From: Lepidostoma basale
Lineage: Eukaryota > Arthropoda > Insecta > Trichoptera > Lepidostomatidae
NCBI GenBank assembly: GCA_022606425.2
Contig: JAHDVF020001344.1
Coordinates: forward strand, 158,522 to 222,521
Direction: 5' to 3'
Length of the DNA: 64,000 nt
Positions 1 to 64,000 of this stretch are shown piece after piece. Under the pieces are notes generated by a model, which made no database searches, was not told the DNA's origin, and saw only the letters and a program-made list of their open reading frames with translations. Position numbers and translations under genes: made by a program. The stretch's first letter is position 1; every line of letters starts with the position of its first letter.

Positions 1-112
1 TGGCATTTAAAAATGCCATAGTAAGGTTGAAACATGTCATACCCATAAAACATAATAAAACTTCTATGAGACTAGTGTTTTCATAAATTTCAAAAAATAC
101 GTACCGTAAAAT
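1..112 (+). repeat. Family B palindromic repeat, one arm
   Basis: Carries the family B signature: a TGCC...GG(T/C)GAAACATGTC block (from about 14) followed by CATAAAACATAATAAAACTTCT. The same block recurs at about 2.2, 7.26, 13.4, 34.2, 43.4, 57.0 and 59.9 kb. The left part may continue beyond the window. Confidence 0.5.
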
Positions 113-589
113 AATTGTGTTAATTGCTATTGCCAACTTAGTATTTGATTGTCAAATGAATTTGAGACGATTTAAAAATACCCAAATGAGTTTTATGATT
201 ATAATTACCGAGATTAAATAACCAATAGCTGTTGACTATAATCAGAATAAATTTTAAACGATAATAAATTTCTCCCTGAAAATTAGTTCGTATCTCGTAC
301 GTAATGAACAAAAAACCTGCGATTTGTTCATAATTAATATTATTATTTAAAAAAAATTCGAAATTATTTTATAAAAACGTTATTTTTTTACCATTTATCC
401 ATGAGAATATCGTTGAATATTTTAGTTAACTATAACCAGAATCTTTAAAAATCTATTATAAGAATATTCAGGCGACATAAAGCAATGTCTATCAAATAAA
501 AACTAGGGTTATAATAATTTTTTGTATACAAAAAGGATTGAAATCATTTATATGAGTATTTATTATATAATCTCCGATGTGTGCAAAAA
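113..589. other. AT-rich DNA, nothing recognised
   Basis: Low-complexity AT-rich sequence with no repeat family shared with the rest of the window and no convincing open frame. Confidence 0.4.
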
Positions 590-1030
590 ATACCTCATAA
601 TTATGAAGAAGGAAGGTCGTATCCAGACATTCACCCTTGTCCCCTGGATCAGGAGCCAAGCGTTCAGTCCCCTAGACCAGTGTTCCGCAAAGTTTTCTCA
701 CCTACGGCACACCTAAGTTCTTCCTAGAATGCCGCGGCACACCAAAAGCTAAAATTCGATCTGGACGTGGACGTCGATCAGCTCGGGAGACGTTAGTAAC
801 ATTTTTTTTTTGCCAGCAACTTCCGGCAAGTAGAAATCTGCGAACTTTTTTCACGAAAAAGCTGAATAGCCTAAAAACCAATCAAAAAAAGATCACCAAC
901 GTTCCGACTAAATATTATTTTTCTTTATGTAATTGGCCACGGCACACCTGATCCGGCTCACGGCACACCAGTGTGCCGCGGCACACCGTTTGCGGAACAC
1001 TGCCCTAGACCACCATCCAACTTATGAACG
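590..1030 (-). repeat. tRNA-like SINE, split by a hAT MITE
   Basis: Positions 590-677 and 1003-1030 match 9098-9205 when the MITE at 678-1002 is removed. Read on the minus strand, the better-preserved copy at 9.1 kb has a box A-like TGGTCTAGGGG and, downstream, a box B-like GATCAAGTC, the layout of a tRNA-derived SINE head. The match covers about 110 bp. A tRNA origin is inferred from the boxes only. Confidence 0.5.
678..1002. mobile_element. hAT-type MITE with perfect 8-bp target duplication
   Basis: A 325-bp element bounded by inverted repeats CAGTGTTCCGCAAA (678-691) and its complement TTTGCGGAACACTG (989-1002). It is flanked by the identical 8-bp direct repeat CCCTAGAC at 670-677 and 1003-1010. 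Eight-base duplications with CAG...CTG ends are typical of the hAT superfamily. Subterminal GGCACAC motifs recur (around 705-745 and 940-985), including a palindrome around 970-985, as expected for transposase binding sites. There is no transposase, so it is non-autonomous. The perfect duplication indicates a clean insertion into the SINE. Confidence 0.9.
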
Positions 1031-1900
1031 GTAGGGATAGACTCACTTACAATAGTAATAATCTACCAATTTAATTAATTTATATAATGCTGTGATATTT
1101 TTAATTGGATAACCAATTAATTATGTTAATACATATTTTAATTTCACAATTACCGGTATTATTGAGGTGGACTGTACCTACTCAAGGCTAGAATTACCGC
1201 GTACAGAATGGCATACTCCTATTTGATTTGTTTTTATTCTGTCATTAGTGTCAAATGAATCACATAATTTAGAATCACGACTTTCCGTGGAACGAGGTAC
1301 TCACACCAGGCAACGAACATTATTGTACGGCCACTTACGTATTATGAACACTTAACCCGCGATTAGGCGTGCTTTTAACCTTAACACTGCGCGTTGATGG
1401 CGTGTGAGATTTTTTCTCTTCAGTCCCTGAATATAAGCATACGAGAATATAATTTTCTCGAGCATTGATGCAAAACTCCGTAACACCACAGATTTATTGA
1501 AAATCGAATATTCATTGCTGGATATACTGAGCGGCGTATTTTTCCTGGTAGGTGAACGATATTTTGGTAAATTATAAATCCAATCTTCTTAAAATGACAG
1601 ATATTGCGTCCCAGTAAAGTATTTCAAGTTAAAAAAATAAATATAAAAATTCATTAATACAAAAATTTCAAATTGTAAAAATATAAAATTTTCATTATTT
1701 ATTATAAAAATTTAAAATTTCATTATTTATTTATACTTAACTACAAAAAACCTGATATGACTGAGATAACGTAAGATAAGGTTTCTATTTGGATTTTCAG
1801 ATACCGTTCGTGTAGAAAAATAATGTAAATAGTATCATAAATCGGTCCACACATGTTCCTTGTCTTTGTAAAATTGACCGCTATCGAGATAAAAAATCTC
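1031..1900. other. Unassigned sequence
   Basis: Mixed AT-rich sequence. Around 1260-1420 base composition is more balanced and looks unique, but I see no coding frame or known motif. 1620-1740 is AT-rich simple sequence. Confidence 0.35.
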
Positions 1901-1944
1901 AATAATTAAACAGCATCCTCCTAGATATTTGATAATGTCATGAA

Positions 1945-2030
1945 TTGTAGCAGCTCGCTGTATCAGCTCGCTGCCATCTTCTGTTATAACACCAGAAGAT
2001 GGTAGCGAGCTGCCGAAACCGGTCAAAGAC
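1945..2030 (+). repeat. Family K palindromic repeat with hammerhead-like fold
   Basis: An inverted repeat around CAGCTCGCTGCCATCTTCTG (left arm) and CAGAAGATGGTAGCGAGCTG (right arm, from 1993). The right arm has core CAGAAGA (1993-1999; position 4 U changed to A), one extra T, stem II GGTAG/CTGCC around CGAG, then GAAAC-CG-GTC with the predicted cleavage point after 2024. Fragments of the same family lie near 26205-26240 and 29360-29400. The core change predicts an inactive or weak copy. Confidence 0.5.
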
Positions 2031-2204
2031 ACAAACAATATAAAATATTATAAACATTTAAAAAAATATATATCATCAATAATTAAATAAACTCATATTG
2101 TAAAATTGTAATTATTTAAATTCGGCTTATTTATGGTTTCTTTAACATTGATGTAAAACTCCATATTAAATAATTAATACAAACAAAAATGTACGTTTTC
2201 AAGA

Positions 2205-2350
2205 AATTTTGTTATATTTTATGTGAATGGCATAATTCGCCTGGCCAAGATATTATCAAATATTATTTGATAATGCCTTAAACAGACAACTAATGTTATT
2301 TACATAAAATATATAATAATAAAACTTCCATTAAACAAACGTTTTCATTT
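2205..2350. repeat. Family B palindromic repeat
   Basis: Inverted arms meet at about 2258: left arm ...GAATGGCATAATTCGCC...TATTATCAAAT, right arm ATTTGATAATGCC, with the outer TATTTTATG / CATAAAATATAATAAAAC block. It is diverged from the 13.4- and 34.2-kb copies. Confidence 0.6.
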
Positions 2351-3240
2351 ATAATATGTATTCTATTTATATTATTGAATCTACTTTATTATCACAGAAA
2401 ATATTAATTTAATCATTCAATGTAAAATTTGCATATCAATTTCTTGCATATCGTAATTTCATTAACACATATGGTACAATAGAAAAAATTCAACATGAAT
2501 ATTTTTTATAACAAATTTTGTATAGTTGCATAATGTAAAATATTTCGAGGATAACACAAAATATGTTATTTTAAAAATAATATAAAAACCCCAGCCTCAT
2601 TACGTCCGGGTTAATACTTACTTACGCTAAAATGTTTTCTGCTTGATTATTGGGTGCATATGAAATATGATTTTTTTAGGTGAAATATAATAAAGATCGT
2701 TTATCATAGACCAGCTAATAAAAATGTCATTTTTTGCATAAACTCTTAATTTTGTTCTACGATAAAATTTTATAAAAAACATGTAACTTAGTATCAAGAG
2801 TTAACAAATTTATGTGTTGATATAACGTCTTTTAAATGTATTAATCCAACGGAGCCTTTGAAAATTACTCCTTGCCAATCCTATTTGAAGGTGTTCTTCT
2901 TGTGAGGATGGGGTGACTCTTCTACTCATATATTGGTAGCACGATACCGGGTACTGGAGGCACATATAATAACACCACATAGAGGCATATTTGTAATGTT
3001 TCTTCCAGGATGGCGTTCCAGATTAATTTCGAGAAAGCTCATAGTTAGAAACATGTTGCTGTACAGGTACGGGACTTGAGAATCCACTGCAGATGAAATT
3101 GTAAAACTTTATGTAGGTATGTCTCCGTTCAATATTCAATATCTTTTAGAACCCAAAAGTGTCCATGTCAAGCGAAAGTACAATGATGTCACAAGCCGCA
3201 AATAGCTAATGGAAGCACCCTGGGTTAGAACCTAGCTTAC
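2351..3240. other. Unassigned sequence upstream of a LINE remnant
   Basis: 2351-2850 is plain AT-rich DNA. 2860-3240 is less AT-biased and could be further decayed LINE sequence joined to the fragment that follows, but I could not align it to any protein. Confidence 0.3.
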
Positions 3241-3249
3241 TACGCTCAG

Positions 3250-4060
3250 GAGACTCTATGCACCATGGGAGACTAAGAAGATGGAAACGCGCTTTAATAT
3301 GTTTGCAAATAAAGGGGATCAACTCTTTGAGATCAATTCAGGAACATAATATATTTTTCTTATATCTGGTTGAATCAATTGGCGAAATAAAATGTATTCT
3401 GAAATGGGAAATTATTCATTCATTACAAAACGTTAAGTTCATAACCGATGATCAACCAATTTAAATACCTTGGCAGCAATATAACTAAAGCGCTTGACCC
3501 GGATATTGAAATAAAATGCAGAATTGATGTTACACGAGCTGCGAACTTTCTTTTGCAACGATGATCTTAACCTGAAACTCCGACAAATAATGATAAAACG
3601 TTATATATGGTATGTTCTATTAATTATATGGCTGTAAAACTAAGACTCTGAAAGTGAATGTAATAAACCGGTTGGAGGCGTTTGAGATGTGGATATACTG
3701 CAGAATGCGCCGTATACCATGGACCGATAAGGTTCGTAATGCAGACGTACTACACAGAACCAAAGCCAATAGAGATCTGCTGTCGAGTGTAAAAAATGAG
3801 AAATGTCTCATATTTGGGTCATGTGCTAAGGGGAGAAAAAAACCACCTCCTTCGACTGATATTAATGGGTAAAGTAGAGGGACGTCGGGGAATTGGTGAA
3901 GTCAGTTGTCCTGGCTGCGGAACATAAAATATTGGACAGGAATGACCAGAGTTTAGAAACTGTTCCAAGTGGCGCAGGACAGAGATACCATTTTTGCAGT
4001 GATTGCCAATGTTGGGAGGACCTGACACGATACCAAAAGAAGAATAAGAATTTCATAACA
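3250..4060 (+). pseudogene. Decayed non-LTR retrotransposon RT C-terminus
   Basis: With frame changes, the plus strand encodes a typical LINE reverse-transcriptase tail: YLGSNITKALDPDIEIKCRI (about 3467-3530), then NRLEAFEMWIYCRMRRIPW followed by TDKVRNADVLHRTKANRDLL (3666-3785), then a GKVEGRRGIG box (about 3870). KLEAFEMW-type and VEGRRGxGR-type motifs are found after the RT domain in insect LINEs. At least four frameshifts or stops break it, and the 5' portion with the catalytic FADD box is missing. It is a dead-on-arrival 5'-truncated copy. Confidence 0.75.
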
Positions 4061-4860
4061 TTGTTAACTAATTTAACTGTTTCAATTTTGTCAACCTCGG
4101 AACATAGATAAAAAAAGTTTGTCGAATATTTTAGATATTTATTAATAATGAATGATATTGATATTAATACAACAGTAGACAGCTGTTGTCCATTTCATTG
4201 TTAATATTTTATTTTATTATAATGTAAGAACTCCCTTTTTTACTGATGCCACTTCTAATATATTTTTACAACGTTCAGAACACCTCGAATGTTCATAATG
4301 AATACATGTATTTTTTCTGTGGAATATCCAAGTAATGTGCATTTGTATGAATAATTCACAAACTTGATACAATTTTCATTTATACGTATTAAAATAGGTA
4401 AGGTCGCGTGACAAGCCAACTGTTCTTTCCCACACATAACGTTTTACACCCGCGGTAGAGTAAACTTGACTAACGTTTTGATATCATATTTTCGAATTAA
4501 TACTGAATTTTCTTAACAAAAACTATGATATAGATATTAGGTTAAGCCTGCTATGCCGCTGTGACGATAGATAAAAACTAAAATTGGCCTCTAATGAACG
4601 ACTAGTAAATTAATAATTTAGTATGTACAAGGTAAATGATTCTAGCACGTATTCTTGGGTGTATAAAGTACTTAAATTATGACTATGTGGTTTTGTACTT
4701 AAGTATACATACGTAATATTGTAGTTTAAGGGAAAAATCAAATTGTTAAATCTGTTTCTAATAATAAAATCTATTGTTTGAAAAACTAAATTATAAAACA
4801 ATATGACCAAACCATATTATGATAATTATTTTGTATACAGCAGGTCATTGAAACCCAATT
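4061..4860. other. AT-rich DNA, nothing recognised
   Basis: No repeat family or coding frame recognised. The 4610-4810 open frame on the minus strand is low-complexity and not supported. Confidence 0.35.
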
Positions 4861-4861
4861 A

Positions 4862-5182
4862 GTTGTTTAATTGTTAATGAATAAACTTTGTTTTTTGTAT
4901 CACAGTTGTATTTTATTTTACACGACAGCTGTTTCATCAACCAATGTTGACATCATGAGGTGTTAAAATAATATATCAAATGTCAAATTTTCGTGATTTT
5001 TCGAATCATATGTGTATTTGTTCCTACGTCAATTCAAATTGACATAGGAACTGTAACACTTGACATAGGAATTGTAACACCTGATGATGTCAACATTGGT
5101 TGATGAAACAGCTGTCGCGTAAAATAAAATACAATTGTGATACAAAAAACAAAGTTTATTCATTATCAGTTTAAAATGTTAA
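4862..5182. repeat. Family A palindromic repeat with hammerhead-like arm
   Basis: Inverted arms 4865-4966 and about 5080-5180 share AACTTTGTTTT...CAATTGTATTTTA(T/C)TTTAC and TGATGATGTCAACATTGGTT. The centre holds a local repeat of TTGACATAGGAA. The left arm has a damaged core on the minus strand (CUCAUGA); the right arm keeps CUGAUGA. The family also occurs at 28.9, 34.9-35.1 and 46.9 kb. Confidence 0.75.
5085..5125 (+). ncRNA. Hammerhead-like ribozyme, family A
   Basis: CUGAUGA at 5091-5097, extra U, stem II GUCAAC/GUUGAU around AUUG, GAAA at 5105-5108, then the self-complementary ACAGCUGU and GUC. Predicted cleavage is after 5116. The closing 10.1-11.1 pair is G-U here rather than G-C. Confidence 0.5.
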
Positions 5183-5261
5183 GGTATCATAGTGTTTCGG
5201 TTAAAGCAATGGACTATCCAATTTGTTGACATGTGAGAATCTATAACTGTTTTAGTGTCAT

Positions 5262-5385
5262 TTGAATTCTCCACCAGAGCAAAGAAAGTGGGACAATCAC
5301 ACTGCCATCGCCGTAAATCGAACCCGGGACCTTTGGTGTGCCATGCACAGCTCTTGCCACTCTACCACAAAGATTATCAAGATTA
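5262..5385 (-). repeat. tRNA-derived SINE head
   Basis: On the minus strand a box A-like TGGTAGAGTGGC is followed about 30 bp later by a box B GGTTCGATT, then a GATGGCAGTGTGATTGTC body and TCTTTGCTCTGGT. The same body appears at 38480-38610 (minus), and TCTTTGGTCTGGTAGAAT continues it at 9993 and 56400. It is truncated, and no acceptor stem of a real tRNA is present. Confidence 0.65.
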
Positions 5386-5637
5386 TATTGCATCAAGCAT
5401 ATGGTTAAACTTCATATTACGTGTCAAATATATGTTAATAATTCCTGAAATCAAATTTCAAAAAAACTTATATTAATAAGCCCCCAACCGTTTTTTAAGA
5501 GAAAATATTATTTCACACATTTAATGTCAAAACAAATTACTTTACGACAATTAATTAATTAATGTTATTACATTTCACAAATGTATGGACACACAAGACG
5601 AAAGGTTAAAATATATATTCAAGAGGTACAAATGGAA

Positions 5638-5760
5638 ACATAAGTCGAGGAAGGGCCAAAAAAAAATGACTAAAAGGTGGATAACCACCTTTTAGTAATG
5701 CATTTTGGCATGATATATTTTTTTAGCCCTTCCTCGACTTATGCCCTTCCTCGACATGAG
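5638..5760. repeat. Small foldback element
   Basis: An inverted repeat of CATAAGTCGAGGAAGGGC (about 5639-5656) and GCCCTTCCTCGACTTATG (about 5727-5744), with an inner hairpin AAAAGGTGG/CCACCTTTT. A third short copy, CCCTTCCTCGACATGAG, follows directly. It is probably a tiny MITE. No clear target duplication was seen. Confidence 0.6.
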
Positions 5761-5772
5761 TTCAAAGTTGTG

Positions 5773-5815
5773 AAAATCGACGAACGTGCATGTCACGTTG
5801 TATGAATGTATAACG
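5773..5815 (+). repeat. RTE-like LINE 3' UTR fragment
   Basis: Matches the segment with GAAATCGACG, GTGCATG and TGTATGAATGT found in the 3' UTRs at 12.29, 14.05, 17.8 and (minus) 35.3 kb. Confidence 0.5.
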
Positions 5816-5969
5816 AAAATTATTTCAAAATAAAATAAAGTGGCGGTTCATCGGATATTTATATCTTTCTACCGATGATGTAGGTTTAAAGTCCAGAAAA
5901 TTAAATTCAATATAGGAAAAAAAATGTGTTTTTATAATCACAAAATTTTAATAGCTTTAATTATCGGAG

Positions 5970-6016
5970 TTTAATTGGTAAACTACAACAATGTTTGTTG
6001 TACTTTACCAATTAAA
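5970..6016. repeat. 47-bp inverted repeat
   Basis: TTTAATTGGTAAA...TTTACCAATTAAA with the inner TACAACAA/TTGTTGTA pairs. A compact hairpin of unknown origin. Confidence 0.55.
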
Positions 6017-7190
6017 TTCAGTACAACAATGTACTTCCTAGTCCGCTTCTGTCAAATAAACGTCCAGAAACAACAGGGCCATCCTTGGTATTATTTAATA
6101 CATGCAAGTGATTGCATCTCCAAGGGCCCCGAATTGCCCGGACGGGGACATTTATAGCTTTAATTTCCGCATTCTCGATATAAAAACTCTCTCCTCCGCA
6201 AATATTTCGTGTGATAACGAATTAATGTTACGACAATGCGAAACATAATCTTTTGTTTGACATTTCCAACTGACTGCTGATCAGTAGCGGTACATTTTTA
6301 TTAGTTATATTAAATATTGTAAGTCATAACAATAAAAAATGATTAATTTAAGTAATTGACAACGTGAATTTTATAATTACAAATTTTTTTATGAAAATAC
6401 TGCTGTAATCCACAAGAACATTTTTTATGAATCGAATACATTTTATTCTATTTTTTTGTTTGTCAATGCTAAGTACACGTAAAAAAGTCGAGACTAATAT
6501 ATTCAAAACGTTTTTTTATTCACTAGAAATACCGAAAATGTCACTTTATTGAAGCTTTCTTTGTTGTCCGGCATGTCCAGATCAACTGACATATTGTTTT
6601 TTTAATGCTGTATTTTTTCCAATGATTTGAATTCTTAAGACTTCAAGATATCCACATGAGAATGCCAGGAAGTAATAAAACGACATATGGTCGATAATAG
6701 ACGATAATAATTGGTTTCATTGTGTAAGTGAAAGTCAATCCAATTAATGGAGCCAAAAGGCATTCTTTACGGGATAAGATAACAACGTTGAGAGTTATCA
6801 TATTATAATAACAAAAAAATATTCAAGTAGTTAATTACCACGCGCAGCCACTGATGTCGGTTGGTATTCGGTGAATTTTCATCATCTTTAATGTAGGAAA
6901 ACATCGTTGCCATAACGAGGTATATCTCAAAGGGGGCAGAGGAAATGGTGGATTTTTTAATATTGCGCGCACAAAAGTGAAATTAAATCAAATATTAAAC
7001 ATGTCCTCAGATAAAAAGGAATATTTTATAAGCATGTCGTCTGCCAGTTAATCATTTTACAAAAAGGCTATTTTTAATGTTATAAGGAAATAGGCAGTGA
7101 TACAAAATACGATATTGTTACTTGTATTAAGATATAATTGGGTATATTAAAAACACTTCTGTAAAGCTTTTGTAGGTAATATTTATTTTA
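6017..7190. other. Unassigned sequence
   Basis: A short GC-richer patch lies at 6060-6150 (CAAGGGCCCCGAATTGCCCG). The remainder is AT-rich. No coding frame or known element recognised. Confidence 0.3.
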
Positions 7191-7194
7191 ACAA

Positions 7195-7400
7195 TTAACT
7201 AATAATTTAGCAAAAGTCTCATTGACAAAGAATGACCGAATCTCGTACATATTTTGTTCCATTTGATAATGCCGTAGAGAGACGAAACATGGCATTCCCT
7301 TAAATAATAATAACACTGGTATAAAACAGACGTTTTCGTTCGTATAAATTTTTGAATATGGACTATTAGATCATTGTTCAAGAAACAATGGAATTATTTA
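7195..7400 (+). repeat. Family B palindromic repeat, one arm
   Basis: ATTTGATAATGCCGTAGAG at 7261, then ACGAAACATGGCATTCCC and a downstream AAACAGACGTTTTCGTTC block, with the outer TTGTTCAAGAAACAATGG motif at about 7374. Core UUGAUAA at 7263-7269. Confidence 0.6.
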
Positions 7401-8025
7401 TATATTTTGCTATAGGAATTTAATATAGTGTTTTACTCACATAACGATATATATAAATTGTTTCTAAAACATTGATGTTCCGCTCTATATTATAATTCAA
7501 CATTTGACACAAGACATAAGCACTACATACGAAAATTTCTTTGTTTTTAATGTAGACCAGCTATAATAAAAAAATAAAGATAGAACATTACATAAAAACT
7601 TGTAAATAGTAACAAAATTGTTTAATTTTAAATTAGGAATGTAAATATGGTGACTTGGGTGGAAATAGTTTGAGCTAGTCCCATTCGATCTCTTGAGCTG
7701 AAACAACCTCCACCAACTTAGACTTTCCACTATTTCCCGAGGGTAACGATTTAAGGGGAGTTTCCCTGAAACAATGGAAATATCGTTCCCTCGAATATTT
7801 AACATTGTTTGCTCTTCTCTGAGATGACTCGTGAGAAGCGAGGTTACCTTATTTGTTTAAAGAATTATTTGTCGATATAACCACGAATTATTTGACTTAG
7901 CAGTCATGTAAAGCCATGAAATTTATACATTATTAATATGTTACCAGTAAATGTTTTAATCCGTTAATAACCCGCGTATGACTCGCTGCCACGTCGCTTC
8001 TCACGATTGTGAAGTAAGCTAGATA
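7401..8025. other. Unassigned; one 102-aa minus frame
   Basis: A 102-codon minus-strand frame (7497-7805) contains a plausible-looking N-terminal half, but I recognise no domain and no relative of it. It may be chance or a decayed element. Confidence 0.25.
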
Positions 8026-8106
8026 GATGTTTCAGGGTAGAGTAGTGTGGCGGTCTATTCTCTCTGCCTACTTTAACGGGGAAACGGCGTGATGGTTTCC
8101 TGTTGT
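8026..8106 (+). repeat. RTE-like LINE 3' tail
   Basis: GTGTGGCGGTCTATTCTCTC, TGCCTACTTTAACGGG and GACGGCGTGATGGTT-like sequence, matching the better copy at 15.2 kb with its GTTAGTTAG tail. Only the last ~80 bp remain. Confidence 0.65.
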
Positions 8107-8109
8107 TGT

Positions 8110-8548
8110 TGATTAACCATATTTTAACTACTTGTAGATTACTCCTTCTTTTTCTTCTTCCTTATTTAAGACTTATGTGGTCTGTTCTCCAGAGTGTTGC
8201 TCCTCCTGTGAGGTACCCAGCTGTCCTTCCATCTTTTAGGAGATCTTCCACGAGGACGAGTCCCATGAGGCTGATTATGCAATGCAATAAAGGGGAGTCT
8301 GGTGGTGTCCATTCTTTGAACATGACCTACCAGTCCCTTTTTCGCTGTCTGCTCCATATTCTGGTGTTCCTCACGCCCAGATTTCCCAGTGTCTTGCCTG
8401 CTATTGTCCTCAGTGTCTTCATTTCGGAAGTCCTCAAAACTTGTTTGGTCCTTACTGTGTCTGCCCTTGCTTCGACGCCATATGTTATTATTGATCTTAC
8501 GCATGCTTCCATTTGTTGTAGATTACATTTAATCAAAAACGTATACTA
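8110..8548 (-). pseudogene. LINE RT C-terminal remnant
   Basis: The minus strand encodes METEACVRSIITYGVEAR-like sequence (MEACVRSIITYGVEARADT), then KQVLRTSEMKTLRTIAGKTL, then after a frame change HVQRMD...LPFIALHNQPHGTRPRGRSPKRWKDSW. These are the RT thumb and the (RP)RGRPxKRWxD box that end many LINE ORF2 proteins. The frame changes between 8320 and 8340, so it is dead. Shorter relatives of this 3' end lie at 12.8, 20.45 and 29.5 kb. The long open frame on the opposite strand is only its shadow. Confidence 0.8.
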
Positions 8549-8559
8549 ATAGTGGTTCG

Positions 8560-9090
8560 AATAAAATATTTGTAAAGTTTTATGGTTTATTTGTGATATT
8601 TAGGAGTATTTAGTTTGGAGGAGGAGTATTTAGTATATTTTAATTTGGAGTATTTAGCATCGTTTAAACTAAAACCAGACTTAAGTTCAAATATAATTCG
8701 TATAATAATTTGATAACTTAAATAAGTATTTCGCTGTATCCCAGAAGGTAATGGAATAAGGAAATAATGATCAATATTGCGTTATGATATTCGTATAAGT
8801 TTATGCATTTTATTAGATTAGGTTCACGTTTATATATAATATAACGTTATTTATTCACATTAACTTTTCCAACTCTGTCAAGCAAAACTTTAGGAATTCA
8901 GTTATTTGAAGCGATATCACTACAACAGCTTTAGAAAGTATATCGAGAAGTCACAAAGCCCCCTTTTAAACCATCCCTCAGATATCTGTATGTATAAGAT
9001 TATATTTTTAAACACCATTTTTTTAAAGACTGTAGAATTAAAACAATAGAATTAGAATGTATTTTACATTTTTCAATATGAGCTGAAAAT
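8560..9090. other. AT-rich DNA, nothing recognised
   Basis: Contains a short local repeat (TATTTAGTTTGGAGGAGGAG, then TTTGGAGTATTTAG) at about 8600-8660. Otherwise plain. Confidence 0.35.
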
Positions 9091-9094
9091 CACT

Positions 9095-9205
9095 CATTAT
9101 TATGACGAAGGAATCTTGTCGTGTCCAGACTTGATCCCAAGTCCCTTTGATCAAGAGCCAAGCGATCTGTCCCCTAGACCACCACTCGAAAGTTGACGTG
9201 AAAAT
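9095..9205 (-). repeat. tRNA-like SINE, uninterrupted copy
   Basis: Second copy of the repeat interrupted by the hAT MITE at 0.7 kb. Minus-strand box A-like TGGTCTAGGGG and box B-like GATCAAGTC. Confidence 0.5.
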
Positions 9206-9324
9206 TGACACGAAGAACAATACATTAATTACTTATTTTAAAATATTAAATGCGTCTGGCATTATTTTATTAGTTGGTGTGAAATTATTTTTTAAAATTT
9301 TTTAAAGAATTAAATTAATTCTTC

Positions 9325-9600
9325 ATGGTTCGCCATAACTTTGTGTTGTAGATGTTTATTGTTTATTTTTTGTATACTTTGTGTACAACACTCTCATTTA
9401 TTAAAAAAACAATTAAATATCAAACATGATTCAGACAGTTTCGTTTCAGTGTTGACATTTGTAAACAATTGTATTATATTTAAAATATTTATATAATATC
9501 ACTGATGAAGGGCTGGTTAGTCCGAAACATGTTTGATATTAAATTTTTATTAATTTTTTTAAATAATTTAATAAGTATACAAAAATAGGAACATCAGTGA
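9325..9600. repeat. Family C palindromic repeat
   Basis: Arms: left TTTTTTGTATACTTTGTGTACAAC...AATATCAAACATG, right CATGTTTGATATTAAATTT...AAGTATACAAAAATAGG. The left arm has lost most of its core (ATTCAGACAGTTTCGTTTCAG); the right arm holds an intact hammerhead-like fold. The same family is at 26.7, 30.5, 30.8, 31.5, 48.3/54.1 and 58.4 kb. Confidence 0.75.
9495..9540 (+). ncRNA. Hammerhead-like ribozyme, family C (best stem I)
   Basis: Stem I is a perfect 7-bp pair, AAUAUCA (9495-9501) with UGAUAUU (9534-9540). Core CUGAUGA is at 9502-9508, then an extra A, stem II GGG/UCC closing CUGGUUAG, GAAA at 9523-9526, C, AU, and GUU. Predicted cleavage is after 9533. Stem III is only A-U and C-G around two bases, but ACAUGU is self-complementary, so it could form in a dimer. 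Activity is untested. Confidence 0.65.
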
Positions 9601-9659
9601 AATTATTACTATCGTTTTATTTTTTACGAAATAGTTTTGGATTCATTTCAAATTTTGGA

Positions 9660-9875
9660 GACTTTTCCTAAAATCTCACGAGTACTAATGGACATCTGGG
9701 AAAGCTGTCGAGAACTCAGTCAATATTATTGCCGGGTAATGGATGCAAATAACCGTCGCGGTGGGGTTTCCTCTGGAGTTGGTCAAGGTATGCTCGCAAG
9801 AAGTTCCGTCTAGTGGCGCAGTCCTGGACCGCTCTCGGGCTTGCCGCAGATGCAGGCTGGCCCAATTCAAAGCAA
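9660..9875. other. GC-richer unique island
   Basis: Balanced composition with no relation to the repeats in this window. Open on both strands for about 60-75 codons with no recognised domain. A conserved non-coding element is one possibility. Confidence 0.35.
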
Positions 9876-9984
9876 TGCTTATAATTATTATGAATCCATT
9901 TCCACTTAATTTAATTATCTACCGGAACATTTCAAATTGCTTTACCTGTCGCAATTTTGAGATATAAAGTCATTAACCAAAATT

Positions 9985-10245
9985 CGCACGCTGTCTTTGG
10001 TCTGGTAGAATACACGTACACGTGACAATAAAAATGGCGAAATATTAACTAACTCTCACATGAAAATCAATAGCTAAAATTCGTAAACAGTTATTCGGTT
10101 CAAATAACCTGTAATGTACAAATACGTGGAAAGCAACGGAAATCTACCACATTAAAAGTGCTCAAGTGGCATCTCAAGAACCAGCAAAGATTTCAATAGA
10201 CTTTTCTGCAAACCAACCCCTATGATTAAACATAAAAATGAAAAA
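9985..10245 (+). repeat. tRNA-headed SINE body
   Basis: Aligns over about 240 bp with 56400-56640: TCTTTGGTCTGGTAGAAT, a CACGTG block, GGTTCAA(A/G)TAACCT, TGGAAAGCAA(C/T)GGAAA, AAGTG(G/A)CATC(T/C)CA and a conserved end CAAACCAA(C/T)CCCTA. The tRNA-like head is missing here but present at 5.3 and 38.5 kb. Confidence 0.7.
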
Positions 10246-10429
10246 TTTAATTCCGTACTCTGAAAAGTGGATCAGAGGCCATTTAAAGTTTTTTTTCTGA
10301 TTATCGTTTCTTGAACAATGTTGTGTTATTAAATATGGACGAATATAAATTCCGTTAAACTTTCATATGAAGCACTTAATTTGTGGTGTGACATTATTAA
10401 ATAAAATAATAATACCCTTTTAGTATTTG

Positions 10430-10640
10430 TATCTAAAACACTTTATTTGGCTACACCAACCGGTTTCGCTCCCACCGGAGCTTCGTCAGGGTAAGAGAGT
10501 AAACTGATAATAAACGTGGGAGCTTCGTCAGGGTTAAAAAGTAAACTCAGTTTACTCTTTCAACTTGACGAAGCTCCGGTGGGAGCGAAACCGGTTGGTG
10601 TTACGAAATAAAGTGGTGTAGATACAAATACTAAAAGTGT
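10430..10640. repeat. Family G palindromic repeat
   Basis: Inverted arms ACTTTATTTGG...ACACCAACCGGTTTCGCTCC and GGAGCGAAACCGGTTGGTGT...AAATAAAGTGGTG. The inner part duplicates CGTGGGAGCTTCGTCAGGGTT and an AGTAAACT/AGTTTACT hairpin. The right arm core is UUGACGA (position 3 changed). A related pair is at 48.1 kb. Confidence 0.75.
10454..10493 (-). ncRNA. Hammerhead-like ribozyme, family G
   Basis: Minus strand: stem I UACC/GGUG, core CUGACGA (complement of 10483-10489), extra A, stem II GCUCC/GGAGC around GGUG, GAAAC, CG, GUU. ACCGGU is self-complementary. Every core base of CUGANGA and GAAA is present. Confidence 0.6.
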
Positions 10641-10679
10641 ATTTTTGTCTTATTCAATAAATTCCGTTTTTTTTAAATT

Positions 10680-10750
10680 TTATTATATTTAATGAGAATG
10701 GCATGTTTCTTCGGGATATTATCAAACATTTGAATTCATACAATATAATA
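10680..10750 (-). repeat. Family B fragment
   Basis: TTTTATTATATTTAATGAGAATGGCATGTTTC...GATATTATCAAA matches the family B arm. Confidence 0.45.
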
Positions 10751-10754
10751 ACTT

Positions 10755-11478
10755 TAGATAAACTTAAGGCGTTAACACTGTGGAATTCCATAATGACGAA
10801 TTTTTATGAATTAAAACAATGTTTTTTCCACTTTTGAGTTTATTTTTCTCGACATGTTTCGAAAGCCTTCACCTTCATCATCGGGAGTTTATATCGTTCT
10901 CCCGATGATGAAGGTGTAAGCTTTCGAAACATGTCGAGAAAAATAAACTCAAAAGTGGAAAAAACAGTATTTTAATTCATAAAAATTCGTTTTTTTGTAT
11001 ACAAATACTTGTAGACCAATACTGGATTTTTACCCATTGTGGGTTAATAACTTTTTTTAAGGATTAATTGTATATCAATAGAGACGAAGATGTAAGTTAT
11101 TTGGAAACAGAATATGGTAGTCGAGGCGTTTACAGGACTTATGACCTATCATTGGTTGGGTTAAGCGATCACTTTAACAACATTGACCATTTCTCCCTTC
11201 TTACGACACCACGTCTGACAAATTTTTGGAACTTGTATATATGTTAATATTTTTTAATAACTTCTCTGTTGGTAGGTCCATCTAAACTAGCGCCATCTAT
11301 TAAGATAATTTGTAAGAATGGCGGGATGGTGAATGTTGCTTAACATAAAATGATCGCTTAACCCAACCAATGACAGGTCATTAGTCCTTTTAACGCCTCG
11401 ACTACCATATTCTGTTCCCAAATAATTTACATCTTCGTCTCTATTGAGATACAGTTAATTCATAAAAATTCGTCAATA
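10755..11478. repeat. Family D palindrome, split by a foldback insertion
   Basis: Arms 10760-10888 and 10895-10990 share ATGACGAATTTTTATGAATT, CCACTTTTGAGTTTATTTTT and CTCGACATGTTTCGAAAG. The centre is a hairpin TTCATCATCGGGAG/CTCCCGATGATGAA. After 10990 the arm is interrupted by 10991-11454 and resumes at 11455. A second copy is at 40.2-40.4 kb; decayed ones are at 32.2-32.5 and 46.14-46.21 kb. It has GAAACATGTC and stem I-like UCUC/GAGA, but the core region CCGAUGAUGA does not fit CUGANGA without an insertion. Confidence 0.75.
10991..11454. mobile_element. 464-bp foldback element with 19-bp flanking duplication
   Basis: Long inverted arms of about 110 bp: 11065-11178 (ATAGAGACGAAGATG...TTGGTTGGGTTAAGCGATCA) and 11351-11452 (TGATCGCTTAACCCAACCAA...CATCTTCGTCTCTAT). 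The sequence TTAATTCATAAAAATTCGT occurs on both sides (10972-10990 and 11455-11473), inside the family D arm, as expected for a target-site duplication. A single arm of the same element lies at 43565-43680. There is no coding capacity. The 19-bp duplication is longer than usual for cut-and-paste DNA elements. Confidence 0.75.
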
Positions 11479-11724
11479 TAAAAGCTTCTAGGAACATTTT
11501 CATCAATATATAAAATTTTCATTATTATCTATAATTTGTGTATATTTAAAATAAGTTTGATCAATATACCAAAAATTACGAAACCTTAATATCAAAATAC
11601 AGAAAACACTAAATGAATAACCTTTACCCGGGAACACCATCCGCTCCCAAAATATAACATATAACAATTTGTTTTAAATGCATTTTAATATTTATCTTAG
11701 AAAGCAACGGAAACAAGTATTTTC

Positions 11725-12010
11725 TATCTGTTGTGAAAACAAACAAAACACACCGCGCAGTGTGGAGGCGGCCTAACTCGCGTACAAACACTCCTGCATA
11801 CGTGCGCCGGCAATTTGTACGAAACCGACAAAGGTTAAGCCCCGGTCACACGGTACGTTCACCGGTCTCGCCGGAAGGGGCCGATTATTATTTGCATTTC
11901 TGCGAAATCAGTCGGCGTGGCGGCGCTCCCGGACCAGCGAGAATAGTCTTAAAGGGACGCGACATTACACCCCCACAGTTCTCTCAGATTTGACTGTCTC
12001 ACTGTCTGTT
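11725..12010. other. GC-rich unique island
   Basis: CpG-containing sequence, open for 86 codons on the plus strand (11733-11993). The predicted peptide is arginine/proline rich and resembles nothing I know. A short coding exon, a promoter/CpG-like patch or a conserved non-coding element are all possible. Confidence 0.35.
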
Positions 12011-12189
12011 AACTGCAGAGCTTCCTATTGCAATCTTATTGCATCCGTGAAATATGATTAATGTTTAGCATTTCGGGGTGAAAGATTCCACTTCTTCTGA
12101 CAATTATTTGATATATAGGACCATAAGTATGTTAACCTGTCTTCAACTTGCAATTATTGTATTAAAAAAACTCGTCTGTTTTCTGCCCT

Positions 12190-12350
12190 ACCGTTTTGAA
12201 CAAAACATTTTTTTTATAGAGAAAGACCTAGGAAAACGGGAGACGATCAAATCAATCAAATATTAAATTTCGGACATAAGTCGGAGAAATCGATGTGCAT
12301 GCATGGCACGGTGTATGAATGTTGAGGACTTGAGAGAATGTTTACCTGTC
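12190..12350 (+). repeat. RTE-like LINE 3' UTR fragment
   Basis: GATCAAATCAATCAAATATTA, GACATAAGTCGGAGAAATCG and CACGGTGTATGAATGTTGAG match the minus-strand copy at 16555-16690, including its ACAAAACATTTTTTTTATAG extension. Confidence 0.65.
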
Positions 12351-12469
12351 TTCATCTCTCACCTGTCTCATCTCATCATCATCCTGTGGCGTTTTTTCTA
12401 AGTAAGTTTAGGTTTACTTATTATAATCTAGGATATATTCTTGTACCGTGGTGATCTCTTAACCGACAT

Positions 12470-12590
12470 TTAAAAAAATTTCAAAGTTTATTTTTAATGA
12501 TATCCTGAAGATGCAAAATGCAATGATCTTCGAAACGTTATAACACAAGACCCGCGTTTAACCAATATTAGAAAAAAATATTTTCCGCTT
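12470..12590 (+). repeat. Family H hammerhead-like hairpin
   Basis: From 12509: CUGAAGA, U, then GCAAAAUGCAAUGAUCUUC with GAAGAU/AUCUUC pairing, followed by GAAACGUU (ACGU self-complementary). Only one copy was seen. The stem overlaps the core, so assignment is weak. Confidence 0.35.
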
Positions 12591-12784
12591 TCTACCTACA
12601 AGATACCAAAATGTGAAGATACTAAAAATCGTGTGAAAATGTTTACTTTTTTACAATGTCCTGCAGTTACCACTGGATAGCGGTTGATTGATTATTTCCC
12701 GTACCTTTTATATTGTAGTAAGATCCGTATTTACAATACATGTGTCAGACCCACGAATTTAAGACATATGGTATAGAAAACCAG

Positions 12785-13060
12785 AGATTACACAGTTTGG
12801 ACCAAAAGCCTTATTCGGACGTCTAAGACGAGAGTACTACGAACCAAAGCAGAGAGGACTCTCAGAGACAAGGTTAGAAACTCTGGATTAAGAGAGAAAT
12901 TGTTAGATGGGGCAGGAAAAGAAGGTTGAACTAGTGATGCAATAATTTCTGATGTGGTTGCCCACGATATACACGTGTGACGTCGCTTGCCTGGAAAACC
13001 GCCATAAAGATGAAAAGACAGCTGGTGTTCCATTTCCCAAAAGGATGACCTCCGTTCAAG
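12785..13060 (+). pseudogene. LINE RT C-terminal remnant, strongly decayed
   Basis: Broken plus-strand frames give GRLRRESTTNQSREDS...RQG and KTAIKMKRQLVFHFPKG, corresponding in order to the TKQxLRTxEMxTLRxIAGKT and WKDxWxxH boxes of the 8.1-8.5-kb element. Several frameshifts. Assignment by order of short motifs only. Confidence 0.45.
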
Positions 13061-13334
13061 AATAGATCAATGATCAGAAATAACGTGAAGAAGAAAGAGA
13101 AGACTTTTATATATGCATTTATCACTTCACGCACTTTTTACTAGTTTTTTTCATATGAAGTTCAATTGTTCAATTCCAAATACTCGATTCGCTTTCATAC
13201 ATTATGGTAATTTAAAGACATCACATGGCCATCATATGAGGGTTTTTTTTTATAATAATGTTGGTATTTTTTTCCGACTCACATTTTTGAATTGTTACAA
13301 TTCTAAATTCCTTATCATAATCATTAAATATATT

Positions 13335-13525
13335 TATTGTTTCTTGAACAATGGTGTAAATATCCATGTTAAACAATAGAAGTTTTATTACATTTTATGG
13401 GAATTACATGTTTCGCCCTTCTAAGGCACTATCAAATACTTTACATTTGATAATGCCGTAGAAGGGCGAAATATGTTATTCCCATAAAATATAATAAAAC
13501 TTATAGAAAACGAAAAATTTTGGTT
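13335..13525. repeat. Family B palindrome, clean two-armed copy
   Basis: Arms GTTTTATTACATTTTATGGG and CCCATAAAATATAATAAAAC with the centre ATCAAATACTTTACATTTGAT. On the plus strand: UUGAUAA (13447-13453), extra U, stem II GCC/GGC around GUAGAAG, GAAA at 13468-13471, AUGUU. The minus arm has UUGAUAG and an intact GAAACAUGU. Confidence 0.75.
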
Positions 13526-13639
13526 TATAAAAAATCATTAAAAATCAAAATTTAACAAAAAAATTACATGATGGAATTTCATAACAATTTGAGTTCATGA
13601 AATATAAAAATAATTAGACTTATAGATATATTATAATAA

Positions 13640-13800
13640 TAACTTTTTGTATTAAACCACGGTGTGGTTATTTTAATTGATGCCAACTAGTTTCGCTTGG
13701 ACCCAAGCTTCATCAGGGCAATATAATAATTAGGTCCAAGAAAAACTAGTTGGCAACAATTCAAATTACCATTCTGTGGTTAAATTACTTAAGTTAAAAA
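13640..13800. repeat. Family T palindromic repeat
   Basis: Arms TATTAAACCACGGTGTGGTTA...GATGCCAACTAGTTTCGCTTGG and CCAAG...ACTAGTTGGCAACAATTC. The right arm is internally deleted (core lost). Related copies are at 25.0, 39.2 and 54.4 kb. Confidence 0.75.
13681..13720 (-). ncRNA. Hammerhead-like ribozyme, family T
   Basis: Minus strand: stem I UGCC/GGCA (4 bp), core CUGAUGA (complement of 13710-13716), extra A, stem II GCUUG/CAAGC around GGUC, GAAAC, UA, GUU. ACUAGU is self-complementary. All canonical core bases are intact. Confidence 0.65.
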
Positions 13801-14029
13801 TGTCTAACCACAAAATGTGTGTTTTATATGAAAAAATATAAAAATAATTGTTCTTATTTGCCTTTGATTTAATTTTACGTATTCGTTCAATAGTTCATAT
13901 CAGTTAAGGACAGCTACACGCAAACGTCTAAACAGAGTAATGTTTTTAATTATTTTCTTGGAAATAAAATATAAACGTTTTTTTCGCGTATCAAAACGTT
14001 CCACAAGCCACGTGAGGAGTCTGAGAAAT

Positions 14030-14190
14030 CGTATAATGACACGATGTATGATGTAATGCATGACACGATGTATGAATATTGAAGAATCAAGAGTAGTATT
14101 TAGGGAAAGAAAAGTGTGGCAGTACATTAATTCTGCCTGCTCTCTTGAGGAGATGACGTGTCAACTAGTAATGTAGTTAGTTAGGTTTTA
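14030..14190 (+). repeat. RTE-like LINE 3' UTR and tail
   Basis: CACGATGTATGAATATTGAAG, GGGAAAGAAAAGTGTGGCAG and TTCTGCCTGC, ending in a degenerate GTAGTTAGTTAGG tail. Confidence 0.7.
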
Positions 14191-14234
14191 TCCATTTAAC
14201 AGATCTGTAAATTTAAAAGAGAAAACTTAGAGAG

Positions 14235-14548
14235 AAAAAACAAAGGTCACTGACATCATCCACCGCGTGGCGACTCTAAAATGGCAATGAGCAGGTCACG
14301 TAGCCAGAAGCTCAGATGAAAAGTGGATAAGAAGACTGCTGACTTGGAGACCATGGACGGCGAAGAGAAGTGCAGGGCGACCGCAACTACGGTGGAAGGA
14401 TTATCTAAACAGACACGTCGGAATAACCTGAATGCAGTTTGCACGGGACAGAATGACATGGAAGTAAATGGAGGAGGCCTTTGTCCATTAGTGGACGGGA
14501 ATATGCTGAGGAAGAAGAAGAAGAAGCAGAAACTTAAAACCATATATT
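14235..14548 (+). pseudogene. LINE ORF2 C-terminus
   Basis: Plus-strand translation with stops: VTDIIHRVATLKWQ, AGHVARSSDEKWIRRLLTW, RSAGRPQLRWKDYL, then a GGGLCPLVDG-type end and an AAGAAG-rich tail. The DxxxRxxxLKWxWAGHxAR...GRPxxRWxDD series is the usual end of LINE ORF2 proteins. A relative is at 53.35-53.55 kb. The 5' end is truncated. Confidence 0.8.
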
Positions 14549-14799
14549 TTTTTTAGAGAAAATACACATTTTTGTATGAAAATACACATATTGTATTCCG
14601 GTTTTATATTTACACACCTGGTACACTATTTATTAATTGTTTTATTTTATTATTACCGTTCATAAAATATATTTCTTACCTATTCGAATCATTATTTTTA
14701 GTGTGTGGTTTGCGGGTGTTATTACAATAATCATCTTATAAAAATATATAGAACCGACCTCAATAAATCATGGACTCCGTTTTGCCATAAAATTATAAT

Positions 14800-15145
14800 A
14801 TTTAATTGTAATTCTGTAATCAGAAGGTATCTATCGTACCCGTCCGAGAGAATTGGTTGATCGCCCATACATGTAATTAGCTGGCATTATACAAATATTT
14901 TGTCTGCTAGTCCGCGGGCCCCGTTTAACCTTGTCTCGGCTAGTACCCCCGCGGGCGCTGGTCTGGCGGTCTCGCTCGGAGTATCCAATGCCCCGCGTAT
15001 CGGACTGTAATGGGGCATTTGAAAATAGAATACGTACTCTTGTTTTCAATTGTCAACAAGAAGTTGAGGGGATATACGCGCGGTTGCGGCGTTCTCTTAA
15101 ATGCATTCTGGTTTATACCGTACTTCAACCACAGATTATTCCGGT
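14800..15145. other. GC-rich unique island, candidate conserved non-coding element
   Basis: Well-balanced unique sequence containing TAATTAG, GTCCGCGGGCCCCG and CCCCGCGGGCGC. Both strands stay open for 70-106 codons, but no domain is recognisable. Homeodomain-type TAATTA sites and high GC against an AT-rich background suggest a regulatory element. This is inference. Confidence 0.4.
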
Positions 15146-15164
15146 ACCAGCAGGTATACACTTA

Positions 15165-15270
15165 ATTTCTATCAGGAAATATATCAGGAAAGAAAAATGT
15201 GGCAGTCCATTCTTTCTGCCTACCCCTTCGGGGAGACGGCGTGATGGTTAGTTAGTTAGTTAAATTTGTA
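15165..15270 (+). repeat. RTE-like LINE 3' end with (GTTA)n tail
   Basis: Best-preserved plus copy: ATCAGGAAAGAAAAATGTGG, GTCCATTCTTTCTGCCTACC, GGGGAGACGGCGTGATGG, then GTTAGTTAGTTAG. The tail is the expected LINE 3' microsatellite. Confidence 0.8.
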
Positions 15271-15339
15271 GTATTTAAACATTATTTAAATGAAGAATTT
15301 TTTCTACTAAAATGTTATAAAAAAAACATTAGAGCTGCA

Positions 15340-15420
15340 GGAGAATTAGCTCAGTGGAAGACGAGGTCCCCGACTTGCTGTGAACCAACCCATAGGATTA
15401 AAATTGCAGAGAAAAACTGT
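15340..15420 (+). repeat. SINE fragment with tRNA box A
   Basis: GAATTAGCTCAGTGGAAGACG has a perfect box A (TAGCTCAGTGG). It then jumps to ACCAACCCATAGGATTAAA, the end of the SINE at 9.99-10.24 kb. Internally deleted; not a functional tRNA because the T arm and acceptor are absent. Confidence 0.6.
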
Positions 15421-15719
15421 TGTAGTAAATATGTTATTTGGTTTACTGAAAGAAGTATATATACGTATATTATCGATGGCTTACTGAAATGATAAGTATA
15501 ATAACTTCTGAAATTCATTTATAAATTAATTAGTTCATTAAACTCGTATGATGCTAAGACCTTTCAAAAAATAAAATAATATGGTGTGTCATGTGCAAAA
15601 GTAAATCGATAAGATATGAATACGTATTCCAACAAAACAAAAAGAGATTTCAAAGTGTTTCATATTGACATTAAAGCGTCAATTTCGAGGAAGTTTATAC
15701 GACAAACATTAAAACTAAA

Positions 15720-15955
15720 ATACCCGACCGCTCCGTATGAACTGGATAAAGCTGGAGTTAAGCGATGATTTAAACTTTCCCTTGGCGATCCCCTTTCGAC
15801 TGCAATACCGTGCCGCCGACGCCGGACGCTTTAAGCACTCTCGTCCAATATTTTCACTGCAAACTACGGCTACGTCAATAAGGTTTCCGTTCATAATTTC
15901 ACTCCTGTTATTTCACCAGTATTCGATTTACGTAAGAGTGTGGTTTTGATAACAG
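15720..15955. other. GC-richer unique island
   Basis: Contains CCGTGCCGCCGACGCCGGAC. A 70-codon plus frame without recognised features. No relation to other repeats here. Confidence 0.3.
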
Positions 15956-16470
15956 TTTTTGTATCCCGGTTTTACTTTTTTTTAACTTTGAGTAAATACG
16001 TTTAAACAATATTATTTTAAATGTTTTCAGGTAGTATTTAATATGAGCAAATACGTGAAAGACGTTTAGAATAACTGTAAAAAAATATATTGATTTTCGT
16101 TTAGTTTTTCGTTAAATAACTGAAAACGAATTCAATGTTAAACCTAACAAAAATAGGGTGGTAAATTGTCCTAGAGTGATGATGTCCAGCCATCCCTCCA
16201 TTTCTTCATGCAGCCTTCCTGGTAGTATCAATCTAAATGAAGTGACAATTAAGCGTGTAGCTGTTTATATACCTGAGCTAATAATCTGAATATGGTTCTA
16301 AAGGAAATATGTTTGGTTTAATATACAATATATTGTATATGAAAAAAAAGGTTGCAATATTAGCAAGGCAAAATATGTTACTTAATTAACTTTAATGCTT
16401 TCAGATGTAAGAATGAGATTATCAGATATTTAAGGAAGAGTTTCATACCATATATAAAATTAAAATAAAA
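15956..16470. other. AT-rich DNA, nothing recognised
   Basis: No repeat or frame recognised apart from weakly unique sequence at 16160-16260. Confidence 0.35.
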
Positions 16471-16474
16471 TATA

Positions 16475-16695
16475 ACTTACTAACCACCACGCCGTCTCCT
16501 GGAAGAAGTACGTCAGGAAATAATGAATGAACATTATTTCCTGACGTACTTCTCTCGCTTCTTCAACATTCATACACCGTGGAATGCACGGAAGTCGATT
16601 TCTCCGACTCATGGCCGACATGTAATATTTGATTGATTTGATCGTTCCCTGTTATCCTCGATCTTTCTCTATAAAAAAACACATTTTGTTCAAAA
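16475..16695 (-). repeat. RTE-like LINE 3' end with inner palindrome
   Basis: Minus-strand 3' UTR: CACCACGCCGTCTCC at 16488, CTCGCTTCTTCAACATTCAT, then CGATTTCTCCGACTC. GAAGTACGTCAGGAAATAAT (16505-16524) is inverted at 16535-16554, so one segment has duplicated in reverse. Confidence 0.7.
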
Positions 16696-17149
16696 TGGTA
16701 AGGCAGAAAACAGACGAGTTTTTTAATACAATAATTGCATATACATAATTATGACATTTCAACGAATATAAATGAGTTATAACAAAAAATACAACAACGA
16801 ATAGATATAACGTATCAACGTACGATAACAATAAAAAATAACTTATGATCGTTTTGTTCATTGCATTTTGTTTTATGATAAAACTTTATATGGTTTCGGC
16901 GATTTCAAAGAGAAAATATAAAGGATACGTAAATTTGTGTTCGTTTTATTGCAGTCATAAAATCAACATAATATATTGCTAATTTGTATTCTAGATTCAT
17001 TCCCACAAATTATTTCAACACGGCGATTTTACATATAATAGTATAACAATAATTTGAAACGGTAGGATAGTTATTGCTGAAGAATGTGTCCATAACCTCA
17101 TTTTATATCATTATAGAAATGGATGATAATTTTTTTAAGTGTCTTATAT

Positions 17150-17385
17150 TTCATATCGAATCGGTTTGTTTCATCAATAGACATTACAAAATTAAGGTTT
17201 AAGGCATATATTGAGAACAGGTAAAATAAAGTATTTTATGTTGTATATAATACCAGAAATGCAAGAGAGATGGTTCGACATTAGGAAGACAAGATACTCT
17301 CCAAAGTCAAGAGTATTTGCCTTCTGAACGTACTTTAACCGTGTTCAGCTGATTAATTGCTCTTCCCACCGGTGTCATTTTAATC
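17150..17385 (-). repeat. Repeat Z (LINE/SINE 3' end), partial
   Basis: Reverse complement of 33000-33200: tail ATCGGTTTGTTTCATCAATAG, GACATTAGGAAGACAAGATA, CTTCTGAACGTACTTT and CTCTTCCCACCGGTG. Confidence 0.7.
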
Positions 17386-17504
17386 AATAAGAATTAATAA
17401 AGATGGAGACTATGAGTAAAAATAATGTGACCCTTATAATCATTACATAAAATTGGAACATTGTGTATGGAAGTGAAGCTTAATGTTGGCAAAAAAAAAT
17501 TAAA

Positions 17505-17875
17505 GGATTTTAGAATAAATGTCGTAGATCACTAAAAATAATGTGCGGGAAAACAATGAATGATAGAATACCTAATGAAGAAAAAAATGTAAGGCGGAAG
17601 AATGCGTCCTAAATAAAATTAAGAAAGGATCACTTAGATGGATCGGATTATTGAACGAATGGATGAGGGAAGAATAGTTAAAAATTCCATTCATAATGAA
17701 TGAAAAAAAAAGACGAGGAAGGCCAAGGAAGACATGGCATGATCAAATTTATCAGTTACTGAAAAGCGTTAATGCTTAAAGTAGAAACAATTGACGAGCG
17801 TGCGTGTCACGGTGTGGGAATGTAGAAGATGCGCAAGAGGTATGTCAGGATACCATCCTATAATTGAGTAGGCAC
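17505..17875 (+). pseudogene. RTE-like LINE C-terminus and 3' UTR
   Basis: Broken plus-strand frames: SLKIMCGKTMNDRIPNEE, LGWIGLLNEWMREE, KKRRGRPRKTWHDQIYQLLK, then the 3' UTR (GACGAGCGTGCGTGTCACGG, GTGGGAATGTAGAAG). The same protein end is better preserved on the minus strand at 54.80-55.05 kb. It links the abundant 3' UTR fragments in this window to their ORF. Confidence 0.75.
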
Positions 17876-17999
17876 CATCCCTTTCAATCGACGAATCATG
17901 TGGATTTTGATGGAACATGCTATGTAACTGACTGTGCTATATCAAGGAGCCTCAGACAGTGAAATTATATATTTAATAATTAATACGCTACTTGAACCT

Positions 18000-18130
18000 A
18001 TATTTATAGTTTTTTAAATGTTCAATTCCCATTAATGATATGTAATATAACTTCTAGAAAACAGACGTTTTTATTTTTATAAATTATTTAATTTAGAAAT
18101 TTTAATCATTGTTCAAGAAACATTATATTA
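18000..18130 (+). repeat. Family B outer arm
   Basis: TTCAATTCCCATTAATGATATGTAATATAACTTCTAGAAAACAGACG, then the AATCATTGTTCAAGAAACA motif typical of the outer arm. Confidence 0.5.
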
Positions 18131-18609
18131 CTAGAAAAATTATTAATTTACCTTAATAAATTTACATTAAATTGACTTTTATATTCTTAATATTTCTAAT
18201 AAACAGGTTTTAGAATTACATTTAAATAATATTGAATACAGGTGTTACAATTTTTTTGTGAATATTATCATATGGAGTACTTAGAAATTTTATTTTTTAT
18301 CCAATTAAAAATCATCATCGTTATTCTAATTATTGGCGATACAGCACACTATGAGCCCTGGGCTCTTTAAAATTTTCCCTCTGCGCTACCTTAGTTTGTT
18401 AGAATTTTCCCACACTTCGTATACCATCTGGTTGTGTGTCCAGTTCTTAGAAATTGGGTTTCTACCATTCGCCCGAGGTGTCCCAAGCATATAAGGCGAT
18501 CTATTTTTATAATACATTATATATTGTAATTGTAAATGACATTTTTATAAAGAAACAATGTCTCGTACATTGTTTCTTGTTTCAAAATAAAAATATATTA
18601 TTGATATTT

Positions 18610-18905
18610 CGTTAAAGGTTAAGGCGTTAAACACTGTGAATTTCAATTGTTATTTGGAAAATAATTATTAACGCTGTTTAACCCACTTTATTTATTAATT
18701 ATTTTAAGAGAATACAAATAAAATTCACAACAGGTTTCAGACGTGACATTCTACATCTTCAGGTGTAAATATATAACTTACCACGTGTGGGTTCGGGTTA
18801 TAAATTTAAACCTGATGATAGAGGAGGTCACCTCCAAAACATGTTGTGTATAATATTTTAAATAAATGTGGATTAAACAGTGTTTATAATTATATTCCGA
18901 ATATC
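18610..18905. repeat. Family J palindromic repeat
   Basis: Arms CTGTTTAACCCACTTTATTTA...CACAACAGGTTTCAGACGTG and ACATGTTGTGTATAATATTT...TAAATGTGGATTAAACAG. Plus arm: CUGAUGA at 18812-18818, hairpin GGAGG/CCUCC, but AAAA instead of GAAA. It shares the GGCGTTAAACACTGTG flank with families D and the 47.46-kb fragment. Confidence 0.6.
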
Positions 18906-18944
18906 ATTATTAATTTAAAATATATAAATATATTTTTAGTAATG

Positions 18945-19220
18945 ACTAACTAACTAACTAACCATCACACCGTTTCTCCGGAGGGGTAGGCAGAGATGAT
19001 GGATCGCCACAATGCTCTGTCCTAGCATACCTCTCGGGCTTCCTCTACATTCATACATCGTACCATTCACGCACGTCGACGATTCCGACTTCGAATGTGG
19101 CCGCCTTTTAGTAATTGATTAATTTGATCATGCCATGTTTTCCTCGGTCTTCCTCGACTTCTTTTTCCACTTTTTTAACCATTCTACTCTCATCCATTCG
19201 TTCCATAAGTCCAAACAAAA
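18945..19220 (-). repeat. RTE-like LINE 3' end
   Basis: Starts with (CTAA)n tail complement CTAACTAACTAACTAACC, then CACACCGTTTCTCCGG, CATTCATACATCGTACCATT and CTCATCCATTCGTTCCATA, continuing into the ORF end. Close to 54640-54910. Confidence 0.8.
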
Positions 19221-19735
19221 AAAAATAGTAATGTATTATTTTTAATGTGTTTTATATTGAATGTACAAGAATAAATGAGGTAACTGGCCATCAGAATTAA
19301 CCAATGATTAAAATGGATATGAAATACACGTTTAGTTTAACTGATAAAGATTCATTATCACACAGCCGAAGATTAAAATTAATCTACTGAATTATTACTT
19401 TATAACGAATCGAGTTAAATACATCTGATATGAGAGCCCCCGGACTGGTTCCAGGCTCCCTTAGCAGAGAGTTCTGTGTTCTGCTCCACCCAGTTTTATT
19501 ACGCCATTAAGAAATGAAACTGCACAAGCGAAGTCTCGGGACCTAAACTTGTATAAACTAAATGGTAATCGTAAAAGGAAGTGGTAAATACAAGACTTTA
19601 GTGCTATGTATGTGGTCTCTTATTAATGTATCAATATTGCCATCATAAATACTGCAGTTTAATTAGATTGTGGGATATTCCGATAAGTTCCTATGTGAAG
19701 TAACACTATGAACGCACTCTCAATTAAACGGTGTT
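19221..19735. other. Unassigned, with a GC-richer patch
   Basis: 19430-19560 is balanced unique sequence (GAGAGCCCCCGGACTGGTTC). The remainder is AT-rich. Confidence 0.3.
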
Positions 19736-19739
19736 TAAT

Positions 19740-20070
19740 ATTTAATTAAAACGAATGAAAACGTCTGTCTTCAAGAAGTTTTATATTTATTTATAACTCC
19801 TGTCTAAGGCATTATCTAATGTACTTTATATATGATATGTTTTCAAATTATTATTTGTTTTATAATTTGCATTCCAAATTTTAATCATGATTTATAATAT
19901 CACAATTAGAACAATATGGCAAATTGTATTTATTGGTTCTTAAACAATAATGTAAAACTCCATATCTTGAAAATTTCAGTTTTCATCATAACATTCAAGT
20001 TATTACATAGTAATGTTTCGCCTTGCTAGAGCATTATCAAATGTTTTACCGTCAAATACCGCGATTAAAT
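19740..20070. repeat. Family B repeat, decayed arms
   Basis: TTAAACGGTGTTTAATATTTAATT, ACGTCTGTCTTCAAGAAG, and at 20020-20045 a minus-strand GGCGAAACATTAC with core UUGAUAA. Confidence 0.5.
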
Positions 20071-20439
20071 ACAAAGTTTAAAATGTCTAACCACAAAGTG
20101 AGAGCTATATATGAAAATTTGATTTTATATGTATTTTTTCATTGAATAATTAAAATAAATCTTTGTATCACAATACTTATTATTATAATTTAAACACAAC
20201 CATGTTTCGGAACACAGAAGCCCTTCATTAGTGTAAATATTGATAAAACCGTTACATATATACAAAATAAATATTTTCGAACTATTTATTCAGTTGGAAA
20301 AAAACATTGGAATTAAAATAACAACGCTGTTTTTGTTCTACTTTTATTAATTTAATATTTTTATAAAAATATATCAAACACAAATTGTTTCGAAAGTGAC
20401 CTATATTTGATTTTATAAAAGTATTAAATAAATATCGCG

Positions 20440-20545
20440 TGGTTAAGATGGAGCAGACAGCGAAAAAGGGACTGGTACGGCCATGTTCAAAGAATGGGCA
20501 CCACTAGACTCCCCTATACTGGAAAGACAGCTGGAAGTCTACCTA
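20440..20545 (+). pseudogene. LINE C-terminal fragment
   Basis: KMEQTAKKGLVRPCSKNGHH and WKDSWKSTY correspond to the minus-strand element at 8.2-8.35 kb. About 100 bp only. Confidence 0.6.
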
Positions 20546-20799
20546 CATTTAAATTCTATTATATAACAGTGTTTGTTTTATTTAAACAGTTAACAAATTA
20601 TTCAATTATGAATCCAAATTACAAAGCGATGTTGAATACAGATTATATTATTTGTCAATTTGGAATATTATCTTATTTTATGAATGTGATTTATTCCCTT
20701 CTACATAGTATGCGAAATGGGTGACACGATAGTCAGACCATTGATAGATATGTTATGTAACAAAGTACATAAACAAAATGGGATAGAATCAATACATTT

Positions 20800-21010
20800 C
20801 ACGTACACGATGCTTTGGCTTTACAAGCGCACTCGAGCCCGGGTCCAAGGGCTCGCACGAGTGGCGCTGCTAAGAAGACTGTGATTCCGTCGTTATGTCG
20901 GACTTGTCCGGCTCATAAGGTATTCATGGAACACTTAGTGCGCCCCCCACCCCCTCCATGACCGGTCCGGCCGGGGGTGGATCGATACTATACATACCTA
21001 CATCTTGTAG
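20800..21010. other. GC-rich unique island
   Basis: Contains ACTCGAGCCCGGGTCCAAGG and CCCCCACCCCCTCCATGACC. No frame or family recognised. Confidence 0.3.
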
Positions 21011-21552
21011 GGTAATCGACTGTCATACCTGCTGTGAATCTTGATGTCTTGCTTTTGAATACAAGATTATATATCTCTATACATGTATTCAGACTTTATT
21101 TAGAAAACATTTGTGTGTCTTCGTGCTAAGCCCATAAATACATATATTTTAATTTTAACAAAAATAATATTTTTAGTTATATCTGATCCACTATAAGTTA
21201 TATCTTAATCACGATTGGAAACGTTTTTAAAGTTTTTTGGAAATTTCAACATTCTCCAAACAAAGTGTCGAAAAACTGTAAGTGACCCAAACAGCCATAT
21301 TAGGAATAAGAGACAGAGTCAAAAACAAAAAAAATAGTTCATGTTAAATAAGATTTGAGACCAGGCAAAATTTCAAATTGGCTCTAAATCATTGTCATAT
21401 AAATCAAACTTCAAAATAAGAAAACGAAAAACCACTATAATGTATTGAGTTGGTTAAACACATGAAAAAAAATTACTAGTGAATAAATAATGCGTGAACA
21501 AAAGAAAAACGAAAAGAAATCGCAATGAAATCAATCAAAATTTATATACACA

Positions 21553-23815
21553 CTAGCTGACCCGGCAACGCTTCGCTATTGCTATATTGGAGTATATAAA
21601 TACACCCAATATACTCGTATATAAAAGAAATACAAATAAGTTCAATATCAATTATTTTATTGGATAAAATGACATGTGTATAGGTGCAAGAATGTGTGTA
21701 TCCTAAATCAGTTCATATATTTAAAACATTTTTTTAATCCAAGCAAACTTGCTGTGAACTTGAATAATACAAATGTGAATTGAATAATTGAAGGCTGGAC
21801 ATTACCAAGGTGGCAAGTTTACAAAAAGTCTGAAATGAGTTTTTGATGCCAATTGGTCTTAAACATAGCTGTGCAAAAGCGCGTTATGATTTAATAATAT
21901 AGTGTAGTTCAAACGTTACCCTAAAGATGCCACCCAAAAAAAAGTTAATATTTATCTTTTTCAGCTTTATGTTTAAACCATTAAACGTCCAGTCTTATTT
22001 TTTTTCCTTAATATTTTAAGTGAAATTAAAAAAACAAATAAATATACTATATCACATTTGCATAAAACATTCATACATATACAATTCAAATCCGTTCACT
22101 CATGGGCGAAGGCCTCCTCCATCTGCTTCAATGTCTGTCGATCCTGGGCAACACGCATCCAATGTCGTCCCTCCATCGAAGTTGAGGACGTCCTGGGTTT
22201 CGGGTTGCAGTTCATCTATCATCAATGCTGCGAGCGTCATGCCATTTTAGCGCTGCCACTCTTCCGATGATGTAATTAGTTCATAAATATAACAACATGT
22301 CTTGTGATACGCATATATCGAGGTGTAGGATCCATCCTCTGCACATGCGCATTCCATTATCTTCTGGGTTGTCTGCCTCATCTCATGACATCTTTCACCT
22401 TGCAGATTTCACCGTTTCATGTTTCCTAGAAATAAAAGGAAAAATATTAAATGAATATATTGTAGTTCAAACGTTATTCTAAAGATGCCACCCAAAAAAA
22501 AGTTAATATTTATCTTTTTCAGCTTTATGTTTAAACCGTTTTTGTAACGTCCAGTCTTAATTTTTTTCCTTAATATTTTAAGTGAAATTAAAAAAACAAA
22601 TAAATACACTATATCACGTTTGCATAAAACATTCATACATATACAATTCATATCCGTTCACTCCTGGGCGTAGGCCTCCTCCATCTGCTTCAATGTCTGT
22701 CGATCCTGGGCAACACGCATCCAATGTCGTCCCTCCATCGAAGTTGAGGACGTCTAAATAAATAAGTAACTATTAGAATTTAAAAAGGTTCAAACATGTT
22801 CATTAAATAATTAATATTATTTTCATTAAAACAATACAATTATTATTTACCGTTTGCTGGATTTATTAATTAGATGTTAAAATGATATCCATTTTCACCC
22901 TGCCAGAATGGCCGGGTCGTCATAACCTAAAATAACACGTAAGTAAAACGATATATAATTTCTTCTCTATTCGATATAATTTAGAACTACAACTTTGAAA
23001 TATGTAATGCGGAAACATAATCTGTATTCATTTCAACGGCGAAATAGAATAACCTGAAGATATATATGAAATAGAAATCTAAATATTATACTTACGTATT
23101 CTACGACGCACGATTTGACAGATCAGAGAACTTAATAACGAAATATAATTTGTCAGCCAGTATTCATTTCAACGGCAAAAATAACTATTTAAATACTCAG
23201 TTATTAAAACAAAATACGCGTTCATTTCCATAGATGACAGACATCGTTTACATAGATGACGCGACAAAAAAGCAACTAATTTCCTATGTGACCACACAAA
23301 GAGTCAAAATAGCGACTTATTTGCTATCTGTTCATGCCAAAACGTGCGTGTATTATTAAAGAACGCAGTAATTCCGTAATTAAAAAATTAATAGTTACAA
23401 ATAATTTGAACTGCGATCAATTTGAACGATGGCGTATTAAATAATTTCCATAGATTCGAGACGGCCTGACAAATATTACGTGCGTATATTATTACGTTAA
23501 AAAAAGCGACTAATTTCCTATCTGACCACGCTAAGAGTCAAATAAGCGACTAATTTGCTATAATCATGCCAAGCGAATATAGACTCTAAAGATTGATACT
23601 CAGGTGATACGAACATGAAGGTCTGTACTCGCTCGCACTACGAAAATTTATTAATTTATGAAGTTAGTTAGAGCTCGATTAATAACAAAAATATGCCTAT
23701 GACCACCGGGGTATTCCATTTAGTAAAGTGTATAAATTGGAAAATGATCAGCTCAGGAACAACCTCAGAAATAGTCCACACACACACATCCAAAATTGTC
23801 TTTTATTTATATAGA
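21553..23815 (-). mobile_element. Non-autonomous Helitron
   Basis: Read on the minus strand it begins TCTATATAAATAAAAGACAA (ending at 23815) and ends GCAATAGCGAAGCGTTGCC...CAGCTAG (CTAG at 21553-21556). Host bases are A before TC and T after CTAG, the A/T insertion typical of Helitrons, with no target duplication. An imperfect hairpin (GCAA..GC/GC..TTGC) lies just inside the 3' end. Both ends match the larger Helitron at 48327-54070. Internally it has a 3' segment from a LINE, duplicated, and a region near 22900-23560 with TTCATTTCAACGGC and TTGAACTGCGATCAATTTGA that matches 48840-49330. No Rep/helicase frame was found. Confidence 0.9.
21897..22756 (-). repeat. Tandem duplication carrying a captured LINE 3' end
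   Basis: A unit starting GTAGTTCAAACGTTA (21903) repeats at 22463, spacing about 560 bp, similarity about 300 bp. Read on the minus strand it contains GAGGACGACATTGGATGCGT-type sequence encoding RWRDDI..., the end of a LINE ORF2, then its 3' UTR. The same segment occurs at 53440-53740 in the other Helitron, so it was captured before they separated. Confidence 0.8.
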
Positions 23816-24955
23816 TAGATATAAAGGCAGTAAACATTCTTCAATCTCTCGGAAATTGCAAGTTAACTATGTAGTTAGTTACTTAGTAGTTAGGTGAAAT
23901 GAAAGAAGATAGGTCAGAAGTAAGATGAAATATTGTATTTTATTATTACCTAAATAATATTTTTTAGATATTTAAATTCACATATTTCATAGAACTGAAA
24001 AATACCCAATTCTAATAAAAAACAGGTATATTTAAAACACTCAAAAAAATGTTTTTTGACGAATTAAAAAAATATATATTGAAATTAATAAATGAACGCT
24101 TTTTTTCGCCTGTTCCCTCATTTAAAAATCTTTTTCACTTGATCATACTTTTTCCTCAAACAAAATATTACGTTAAAGAATTTTAAATTTCTCGTATCAA
24201 AACGAAATAAAACACCATGAGATTAATATCCGTTTCATAGAAGAGTTTTTTTAAGTTTCAAAGCGTAAATATATTCAGAATTTCTTATCAAGAAAGGAAA
24301 TCTGGGAACAAATATTTTTAATGCGCCAGTCGGCCGCTCTTATCTTCCTCAAAGAATTTTCAACAACTCTGGCATTTCTTTAACTTGAATAAAAGAAATC
24401 TTTTCGCAAACGAACTGTTTTTTTTTTCTTTTTAAGCATGCTCAGTGCTTTAATTCTGAATTAGCAAGGGCGGGGGTAGCGTCAAAATATTTCGAACTTA
24501 AGAGGAGGGTGTGTCAGATACTAAAATACTCAGAGTGCAGTTTTATGTCATACTTAAAATAGATTTTCTTCAAGGTTTTGCATGATTCTTTTTACAAACT
24601 TTTCATCCAATATTTTTCACTAATGATATTTAATTAAATATTTTTCTTTTGGTTATTAAACAATACATTATTCTTAATTATATCTTTTACCAAAAAAATT
24701 TGACTTTTTAACTTTGAAGTCAGACTGAATAACTATTATTTAAAATATGTATGCTGTTAATTGCGATTTCTTGTAGAAGTTCATTTTTAACAATGAAATC
24801 GATTGTAACTTAAAACAAGTGGAATAATATATTATTATATTATAAATACAACAATAAAAACAGTTAATTTGTTATTTGGTTTTAATAATTATCTCTAAAG
24901 GCGCACAGATGACGAAACAATAAAATCTATATTTTTTTCTTAATATATTATTTTT
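23816..24955. other. AT-rich DNA, nothing recognised
   Basis: No repeat families or frames recognised. 24300-24530 is slightly GC-richer. Confidence 0.35.
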
Positions 24956-24959
24956 CAAA

Positions 24960-25165
24960 AATACAAAACACTTTGTATTGAACCACGGTATAGTTATTAT
25001 ATTTAATCCCAACTAGTTTCGCAACATCTAAAAGTTTATACTTTTGACGTTGTACTGCCCTGATAACGCTTAAATCCAAGCGAAACTAGTTGGCATCAAT
25101 TATAATAACCATACCGTGGTTAAAAACATTTTTTTCATTTTTTGTTTAAACGTCTAACCACAAAG
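24960..25165. repeat. Family T palindrome
   Basis: Arms TTGAACCACGGTATAGTTAT and ATAACCATACCGTGGTTAAA. Plus arm: stem I UGCC/GGCA, core CUGAUAA (position 8 G to A) at 25060-25066, stem II GCUU/AAGC, GAAACUAGUU. The left arm has lost its core. Likely inactive. Confidence 0.7.
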
Positions 25166-25849
25166 TGAGTGCTTCATTTGAAAATATTATTATTCGCTTC
25201 ATTTTTCGAGAAATTAGTTTTTTTATTATATATAAAGATGACTGTGTGTATTAACGTAAATTGTGTATTATAAAATAGTGTGAGTAATTTTTAAAATTAT
25301 TCTTAATAACGCTGTAAACTTTTATTGTTTTGAATGTATTTAACTACTGAAGTATTTTATGGATGTGTGAAGGTTTTCGTAAGAACGGAGAATTTTTTAA
25401 TTTTACCAGTGATACAGACGTATAACTCCTATGCTCCAATAAACAAATGATTTAAAATCAAATACACACATAGTTAAATAAACTGTATTTATCGCGTGCC
25501 ATATTAATATGAAATTTAAAGTTAAAATATTTCTATAGATTATATAATCAATAATTATTACAAAAATATGATCGAAATTTATTTCACAAGCAAAAAAAAG
25601 TATTTCACATTAATTATACAAAAAAATAATGTTAAATTCGGATAATCTATACAGTAGTATTCGATGAGGAAGGGAGTTTCGTTTTGTTTTGCCTTGCAAT
25701 GCATTATCAATGTACATGTAAAAATATCCCACTAAAGAGAAATAAAAAAGCAAAAATTTTCATGTATTTTAATCATATCATATGGAAATTAACATCATTG
25801 TCTAAGAAACAGTAAAAACATTTGTCTTATTGAATTTTATTAACATCAT

Positions 25850-26045
25850 TTTTTATGTGTTTATTGGAGAGGTATTTTCAACGACGCAGTTGGGTACTTT
25901 TACCACCGGATCACCCATTCGTTATATCAGGTTACTGTTGACTTTTGCATACGAGTTGAGTCATTGTCTTCGGATAACGGAAGGGCAATGGTCTTCGTTT
26001 CGCCTCGTTTCGTTATATCGAGGTTACAGTGTATGTGGGTGATAG
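25850..26045. other. Unique moderately GC-rich patch
   Basis: A 70-codon plus frame (25830-26042) with no recognised domain. Confidence 0.25.
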
Positions 26046-26699
26046 CGTCAGACTTTGGACTCTATCAAAATATCTTTATTTTTTATTAAAATTTTATTTT
26101 GAGGCAATGTTATTTCAATGGCAAACGGTTAAAAAATATCTTTATAATATATAATACATCAAGTTCTATTTTACTTTTTATTCTAGTTTGGTTAGTTCAC
26201 ACCTAACAGGAAGAAAGCAGCGAGCTTCCGAAACCCCTCGGAACTAGAAAAACACATGGAATATACAATTATTAAACATATATTGCAACGAATTTTCAAA
26301 GCACAAGCATAGATTATTTAAGAAGAAATAGTAAATATATTAATATAAACATATATGTAAATTTTCTTTAATTATCACGAACTTTTCTACCGAGAAATTT
26401 CGATAACCAACAAATATATTATATTTTTAAATTTGGAAAACTTTGTCCCATGAGACTCATATTGAATGAAAAAAAAAATGCCTGACAAAATCATTTTACA
26501 AATTACTGATGAAAAACAATTAAAACAGTGCCATATAAGTCTAGTAGTAGAAAGTTGTATATACGAGTATTTCGTGTATTCTAATAAGATTGATAAAAAA
26601 AATTGTGCAACTATTCTATTCATTCCAAAAATACTTCGATCATTATTATATTAATTTTAAAACAATGAACTTCTTAAACTAAAGCTAGTTAAATATGTG

Positions 26700-26965
26700 A
26701 TTTCTATACTTATCTTTTTATTTTTTTATACACTTTGTTTATACAAGACTTACATAATTTTTTTTTTATTACATAGACATGTTTCAGGCAACCAGTCCTT
26801 CTTCGGTGATAGGTACATATTATAAAGATTAAAAATATTATAAAATTGTTTATATGATCTGACAGATGTTATAAAGATTTATTTTGGAACGTTTATTCTT
26901 TTGTTACAACAAATATTATTAACAATATTAACAAGTATATTAACAGTAAAAAATAAGCCGTCCGT
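26700..26965 (-). repeat. Family C palindromic repeat, decayed
   Basis: TACACTTTGTTTATACAAGAC, then on the minus strand core CCGAAGA (position 4 changed), extra A, GGAC/GCCU stem, GAAACAUGUC. Confidence 0.6.
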
Positions 26966-27825
26966 TAACTGTTGATTTGACCCTGTTTAGTACTTACGTA
27001 TTTTATTATTTGTAAAAGTACTTACATAGTAAAGAAGTGTACCTGCATTTATATGTACCGAACATTATATCCGTATGGAATCAGCTCTGATCTTCAATAC
27101 CAAGAGTCATTGCCTCCAGATCGGTAAGGTCGCCGGTCTCAGATTCACCTTTCGTACTAAATATGGGTTGCGCACAACAATAGTGTGAACAAAATCATTA
27201 TTAATAATCTATACAAAAAACATTCTTAACTTTTAGTTACGGCATTCTACGAATGTTATTACTGTCAAAATGAATATTTTGGATTGTTGCATATTTTAAT
27301 AGAAGAAAATTAACTTCATTCTCGTCTGGAACTTCATTTATTCCCGATTTTAGTTATCTTTTATCGAAAACTATCATTTTGGTATAGGCATAAATTATAA
27401 ATTGTGTAAATTAAAATATTAAACATATTTTTAGAATATTTTAAACCTTTAGTCAAATAAGTTTGTGAAATATAATATTTTTAAAAGTCACTCAAAATAT
27501 ATTTGGTTCTCTTAGAAAACAGACGTTTTCATTCATATAAAAAAACTTGTAGGTAAAGTTTTAGATAAGCAAAAGAAAAATAAATTTATATCATACCACC
27601 AAAATGTTCATTTAATAACAAGGCGGTTTTTCTCATGGCTTGGTGAGGGAATATTATCTTCCCGAGAGCTCTGAATTTCTTAAAGATAAATTTATATGTA
27701 TTACACGAAAATATAATCATTATTTTTTTTGTGTTAGCAATTTAAAAAATAAAGCTTCAATCCTTTATATGATCTTAAATAAAAGCTACATGCAGCCTTA
27801 AACAGGACCTCAGTCACACTAATTA
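26966..27825. other. Unassigned; family B fragment at 27505-27545
   Basis: TTAGAAAACAGACGTTTTCATTCATAT at 27509 is a family B outer arm. The rest is AT-rich with no frame. Confidence 0.35.
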
Positions 27826-27829
27826 GTAA

Positions 27830-28325
27830 TAAAACGTTCAAGTACTTAAACATTGATATTTCTACACGAGGGAGTATGGTAGCTATCCGTGGCTCTATCA
27901 ACTCTCTGCAGTTTCGAAGAGATGGGCATCTCATAACCCATTTCTTTAGATAACTCAGAGGATATTTCGAGAACTCGGCCGTGCTGGAGGATGTTCGGCT
28001 TTTTGTCCCAAAAAGATATCTCCGACAGCGACAGCATAGATTGTTTTATTTACCGGCAGCCTGAACCACCCTGCCTCTGGTGGCACCGGTGGGAAGAGCA
28101 ATTTAACTGCTGACCGCGGTCACTTTGGAGATCGACGTCTTACATTTTAGTGAAAGTACGTTCAGTAGGCAAATACTCTTAATTATGGAGATTATCTTGT
28201 ATTTCTAATGTCGAACCATCTCCCATGCGTTTCTGGAAGTATGCTATATACAATATATTATTTTACCTGTTCTCAAAAAATAATTTCGTAATGTCTATTG
28301 ATGAAATTAACTGATTTGATATTAG
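27830..28325 (+). repeat. Repeat Z (LINE/SINE 3' end)
   Basis: About 500 bp matching 32735-33210: GCAGTTTCGAAGAGATGG, AGGATATTTCGAGAACTCGG, ATATCTCCGACAGCGACAG, CACCGGTGGGAAGAGCAATT, GTGAAAGTACGTTCAG and tail TTGATGAAATTAACTGATTTG. Partial copies are at 17.2 (minus), 37.0 (minus, tail only) and 60.6 kb. Conserved 3' end and variable 5' ends suggest a LINE or SINE; no RT was seen. Confidence 0.7.
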
Positions 28326-28429
28326 GTATTTTTAATATATTTTTATTTCTTGTCTCAAAAACATTCATTCCACAAAATATTCTATCTACATACAATAGTG
28401 GGTCTGTGTTATGATTGAATAATTATTAG

Positions 28430-28765
28430 TGCAATTGGAAATAAAAATGAAGTGCTTTAGCGGTCACCTTGTAGCGTAATAATTGTGTATAGGTGCATCC
28501 TGGGCGCACTGCACCGGCAGTCTCGCCGCCCGGGGTATTGCACTGGCAAGGTCCTTTTCTGTATCGCTCTCAAATAATACGTACCTACAGTATGCATACA
28601 TGAGCGGTGCACAGCGTGTGTCATGACGCTCTTACTGCGTAGTAGTTGTATAATTGAAAAAAGCATACATGATATTTTAGTAAAAATTGTTCCCATCGGA
28701 ACATATTCATCTTGAAGCAATGATTCCGCGTTTACATGGGAAAATTCTTCAAACATTCAATAATA
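28430..28765. other. GC-rich unique island
   Basis: CACTGCACCGGCAGTCTCGC, CAGCGTGTGTCATGACGC. A 99-codon minus frame (28457-28756) with no recognised domain. A candidate regulatory element or small exon. Confidence 0.3.
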
Positions 28766-28857
28766 TTTTAAAGCCTCAAACAAAATTTTAGCTGTTTTCA
28801 TATTTTAACACTTTTATAATACTTATCACAATGTATTATATAATTTCATCTACCTAT

Positions 28858-28950
28858 CGCGGCATCATCAGGCGTTACAAACAACTGTTTTTGATGATGT
28901 CAACATAGGTTGGCGAAACAGCTGTCGCGATCGTTTAAATATATCAATAA
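28858..28950 (+). repeat. Family A repeat, short two-armed copy
   Basis: Plus arm: UUGAUGA (position 3 C to U) at 28891-28897, U, GUCAAC/GUUGGC stem, GAAA 28915-28918, CAGCUGUC. The left arm is reduced to ATCGCGGCATCATCAGG. Confidence 0.6.
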
Positions 28951-28963
28951 ATTGTTATACGTA

Positions 28964-29383
28964 TTACACTACTTTAAGAAAATTAACACTTAATAATGAT
29001 GAAGTATTAGTAGTAATTCGGCAATAATTATGGATAACACAAATTACATGATTTTTCAATTCTAAATCTCTAAAGAAATCATTAAGATCTAATTGTCTTT
29101 CAACTGGCATAGTTATTATAGACAGATTGCATCTACAAGGTAGAAAATAATATCTTTGGGGTGTCAAAGACGTCAAACGGAAATAATTCTTTAACTTGTC
29201 AAAAAAAAATCTAATTATATCTATTGTTAACTTTTGGTCCCTAATATTGAATCGACAAATGCGGATGAGGAAATACAGCTGACTTAAAGTATGTAATAAT
29301 AATAAATCATTTTGTACAATGTACATTTGGTTTAATTCCAGTGGTACTTCTCGTTTTAACCGGCATTGGCAGTGTGCTGCCAT
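28964..29383 (-). CDS. Unidentified 139-codon open frame
   Basis: The longest minus-strand frame not explained by a known element. It starts at a Met at 29383 and ends beside the family A repeat at 28.9 kb. The peptide has a hydrophobic Leu/Ile-rich middle, an internal RQLDLNDFFRDLELK stretch and two Cys-Arg patches; I recognise no domain. In DNA this AT-rich a 139-codon frame is unusual but not impossible by chance. It could be a decayed transposon protein. Confidence 0.25.
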   Translation of the reverse strand: MAAHCQCRLKREVPLELNQMYIVQNDLLLLHTLSQLYFLIRICRFNIRDQKLTIDIIRFFFDKLKNYFRLTSLTPQRYYFLPCRCNLSIITMPVERQLDLNDFFRDLELKNHVICVIHNYCRITTNTSSLLSVNFLKVV

Positions 29384-29479
29384 CTTCTGGGCATTTCTTC
29401 ACCGAGCTGCCACATCCTAGAAGAATAAGAACAACAAGAATGAGTAAGTATTAAAAAGTTATTTTTGTGTTAAAAAAAA

Positions 29480-29800
29480 GAATGGAGAGACCATTTGGAT
29501 AGAATTAATGCCAAAAATTTACGTACCTTGCCTTTCATGTAGAAGGTTGTCCGTAAAACCCCTCAAAAGATGGAAAGACAGGTGGGAGTCCACATCAAAG
29601 GGGTAGTATACTCTGCACAAATAGGCCCTAGCGGTCTCCAACCAATATAAGAAGAAAACAAATAATCTTCTTCCAAGGGCTTTTTAGCTTGGCTGGTCGC
29701 AAGTTATGAAGCTGGATACAATTGGGTTCTTGTTATAGACAGAAACGCAAGGCCATCTCAAGGTTCTTCTTTATGCAGACGACACGGAAAGATAAAAAGA
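29480..29800 (+). pseudogene. LINE fragments including an RT YADD box
   Basis: 29500-29645 resembles the 3' end of the 8.1-kb LINE (KDGKTGGSPH for WKDRWESTS; then ANRPxRSPTNIRRKQ). At 29751-29795 the frame GHLKVLLYADDTER contains the reverse-transcriptase catalytic Y-A-D-D motif. The order (C-terminus before catalytic box) shows these are two separate truncated insertions or a rearrangement. Confidence 0.65.
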
Positions 29801-29899
29801 ATTATTGATATATCATCAGGTTGCTTTTATCTCAACGGCATCATAACTGTGAAATTCTTTCTTCGCGAAACAAGCTTTTAAAATTAGATATCGTATTTA

Positions 29900-30230
29900 T
29901 TTGATTTTGAAATCAACACAAGAATTTCAGGTCACAGAGTGCACCTTAAACGCATTTATTTCAAGCCGATAATAAATCTCGGCGACCATTGAAATCCGAA
30001 TAAATATTTAGACGTTTAAAATCAGATAAATCCCGCCGATTCCTCGGTTTATTTTGGCAACAGAAACACGTCCATTTATACCCGTCCCTGTCTATACATT
30101 CTATAATATCGAATGACCGAGTGGAGAGGATTAACCTGACAAGGTCGCCTGATCATTACGTATGTCTGTATTGAATTAGTAACAATTTGATACGAAAGCC
30201 AAATTGGTTTTCTCTGGCATATGCATTGCG
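29900..30230. other. Balanced unique region
   Basis: Two blocks AGCCGATAATAAATCTCGGC and ATCCCGCCGATTCCTCGG stand out from the AT-rich surroundings. A candidate conserved non-coding element by composition only. Confidence 0.3.
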
Positions 30231-30449
30231 GATTTAAATAGTTCAAGAATGTTTATGTAATACTTATTTTTTTTAATTTAGATAATCGAACACGGAAAAT
30301 AAGAAACGAAATGCAACGGAGATTAGATCTATCAAACGAATAAGTGGTAAAACGCCAATGATTAAACAACAAATTTTATCGTGAATATGCAGGAAGAATA
30401 AATGTTAAATTTTAAATAAAAATTATATTATAAATAAACAAATAGTTTA

Positions 30450-30935
30450 ATAAATGTTATTTTATGTTCGCCATACTTTAAGTTGTAGATGTTTTATTTG
30501 TCTTTTTCATTTTTATGTACTTTGTATATACAACACTAACTTTAAAAAAAAATAATAATAACATATCAGACATGTTTCGGACAACCGGCCCTTTTTCAGT
30601 GATACATATTAAAAATGTACGTATTTAAAAGAAAATTTCTCTTTTTATTTTTTATATACTTCGTATATACAACACAAACATTATTATTATTTTAATTAAC
30701 TAGACATGTTTCGAACAAACAGTCTTTCTTAAGTGATAATAATTAATAAATCTTTATAACATCTGTCAGATCATGTTCAGAATTTAATAATATTTTAAAT
30801 ATGTATCTTTATAATATGTATCACTGAAGAAGGACTGGTTTTCCGAAACATGTCTACGTAATTAATTTTTTTTTAATGTAAGTGTTGTATATACAAAGTA
30901 TATGAAAAAGAAAAAAAGAGACATAAAGCATCAAA
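30450..30935. repeat. Family C repeats, two adjacent copies
   Basis: Minus arms at 30568-30605 (core CUGAAAA, stem II GGGC/GUCC) and 30707-30750 (core CUUAAGA), and a plus arm at 30818-30860. Each is flanked by TACTTTGTATATACAACAC or its complement. Confidence 0.7.
30818..30860 (+). ncRNA. Hammerhead-like ribozyme, family C
   Basis: Core CUGAAGA at 30824-30830, extra A, stem II GGA/UCC, GAAAC-AU-GUC, predicted cleavage after 30854. Stem I is damaged on the 3' side (UACGU in place of UGAUA). Confidence 0.45.
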
Positions 30936-30939
30936 ACGC

Positions 30940-31445
30940 TGTCCAAGCACAAACTTTGGCGACCGAGCCCTTCAGCCTGGAACAGTCTTTTCAAAACCTA
31001 CCCACCTTTTCAAAATATCCCATAAAATGTAAACAACGGTTATCTGATTGCTGGTGTCACATGCAGCTCTCATGACTAAAAACATTGTCAAAGCGCCCTT
31101 GAGGTGAGCTATTCACGAAAACGGCGCTATACAAATTAGCCTAATTATTATTATTATTATAGTCTTCCAGCAGACCTTAAGTGCATTGAGAATCAATCAG
31201 AGTTTTGATCGAGACTCAAAACGCATCTTTTCAAATTATCATTTCCTGACAGGAAGGGCTGATCGATTTCGTCGGGTGCAGCCCTCATACTAAATATGTT
31301 TATATATATTTTTTATCTTTATTATTATTATTATTATCTAGTTGATAAAACGGAGTATCTTCTACAGCGCCCTTGAGATGAGCAATTCATAAAAATGGCG
31401 CTTTATAAATTATCCAGTTTATTATTATTATTATCTACAACACAA
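30940..31445 (+). repeat. Two LINE 3' ends with (ATT)n tails
   Basis: First: KLWRPSPSAWNSL then decayed UTR, CAAAGCGCCCTTGAGGTGAG, AACGGCGCTATACAAATTAG and an ATT run at 31146. Second: PADLKCIENQSEF, SRLKTHLFKLSFP (31165-31245), then GCGCCCTTGAGATGAGCAAT, ATGGCGCTTTATAAATTA and another ATT run. AWNSLP and SRLKTHLF are hallmark end motifs of CR1/L2-like LINE proteins. Reverse fragments of the tail occur at 32325-32405 and 37545-37620. Confidence 0.75.
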
Positions 31446-31675
31446 AGTAATGCAAACATAGAAGATATTATAAAATTGTTAAGAAATATGTTTGCAAATA
31501 TACAATTGTTTACAAATATTTAAAATATTATTATAAAAATGTTTATTTATAATATGTATCGCTGAAGAAGGACCGGTTGTCTGAAACATGTCTGATATGT
31601 AATTTTATTTTTTTAAAGTAAGTGTTGTATAAATAAAGTATATAAAAAAAGAAAAAGACAAAAGTTTAAAATATA
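31430..31675. repeat. Family C repeat, right arm
   Basis: Contains the fold annotated at 31556-31598 followed by GTAATTTTATTTTTTTAAAG and GTGTTGTATAAATAAAGTA. Confidence 0.7.
31556..31598 (+). ncRNA. Hammerhead-like ribozyme, family C
   Basis: Stem I GUAUCG/UGAUAU (two G-U pairs), core CUGAAGA 31562-31568, extra A, stem II GGAC/GUCU, GAAA 31583-31586, CAUGUC. Predicted cleavage after 31592. Confidence 0.5.
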
Positions 31676-32195
31676 TTTTCAATCTTGTATACAAACAACT
31701 AATGTCTGGACAAGCCATATAAAAATGAAACAAATGTTTTGATGCGTAGATATTTATAATTTTATGAAAAGTTTATTTTTGTAAAAAATTAAAGATTCTT
31801 TGTTTTGTTTTATATTAAATTTAATAATCACAGAAAAATAGATTTGGTAAAAACATGTATACTCGTATTCCCGCATACTTAATTTAATTCTATTTTAAGC
31901 ATATTAGGTAAAACGAGTGTGTTAAATATTTCTATTCATTATATACTACAGATGAATGTTATTAATAATTAAGTTTATTTTCAACACGTCATAATAAATT
32001 TGTTCAATTTATATGTGACAGACTTTAATAAGTTTTTCTGTGATAAAGCTGCTAATTTTGAATTCGGCTTTACGCCAATATTATTTCAAATGAACAAGTA
32101 TATGTTCTTGCCAATATATTTATTTATAAGTATCACCATGCTAGGGCATTTCAAAAATGCTAGATAATTTTAACCTTAATTCTTTAGCTTAGTTT
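31676..32195. other. AT-rich DNA, nothing recognised
   Basis: No repeat family or coding frame seen. Confidence 0.35.
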
Positions 32196-32204
32196 TTTTT
32201 TTTA

Positions 32205-32480
32205 ATAAATGAAAACACTGTTATATAAACTTTTGAATTTATTTTTCTAAACGTATTTCGTGGGTTTTACATCTAAATCAACGGGAAAACGATATGAACT
32301 GTTGTATATATATAAACACTTAATAATAATAATAATAATATGCTAACTTTTAAAGCGCCGTTTTTGTGATGTAATCACCTCAAGGGCGCATGTTTATATA
32401 ACTTGCATAGTTTATATCGTTTTGTCGACGACGAAGGTGTACAACTCTCGAAACATGTGAAATAATCTAGAAAGGTGAAA
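32205..32480. repeat. Decayed family D palindrome with LINE-tail insertion
   Basis: Arms AACACTGTTATATAAACTTTTGAATTTATTTTT and CTCTCGAAACATGTG with ACGGGAAAACGATATGAAC. Between them 32325-32405 holds an (AAT)n run plus the reverse LINE 3' end with CCTCAAGGGCGCA. Confidence 0.55.
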
Positions 32481-32729
32481 CATGTCCATCCTTTAAAATA
32501 TAAATTAACTTCAACATGAATTAATATTTAGGGGGTAGGTATCTTTATTGAATTTAAATCTACAAAGACAAGAAATTGCTCCCATGAATGGGCGTGATCT
32601 TTTGTGCCTTCTGCAGTTTTAATGTGATCGTTATCAACATCATCAACATATCAAATGCTACAAAATCTCTTGTTTTATTATCTTATAGCAAATATAATCC
32701 ATAATCCTTCGATATATTTCGATATATCC

Positions 32730-33215
32730 TTGGCTCTATCCCACGGCATTTCTTTTGGGAATGCTCAGAACCAATTATCTACAGCTTCGAAGAGATGGAC
32801 ATCTAATTACCCATTTCTTTAGATTAATTAGGGGATACTTCGAGAACTCGGCCGTACTGGAGGGTGTTTGGCTTTTGTCCCCGATAGATATCTCCGACAG
32901 CGACAGCACAGATTGTTTTACCTACCGGCCGCCAGAATCAATCTGCCTCTGGTGACACCGGTGGGAAGAGCAATTAGTCTGCTGAACGCGGTCTCCTCGG
33001 AGATCGACGTTTTTCATGTTAGTGAAAGTACGTTCAGAAGGCAAATACTCTTAATTCTGGAGAGTATCCTGTCTTCCTAATGTTGAACCATCGTTCATGC
33101 GTTTCTGGTAGTATACTATACATAATATATTATTTTACCTGTTCTCAATAGATGCCTTAAAAATAAATTTTGTAATGTCTGTTGATGAAATAAACTGATT
33201 TGATTTCATTTGATA
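32730..33215 (+). repeat. Repeat Z (LINE/SINE 3' end), longest copy
   Basis: Best copy of the family at 27.83 kb, ending TTGATGAAATAAACTGATTTGATT. Open in two overlapping frames of about 66-70 codons that I do not recognise; these are probably incidental. Confidence 0.7.
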
Positions 33216-34085
33216 TCGCAAGTGTGAATAAAGCAATCCATTTTCTATTTTTTGTCCAAACATACTTTGAGTTTGTTCTTAGGAAGTTTTCTGATCGTTA
33301 GAAATAATATCACAATTCCGAAATTCTTTAGGCTATAATATTTACTAGAAACAAATTTGCACCAATAAGATAAAGAACAAGATTTTTTACATTAAAATAC
33401 ATTTTTTTTATTACAAATAATGAGTTCGATATAATCACTAAAGTCCCCAAACAAGCAAATAAATTTAATTTTCGTTTGTCATTCGTGATAATTAAAAAAA
33501 AAATATTAATGTATTTTAGAATTCTGTATTTACTAAATAAAATATGTACATGTGGTTGTGATGATATTTTAAATATATTACCAGCAACAACTCATCTCGC
33601 TAAAGACATTTCGTAATTTTGATCCGACTCGAAATAGACAAAAATAATTTTCTGGCAAAGTAGTTCGCTTCCTGTTCCCTCATCCATCTTCAGATTTTAA
33701 TTATTAGTGTTAACGTTTCAAACGAAACGTATTTTAAAATGATCGCATCGTATCACTCACGTCTGAAGAAAATTGCATCGAGACTCTAATAATCAATCTA
33801 TTCACATTGCTTTTTGGATGATATAGTTTTATATATGAATCTAGGTAAAATAACGAAAACAAATATTTGTAAAAAAGTGCACGGCACTCTTTGTGTTTTA
33901 TAGTAATAAACAGGATGTTTAATACTTGATAGAAGTTAAAGTCACTACTGCTTACATAATTATTTCACATTAAAAATTTTAATATATGATATTTATAAGT
34001 ACAATTTCTTCTTTAACTATTTATTCAAACATTCGATCTTGTATTTCAAGGAAAAATAAAAATAAAATAACGATTTTAATGCGTT
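33216..34085. other. AT-rich DNA, nothing recognised
   Basis: 33600-33780 is slightly less AT-rich. No features identified. Confidence 0.35.
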
Positions 34086-34089
34086 GTTT

Positions 34090-34305
34090 ATATAAATAAT
34101 AGGAATGAAAACGTCTGACTTCTAGGAGTTTCGCCTTTCTTAGGCATTATCAAATGTTGCATTTTTTCATAAGGCATTATCAAAAACTTTTGATAATGCC
34201 TTAGAAGGGTGAAACATGTCATTATATCTAAAATATAATAAAACTACCAGAAAGCAGACGTTTTCATTAATATTAATTATTTAATATGGAGTTTTACATC
34301 GAAGG
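34090..34305. repeat. Family B palindrome
   Basis: Both arms have UUGAUAA: plus at 34190-34196 followed by U, GCC/GGU stem, GAAA 34211-34214, CAUGUC; minus in 34130-34160 with GCC/GGC. Outer motif AACGTCTGACTTCTAGGAGTTTC / ACTACCAGAAAGCAGACGTTTTC. Confidence 0.7.
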
Positions 34306-34924
34306 AAGAAAAAGAAGAATAATTCGATGTACGTACATGGCATGTACGAACATGTATTTTAATTAGGTAAAAATAATATTAACGAGTTGTTGATATCCAT
34401 TTTGAAATGTGCAGACCAAATAAAAATAAAGAACATTGTCTATTTTTTTTCTTATTGGACATTCAGCAAGTGATTGACGTTAAAACCAAGTGAAAGTACA
34501 TACCATCCTGTAGATGTTTTTTAAGTAAAATTAATATTTTACGTATTCACATAAACAAAATTGTCATAATGATTAGTTCTCAGAGCATCCCGTGTGGTCT
34601 ACCGGCATATTTATTAATGTGTGCCGACATTTGAAAACTTCTTTGAAGTCCGTATTCTTTAAATCTTCTTTCGACATTTACGATATTCTTGCAGAACAGA
34701 TTACGACCTCTACACTGTATCGTAATGTCAAAGGACAAATTAATAAAGATGTACACTAAAACAAGTCGTAAATAAAGGAAGACACCTATATAAAAAGAAC
34801 AAAAAAATATTAATGGCAACTGCATTTGTGTAGACAAATCTTTCCGATGTCAAAAGTCAAATAATTTTTCTATCGTACCTATTAAAATTAATTTCCATTG
34901 TTTTGGCCAAAACACTATGATACA

Positions 34925-35142
34925 TTACCATTTTAAACTGTTAAATTAAACAACTTTGTTCTGTGTATCACAATTGTATTTTACTTTACATTACAGCTGT
35001 TTCGTATACCTATGTTGACATCATCAGGTGTTGTCAATACCTGATGATGTCAACATAGGTTGACGAAACAGCTGTCGCGTAAAATAAAACACAATTGTGA
35101 TACATAAAACAAAGTTATTTAATTTAACAGTTTAAAGTTAAT
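34925..35142. repeat. Family A palindrome, well preserved
   Basis: Arms of about 100 bp: TTTAAACTGTTAAATTAAAC...CACAATTGTATTTTA and TAAAATAAAACACAATTGTG...TTTAACAGTTTAAA. The minus arm keeps CUGAUGA and GAAACAGCUGU, but stem II is GUCAAC/GUAUAC with a two-base mismatch. Confidence 0.8.
35036..35090 (+). ncRNA. Hammerhead-like ribozyme, family A
   Basis: Core CUGAUGA 35041-35047, extra U, stem II GUCAAC/GUUGAC (6 bp, perfect) around AUAG, GAAA 35065-35068, ACAGCUGU self-complementary, GUC. Predicted cleavage after 35076. Stem I in this copy is short. Confidence 0.6.
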
Positions 35143-35164
35143 TTCATAAATAAATCATATTATT

Positions 35165-35340
35165 ACGAACAACTAACTTACTAACTAACTAACTTACCAT
35201 CACGCCGTCTCCCCGAAGGGGTAGGCAGAAAGAATGGACTGCCACACTTTTCTTTCCTGACATATTTCTCTCGATTTCTCAACATTCATACATCGTGTCA
35301 TGCATGCGCGTCGATTTTTCTGACTCCTCACATGACTCCT
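35165..35340 (-). repeat. RTE-like LINE 3' end
   Basis: Tail complement CTAACTAACTAACTTACC, CATCACGCCGTCTCCCC, GGGGTAGGCAGAAAGAATGG, ATTTCTCTCGATTTCTCAAC, ATACATCGTGTCATGCATGC. Confidence 0.8.
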
Positions 35341-35409
35341 ATGAACAACTACATATAATGAAAACACATTGAAGTAGAAACTAAACTTATTTTATACATA
35401 ATTTTATTA

Positions 35410-36697
35410 TTAGGTCCTTACATATGAAATTGGCGTTTTGCCGTACTGGCAACTTTGATCTCAAATATCTTCTCTTTGGTTAGGAATTCCAAATTCAAAT
35501 TTGTACAGCTATTTACTCAAGTATTTGTGTTTCGAAAATTATAATTCATTTGTTTTTTCCTCAATTGTTTTTTTTCTTTGCGTCACTCAGTTTACAAAAT
35601 GGAAAACTTGAAATATCGTGTTATTTACGAGTACGAGTTCCACCGTGGCACCAGTGATGCAGAAACGGCTCGAAGGATTAATGATGTGTATGGCGACGGT
35701 GCCGCAAAAGAAAACACAGTGCGTTTTTGGTTGCAACGTTTTCGTTCTGGAAATTTCTACCTGCAGAACAAGCCCCGTGGACGGCCGGAGACCAAAGTTG
35801 ATAATGAAGAATTGAAGGCTATTGTGGAAGCGGATCCATCGCAAATCACGTCCGAGTTAGCTGCAGGCTGCGGTGTTAGTGATAAAACTGTTTTAATCCA
35901 CTTGAAGCAAATTGGGAAGGTAAAAAAGATTGAAAGGTGGGTACCTCACGAATTGAGTGAAGCAAATCAACAAACGCGCGTTGACTGCTGCGTTGCATTA
36001 CTCAACCGGCACAATAATGAAGGGATTTTGAATCGAATCATTACCTGTGATGAAAAGTGGATCCTGTATGATAATCGGAAGTGCTCATCGCAATGGCTGA
36101 ACCCTGCCGAACCAGCCAAACCATGCCCCAAGCGAAAATTGACTCCAAAAAAGTTACTTGTGAGCGTTTGGTGGACTAGTGCTGGTGTCGTTCACTACAG
36201 CTTTCTTAAATCTGGCCAGACGATTACGGCTGATGTCTTTTGTCAGCAACTGTAAACCATGATGGAAAAGCTAGCTGCTAAACAACCGAGGCTGGTTAAT
36301 CGCTCTAGGCCACTGCTGCTTCATTATAACGCTAGACCACACACTGCACAACAGACGGCTACCAAATTAGAAGAGCTTCAATTGGAATGTCTAAGACATC
36401 CACCGTACTCTCCGGACCTTGCCCCAACAGATTATTATTTTTTTTCGAAATTCGGATAACTTCTTGCAAGGGAAAAAATTCAACTCCGATGGGGCAGTCC
36501 AAACCGACTTCAAAGATTTTATTGATTCCCGTCCGACTGGTTTTTTTAGTAAAGGGATCGATGAACTACCTGTGAGATGGCAAAAGTGCATAGATAGCAA
36601 TGGTACATACTTTGATTAAATAAATATATTATATTTAAAAAAAATCAACTTAATGTTCCTCCCGTAAAAAACGCCAATTTTATATGTAAGGACCTAA
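35410..36697 (+). mobile_element. Full-length mariner transposon
   Basis: 1288 bp. Terminal inverted repeats TTAGGTCCTTACATAT...AATTGGCG (35410 on) and its complement ending TGTAAGGACCTAA at 36697, differing at one position in the first 26. Flanked by TA target duplications (35408-35409 and 36698-36699). Length and structure are typical of mariner. It lies in unique AT-rich DNA between an RTE fragment and an AT-rich region. The transposase inside is broken, so it cannot move by itself but may be mobilised in trans. Confidence 0.95.
35599..36619 (+). pseudogene. Mariner transposase, three disabling changes
   Basis: Cut-and-paste DNA transposase of the mariner family with the D,D34D catalytic triad. 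The start MENLKYRVIYEYEFHRGTS is chosen over an upstream Met at 35578 because family proteins start MEN. An N-terminal helix-turn-helix pair (about residues 5-110) with NKPRGRPET between, then WVPHELSE, then the first catalytic Asp in ITCDEKWILYDNRK. Defects: an in-frame TAA at 36253 where relatives have Gln (CQQL-QTMMEK); the second catalytic Asp is Tyr (HYNARPH instead of HDNARPH, about 36325); a frameshift in a T-run near 36438 just after TDYY, which holds the third Asp. The C-terminus ...PVRWQKCIDSNGTYFD is otherwise intact. Confidence 0.95.
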
Positions 36698-36814
36698 TAC
36701 TATTATATATAGTTCAAGATAAAAATAATGAAAAACCATAGACCATGTGTTGGCTGATCTAGTAATAAAGATTTGCGTGTATGAGACTCTAGATTATATA
36801 TAAGAGATACTCGT

Positions 36815-36845
36815 AGAACTAACTAACTAACTAACTAACTTTCTA
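36815..36845 (-). repeat. (CTAA)n remnant of a LINE tail
   Basis: AACTAACTAACTAACTAACT, the tail unit of the RTE-like LINE without its body. Confidence 0.5.
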
Positions 36846-36971
36846 TAACTGTAATAATATAAATTGTAGATCGAATGTAAAGTAAATCTCTGTTTTAATT
36901 TATTTACGGTGTATAAATATAATGCATTGAAGCTTACTTCAGTCCACAATAAAATAATGAAACTTAATAAT

Positions 36972-37010
36972 CAAATCAAATCAGTTTATTTCATCAACAG
37001 ACATTAATGT
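36972..37010 (-). repeat. Repeat Z tail, very short copy
   Basis: AATCAAATCAGTTTATTTCA then TCAACAGACATT is the reverse complement of the end of the 32.7-kb repeat; a strongly 5'-truncated insertion. Confidence 0.6.
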
Positions 37011-37544
37011 TGGTTTTGTTTGTTTTCTGGTGATTTATTTTTATGTGCACCGTTTTATGCAGTTAAATTTAAAAGTACAATATGCTGAGCCTATAAAATT
37101 TCATAGCACAGGTTAAATTTGCATCCGTGACTCGGTAATAGATTGATTTTTCAACAATGCCGAAACTGCTCACAAACTATAATCTTGGTTAGTAACTACC
37201 AATATTTGTAAAAAATATGTACTGATGAATTGATGATCTCGTATAAGTAAAATGATTAACTAACCAAATCTAATCCTAAAAATATGTTATAGCATAAATT
37301 ATTCCAACAAAAAATGAACTAATAATTTTACTGAAAATTTTTGATGGAGGTTCATTTGAAATAATGTTCAAAATGATGTTTTTTTAATAAACTAGTTCCA
37401 CTTTCTAAAAACAAAAATTGAAATAACTTTCATATCAATTTTTTAATTTAGTAAATTTTTCATGATCATTTTAAAATTATTTTTGTTTAAAATCTTACTT
37501 TTACCCCTGATCTGTATGTTCATAAAAGAGTATTGATTATTTTT

Positions 37545-37625
37545 ATTATTATTCTGATGACTTGTATTTTAAGTGCACCGTTTTGTTAAATCAATTACTC
37601 CAAGGGCGCACTAGAAAATGACTGA
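37545..37625 (-). repeat. CR1/L2-like LINE tail with ATT run
   Basis: TTATTATTATTCTGATGACTTG, AAGTGCACCGTTTTG and CTCCAAGGGCGCAC are the reverse of the 31.1- and 31.4-kb tails. Confidence 0.6.
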
Positions 37626-37689
37626 CCGAACAGTGCAGTCTTAAGAAGTTTCTTAAATTTAACGTCACTATCCTCATACTTCATACTAA

Positions 37690-37760
37690 CATGGAAGTAT
37701 ATAACAGTGTCACCAGTCTGTCAATGCAGGCGAAACCGGTCACTGTCGAAATAAAGACAA
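37690..37760 (+). repeat. Family I hammerhead-like hairpin
   Basis: Stem I ACAGU/ACUGU, a 7-base internal segment GUCACCA in place of CUGANGA, stem II GUCUG/CAGGC, GAAAC-CG-GUC. The architecture and spacing are preserved while the core is not, so it is probably a dead relative. Confidence 0.35.
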
Positions 37761-37899
37761 TAAGAAGAAGTTGTTAATTAGAAATAACACAATTTTATGT
37801 AATTATTAAAAAAATTAACTTTTATTTACATGGTTTGTATATTTTATAAGACTTAAAAATATTGTCTTCAAAACCTTTGAAAAGTTTTTCGTTGTATTA

Positions 37900-38300
37900 A
37901 AATGTGACGTAGAAACTGGTAGATAAATCCACAGCCTCCGATGCTCCTTGCAGCCGCCACTGCGCCATCAATCCAATCAAGGTTGTGCCAACACCGTTCC
38001 GCAGGATTCCGCACAATGTTTGCTAAATTTTTCAGTGAACCCTCGTAAAAACCCCAATATACACCTACAATTTTTAATGGCACGCACCACTGTTTGCACA
38101 AATTTGCAAAACAAATATCCATAACTCACCCGCTCATAACCTGCCGCCCCGCAACCCCCGCGCCCTCGGGCTTTTGCAAGTTTGCATATATGCAAAATGT
38201 TCCCTTCTGTGACGATATATGCTCGCATTACGCGCACATGCGCTCTGCCTGTGGAAAATTTAGAAAAAACACAATATAGGGTCAGTCCTCAGGGGCGGTA
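37900..38300. other. GC-rich unique island
   Basis: Balanced sequence open on both strands (84-86 codons minus, 61-74 plus). Contains TTTGCATATATGCAAA, an octamer-like palindrome, and CGCATTACGCGCACATGCGC. No domain recognised. The clustering of palindromic sites favours a regulatory element. Confidence 0.4.
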
Positions 38301-38474
38301 CACCTTGCGTTCACATAGATTTTTTGGTACAACACATTGCAATTATTATTATTATAATTATTTTGTTGAGTCGCTCTTTACATCATTACAGCGCGAACCA
38401 AATTGATGTTATGGGTATAGCTATCATTTTGATTCTCGTAACATGTGATGGTAACTTATCTATCGCCATTTTAT

Positions 38475-38612
38475 TGTCGCGTTTAATCAGCACCAGACCA
38501 AAGAGAGTGTGACAATCATACTGCCATCGCCGGAAATGCCGGAAATGCCCGGGACCTTCGGGATGGCAGTCAAAGCACTAACCACTTGGCCACGAAGGTC
38601 GTCAATTGAATT
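38475..38612 (-). repeat. tRNA-derived SINE head
   Basis: Minus strand: TGGCCAAGTGGTTAGTGCTT (box A, tRNA-Ser-like), GGTCCCGGGC in the box B region (damaged), GATGGCAGTATGATTGTCAC, TCTTTGGTCTGGTGC. Matches 5.26-5.39 kb. Confidence 0.65.
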
Positions 38613-38749
38613 ACATGCATATGTCACAGAAAACATGTATTCCTAGATTTTCATATTCACAAAAAAGTTTTTGATTAAAATATTTTATTAATACATATTA
38701 AAATATTTTATTCATTATTTACTAACCCGTTATTCCCCAAAAACGTAAC

Positions 38750-39050
38750 AATGTCTATTGTACTTGAGGGCTGGACATTACAAAGTGCCAATAATCAAAA
38801 AAAGTGAAAAATGAGTTTTTAATCGCAATTGGTGTTAAACATACTGTGCAATGTTGCTAAATGATAATATAGTGTAGTCACTTTGCAAAGTGATAAAATC
38901 ACCTTAAAGATATCACCCGTGGTACATGACATATGTATGTCATGTACCACGGGTCACAATAAACAGTTTTATTTGTTTATATTTCTTTGTTTCATGTTTA
39001 AACCACTTAGAACCTTTATTATAACTAGCCTTCAATTGTTAATTATGAAA
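38750..39050 (-). repeat. LINE 3' UTR fragment with 40-bp palindrome
   Basis: GAGGGCTGGACATTACAAAG, AAATGAGTTTTTAATCGCAATTGG and CTTAAAGATATCACCC align with the shared 3' regions of the two Helitrons (21785-21945; 53690-53850). At 38915-38954 ACCCGTGGTACATGACAT is followed by its near-perfect inverse, making a 40-bp palindrome not present in the other copies. Confidence 0.55.
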
Positions 39051-39204
39051 CAATATTTTTATTTTTTGTATTAAATCTTACATTAGAAAAACAAATCTCA
39101 ATATGTTCTCTAACTTGAAAAAGGATTACGAAAATCATTTTAAGACATATATCTTTAAAATATTAATTAATTTAACTTATGGATATAAAATAATAAAAAC
39201 GCAT

Positions 39205-39365
39205 TGTTATTGTTGTTATAATTAATGCCAACTAGTTTTTCTTAGAGCCAAGCTTCATTAAGACAATATAAATACCTTATGCTTAGGTAAAAGCTTAACT
39301 AGTTGGCATCATTTTATTATTTTATATCTATAAGTTCAAAATATCTTAACACAAAGTGAGTCCTT
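39205..39365. repeat. Family T palindrome, decayed
   Basis: ATTAATGCCAACTAGTTTTTCTTAGAGCCAAGCTTCATTAAG and AACTAGTTGGCATCATTTTATTATTTTATAT. The cores are mutated on both arms. Confidence 0.65.
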
Positions 39366-39589
39366 CTTATACAAATTTTATTTAATTATACATTGCTGTC
39401 ATAAAAAAAATAATCACAGCAAAATAATCCAGAATGTTTTCGGGCGTGCGCATCAAGTGCATTTCGAATTACAAACAAAAAATTTCTCTCTTACTCTCTT
39501 GTATTTAAAATATGATCGTACTCTTTCTCGATGACGAAGTAAAACTAAAATGAAGATAACTCTCATATAATTTTAAACAAAAACTTATT

Positions 39590-39905
39590 TTTCATATAGA
39601 AACCCAGAGCCGCCAATGTCATCCCTGGTGATATAAATGCCATTCAGCCCCCAAGAAACATCATAAAATGAGGAGACAAGACTCTTAAATACTCGTATCA
39701 ACCAAATAGAAAGTAGGTACCCCGTGTGATAAATCCAGATAGAAGATATTTTAATCTTTTGGGGGGCCGGGCTTTAAAAAGAGCATGCGGCCTTTATGGA
39801 CAGTAAAAGTATATGTCCGTATGCTGTGTCAGTCATCATTGACAAGCTCGAGGGGGGATATACGATCGCATCGAATTAATAGTAAAAGATTTGTAGATCG
39901 GGGCA
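39590..39905. other. Balanced unique region
   Basis: CCCAGAGCCGCCAATGTCATC, GGGGGGCCGGGC. No frame or family recognised. Confidence 0.3.
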
Positions 39906-39944
39906 AGAAAAATATATGGTAAATGCGTATTTAAGAAAATAAAT

Positions 39945-40110
39945 AAAAAATATTTTATCGTATTTTACCATTAAAATAATAAAGTATTTTTCTGTAAAAA
40001 TAGTATTTTTCTGTGAAAATATAATAGTATCTGTAAAAATAGTATTTTTCTATAAAAATTATATTTTTCCGTTAATATTTTATTTTTCCGTAAAAATATA
40101 ATTGTATTTC
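39945..40110. repeat. AT-rich imperfect tandem repeat
   Basis: Degenerate units of TATTTTTCTGTAAAAATA, about 5-7 copies, each self-complementary at its ends. Confidence 0.55.
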
Positions 40111-40184
40111 ACCCAAAATAGAGTTAACATTTACAAAAAAATATTAAGTGAGAAAAAAATATTAAAATTGTATATTAGCAAAAA

Positions 40185-40440
40185 AATCCCAAATCACGAA
40201 TTTTTATGAATTAAACACTGTTTTTCCACTTTTGAGTTTATTTCTCTCACGCCTTCTTTTCTTACACTTTCATCATCGGGAAAACGATATAAACTTTCGT
40301 TCTCCCGATGATGAAGATGTAAGCCTTTGAAACATGTCGAGAAAAATAAACTCATAAGTGGAAAAACAGTGTTTTAATCCATAAAAATTCGTCATTATGG
40401 AATTCCACAGTGGTAACGCCTTCAGTTTAACTAAAGAAAA
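40185..40440. repeat. Family D palindrome, second copy
   Basis: Arms with GAATTTTTATGAATTAAACACTG, TTTTTCCACTTTTGAGTTTATT and their complements. The centre is CATCATCGGGAAAACGAT / TCGTTCTCCCGATGATG. The right flank ATTATGGAATTCCACAGTG continues further than the left. Confidence 0.75.
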
Positions 40441-42200
40441 GAATTATCACATAAATTAATAATTCAAATAATTATAAGATGGAATAAGACGTCAGTAATT
40501 TTTTTATGTCAAAATATATTTTTTTCTTCACATACTCGTATTCAATCCTAGGGATTGGTTTAGAGCAAAGTCTTGTTTCTCCTCCTCCACTAGACTCGTT
40601 CTTCTGCAGTCCTCTTACGAATTTGGTCACATATGAAATACGTTAAAATTAAATTATTTAAATATCCATGAATAAAAAGGAAATTCTGCGCTTTCAAAAG
40701 ATTTTGCAAATTGAATGAATTGATTAATTTGCGTAGTTAATATAGTTGTCATACTACAAAATTGATAATTTGTATTTTTGGATAACGAAACAATCTTCTT
40801 GTGTTCTAGACTCAGCAGAAAAGTTTATGAATATAGAAGATTATGGCGCAACTTCCGCTACTCATACTCTCTTCTATCCTGGGAAAACTGTGTACTGGTA
40901 AATTATATTATTTAATTTTTAGATATTTTTATACAATATTAGTAGTAAAAAAGTAAAAAAGAAGATAATCATTGTGATAATAAAATCAAGATAATCAAAT
41001 GTTTTACGTTACTGGGACCATTTGTAATACTCTAGATATACGTAGTAAAAGTTTTCCAACATTGTAAAAAAACAGTGAAAAAAATGGTTGAAAATAAATA
41101 TTATAATATTGAAATCAATATATTCCTGCAAAAAATATATCCATCTGCATATTATTTTAATGAAAACTAGGTAATAATAATCTTAAAAGGCAAACAAAAA
41201 TCGCAACAATTTCGTATCCTATCTCTCAAAATTCAGTATAATTGAATTGATTCGAAAATATTAATTATTCCACTACATTTGTATAATATACATTCCATAC
41301 ACACATACACAATAAACGATATTACGTAATGCGATAGCTATGAGTGGTGTTATGGCGTATATAGATTTAGTTTGAGGAGAGCTTTAGAAATTTAATTTAC
41401 ATTTCACTTCATCCCCCGTTCATAGTAGCACTCAATTACGATTTGTGTTAATGCGGAGCTTTCCCATATCACGGTACATATTTTATGAACATACTCCCAC
41501 ATACCATGGTACGATATTTGTATATACATAATAATGAAGTATGTAAGCATTAAATAAATAAACAATTTTGTAATTATGTTTACGGGATACACTTTTTTTA
41601 ATAACCATTTCGGTTGAATAAATAGGGGACTGAGAATTAATATTTAATTCCAAGGTCATGTTTTAAAACCGAAACGGGAATCGGGTTTTATAATGGGTAA
41701 TTAATTTTGAAAAAAAAGCTGGTTCTGATTTTGAAAATTTGGTTTGGTTCATGTGGTTCTCTCGTAAATTTGGAGATATTTCGTGTAAAAGTGAATTGTT
41801 TTGGCCAATTTGGTTGTTGCCGCACTATAAAATAGTTAATTGTGACACGTAATACGTTGGTGCGGTTTTGACGTTACAATTATACAAGTTTTTTCGTTTA
41901 TATGTACAAAGAATTTTGACAGGTGTAAAAATAAAATTTGTATTTGTATTTTATTATTTTAAAGTTCTTGCTGGTGTTTGATTGCTTTAAGTACATAATT
42001 TCAGTGAAGTTAAAAATAAAACGGTGGATGCATGTTACATAAATCTAATAAACACAAAAGTCCGGATCGTCCATGTCAACAAGTGCACTATCTAAAATGA
42101 ACATTATGTGTGAAAATATTTTTATATTGTTATTTTATATCATTGTATTTTATAAGTTTTTTTTTAGATTTATTTTGTGGATGTTGGACGATCTAAGTGT
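40441..42200. other. Long stretch without recognised elements
   Basis: AT-rich; no repeat of any family in this window. 41400-41600 and 41740-41880 are less biased. Short frames (60-68 codons) are not convincing. Confidence 0.35.
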
Positions 42201-42204
42201 AAGT

Positions 42205-42345
42205 GGGAGAGATTCGCAACCCATCACACCGCGTCTCCCGCGGGGCGAAAAGAGAAGGATGGAGTGCCGCATCGGTTAAAATGTGACAGTCCATTCCTTT
42301 CTGCCTACCCTTTCGGGGAGACGGCGTAATGGTTAGTTAGTTAGT
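42205..42345. repeat. RTE-like LINE 3' end, inverted pair
   Basis: 42222-42260 (minus copy, CCATCACACCGCGTCTCCCG...) meets 42285-42345 (plus copy, CAGTCCATTCCTTTCTGCC...GTTAGTTAGTTAG) head to head. Confidence 0.7.
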
Positions 42346-42589
42346 TTTTTTAGTTAATTAATTTAAATCGACTATTTGGCGTTACCGAAAATACTAATAA
42401 TATTATTAAAACAGAGGTGAAATATATATTATATAATACCAAGAAAATTTGATTAGCATTTTACGTTTAAATTATAAGAAACACATCTCTAGCACTGATT
42501 CGTTCTAGAAAATGGAATTTAGCCCAAATGCTTTTAATAGGAACATTTTCTTTCTAAAAACGTTTAATTGTTATTAACAGCGAACAGAC

Positions 42590-42770
42590 TTAGTGTTAAA
42601 TTGAGCTTAAAGCTAACGACCCGGTACCTTCCCATAAAAACAAATCGTTCATTCTAATATGCACTTTTACACAATTGAATCCAAAATGGCGTCAGACCAT
42701 TTTCTTTTTTGAGGGAAAGTCACGTTCTGGCGAGAGGAGGGAAGATCCGACGACCGAAGAAGACTTAAAT
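42590..42770. other. Balanced unique region
   Basis: AAAATGGCGTCAGACCATTTTC and CTGGCGAGAGGAGGGAAGATCC. No family recognised. Confidence 0.3.
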
Positions 42771-42959
42771 AGAAGTTTTCTTCTCAATACAAATTATTTC
42801 GTTGTTTTTAATGGATAAAATCCCAAATTGAATATAAACATATGTTTCCTTTCTTCTAATATCTTCTAATAAAACCACAGGCCCGCTTTTTATAATTAAA
42901 TGGTATTTTACATTTTGAATAAAGAGATTATTTCAATCGTCAGTAGCTAACAATTCTAA

Positions 42960-43128
42960 AACAAACTAACTAATTAACTATAACGCCGTCTCTTCGAAGG
43001 GGTAGGCAGAAATAATATACCGCCATATTATTCTTTCCTGGCATACTTCCCTAAATTCCACAACATTCATATATCGTGGAATGCACGCACGTCGATTTCT
43101 CCGACTCCTCGCGTGAATCCGTTCTTAA
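42960..43128 (-). repeat. RTE-like LINE 3' end
   Basis: AACTAACTAATTAACTATAACGCCGTCTC, GGTAGGCAGAAATAAT, ATATATCGTGGAATGCACGC, CGATTTCTCCGACTCCTCGC. Confidence 0.75.
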
Positions 43129-43364
43129 AATATATGTATTTAATTATTTAGAATAGGTTTATAGAATATCTTCATTATTTCATCACAGTTGTTGGAGATA
43201 TGGAAAAATCTTTTAAATTTTTCTTTTCTTTGAATTTACAAATTTTACATTTTGATTACACTTCAGATGATATAACACATTCGAGTTCTTTAAAACTACG
43301 AAAGTATTTTTAATAGCGTTTTTTACAATAAATAAACAAGACTCTCAATATAACATTTATAAAA

Positions 43365-43530
43365 ATTAAACGTCTGTTTTCTAGAAGGTTGATTATCTTT
43401 AATGAGGCATTATCAAATGATTTTATGGGTTATTTGATGCCTTGGAAAAGCATGTTTTCCCGACATATACTCGTATAATAAATCTTCTATAAAACAGGCG
43501 TTTTTATTCATATTCATTATTTATTATTTC
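43365..43530. repeat. Family B palindrome, decayed
   Basis: AAACGTCTGTTTTCTAGAAGG, GCATTATCAAATG and right arm AAAACAGGCGTTTTTATTCATATT. Confidence 0.6.
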
Positions 43531-43559
43531 AAATATTTGTGAAATGTATACTTATATCT

Positions 43560-43690
43560 GTATACGAATCCTGGATTTGCGCTTAACCCAACCAATGACA
43601 GGTCATAAGTCCTGTAAACACCTTGATCATCCATATTCAGTTTCCAGTTTGCGTCTTCGTCTCTATTGAGATACAATTAAAAATTTATTA
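43560..43690. repeat. Single arm of the 11-kb foldback element
   Basis: GCTTAACCCAACCAATGACAGG, TCATAAGTCCTGTAAACACC, GCGTCTTCGTCTCTATTGAG match 11355-11455. The other arm is absent. Confidence 0.7.
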
Positions 43691-43764
43691 TTTCGTTTGT
43701 GATTTTAATGTTTTATAAATGGTCGTGAATCTTTTGTCATAAGATAAATGAATCTCGAATTTAT

Positions 43765-43885
43765 TATTAACTAACTAATTTACTAACCAATAGATTGCCA
43801 AACTCTTCTTTCCTGGCATACTTCTCTCGCTTCCTCAACATAGATACATCATGCATTCACACAGATTGATTTCTTCGACTAAATT
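43765..43885 (-). repeat. RTE-like LINE 3' fragment
   Basis: TAACTAACTAATTTACTAACC, then CTTCTTTCCTGGCATACTTC, CTCGCTTCCTCAACATAG; internally deleted. Confidence 0.65.
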
Positions 43886-44139
43886 AATAAAAATTCATTG
43901 ATCTCAAAATGCATAAAAATACACTGAGGAGAGACTTCTACGGTCCAAAACATTGTGAAAAGTGCAAACGAATCTTTTTAAAGTACAATATTGTTCTAAA
44001 ATAACTTAAATAACTATCGATTTTGTAAAAATCAATACTCTCTGCGGTGGTATGAATAAATTATAATACAAAGCTTTTGATCTATCCTCTTCCTTACACT
44101 TATCGTATTATATCATTTCCATAAACAACTTTCGTCTGT

Positions 44140-44420
44140 TAATTATCTTGCTGGTAAATATATCGCGAGCTCCGGTAGGCCGCCTGCATTTAAGTGCAAA
44201 GTTGGTCCCGCCGTTGATCCATACATTTATCCCTTAAGGAGGCCCCATTGCCAACCGTATCGGACCATTTGTTCCTCCCTGAATCGCTCTCCCTCGCCCG
44301 TTTCAACCCTCCCTTGCTTAGTCCGGATCACCCTGTTGTCATGAAATAATCCGCCACCCCAAAAAGGGATAAGTCTACCGAGCCTAGAATCCTCAAATCC
44401 GTATAACCTTGCGTTCGGTT
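44140..44420. other. GC-rich unique island, candidate conserved element
   Basis: About 280 bp of balanced sequence (GAGCTCCGGTAGGCCGCCTG, CCCTCGCCCGTTTCAACCCT, GTCCGGATCACCCTGTTGTC) with no open frame of note and no relation to any repeat here. In an AT-rich repeat desert such islands are often conserved regulatory DNA. Confidence 0.4.
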
Positions 44421-44561
44421 TGGTGTATGAATCTTACGCAACAATCTATTTTTACTTGAAGATGGGATGAATTATATCACCAGTAATCACAGATAATAAT
44501 CGAGATATACTTTCACTTGGAGAATGATCATAAATAATTAAATAATAATATAGAGTTATAG

Positions 44562-44602
44562 TATGAAAAATGATCATCAATTTGATGATCATTTTTCATA
44601 CA
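44562..44602. repeat. 41-bp perfect hairpin
   Basis: GTATGAAAAATGATCATCAA followed by TTTGATGATCATTTTTCATAC. Nearly no loop; cruciform-prone. Confidence 0.7.
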
Positions 44603-44751
44603 ATCGATAATCAATAATCGACTTTGTAAGACCTATCTTTTCAATCTTTAAAAAAATTATTATTATTTATTATGTGGTTAACAATTGCAGTTGTAAGTAT
44701 AAAACTTTAATCCTAAAAAAATAACGTAATGTTTTTGTATAATTTTATGAA

Positions 44752-44900
44752 CTAATTAACTAACTAACTAACACGCCGTCTCCCCGGAGAGGTAGACAGA
44801 AATTATGGAACGCCACACGGTTCAGTCCTGACATGCTTCTCTCGATTCATCTACATTCGAGAAATCGACGTGCGTGCATGACAAGAAATTGAATTCATAA
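44752..44900 (-). repeat. RTE-like LINE 3' end
   Basis: TAACTAACTAACTAACACGCC, CTCCCCGGAGAGGTAGACAG, then a short plus-oriented piece GAGAAATCGACGTGCGTGCATG. Confidence 0.65.
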
Positions 44901-45524
44901 TAACAAACAGTGAGTTTTTAATCAAAAACGCTCCACAAATTGTCGAGTCTATAGGTTACCCAAAAACGAACATTATCTTTTTAATTTTTATAGATAACAT
45001 ACGAGAAAATTCTAAGCCTGACGGGTTTAAGGGAAACCTCTTATGAATAAAGGCCTACTAATGGAAACATCTCGAACATAATGCATGTAGCACACGGTCT
45101 TACAATGACGTAATATTCGTTAAAATAATCCATTATTACACACAATTTAGGCAACTTAAAATGTTTTTGAATGTATACGTATTCATGTTATAATATTTTA
45201 TTTCTTCTAAAATAATTGCATTAGAAATTTTAATTGTAGTATCATGAATGTCAATGCTATGATGACATGTCATTAAATGTTATAAATGTATTTTCCTTCA
45301 CACTCTGAATAATAAACGTCACTCTTTACTATTATTAGTACTAATCATGCACCAACTCAATACCAATATTAAATGCAATTACCATAATTAACTCAACAGT
45401 TTCAAGGAAAATATGTGTAATGAGACCCACATATACAATAAATTACTAATGGCATTTGTTTTGCATTAATATTCTTTCCGTTATATATATTTCTTTATAT
45501 GTTACATACGTTTTTTTTAAGTTG

Positions 45525-45632
45525 AATGGCAATCTGACTAGGGAATTATCAAATGTAAAACTTTTACAAAATGTATGTTTTTGACGATATCAAATATTTG
45601 ATAATAGAGTTTTACATCGTTGTTCAAGAAAC
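45525..45632 (-). repeat. Family B fragment
   Basis: TTGAATGGCAATCTGACTAG, GAATTATCAAATG, then TTGATAATAGAGTTTTACATCGTTGTTCAAGAAAC. Confidence 0.5.
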
Positions 45633-45634
45633 AA

Positions 45635-46140
45635 CTAACTAGCTAACTATCACACCGCCTCCCAATAGGGGTAAACAGAAAGAATGGACTGCCATACTTT
45701 TCATTCCTCACATACTTCTCTCGCTTACTCAACATTCATATATCGTGTCATGCACCCATGTCAATTTCTCCTCTCGTGGGCGATGTTCTAAACAAGATTT
45801 ATTTGATCGTGCCACGGTTTCCTCGGCTTTCAATTATTTCCAGTTCATTTACATCTATAATTTATACTTTTTCTATTATTTCTGCATTCATTCTTTCCAT
45901 GTGTACAAACCATCTTAATGTTCCTTTCCATATTTTGTTCACAACACTTTCATTCGCACTGCATTTATTTCTTATATTTTCATTCGACACTATCATACAC
46001 AGTTGTGCATACATTCGTCTAAGAGAGCTCATTTTTGCTGCATTTATTCTTATTTCATCCTACTTTTGCCAGTTTCCATGCTTCATAAAAGGCAAACACT
46101 GTGAAATGCAATCATTATTTTTTTCCACCTTGACATAACA
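45635..46140 (-). pseudogene. RTE-like LINE, ORF2 end plus 3' UTR
   Basis: Minus strand: tail, 3' UTR (45640-45770), then decayed ORF2 end: ...MSSLRRMYAQLCMIVSNENI-, -KIWKGTLRWFVHMERMNAE- and RGNRGTIK, corresponding to the MRSLRIMCGKT...LRWFGHMERMDE...GRPxxTW boxes at 54.8-55.05 kb. The 126-codon plus-strand frame here is its shadow. Confidence 0.7.
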
Positions 46141-46329
46141 ATTTTGCATAAAAATTAATGAAAAAAAAATGAAAAGCGGAAAAAACAGTGTTTTAATTCA
46201 TAAAAGTCGTCAATCGTATTTTATTCTGAAAATCATTTTATTAGAGCGTAAATACCCACCATATAGTAAAATATATGTATGAATGCGGAAAACCTTATTT
46301 CATTTGATCTTTATTATTATTATATAGTG

Positions 46330-46725
46330 TATATACCCACACAAGCTCCCGGTGCGTGCGTATACTTTTGACTCACTGTCAAAAGATTTCTATTATCCTC
46401 CCCTGCGCCCCTCTCGCCGCTCGGCCGCCCCTCGCAGGGCGCGCTGGACGCTCCGGTCGTCAATGTCACTCGCGGGGAGAGTGGGCTTGTTTACGCCTGT
46501 TTTAGTTTTATACAGGCGAGAAGAACTTTCCGGGGAGAGGGGTCGGGAGCGCCTCGTAAATTTCGGGCAATAAAGCGGCGCGGATACCATAATGGGATGA
46601 TTATTTTTATCACTTTTAAAATTAGTTTCCTACTGGTGTATCGCGAATCGTTCGCCCGGAAGATGGGCGCGATACGAAATAGCAAAAATATCGGCTTTAA
46701 CTGCCGCCAAAAACAAATATACATT
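46330..46725. other. GC-rich unique island, candidate conserved element or promoter
   Basis: The most GC-rich stretch in the window: CCTGCGCCCCTCTCGCCGCT, CGCAGGGCGCGCTGGACGCT, plus TTGTTTACGCCTG (forkhead-like) and CAATAAAG. Both strands are open for 65-77 codons with no recognisable domain. A second GC patch at 46630-46720 is palindromic (TCGCGAATCG; CGGAAGATGGGCGCG). Unlike every repeat here it is single-copy. Confidence 0.45.
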
Positions 46726-46849
46726 ATTTAGATTATTTAAAGATTTTCTTTCTCTTCACACATACCATTTCAAATTAGTAAACAATCAATGATACTCTCA
46801 AACGATTAGTACGATATATTATGTACCCATAGTGAACATTAATATAAAT

Positions 46850-47005
46850 AGTCTATTGTTTTGGCCGAAAACTTTACATTTGATATATTATTTTAACACC
46901 TGATGATGTCAACATAGGTTGACGAAACAGCTGTCATGAAAAATAAAAATACAATTGTGATACATAAAACAAAGTTTTTTAATCTAACAGTTAATAAAAT
47001 ATAAT
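46850..47005 (+). repeat. Family A repeat, right arm only
   Basis: TTATTTTAACACCTGATGATG...CAATTGTGATACATAAAAC...TTAATCTAACAGTTAA. Confidence 0.75.
46892..46945 (+). ncRNA. Hammerhead-like ribozyme, family A
   Basis: Core CUGAUGA 46900-46906, extra U, perfect stem II GUCAAC/GUUGAC around AUAG, GAAA 46924-46927, ACAGCUGU, GUC with predicted cleavage after 46935. Stem I pairs UUUUAACA with UGAAAAAU imperfectly. Confidence 0.55.
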
Positions 47006-48045
47006 TAAATCACCAATATTGTACATGTATATTTCACATATAATATCTAGAAAAGTTTAATCTGAACCAAAAGCTCGCCGTATTAAATCAGGTAATCTCT
47101 TTCAATTTCCTTCACATACGCAAATATTCCAAATCTCCTTAATTTTAATTAGGAGTAAAAATGACGTAAAATTTTATTATTTTTTATTAACAATAATTAC
47201 ATGAACTTTGTCAACTCTAATAATTATAAAAAGCATATCATATTGTAAATTAATCTTTATTTATTGTATGCCAATTTACATTAAAAAAATAGTTTCTTGT
47301 TTTTTGAACATGATGTAAAACTTTATATTAAATATGATAGTTGGCAGAAAACTGACGTTTTTATTCGCATTAATCCAAAAAAACGATTTATATTATTCAA
47401 AGTATACGTTTTCATAATGAATCAAAATATTTTTTTTAAATATTCAGGATTTTTTTAACAAGGCGTTATCACTGTAGGATTCAATAAAAATATTTATTCA
47501 TCAAAAGAAAAATAAGAAAGATAAATGCAGTATGCGATACTCGTATAAGTATTAAATACGGTAGTTTCCGGATTGAAAAATCAGAGGCAAACATGACCGT
47601 TATCTACCGAAGTTTTAACCGAAATATTTTCAGTTTTCCATTGCGAAGACAGTGAAAACAATTTCTGATTACGGGTTCAATGGGGCGGACTAAGATGCTA
47701 TACCTTACCATATTTTCCGTTCGATTTATCCGCCAATAAACAAAGTATCGCCGATTGTATGAACTTTTGTCATATTCGTGTTCGCTGGCAGCAGTTTGTA
47801 CAAACTTTCGCAGTATAAAAATTGATGGAGACGTTCGTGTCTATCGAAGTTGTTCCCTTTACAAGCTTACTACTAATTTAAAACAATTTGCGACTAATTT
47901 ATCTGTTACAGACAAGCGTTTGCGACGCAAACATGCCGAGTGCCTTTTTGCTACGATCAACAATCTTTTCCCCGATTGGATACAATGAATTGAATATATT
48001 TATACTATCGTATAAAGCAGTTAGTTTATGATGTGGCATTAATAG
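47006..48045. other. Unassigned; family B fragment and a balanced region
   Basis: 47290-47370 carries family B outer-arm sequence (TTTTGAACATGATGTAAAAC). 47570-48000 is balanced unique sequence with a 77-codon plus frame (47755-47988) containing DKRLRRKHAECLFATINN; I do not recognise it. Confidence 0.3.
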
Positions 48046-48049
48046 AAAT

Positions 48050-48220
48050 AATATTAATACACCTTTATTAGTTTTACCACCACTTTACTCTGTTACAACC
48101 AACCGGTTTCACTCCCGCCGAAGCCTCGTCAGAGTTTCAAAAGACAGTGAGTGTCTTTTGTAACCCCGACGAAGCTCCGCCGGGAGTGAAACCGGTTGAT
48201 TGTCACAAAATAAAGTTTAT
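48050..48220. repeat. Family G palindrome
   Basis: Arms ACAACCAACCGGTTTCACTCCCGCCGAAGC and GAAGCTCCGCCGGGAGTGAAACCGGTTGATTGT, centre AAAAGACA/TGTCTTTT. The plus arm core is CCGACGA. Confidence 0.75.
48101..48137 (-). ncRNA. Hammerhead-like ribozyme, family G
   Basis: Minus strand: core CUGACGA (complement of 48126-48132), extra G, stem II GCUUC/GGAGU with G-U pairs around GGCG, GAAAC, CG, GUU, with ACCGGU. Confidence 0.45.
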
Positions 48221-48224
48221 TTCT

Positions 48225-48326
48225 ATTTTTCTTTTTTATACACTTTATATATGCAACACTGATATTAAAAAAAATAAATTATATAGACATGTTTCGAACA
48301 AACAGTCCTTCTTCGGTAAAGATACA
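48225..48326. repeat. Family C repeat, left arm (split by Helitron)
   Basis: TACACTTTATATATGCAACACTG...AGACATGTTTCGAACAAACAG, continuing at 54071. Removing the Helitron restores GATACA-TATTTTATAAATATGTATC, the natural centre of a family C palindrome. Confidence 0.8.
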
Positions 48327-48776
48327 TCTATATAAATAAAAGGCGATCTTCCGGGTGTGTGTGGACTATTTCTGAGGTTATTCCTGAGCTGATCCTTTTG
48401 AAATTTGGAGAATGGACTAATTGGAATTCAGCGGTCGTCATAGGCATATTTTTGTTATAAATCGAGCTCTAATTAACTTTATAAATTAATCAATTAATTG
48501 AAAATTTTCGTAGTGCAAACGAATATAGACCTTAATGTTCGTATCACCTGAGTATCAATCTTTTGAGTCTATATTCGTTTGACATGGTCTGGAGAGAATT
48601 CAGTCTCCATGTAATTTTGTGTAGTGGCAACAATGTGTTTTTCTTTCTGACAGTCCAATATATTGCGTTTTACTTTGGGATGTATAATACTTAATACGTT
48701 TTACTTATTACGTACTAAAATAATTGGTTATGTACATTAATGCAGACAGGTGCTTCTAAATTATAGCGAGTATAAT

Positions 48777-49125
48777 TTTTACGTGAGTGTCATTTTGAGG
48801 TTATGAACGACTTTAATTATATTTCTTTAATATATATTGGGTGTATTTACGCCATCGTTCAAATTGATCGCAGTTCAAATTATTTGTTAATTTTTACGTG
48901 AGTGTCATTTTGAGGTTATGAACGACTTTAATTGGATTCCTTTAATATATATTGGGTGTATTTACGGCATCGTTCAAATTGATCGCAGTTCAAATTATTT
49001 GTTAATTTTTACGTGAGTGTCATTTTGAGGTTATGAACGACTTTAATTGGATTCCTTTAATATATATTGGGTGTATTTACGGCATCGTTCAAATTGATCG
49101 CAGTTCAAATTATAAACGAAACTTT
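48777..49125 (+). repeat. 116-bp tandem repeat, about three copies
   Basis: Units start TTTTTACGTGAGTGTCATTT at 48777, 48893 and 49009, each containing TTTAATATATATTGGGTGTA and CGTTCAAATTGATCGCAGTT. The TTTAATATATATTGGGTGTA motif is repeated just inside the 3' end of this Helitron (54006), suggesting a subterminal sequence amplified in place. Confidence 0.85.
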
Positions 49126-49604
49126 GTTTTCGTTATTAATTACTTCTAGCCGTTCGATTGATCACGTGGTCTCTGAGCTGTCATCTGATATGTTTCGAAT
49201 CGAAACTTTCGATTGCGTCGCAATATTTTGTAAGTTAATATTTATATTTCTAATTTATATATATATCTTCAGGTTATTCTATTTTGCCGTTGAAATGAAT
49301 GCAGATTATATTTCCGCATTACATATTTCAAAGCTGTAGTTATAAATTATAGAGAAGAAATTAAATATCGTTTTACTTACGTATTATTTTAGGTTATGTT
49401 TGACTACATGAAAAAACGACCCGGCCATTGTTGCGTCATGATTTTAATTAGTTTTTAAAATACAAGTTGTATTATACTGGAGGGTTAAAATACAAGTTGT
49501 ATTATACCATGTAGCCAATAAAATTAAAAATCAAATTTTATTTCTAAATTTATATCACTGAATTATGTTAAAATAATATTACATAAATTTGTTAAATTTT
49601 GGTT

Positions 49605-51850
49605 TTAGGTTGACAAAATGCCATACAAGCGGAAACTCATTGGAAGTCGTACCGCTTCGTTTGATGTCGCTAAATTGCAGATGTTACGAGGCAATGAAAT
49701 TTGTCCTGAAGTTAGATCAACTGGCACCTTTCGGTTTCCAATTTCCGGTAATTGATGTAAGAAAATTTCAACTGATTGATTATTTGGCAGCTGAACACGC
49801 ATATTTGTAGTTATTTTCAATGTTTTTACGTGTCTTCACAAATAAGGCTATTTCAGGCAAGCATTATTTCATTCTCTGCCGTCGATTAAGGATTTACAGG
49901 TAATGTTTCCTTAAAATCTCCTGCAAGTAATATTAATGCGTTTCCAAATGGTCTAATGTTTCCACGCAAATCTTACAATGATTGATTAAGAGCCTCGAGT
50001 GTTTTTTATGTGTGCAATTGTGCATTGATTCTTAAAAATATGTTTGGATTTCTGCAATACTTTCCCAATTCCAGATGCTTTTAAAATGTTGCATGCAGGA
50101 GTTTCAATCAATTGCGTTTTCAATGGCAATTTCAAAGCGAAATGAACAGTTCTTCCACTTGGTAACAATGTCGCGTCTATTCCGGATAACGCAAGGGCTA
50201 AGGCTATATGATTTTAGGATCTAATTGCTCTCAGAATCAATCAAATTAGGAACGTTTTATCTGTTCCTCTTGGCTTATCTATCATGAAATACCACCAGAT
50301 CAGTTCGGTGGTGGCATTCCCAATTTATCGAGAGATTTGTGAGTGATTCCCAAGCACAAATCTTCAATCATTATAAATGCTTCGTTTTAGATTTCTGCTG
50401 TGAAATCCATGTTCATATTTGAATTTCCCATACATATTCGACCAAGAATATCTTCGGCCATGTGCAATTTATATTTCTCCCATAACTCTGATCGAGATGA
50501 AGGAAAGCAGGCGGTCAGTATTATTGCAAACTATAGGTTAATTTGATTTGGGTGTGACGTGTAGCAGGCGTCATCAATGCATACATCGCAGTGTCAGTCA
50601 TTCTCCAATAACTTTAGAGCTTTACATGCACCGTGGGTGGCATGTGAAACACCATTGACAATTCTCAATTGTTGGAAAGGCGTCGGACCGGATACATTTA
50701 CCAACAACATGCGTAAAAAAGAATATTCATCTTGATTGGGATGCACGGTGTGGTCCGCTTATCATAGTTTCTTTGAAAATGCCAGGTCGAATCGCCCTCC
50801 GCGCTTGCATTGTTCAAATGATTTTCTGTTCGCATTTAATGTATAATACGTAGACACTTCCAATACAGCAATATTTTTGCAAACGCGTCATTTTGACATA
50901 ACAGGAAGAAAGCAGTTGTGTAGCCATTGGATTCAGGTACATTTGCAGCTGTGAAATAAACGCATTCGCTTTCTAGATGTACCGCTAAGTGAACAACAAC
51001 CAGAAATCGTTAATGAATGGGAAATGAAAGCTTGCCATACAGCTTCGTTGCTGCTTAGTTATCTTCCAACCTGATGCTGTGTGATTTCCTCACTCATTTT
51101 CACTTCTTTCTGGATGCACAACAAAAATTGCATTTTTTAACGTACTTACAATTTTTTTTGAAACATTTAAAGGAATTACAGTTTTCTACATTAATGTGCG
51201 CTTTATATGTTTTTGATAGCAATGGCGAATATGGAACAACCCACCGATTGTCTACTTCGATGTCACCGTTTCTCTTTTGTTTAGTTGCTAATTTACCACC
51301 ATTTTCTGCTGATCTTCTATATAAAGGATATCCATCGTATCCTGTAATTGTGTTGGATACTAATACTCGAGGAACCGCTTAGAGCATTTTCCGTCTATCA
51401 TGCATATTGAATTTGGAATCAGTGTACCACAAGGTCCATGAATCATATTTTTCATCAACTTCATGCAGATCCTTATGGACACATTCTACATCATCAATTG
51501 GGTTTGAAGTAATTTTGTTATAGTGATACATCCAGCAGCGCACAGACCCAAACATTAACTTTTACCATGAAAACGTACAGCTATTTTAGCTTTTGTCTGA
51601 AAACACGTGCTGTGATATCATGCCTATCCACCGGCGATTTTCCAGGAAGTAAGAGCTGTTGTATATCGTCCCAAGTAGTGACGAACATATGCAATTTCAT
51701 CTTAAGCGTACTCGGGCATATGACGTGGACTACCTTTTATAAGATGATGCCAAAATTGTTAGTCATATTACCATCATTTACAACTTCATCTCGCAAAGAA
51801 TGTATTCTTCAGAGCGAAGCTTAGTCTGATTAAAACAGATTAATATCGAA
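49605..51850 (-). pseudogene. Helitron Rep/helicase, decayed and truncated
   Basis: Minus strand, with many frame changes. N-terminal Helitron-like Rep region: FNQTKLRSEEYI (about 51835-51800), then [31 protein letters not shown] (about 51450-51390), followed by YDGYPLYRR (51330). Pif1-type helicase region: LPSGRTVHFALKLPLKTQLI and ETPACNILKASGIGKVLQK (50165-50050), QCTIAHIK, then KITTNMRVQLPNNQSVEIFL and GNRKVPVDLTSGQISLPRN (49817-49680). The C-terminal helicase motifs are missing beyond 49605. The family protein normally exceeds 1300 residues. Confidence 0.9.
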
Positions 51851-52029
51851 TTTCTGTTTCTATTTTAAAATTTCAAAATGTGATGGTCTTCATAATCTCA
51901 AATCATTTATCGGTACGAATAATAGTTACTTGCGCTGTATTATTTTTTTTGGTTCTTCGCCACTGATTGGATTTATTGTTTTAACGTCGAAACATATTGC
52001 CTAGCAGGTGTTTTGTCTGATGATTAAGT

Positions 52030-52950
52030 GTAAAAAATAAAATTTTATTTACAGCAGATGACGGTGGCAGGGCAAAGATGGATATCATTTTAACATCATC
52101 GCCTATTTGGGGAAACACGTTAGATGTATTCAGCTGAAATTCCTGATTCAAGTGTTTATCCTCAATTGGCTGAAATTGTATCAAAAAATATGATTCATGG
52201 TCCATGTGTATATGGTTATAATTATGGAATTAGGACATATTTCGATAACCCGCCATGAGGTAAAATATAATAAGCTTATTTTATAATACTCAATATAACG
52301 TATGTCTTACAAACGTTTAAAAAATAAAATTTTATTTACAGCAGATGACGGTGGCAGGGCAAAGATGGATATCATTTTAACATCATCGCCTATTTGGGAT
52401 GAGACTGTCAATGACAATAAGGTAAAATATAATATGCTTATTTTATAACACTCAATATAACGTATGTCTTACAAACGTGTAAAAAATAAAATTTTATTTA
52501 CAGCAGATGACGGTGGCAGGGCAAAGATGGATATCATTTTAACATCATCGCCTATTTGGGGAAACACGTTAGATGTATTCAGCTGAAATTCCTGATTCAA
52601 GTGTTTATCCTCAATTGGCTGAAATTGTATCAAAAATATGATTCATGGTCCATGTGTATATGGTTATAATTATGGAATTAGGACATATTTCGATAACCCG
52701 CCATGAGGTAAAATATAATAAGCTTATTTTATAATACTCAATATAACGTATGTCTTACAAACGTTTAAAAAATAAAATTTTATTTACAGCAGATGACGGT
52801 GGCAGGGCAAAGATGGATATCATTTTAACATCATCGCCTATTTGGGGAAACACGTTAGATGTATTCAGCTGAAATTCCTGATTCAAGTGTTTATCCTCAA
52901 TTGGCTGAAATTGTATCAAAAAATATGATTCATGGTCCATGTGTATATGG
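52030..52950 (+). repeat. Four tandem exon-like cassettes with splice-site borders
   Basis: Each cassette has a pyrimidine/AT tract and TTTATTTACAG, then an exon-like block starting CAGATGACGGTGGCAGGGC (52055, 52342, 52504, 52790), and ends G-GTAAAATATAATA (donor at 52260, 52422, 52708; the fourth is cut at 52950). Spacing 287, 162 and 286 bp. Cassette 2 is an 80-bp block encoding DDGGRAKMDIILTSSPIWDE and VNDNK. Cassettes 1, 3 and 4 switch at TATTTGGG to a Helitron Rep fragment, SAEIPDSSVYPQLAEIVSKN then MIHGPC. The pattern suggests a captured host exon amplified with its splice sites. Confidence 0.8.
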
Positions 52951-53600
52951 CTGAGCAAATATCCACGATTTTGGAAAAACTAAATAAAAAATCAAAGGAA
53001 ATAGGACTATGCGTGCATTTTGGGAAAACAAAAATCATTGTACCTACTCCTGTACAAATCACAATAGACAACACCGTAATCAAAATAGTCGATTCATATA
53101 TATATATATTTGGATTACACAATAGTACTGAGTGGAGAAAATCAAATCGCAGAAATCGAACAAAGCATATTTTGAAAAGCCCACGAACCCCATCAACCTT
53201 AAACTGAAGGTGTTGGATTGCTGTGTCCTGCCGGTGTTATCTTATTGGTTTCAAACCATAACGTTGTCTCAGAAAAGCGCTATTAAATTAAGAATTGTCC
53301 AAAGAGCTATGAAAGTTGGGAATCAGTATAATGGACGGGGTAAGAAACACCACTATTAGAGCCAGAACAGGAGTGTCGGACATCATCGGAAGAGTGGCAG
53401 CGCTAAAATGGCATGCCGCTCGCAGCCCTGATGATAGATGAACTGCAACCCGAAACCCAGGACGTCCTCAACTTCGATGGAGGGACGACATTGAAGACAT
53501 TGAAGCAGATGGAGGAGGCCTACGCCCAGGAGTGAACGGATATGAATTGTATATGTATGAATGTTTTATGCAAATGTGATATAGTATATTTATTTGTTTT
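52951..53600 (+). pseudogene. Captured LINE reverse-transcriptase C-terminus
   Basis: From the cassette breakpoint: EQISTILEKLNKKSKEIGLC, VHFGKTKII, ITIDNTVIKIVDSYIYI (RT palm/thumb), LKVLDCCVLPVLSYWFQTIT, then after a frame change RNTTIRARTGVSDIIGRVAALKW, RPQLRWRDDIE, QMEEAYAQE-like end. 5'-truncated and frameshifted. Its terminal part and 3' UTR are shared with the Helitron at 21.55 kb and with 38.75 kb. Confidence 0.8.
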
Positions 53601-54070
53601 TTTAATTTCACTTAAAATATTAAGGAAAAAATTTAAGACTGGACGTTTAATGGTTTAAACATAAAGCTGAAAAAGATAAATATTAACTTTTTTTTGGGTG
53701 ACATCTTTAGGGTAACGTTTGAACTACACTATATTATTTAATCATAACGCGCTTTTGCACAGCTACGTTTAAGACCAATTGGCATCAAAAACTCATTTCA
53801 GACTTTTTGTAAGCTTGCCACCTTGGTAATAATGTCCAGCCTTCAATTGTTCAATTCACATTAGTATTATTCAAGTTCACAGCAAGTTTGCTTGGATTAA
53901 AAAATTTTTTTAAATATATGAACTGAATTAGGATACACACACTCTTGCACCTATACACATGTCATTTTATCCAATAAAATAATTGATATTGAACTTTTGT
54001 ATTTCTTTAATATATATTGGGTGTACTTAGGTGTAATCTAGCAATAGCGAAGCGTTGCCGGGTCAGCTAG

Positions 54071-54225
54071 TATTTTATAAATATGTATCTTTACTGAAGA
54101 AGGACTGTTTGTCCGAAACATGTCTATATACCTAATTTTATTTTTTTAATATCAGTGTTGTATATAAAAATTGTATAAAAAAGAAAAATAGAAATAAACC
54201 ATCATTACAACACAAAGTATGGCGT
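54071..54225 (+). repeat. Family C repeat, right arm (split by Helitron)
   Basis: Continues the repeat interrupted at 48326; ends ATCAGTGTTGTATATAAAAATTG, the complement of its left arm. Confidence 0.8.
54085..54130 (+). ncRNA. Hammerhead-like ribozyme, family C
   Basis: Core CUGAAGA 54094-54100, extra A, perfect stem II GGAC/GUCC around UGUUU, GAAA 54115-54118, ACAUGU, GUC with predicted cleavage after 54124. Stem I is weak (UA pairs only). Confidence 0.5.
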
Positions 54226-54443
54226 ATATAGAAGAAACAAAATAAAGCGATTGAAAAACTAATAAAAGTGTATCAATATTATTATTTAATATATTTACGT
54301 CTACTGTTGCAGAATTTAAAATATTTAAATGAATGTAATTTTTTGTTCTTAATATAAAGCACTCACTTTGTGGATAGACATTTTAAATAATTATATAAAT
54401 AAAACAACTTTGTATTTAACCACTGTAGGGTTATTATATTGAT

Positions 54444-54482
54444 GCCAACTAGTTTCGCTTGGACCCAAGCTTCATCAGGGCG
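54444..54482 (-). ncRNA. Hammerhead-like ribozyme, family T
   Basis: Minus strand: stem I GCC/GGC, core CUGAUGA (complement of 54472-54478), extra A, stem II GCUUG/CAAGC around GGUC, GAAAC-UA-GUU. All core bases canonical. Confidence 0.65.
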
Positions 54483-54516
54483 GTATAACAACTGTAACAA
54501 CTGTAAGTTGTTATAC

Positions 54517-54556
54517 TGCCCTGATGAAGCTTGGGTCCAAGCGAAACTAGTTGGCA
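54517..54556 (+). ncRNA. Hammerhead-like ribozyme, family T
   Basis: Stem I UGCC (54517-54520) with GGCA (54553-54556), core CUGAUGA 54521-54527, extra A, stem II GCUUG/CAAGC, GAAA 54543-54546, CUAGUU with predicted cleavage after 54552. ACUAGU is self-complementary. Confidence 0.65.
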
Positions 54557-54637
54557 TCAATATAATAACCCTACTGTGGTTAAATACAAAGTTGTTTTGT
54601 TTATATAATTATTTTAAATTTTTGTGTTCTTACGTAT

Positions 54638-55150
54638 AACTAACTAACTAACTAACCATCATGTCATTTTCCCGGAGGGGTAGGCAGAGAGGATGGATCA
54701 ACACAATGTTCTGTCCTGGCATACCTCTCGGGCTTCCTCTACATTAATTCATCGTACCATGCACGCACGTCGATTATTCCGACTTCGATTGTGGCCGCTT
54801 TTTAGTAATTGATTAATTTGGTTGCGCCATGTTTCCCTCGGCTTCTTTTTCCACTCACGCGGCTTGTGCACAACTTTTTAACCATTCTTCTCTCATCCAT
54901 TCGTTCCATATGTCCAAACCATCTCAAGGAACATTTTTTAATTTTATCCATGATGAAGTCATCTGCCTTACATTTCTCTCTTATTTCATCGTTTGGTATT
55001 CTATCATACAACGTTTTCCCGCACATTATTCTTAGTGATCTCATTTCTACGACGTTTATCCTGCTTTCATCCTTCTTTTGCTAGCTCCAAGCTTCACTTC
55101 CATACATGAGGGTTGGCACTAGAACTCTGTTGTGTACTGCCATTTTTGCT
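54638..55150 (-). pseudogene. RTE-like LINE ORF2 end and 3' UTR, best copy
   Basis: Minus strand, read right to left: SKRRMKAG-type start, MRSLRIMCGKTLYDRIPNDE, IREKCKADDFIMDKIKKCSL, RWFGHMERMDERRMVKKLCT, then GKRSRGKHGATKLINY (80 codons open, 54802-55044), then 3' UTR and (GTTA)n tail ending at 54640. The boxes IMCGxTLxDRIPNxEIR and RWFGHMxRMDE are typical of insect LINE ORF2 ends. This copy ties the many 3' UTR fragments to one family. Confidence 0.8.
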
Positions 55151-55770
55151 GCTGTGTGTTCTTACGTATTGTAGGGCAAAATAGAGTTTACTGCCTATTT
55201 AACTGGCACTGCGGCTAATGATATCTTGTAATATCAAAAATCGATTACAATTTTCTCTCGACGATGTGTATTACAATATTTGAACGATATCAAAAGATAA
55301 TCCGATTGAAAATTTATCGATAATTAAATCTGGTGCAACCACCCCCCGAAGCTGTAGCCCGTAACTCTGGTATATCAATACAGATTTAAAATAAATTGAT
55401 TTGTGCCTTTCGCATTATGATTGACAGAATTTCCTCACCCCTCACGTCATTCAATATTATTATATATTCACAATGTCAGACACATCTCTCCCCGGGGGAG
55501 CTGTGGTTCTCGAGTCACGAACATTCTTTGATCTATAAATTTAAAATAAAGGAAAATATTTGCTGCTTTAGCGGTATTTAATATTTTTTTCTTGGTACAA
55601 AGTATTAATTCAAAAAATTCTTTGAATATTTTGTTAATAATGAAAAAACTTGCGTATTCACCGCATGTTGGTTTATATTCAAAATACTAAAAAACACATA
55701 ATTTTTATTCGATAAATCGGGGTTTTCTGTTATTTGAAAAAAAAAGTTTTGTTTTGAAAATCATTTTTTA
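55151..55770. other. Unassigned sequence
   Basis: AT-rich with a few balanced blocks (CAACCACCCCCCGAAGCTGT, CTCCCCGGGGGAGCTGTGGT). No family or frame recognised. Confidence 0.3.
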
Positions 55771-55774
55771 TTAA

Positions 55775-55950
55775 GATTTGGATACTATGGCATATGGTTC
55801 TGAGTCGTGGACAATGACACTAAAAGAACAACAAAGAATCTACTGGTTTGAGAATAGAATACTTAGAATGATCCTGGAACCCAGACGCGGTGTTGCAGCG
55901 TGAACTTGGAGGCATAGGATCAACTAAGAGATTCGTACGAATGAAACATA
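55775..55950 (+). pseudogene. LINE RT fragment of a different lineage
   Basis: MAYGSESWTMTLKEQQRIYW-FENRILRMILEPRRGV, then RHRIN-EIRT corresponds to the LxYGSETWTLTxKxExxLxxFERKILRxIxGP box after the LINE RT domain. Only about 170 bp; a frameshift after RRGVAA. Confidence 0.75.
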
Positions 55951-56319
55951 TTTAAAAAAAAGGATTTTGTTTATTGAATTTATACTTAAAATTTTAAAAA
56001 TTAATATCTACCGAAAAATGCAACGCAACAATATATAAAACTTATAAGTATATGTTACTCCTATGAAAGTCTTATTTTATAAAAATTCAAAGGCGTTAAA
56101 TTATCCCCCGGCCCCACGTGGTTATTGTAATGTACCTAATGTAAATGCAAAACAAGTGTGTGCAAACCACTCCGTCTCATCCCTTTCCATCAAATATGGC
56201 GTCAAACATGCTTAGCTCACAGTTTTTCGTGTGTGGCATGCAATTTCATCACTTAGTCATTCTATTTACAACCCTGCATGCCGGGGGTGAAATACGACAA
56301 GTCACTTCTTGATATCTAG

Positions 56320-56640
56320 ATACTTTTGTTTGGCATTAGCTATAACTGCCACACTAAAGGCCCCAGGTTCGATTCTCCACAATGAAAGTATAAAAAAATC
56401 TTTGGTCTGGTAGAATTCACGTGATAATAAAAAGGGTTAGCTACCTGTTACATGTCATGAGAATTAATAGTTAAAAATTGTATATAGTAATCGGGTTCAA
56501 GTAACCTCATGTTTACAAAATATGGAAAGCAATGGAAAACTACCGTATTATATGCCCAAGTGACATCCCAGGAGCTAGCAATAAATATTAGATTATTGTG
56601 CAAACCAATCCCTAGAATTAAATCTATAAAAAAAACTATT
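56320..56640 (+). repeat. tRNA-derived SINE, longest body
   Basis: Box B GGTTCGATTCTCC at 56367, then TTTGGTCTGGTAGAATTCAC, GGTTCAAGTAACCTC, ATGGAAAGCAATGGAAAACT, CAAGTGACATCCCAGGAGC, CAAACCAATCCCTAGAATTAAA end. Upstream CATTAGCTATAACTGCCAC is a poor box A. Confidence 0.7.
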
Positions 56641-56899
56641 CAGTGTCCCAAAACTGACCCACAGATCTATTAAAAGAGGAAAAAGAAGAAAAATTCCAGG
56701 AGGAATATACTCGTACGAATACACTTCTCGGTATCTTCACACTGAGTATTTAGATATTAGTGTTTTAAAATAACTTTTCATTTAATATTCCTTCTCTAGG
56801 TTCTGAAATATTTAAAAAAACAGTTATTAAAATAAATTACTATATGCAGCATAAGTATATAATCTAATGTATCTTTTGGTAATCTGCAACATACTTAAT

Positions 56900-57085
56900 A
56901 AAAAAAATATTATAATGTGTGGAAGTGACATGTTTTGTCTATCTAAGGCTGTCTGGAATCAATTGTCTTTTCAAACATTCGATAACGCCTTAGGCGAAAC
57001 ATGTCATTCCCGTAAATTATATAATATTAAAACTTTCATCATAGAAAACAGACGTTTCATACGTATTCTTTTTTTTCTGTTTTGG
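56900..57085 (+). repeat. Family B arm
   Basis: ATTCGATAACGCCTTAGGCGAAACATGTCATTCCCG then ATAATATTAAAACTTTCATC and GAAAACAGACG. Core UCGAUAA. Confidence 0.6.
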
Positions 57086-57104
57086 AAATATTCTGTATTT
57101 TTGA

Positions 57105-57465
57105 GTTAGCGTTGTTTACCTGTACAGCGCAATGGTTAAACTCTAAACCCCCGTTCCAACATGGCATATTTTACGGCGTTACCCGCGGGCTGCAGTCATC
57201 CAGCGTGTTGTGTGTTCCGCAGGGGCCCAAATCGCCAGACCGTTGCATCAGCACAAAAAAGGATCCACTAAAATATTCAAATATTTTAGGACGCTTAAAA
57301 ATATCATCGATTTTTGCAACCCCCTTCCCCGTGCCGTAATACTTAGCCTCCCTCTGGGGGTGAACGGTTTAAGTTGAGGGGTGTAAAATGTCTCGTTAAA
57401 TGGTGTTGAATTTGATTGAAAAATCATAAATTTCTCCCCGAGGTTTATCGCCGAGTCTGCAGTGT
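57105..57465. other. GC-richer unique island
   Basis: CAAACCCCCGTTCCAACATGG-like, GTTACCCGCGGGCTGCAGTC, CCGCAGGGGCCCAAATCGCC. Open 85 codons on plus and 107 on minus, without recognised domains. Single-copy here. Confidence 0.35.
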
Positions 57466-58275
57466 TTTTACGACTCAAATATGTTGATTGGATGTATCTA
57501 AAAAGGAATTGAATATTTGAGTGATTCAATATTTTGAAACTAGCTTCAAATATACATGCGCTTGAAATCAATAAAATTCAAATAACTTGTTATGCTTCCT
57601 CATACTTCAATTCGCACACTGCAAATAAATCTTCGCTTAGTGTTGCACTAACATAGAAAACTTGAACAAATATGATTAAATTCGTACATTTATTTTATTA
57701 TTTATGGGAATTTTTTTAATTCATCACCATACATAAGAAACTAAAAAACAATTATTTATATAGTCCCTTTATTTTTTGAATTTTTTTTTATGTTTTTAAT
57801 AATTCATCGCACATAAAACTTTGAGATATGTCTTAAAAATTTTAGTAAGATTTATTATAATAAAATAAATAATAAGAAAGGAGTCAATAAAATATATCTA
57901 CTATTGAACGACTAGAATAACGTTTGAAATGTTTTTTTGTAATTTTTGTCTTTTGTAAACAGAATTTATTTATGAAATGAAATTCGTCGTATATAGAGCC
58001 TGTTAAAACTAAATCAGGGACCAAACTTCTTTCCCAAATACAACCCGAACTGTATTTCTATAACTGGGTACCGTATTTTAAAATAATAAAAATAGAGTTC
58101 AGTGTTGTTTTTGTTAACAAAAAATTATAACGCATCAATAGTGGGGTATCAATAATGAGAGGCCTCTCACGATAATTCCAAATTGAATCGAATTAATAAT
58201 GAAGTAAAATAATGAAATAATAAAAATGAAAACTTAACATAACAATGTGTATTGAAAAATAATGAACAAGTTATT
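57466..58275. other. AT-rich DNA, nothing recognised
   Basis: No repeat family or frame recognised. Confidence 0.35.
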
Positions 58276-58279
58276 AATA

Positions 58280-58555
58280 TTTATTCTATGTTCGCCATAC
58301 TTTGTGTTGTAGAGGTTTTATTTGTCCATTTTTATATAAATTATATACACAACACTACTCAAATTACATATCAGACATGTTTCGGACAACCAGTCCTTCT
58401 TCTGTGATACATATTATAAAGATACATATTTAAAATATTATAAAATTGTTTACAAATTTGATCAATTTTGACAGATGTTTAAAATATTTATTTGGAACTT
58501 TAAGATTTATTTACACAAAGTATATAAAAATAAGAAAAGACAAATAAGTTATTAG
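58280..58555 (-). repeat. Family C palindromic repeat
   Basis: TATGTTCGCCATACTTTGTGTTGTAGAG, TATATACACAACACTAC, then minus arm: stem I GUAUCA/UGAUAU, core CAGAAGA (position 4 changed), extra A, GGAC/GUCC, GAAACAUGUC. Right arm reduced. Confidence 0.65.
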
Positions 58556-58619
58556 TAGCTTAATCCGAAATAATATATTTTGATTTTAATCATAACTAAA
58601 TAAATGTTAATTAATATAA

Positions 58620-59240
58620 AATTCATTGAGTGATTAATAAATATAAATATCTTTTAGCAGATTTATTTAAGAAAATATATCGAAAACTGGTTATACGAGA
58701 ATTTAATGTAAATTTTATTTTCCTAAATCTTTCGCCTAGGCCCCAAATAACTGCGCGTAATAAAAACGAATCACTTGTTTTTAAAGCATTGTTGTTTCCA
58801 AAAGTTCCAAACAAAAGTAAATAAGTCGTTAATAAAAAGCCGATGCAAAACATTTTCAATAACCCTTGAGCCGACTTCCTTCAGTAATGATTTTCTTCCC
58901 ATTCGAGTGCGCGAATTGATTAAAAACAAAGTTAATTTCCAAAAAGCCTCGTCGCCCTGCCCGCTGCTCCGTTCGGGGGATTTCATCTGCAAGTTTCTTT
59001 CAAAATTACTCTCAAAACACCTGCACAACTTTCAATTCGCCGTGTGATGAGGTTGATTACTGAACATTGTTCAAAGCACTTTAAAAGATGCACCCACCCG
59101 AGAAATACACAGCCCTCGCCCCTGTCGGCCGCCCCCGCTTTATCCATTCCCGCTGCCTTCTCCGTGATGGGGTGGGATTGAACATAAATGATTTGATTAA
59201 TCGGATATAAATGCTGCTCCAAATTGGCGGACAGCATTGA
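58620..59240. other. Unique region with GC-richer core
   Basis: 58860-59240 is balanced and single-copy (CGTCGCCCTGCCCGCTGCTC, TCGCCCCTGTCGGCCGCCCC, AACATAAATGATTTGATTAATCG). Both strands open for about 85-90 codons, no domain seen. Candidate conserved non-coding element. Confidence 0.35.
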
Positions 59241-59835
59241 AAACAGGTTAGAAACTAATTAATTTTGTTGTTGAGTATTACTAAAAGTGAATATTACGAG
59301 TTTAATACTAAAATAATTCACCAATGATAAGAAATAATTACTTCTGGGATAAACGACTATTGTAGAAAATCTTGAAATATTTTTCTCGTGTATTTTTTAA
59401 GGTGTTTGAACAAAAAAGTTTAGAAATATAAAAAAGGGAAATATCAGTACTATACTTTAATTAATACTACGAAAGGAAACTATGTTGTCTAGAAGTTTTA
59501 TTTTATTTCACGGGAGTGACATACTATACTTTTCTTTCAAATATCACTTTTCAAGTGTTTTATAAATAATAGTGCGAATTGTCTCGCATTTGAGGACTAA
59601 ATATTAAAATAATTCAAAACCTTTTATTTAAATTTAAAATAATACGTAACGACACTTCGTGGTATAATATAGCAAAGAGGACACTGATTGATATGTAGAC
59701 TCTTCTATAGAGATATATTACAAAATACTAATAAAATAAAACAGAAATAAACACTGTAAACGGGGTTGTTAAATACATAAAAATTATAATTTGCCTTATT
59801 AAAAAGTTTTTTCGATTTTAATTTAAAAAAAAACT
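59241..59835. other. AT-rich DNA, nothing recognised
   Basis: No feature identified. Confidence 0.35.
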
Positions 59836-59839
59836 AAAA

Positions 59840-60005
59840 CAAATGAAATCGTCAGTTTTCTAGGAGTTTTATTTTACAAGACATTTGATAATGCCTTTGA
59901 AAGGCTATGTCATTCCAAAATATAATATAACACGTATAAAACAGACGTTTTATTCGTTTTAATTATTGAATACGGAGTTTTATATCATTGTTAAATAATC
60001 AATTA
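59840..60005 (+). repeat. Family B repeat
   Basis: GTCAGTTTTCTAGGAGTTTTATTTTA, ACATTTGATAATGCCTTTGAAAGGC-TATGTCATTCC, AAACAGACGTTTTATTCG, CATTGTTAAATAATC. The GAAAC box is deleted. Confidence 0.55.
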
Positions 60006-60199
60006 ATATGATTTAAATATATTTTCACTTTACCATTAAGCAACTTTATTTTTTTCAAATTTAATTCCAACTGATAAAATAAATCAAATATCCGCTTTTC
60101 ACTAAGATCTCATATCATGAAACACACTCCAAAATATTTATCACTGCGCAAATATAAAAGACGCAATCGAATTACCAGCTTGTTTGCAGAGAAAAAAAA

Positions 60200-60420
60200 T
60201 TCATTGCCTAATACCTCGTGTACAGATTTAAATACAATATCCCAGCGCACCCGCAAATTCTCTCTATATTGGGGGAGATCCCAGTCTCCCCTTTATCAGT
60301 CATATCCCTTGATAGGGTGGGGATGGTGGGGGGTGAGCGGGGGGGGGGGGACGCGGGCAAATGGCCCGAAATACTTTTCGCATCGACGCAATGAACAAAC
60401 AAGACGAAAGTGAATGCTTG
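60200..60420. other. GC-richer unique island with long G tracts
   Basis: Plus strand 60315-60357 contains GGG, GGGG, GGGGGG, a run of about 14 G, and GGG separated by short loops: a strong G-quadruplex motif. Surrounding sequence is single-copy. Confidence 0.5.
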
Positions 60421-60604
60421 TAAATGCAGACGTAATTTAAAAAATATCGATTACACTTAATAAAGTTAACTAAATAAGCACAAGATTCATCAAATCACCT
60501 GGACTATGCTATCTACGAACAGCATATTATCTTTTGTCATAAATTATCCAAGGTTGGATAACATTTTTTTTGTTAAGAGAAGTAGAAAAAATATTTTTAG
60601 CATA

Positions 60605-60885
60605 AGTAGAGTTTTAGCAATCTACCTCTGGTGACACCGGTGGGAAGAGCAATTAGTCTGCTGAACGCGGTCTCCTCGGAGATCGCGACGTCTTTTATAT
60701 TAGTGAAAGTACGTTCAAATACTCTTGACTTTAAAAGTATCTTGTCTTCCTAATGTCGAACCATCACAAATGCGTTTCTGGTATTATGTTGTATGTATAT
60801 AATATTTGACCTGTACTCAATAGACGGCTTAAACATTTATGCTGTTTGGTAAATAAACTGATTTGATTTGATTCGATTTGACATA
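60605..60885 (+). repeat. Repeat Z, partial
   Basis: CTACCTCTGGTGACACCGGTGGG, CTGAACGCGGTCTCCTCGGAG, GTGAAAGTACGTTC, tail TAAATAAACTGATTTGATTTG. Confidence 0.7.
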
Positions 60886-60889
60886 CCAT

Positions 60890-60965
60890 TCCATATAAAA
60901 TTCAATAAAACTTCTAAAAGACAACCGTTTTCATTTATATTAATAATATACACAACGGTGTTCAA
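60890..60965 (+). repeat. Family B outer arm
   Basis: CATACCATTCCATATAAAATTCAATAAAACTTCTAAAAGACAACCG. Confidence 0.45.
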
Positions 60966-61149
60966 TTGGATATGTTAGCAGCTATCACAAGTATAGTATA
61001 ATATGAATGACTATAAAGTGAGTGCTTGAAAAAAAGTTTTTTTGGTGACCGCAGAAGTGACATAAATACACACGATTTTATTATTTTAAGGAATACAAAA
61101 TCATTACATTTCAATACAGAATAATATGTATTTCAGCAGTTTCGTTTGA

Positions 61150-61500
61150 AAATATTATAAAATTGATTCAAGATTTGCTTGTGGCATTTCCTTCCATCGC
61201 TTCATTCACTGGACGTATCCAAGTCAACCCTTGTTATGTACGTGCACCGGCGATATTTCCTCAGTTTTACAATTTGGCCGTTTATCATTCTCTGTTCCGG
61301 GACGAGATCTGTTTGTATTGCGATATTATGTATTGGTAGGGCGCTGCCAACCTTCACTGTGTTACTGGAAAACTGGAATAGGTCCTCCCTCCCTTTGGAA
61401 AACATTGATTCCTCGGAATACCTAAGACGGGCCGCACTCACTCGTAAACGAAAGCTGTTACTGCCTAATAAATAAAAGCAATAAAATAGTTGGATGGTGA
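61150..61500. other. Balanced region with overlapping open frames
   Basis: Open 98 codons on plus (61179-61475) and 110 on minus (61202-61534). The plus peptide ends ALTRKRKLLLPNK; neither resembles a family I know. Possibly a decayed transposon ORF or a conserved element. Confidence 0.3.
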
Positions 61501-61589
61501 TTCTTTTACCGCGTTTATAAGGGTACGAACACAATTAATAAGCAAGAGGTGTACGAAGCCGGTAGCTGAACAAAATCCTAGTATTTTGG

Positions 61590-61685
61590 TTCACTGAAGC
61601 TTGCTTGATTGATTTGATTGTGCCACGTTTTCCTAGGCCTTCCTCTATTTCGAGCTCCGTTCACGTCGTTTACATTAACCTTATG
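61590..61685 (-). repeat. RTE-like LINE fragment
   Basis: TTGATTGATTTGATTGTGCC, ACGTTTTCCTAGGCCTTCCTC and TTCACGTCGTTTACA match the ORF2-end region at 19.1 and 45.8 kb. Confidence 0.55.
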
Positions 61686-61928
61686 AATAAAATAAAATAA
61701 AATACAGATTTACATTAATATACGGACTGCGATGTTCAATTATATATTTTAACAGCTGTCTAAGTATATTACGTGAAACCACAGAGTGAGTGCTTTGCCA
61801 AAAAAAAAAACAATATGAAACATGAAATTAAAAAAATCCACGAACACGTAAACGTCTTAAAATTTTGATACGTTATAAACTGAAGGTATTTACACATATA
61901 TACCCTTATTTATTACGTTATAAAGTTA

Positions 61929-63056
61929 TTAGGGGTACCCATAAGTAATGTCGTTTTTTTCGATGTGTCATCTTTAGAATAGTCTCCTTCGGTCTGTTAT
62001 GCAGTAAGGGCGTGTTATAAGTTTTTATTGTGTAGCTGCTACCTGCTAGTGGCCTTGAGACAAAATAAAACGGTTTCTTTATACCTCTGACAACAATGGT
62101 AGAGACGTGTCTGTTGGAACAACATATGCGGAGTAGTATACTTTTTCAATATCATTTGAAAAAGAAAGCGACAGAAGCTACGAAGGATATTTGCGAGATT
62201 TACGATGACATATTGGATGTCAGGAAATGCCAACGATGGTTCAAAAAATTTAAATCTGGTGATTTGTGTTTGGAAAATGAGCCTCGAAGTGGACGACCCG
62301 TCCAAGCGGATGAAGCAGCCGTGAAGTCGGAAATCGAAAATGACCCGATGCTGACCATTGAGAAATTATCGAAAAAGGTCGGTACATCCTGGTCCATTAC
62401 TCAAAGGATCCTAAAGAAGTTGGGCAAGATTAAAAAATAAGGTGTTTGGGTCCCACATGCATTGACCGACCGCAACGTGGCTCAACTGCTCAGCATCACC
62501 AGATTATTGCAAGAAAATAAACAAATAAGCCCATTTCTTTGTGACTTTGTGACTGGTGATAAGAAATTGGTTTTTTTTCAAACGTAACGATAAAAAAACA
62601 ATGGCTAAAATGCGGACAAAATGCCGTTTAAACCCCTATATGGTCGTTTCATTTAAAAAAAAGGGTTATTATGTGTATGGTGGGATTCGAAAAGAATCAT
62701 TACCTTCGAACTATTACCACAAGGTCGGACAGTATCAGCAGAGTTATACTGTCAACAGTTGGATAGCTTTAATGAAGCACTACGCCAAAAGGCCAGCTTT
62801 GGTGAATAGACGCACCATTACTCTTCAGCACGATAACGCGTGACCTCATGTTGCGAAATTGTGAATACAGCCCTATCCGAATATTTTCAGTCTAAATCTG
62901 CTGAATTTTACAAGAAGGACATGGATGATTTGAAAAACAGGTGACAGAAGGTTATATATAATATGGGGAATCATTTAATTTTAGAAAAGTTAAGTAAAGT
63001 ATAATTTTTTTTTTAAATCATTGAAAAAAAACGACATTACTTATGGGTACCCCTAA
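61929..63056 (+). mobile_element. Second mariner, internally deleted
   Basis: 1128 bp. Inverted repeats TTAGGGGTACCCATAAGTAA...CGTTTTTTT at 61929 and the exact complement ending TTATGGGTACCCCTAA at 63056, identical over about 31 bp, flanked by TA (61927-61928; 63057-63058). About 150-200 bp shorter than a full mariner because the transposase 3' part is deleted. It belongs to a different lineage from the 35.4-kb copy. Confidence 0.95.
62096..62960 (+). pseudogene. Mariner transposase, dead
   Basis: Paired HTH region: QHMRSSILFQYHLKKKATEA, CQRWFKKFKSGDLCLENEPR, SGRP, then TSWSITQRILKKLGKIKK and a TAA at about 62438 where Gln is expected before GVWVPHALTDRNVAQ. First catalytic Asp kept in FVTGDKKL (family GDEKW). 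Second Asp kept in LQHDNA (62825-62842), followed by a stop in place of Arg. The region with the third Asp (YSPDxxPSDYH) is deleted: sequence jumps to EYFQSKSAEFYKKDMDDLKN. Several further stops. Confidence 0.9.
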
Positions 63057-63109
63057 TATATTTGTGGAAATAAGAGTGTTCTGAACTGGTAAAAAAAAAG
63101 GTTTTTGAG

Positions 63110-63515
63110 TTTGCATTATATATATCGAAATGTTCTCGCTGGTCTTATTATGTCTTCTTCTTTCTCTTTGCCATTTCCCACTTTTTGGGGATCGGCCCTC
63201 CGAACATGTTTTCTCCAGCCGGCTTGTGTCTGCTCTCTTTAGAGTCTTTGCTGGTCTTGTTACGTATTGTTCTAAAATAATGTCTACAGTACTGACATAT
63301 TTCTTCGCCAGCTTGTCTCCATCCACTGCTGGACGTAAGCCAGTCTACCCCCCACGCCATCCTTTTAATTCTCTTCCTAGTGCTCTCTTGGCCCTTCCAG
63401 CCGTCCTTACAATGTCATAGCTCCACCTGGTAGGCTGTCTCCCTATACTTGTCCTGCCCAACCTTGGCCTCCATGTAGTAACCCTCTGGCTCCATCTTCC
63501 ACCATCCCGCAATTA
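63110..63515 (-). pseudogene. LINE ORF2 end and 3' UTR
   Basis: Minus strand with frame changes: WSYDIVRTAGRAKRALGREL, KGWRGGWT, LAYVQQWME (typical LINE end), then WRKHVRRADPQKVGNGKEKE in the UTR-proximal part and GAAGAAGACATAATAAGACC. A fifth LINE lineage in the window. Confidence 0.7.
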
Positions 63516-64000
63516 TCAATATATTTAAATTATCGCAGTAGTAGTAAAACAAATACATATTTTATTAATTTCAGACAATATTCATGTGTATATAACAAAA
63601 TCACAAAATGTATTATTAATGACCACAGAAATCATTTCGTTTCTATATCTTAAAAAAACTGAAATTGGAATTAAAATTATAATACAAATTAATATAATTT
63701 TGCGGATATCAGCTTATCACCGCTACTACAAGAATAATTAAATTAAATTCTATGACTTTAAGCATATAATAAAATCAAATCTCTTTCTTCAAGAAGTCGT
63801 TTTACTCAAATATACGGAGTTTTAGATATGTAATTTTTTAAGACGTAGAAGTACGCTTTTTTCAACATTTTATAAGTTAAGGGTATTTAAAAAAGGTGAA
63901 ATGAATAAAGAGACGGAAGAATTTAAATATAGAAGATATATAGGAAACTAAATGAACTTAAAATAAATGGCGCAATCAAAGTCATCACTGCAAATAAAAA
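63516..64000. other. AT-rich DNA; family B trace
   Basis: 63780-63830 has CTTTCTTCAAGAAGTCGTTTTACTC and ATACGGAGTTTTAGAT, a decayed family B outer arm. Nothing else recognised. Confidence 0.35.

Follow-up and report, generated by a model that had tools for sequence, protein, structure and literature searches.

A 64,000-nt stretch of the Lepidostoma basale genome (GCA_022606425.2, contig JAHDVF020001344.1, forward strand, positions 158,522-222,521; hereafter the window) carries several families of palindromic repeat that are laid out like a hammerhead ribozyme, which raises the question of what kind of element these repeats are and what the shared layout is for. Four families, A, C, G and T, had been described in an original prediction, and in each of these the stem II pairs, the GUC/GUU site and a stem III of palindromic sequence were found where they had been placed. 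Stem I pairs as described in families C, G and T, but is imperfect in family A. Furthermore, the list of four was too short, as the window also holds families E, D and P and one copy of a family in which U4 of the core is replaced by A (U4A; Table 1).

Table 1. Hammerhead-like motifs and associated features of the window (coordinates are positions in the window, position 1 being its first letter).
Feature	Position	Strand	Found by	Remarks
A, hammerhead layout	5081..5116	+	strict and relaxed scans	stem III ACAGCTGT, extra T
A, opposite arm	4924..4959	-	relaxed scan	core CTCATGA; paired with 5081..5116
A, palindrome	4866..5174	.		arms head-to-head
A, hammerhead layout	35041..35076	+	strict and relaxed scans	
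A, opposite arm	34992..35027	-		damaged stem II; ORF-like start MVMYHSV at +96
A, palindrome	34932..35136	.		
A, hammerhead layout	46900..46935	+	strict and relaxed scans	unpaired (single) arm
A, copy	28891..28926	+	relaxed scan	core TTGATGA
C, hammerhead layout	9502..9533	+	strict and relaxed scans	8-bp stem I
C, hammerhead layout	30824..30854	+	strict scan	3-bp stem II
C, hammerhead layout	31562..31592	+	strict and relaxed scans	8-bp stem I
C, hammerhead layout	54094..54124	+	strict and relaxed scans	
C, copy	30569..30599	-	relaxed scan	core CTGAAAA
C, copy	48286..48316	-	relaxed scan	core CCGAAGA
C, copy	58374..58404	-	custom model, relaxed scan	core CAGAAGA
G, hammerhead layout	10458..10489	-	strict scan	ORF-like start MSHHKLSASYE at +95
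G, opposite arm	10565..10596	+	relaxed scan	core TTGACGA
G, palindrome	10394..10660	.		
G pair, target-site duplication, left	10345..10356	+		ATAAATTCCGTT
G pair, target-site duplication, right	10657..10668	+		ATAAATTCCGTT
G, hammerhead layout	48101..48132	-	strict scan	extra G
G, opposite arm	48166..48197	+	relaxed scan	core CCGACGA
T, hammerhead layout	54447..54478	-	strict scan	ORF-like start MSIHKVSALY at +97
T, hammerhead layout, opposite arm	54521..54552	+	strict scan	
T, palindrome	54380..54619	.		arms 93% identical
T pair, possible target-site duplication, left	54339..54351	+		TTTTTTGTTCTTA, imperfect; score 9, below null 95% of 11
T pair, possible target-site duplication, right	54620..54632	+		TTTTGTGTTCTTA, imperfect
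T, hammerhead layout	13685..13716	-	strict scan	
T, copy	25060..25091	+	relaxed scan	core CTGATAA, extra C
E	10902..10935	+	custom model	core CCGATGA, extra T, stem I TTCTC/GAGAA
E, opposite arm	10851..10884	-		ORF-like start MEFHSVNALSLSKV at +93
E, copy	40305..40338	+		inside palindrome 40185-40404
D	34189..34219	+		core TTGATAA (U3/A8)
D, opposite arm	34124..34154	-		
D, copy	13446..13476	+		inside palindrome 13377-13505
D, opposite arm	13406..13436	-		
P, palindrome	18648..18906	.		degenerate hammerhead arms 18729-18762 (-), 18807-18850 (+)
U4A, copy	1993..2024	+	relaxed scan	core CAGAAGA, without stem I

A strict scan of the window, in which an extra length of 0 or 1 was permitted, identified 12 cores, compared with a mean of 0.015 and a maximum of 1 in 200 dinucleotide shuffles, and all 12 contain one extra base even though zero was allowed. 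A relaxed scan of the window together with loci L001-L051 returned 75 matches (71 without overlaps) and none in the reversed sequence. The motif therefore stands well above shuffled controls, as anticipated, and it is scarcely credible that these are chance patterns within AT-rich repeats. The anticipated figure of ten or more full cores is roughly correct, given the 12 strict matches and the fact that 9 of the 20 relaxed window matches also pass an alternative count that demands an exact core, a stem II of at least 4 bp, a palindromic stem III and at least three of the four inner stem I pairs.

Exactly one extra base precedes stem II in all 75 relaxed matches; among the 71 without overlaps it is T in 50, A in 20 and C in 1. 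In 12 representatives, positions G5, A9, G10.1, G12-A13-A14, A15.1 and U16.1 are invariant, and C3 and G8 are present in 11, the exception being family D, in which the two have changed jointly to U3/A8. Eight representatives match the core CUGANGA...GAAA exactly, one is the U3/A8 variant and three differ by a single change at U4 or A6; the variants across families are U3/A8, U4C, U4A and, in a lineage of Penelope-like elements (PLEs) referred to here as PLE-1, A6U. An additional pair at L002 shows G3/C8 on one arm, and as a single copy at the center of a palindrome it was left out of the covariation count. At position 17, 70 of the 71 matches carry C, U or A, as the NUH rule for a hammerhead cleavage site would demand. 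The G10.1-C11.1 and A15.1-U16.1 pairs are present, and stems I and II are backed by covariation. Stem II pairing and the stem III palindrome were selection criteria of the scan, whereas stem I was not; stem I covariation across the 12 representatives was 0.966, against 0.246 in shuffled controls, and none of 500 shuffles reached the observed value.

Single-strand folding of monomers gave z scores of -2 or below in two of eight sequences, so that the structure draws no support from folding energy by itself. In free cofolding of 11 sequences, some, such as the family A copy at 46900, dimerized through a palindromic stem III formed between the two molecules, and others formed different dimers; given this mixed outcome, it was not used as proof. 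Searches of solved structures returned nothing useful. The Rfam search that the original prediction proposed found no hammerhead in the window, either at the gathering threshold or at E values up to 10, and elsewhere in the genome the Rfam hammerhead models passed one locus (73 of 94533 candidates scored). In contrast, the custom minimal model that was also proposed works, detecting the layout in the window where the Rfam models do not, indicating that the Rfam models used here overlook this hammerhead class. Rfam matches resembling miRNAs (mir-5880, mir-875 and two of mir-2985) overlie family T and A palindromes and reflect their long hairpins.

The arrangement of the motifs proved equally regular. 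With family labels assigned by reading, 23 neighboring motifs on opposite strands lie no more than 400 bp apart, of which 17 are head-to-head (16 same-family and 1 mixed) and 6 tail-to-tail, all six between different families; every one of the 16 same-family pairs within this distance is head-to-head. In a search with the PLE-1 pseudo-LTR (pLTR), neighboring pairs were ordered -/+ in eight cases and, as a point against a uniform order, +/- in two, the latter partial matches. One arm is longer than the other by ∼40-50 bp in all six PLE-1 pairs for which both ends were measured, while unequal flanks at the window G and T pairs are only an indication of a one-sided tail. Of 21 pairs, only 6 had a repeat in their flanks that reached the 95% level of the null; the G pair and that at L019 are each flanked by an exact 12-bp repeat, a putative target-site duplication. 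The flanking repeat at L042, at least, is likely another repeat and not a target-site duplication. Finally, an ATG followed by similar first codons lies downstream in 14 of 24 copies examined, the other 10 being without a matching ORF start. The families had been thought to share no similarity beyond the ribozyme layout, but the same-family head-to-head pairing and the similar ORF starts are features that they have in common.

Palindromes of this form, target-site duplications in some pairs and the mariner transposase fragments that are also present in the window could together suggest foldback DNA transposons or MITEs, inverted repeats with a conserved DNA site whose likeness to a hammerhead is accidental. 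We consider this very improbable, as both stems covary within a single arm, the hammerhead-specific positions are invariant, the layout adjoins GIY-YIG ORFs, and PLE-1 pairs are variably truncated in the middle while their outer ends are mostly bimodal.

The original prediction offered two sources for the repeats, PLEs and animal retrozymes. Retrozymes are non-autonomous and tandemly repeated, carry type I hammerheads and spread via circular RNA, and the strand order of the motifs is indeed type I. Moreover, 69-79 kb upstream of the window, at locus L010, the U4A family, there with the core CAGACGA, is arranged head to tail in direct repeats of ∼970 bp, six of them with the motif, an array that the head-to-head PLE model leaves unexplained. 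However, this unit is longer than those of animals, for which PMC7229834 gives 150-450 bp, and its core is altered at U4. Within the window the families occur as head-to-head pairs or single arms, with only 5 of 28 neighbors within 400 bp lying on one strand, and classical hammerhead models find no match. A retrozyme origin is therefore a poor fit for the window families, and improbable.

The PLE alternative fared better. The layout is located 376-472 bp 3' of a GIY-YIG domain, on the same strand, in 19 of the 30 loci listed from 62 matches, and the model found a further example at L025, 359 bp 3' of GIY-YIG. This fixed place 3' of the ORF was observed directly in two lineages, PLE-1 and PLE-2, and the family P palindrome of the window matches DNA of the PLE-2 GIY-YIG loci. 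Pfam detects GIY-YIG in five of the six ORF pieces scanned from PLE-1 and PLE-2, the L040 piece being without a Pfam match. As to a telomerase-like RT in the same ORF, L040 reads FYKRYVDDILAIW, a putative RT motif. Eight protein relatives of the GIY-YIG ORF comprise two with RT and GIY-YIG, two with RT alone, three with GIY-YIG alone and one with neither in Pfam. ORFs of 758 aa occur among the listed GIY-YIG matches of the genome, at C236:971207 and C742:6956. No coding element was found for family A, C, G or T, coding partners being seen for PLE-1 and PLE-2 only, and a Pfam search of 10 of the 45 window ORFs returned mariner pieces and nothing PLE-derived; the anatomy of these four families nevertheless supports a probable link to PLEs. 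The reading of the repeats as PLE remnants or relatives is supported by the fixed layout 3' of the GIY-YIG ORF in two lineages together with the anatomy of the solo pairs, whose head-to-head arms, one-sided tail and, in a few cases, putative target-site duplications resemble what PMC3846280 describes for a rotifer element.

Given the shared head-to-head order, the ORF starts, the GIY-YIG-linked layout and a window pair that matches GIY-YIG loci, we consider the window motifs most likely to be minimal type I PLE hammerheads, and the palindromes head-to-head pseudo-LTR insertions. That the palindromes are specifically short, 5'-truncated PLE insertions, each of two pLTRs carrying such hammerheads, we regard as probable. 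Each repeat would consist of two pLTR copies joined head to head with both 3' ends outward, and each pLTR would bear a hammerhead whose stem III is palindromic and very short and whose extra base, at position 10, is nearly always A or U. Reverse transcription may proceed off both cut strands, beginning at two closely spaced sites, and the resulting cDNAs may then be joined mid-way. The two stem IIIs could pair into a double hammerhead that would cut multimeric PLE transcripts. Most likely, the window's solo copies are dead by-products.

Similar systems have been described. Minimal type I PLE hammerheads (Cervera and de la Pena 2014; Lunse, Weinberg and Breaker 2017, as cited in PMC7761336, PMC6466107, PMC6155905 and PMC10085705) share the type I order, a near-absent palindromic stem III that allows dimers and the pLTR location; compared by way of these citing descriptions, the motifs reported here differ in the extra base after A9 in every relaxed match and in that much of the material consists of solo head-to-head pairs. 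Penelope of Adineta vaga, as described in PMC3846280, likewise has inverted head-to-head pLTRs that run into the first ORF codons, junction palindromes and a short tail on one arm (31 bp, compared with ∼40-50 bp in PLE-1), and its target-site duplications have putative counterparts here, but the window arms are mostly trimmed back almost to the hammerhead. In PAc, an Anolis Poseidon element, the hammerhead also sits at the pLTR-ORF junction, although the ORF starts at stem II and not, as here, with an ATG ∼95 bases past the core start; both target strands are reported to be cut and extended, two adjacent RT start sites explaining the tail (PMC11167929). The CChMVd viroid (+) hammerhead also carries an additional base at position 10, flanked by A9 and G10.1, where U is described as better than A, and C and G as harmful (PMC3705267), but this is one ribozyme of a viroid, whose circular RNA replicates, and not part of a retrotransposon. 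Our literature search found no paper joining Penelope, Lepidoptera and hammerhead ribozyme.

Whether PLE hammerheads of this kind act by cleavage is a separate matter, and their role in Penelope elements is described as unknown in PMC7761336. Self-cleavage of the motifs described here is a prediction, and several observations count against it. PLE-1 copies are mostly 96-99% identical and therefore recent, and yet they carry the core CTGTCGA (A6U), with U4C or U4A in other families; in a phage hammerhead the A6C change is reported to lower the rate to <0.1 per min (PMC3088659). In addition, the arms extend over both sides of the cleavage site, so the templates from which they were copied were uncut there, and the silence of Rfam in the window weighs on the same side. 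The few flanking repeats above the null, the two +/- pairs of the PLE-1 search, the coding partners limited to PLE-1 and PLE-2, the 10 copies without a matching ORF start and the L010 array count against the wider PLE explanation. The layout could instead persist as a signal that the PLE RNP binds or that guides folding, serving recognition, RT start or RNA pairing, with cleavage lost or merely a side effect. Such a role bears on what the motif does, not on what the repeats are, and is compatible with the PLE explanation. The altered core of recent copies and the copying of arms through an uncleaved site favor it, as does PAc, for which cleavage-dead hammerhead mutants are reported to insert in vitro still and cleavage of the RNA to require protein (PMC11167929). 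Nevertheless, core residues are intact in 8 of 12 representatives, C3 and G8 changed together in family D, and the extra base is confined almost entirely to A and U, which the catalytic hammerhead of PMC3705267 tolerates, although the genome is AT-rich. We hold such a signal to be possible but not the favored answer. That selection keeps the hammerhead fold for a job other than cleavage, for instance so that the RNP recognizes it or template RNAs pair, with U4 and A6 drifting in mobile lineages while the stems, extra base, GAAA and palindrome stay fixed, appears rather unlikely.

Elements of this kind are already known, but their variety within one stretch of DNA is unusual. With about ten families in one genome, natural variants of the core (U3/A8, U4C, U4A and A6U) and copies of varied age, L. 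basale offers a test set in which catalysis can be weighed against fold.

The original prediction, that many repeat families in the window share a hammerhead layout (core, one extra base, stem II, GAAAC, palindromic stem III and a GUC or GUU site), is borne out by core counts and by covariation in stem I. A strict scan (CTGANGA, stem II of at least 3 bp and GAAAC, with an extra length of 0 or 1 permitted) detected 12 cores, each with one extra base ahead of stem II; 200 dinucleotide-preserving shuffles averaged 0.015 cores and never gave more than 1. Besides A, C, G and T, the families E (core CCGATGA), D (TTGATAA) and the degenerate P occur in the window, along with one copy of U4A, a family named for its changed core position. 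A relaxed scan (at most two core changes, stem II of at least 4 bp, GAAAC, palindromic stem III, extra length 0, 1 or 2) was applied to the window and to 51 loci, L001-L051, from the same genome (769 Mb, 1572 contigs), in which the window spans C447:158522-222521. All 75 matches had exactly one extra base, and the reversed sequences gave none; the Penelope-like lineage PLE-1 is over-represented (30/75) because part of the loci were fetched for GIY-YIG. Without overlapping loci there are 71 matches, with T (50), A (20) or C (1) as extra base and C (55), T (13), A (2) or G (1) at H17. At the family G copy at 48101 the strict scan gives G as the extra base, and the relaxed scan read this copy otherwise.

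We aligned 12 representatives, hand-picked from the matches with loops removed, covering ten families, two with a second subfamily. G5, A9, G10.1, G12-A13-A14, A15.1 and U16.1 are invariant, U4 is kept in 10/12 and A6 in 11/12. C3 and G8 are kept in 11, family D departing with U3 and A8, a two-sided change described as natural and active (PMC3088659). In one family D pair, a single case in locus L002, one arm has U3/A8 and the other G3/C8. Stem II is paired in 48/48 cells, pairing there being a selection criterion; the inner four pairs of stem I, where it was not, are paired in 40/48, with families A and D weak. Stem I covariation is 0.966 versus 0.246 in shuffles, none of 500 reaching 0.966, which is strong, yet not a probability, as related sequences can surpass such shuffles. 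The extra base of the representatives is U in seven and A in five. The chrysanthemum chlorotic mottle viroid (+) hammerhead likewise has an extra base before stem II, described as an A between A9 and G10.1, where U speeds the rate and C or G is harmful (PMC3705267). Restriction to U and A agrees with a catalytic constraint, an argument weakened by the 68% A+T content of the window.

A custom covariance model trained on 13 copies from families C, G and T had 24 matches within the window (E <=0.14), including its 13 training copies, and recovered family E, absent from training, at 4e-5 (E-values are rough). Family A, with longer stems II and III, was not listed by this model in the window. Among genome candidates scored, the sole Rfam Hammerhead_1 match above cut-off was L001; judged by eye, it too carries a T separating its core from stem II, along with a palindrome of 8 bases. 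Two miRNA-like matches were rejected, their below-gathering scores being due to palindromic hairpins, and a weak HDV-like match is probably chance. The scans showed no clear hammerhead layout in one long palindrome, a portion of which also occurs close to GIY-YIG in L025.

Coordinates of features in the window and in related loci
Feature	Location	Strand	Detail
Putative target-site duplication, family G pair	window 10345-10356 and 10657-10668		12 bp exact
Palindrome	window 11054-11468		415 bp
Pair P	window 18648-18906		
Rejected miRNA-like matches	window 54462-54537, 35000-35068		Rfam mir-5880, mir-875
Mariner (Mos1-type) transposase fragment	window 35545-36252	+	Pfam Transposase_1, HTH_48
HDV-like ribozyme match	window 42714-42836	+	drz-agam-2-2, 16.9 bits, E 4.7, gathering 38
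Mariner (Mos1-type) transposase fragment	window 62069-62437	+	HTH_48
Hammerhead_1 match	L001 (C844:789780-789896)		
Family D pair	L002 1991-2054		
U4A direct repeats	L010 (C447:80001-90000, outside window) 2692-9980		

That the repeats are Penelope-like remnants or relatives, as also predicted, is supported in its main part by the layout 3' of GIY-YIG and by the head-to-head pairs. A genome search for GIY-YIG gave 62 matches, the best 30 of which were taken as loci; 19 of these 30 have the layout 376-472 bp 3' of GIY-YIG and in the same orientation (17 PLE-1 and two of a second lineage, PLE-2), and the custom model added L025, at 359 bp. Pfam GIY-YIG is present in 5/6 protein pieces scanned. 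Eight public relatives of the ORF (41-45% identity) contain RT and GIY-YIG (2), RT only (2), GIY-YIG only (3) or neither (1), with PF26215 in six; L040 encodes FYKRYVDDILAIW, which we take to be an RT motif. Judged from these ORF pieces, the architecture is most likely that of Penelope elements. Pair P of the window matches DNA of PLE-2 loci (L035, L036, L039, L025 and others; E down to 1.9e-11). L022 (C102) and L024 (C729) have GIY-YIG inside long, presumably UvrC-like ORFs of bacterial appearance, and their contigs look like those of a symbiont or a contaminant. L023 resembles a host SLX1-type gene.

Pooling matches of the custom model and the scans, with families labeled by reading, we counted 28 neighbors no more than 400 bp apart: 17 head-to-head (16 within a single family), six tail-to-tail (all between different families) and five same-strand. 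A search with the PLE-1 pseudo-LTR (pLTR) gave eight neighboring pairs in -/+ order and two in +/- order with partial matches. Counted from the core start, the ends of PLE-1 arms fall at +89 to +107 or +140 to +154 (reference copy excluded), except at +115 (L016, diverged) and +166 (L002), and all six pairs measured at both ends (L027, L028, L029, L042, L046, L049) have one long and one short arm. The longer arm includes an ATG at +99 and first codons MNFHQEISVKSFDY. By eye, 14 of 24 copies examined have a similar-looking ORF start; no clear counterpart is seen in the remaining ten, which include the copies of C, U4A, K and PLE-2. Starts in the window lie at +92 to +97 (MSHHKLSA, MPHHKLTA, MSIHKVSA, MEFHSVNA, MVMYHSVLA, MLRYHSVS, MEFYI), except in one D copy, where the start is at +69; those outside lie at +88, +99 and +119. 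Described Penelope elements share with PLE-1 pairs both the head-to-head pLTRs and a one-sided tail extending into the ORF (PMC3846280). A family G pair and an L019 pair are each flanked by a putative target-site duplication, the latter also 12 bp and exact. Flanking repeats were at least at the null 95% level in 6/21 pairs, including L042, where the repeat is probably a neighboring one common to both sides. The window also contains two mariner transposase fragments.

The arrangement in L010 differs from the head-to-head pairs seen elsewhere. Here U4A occurs as direct repeats in ~970-bp steps, one step being ~2 kb, with 6-7 units, six of which carry CCAGACGATGGCAGCGAGCTGCCGAAACCGGTC or a near copy. 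Such head-to-tail order is that of satellites and retrozymes, and the head-to-head model does not explain this array.

Work on PAc, an Anolis element, reports that its two target strands are each cut and extended and that reverse transcription begins at two adjacent internal sites, which accounts for the tail (PMC11167929). By extension, every broken target end would prime its own cDNA, one per start site, the two cDNAs would join in the middle, and cut-back arms would leave short palindromes. In multimeric transcripts, two palindromic stem IIIs may pair and the hammerhead could then cut, a scheme published for PLE variants that PMC6466107 cites. The palindrome arms hold sequence from both sides of the predicted cleavage site, so their template was uncut there, and PLE-1 pLTR copies (47 matches; 40/287 candidates scored) are mostly 96-99% identical and carry A6U. 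Both observations speak against a need for cleavage, and PAc catalytic mutants are reported to have still inserted in vitro (PMC11167929). Within the literature searched, we found no paper uniting Penelope, Lepidoptera and hammerhead ribozyme. The repeats are most likely Penelope-like pLTR insertions with putative minimal dimer-type hammerheads of a known kind.
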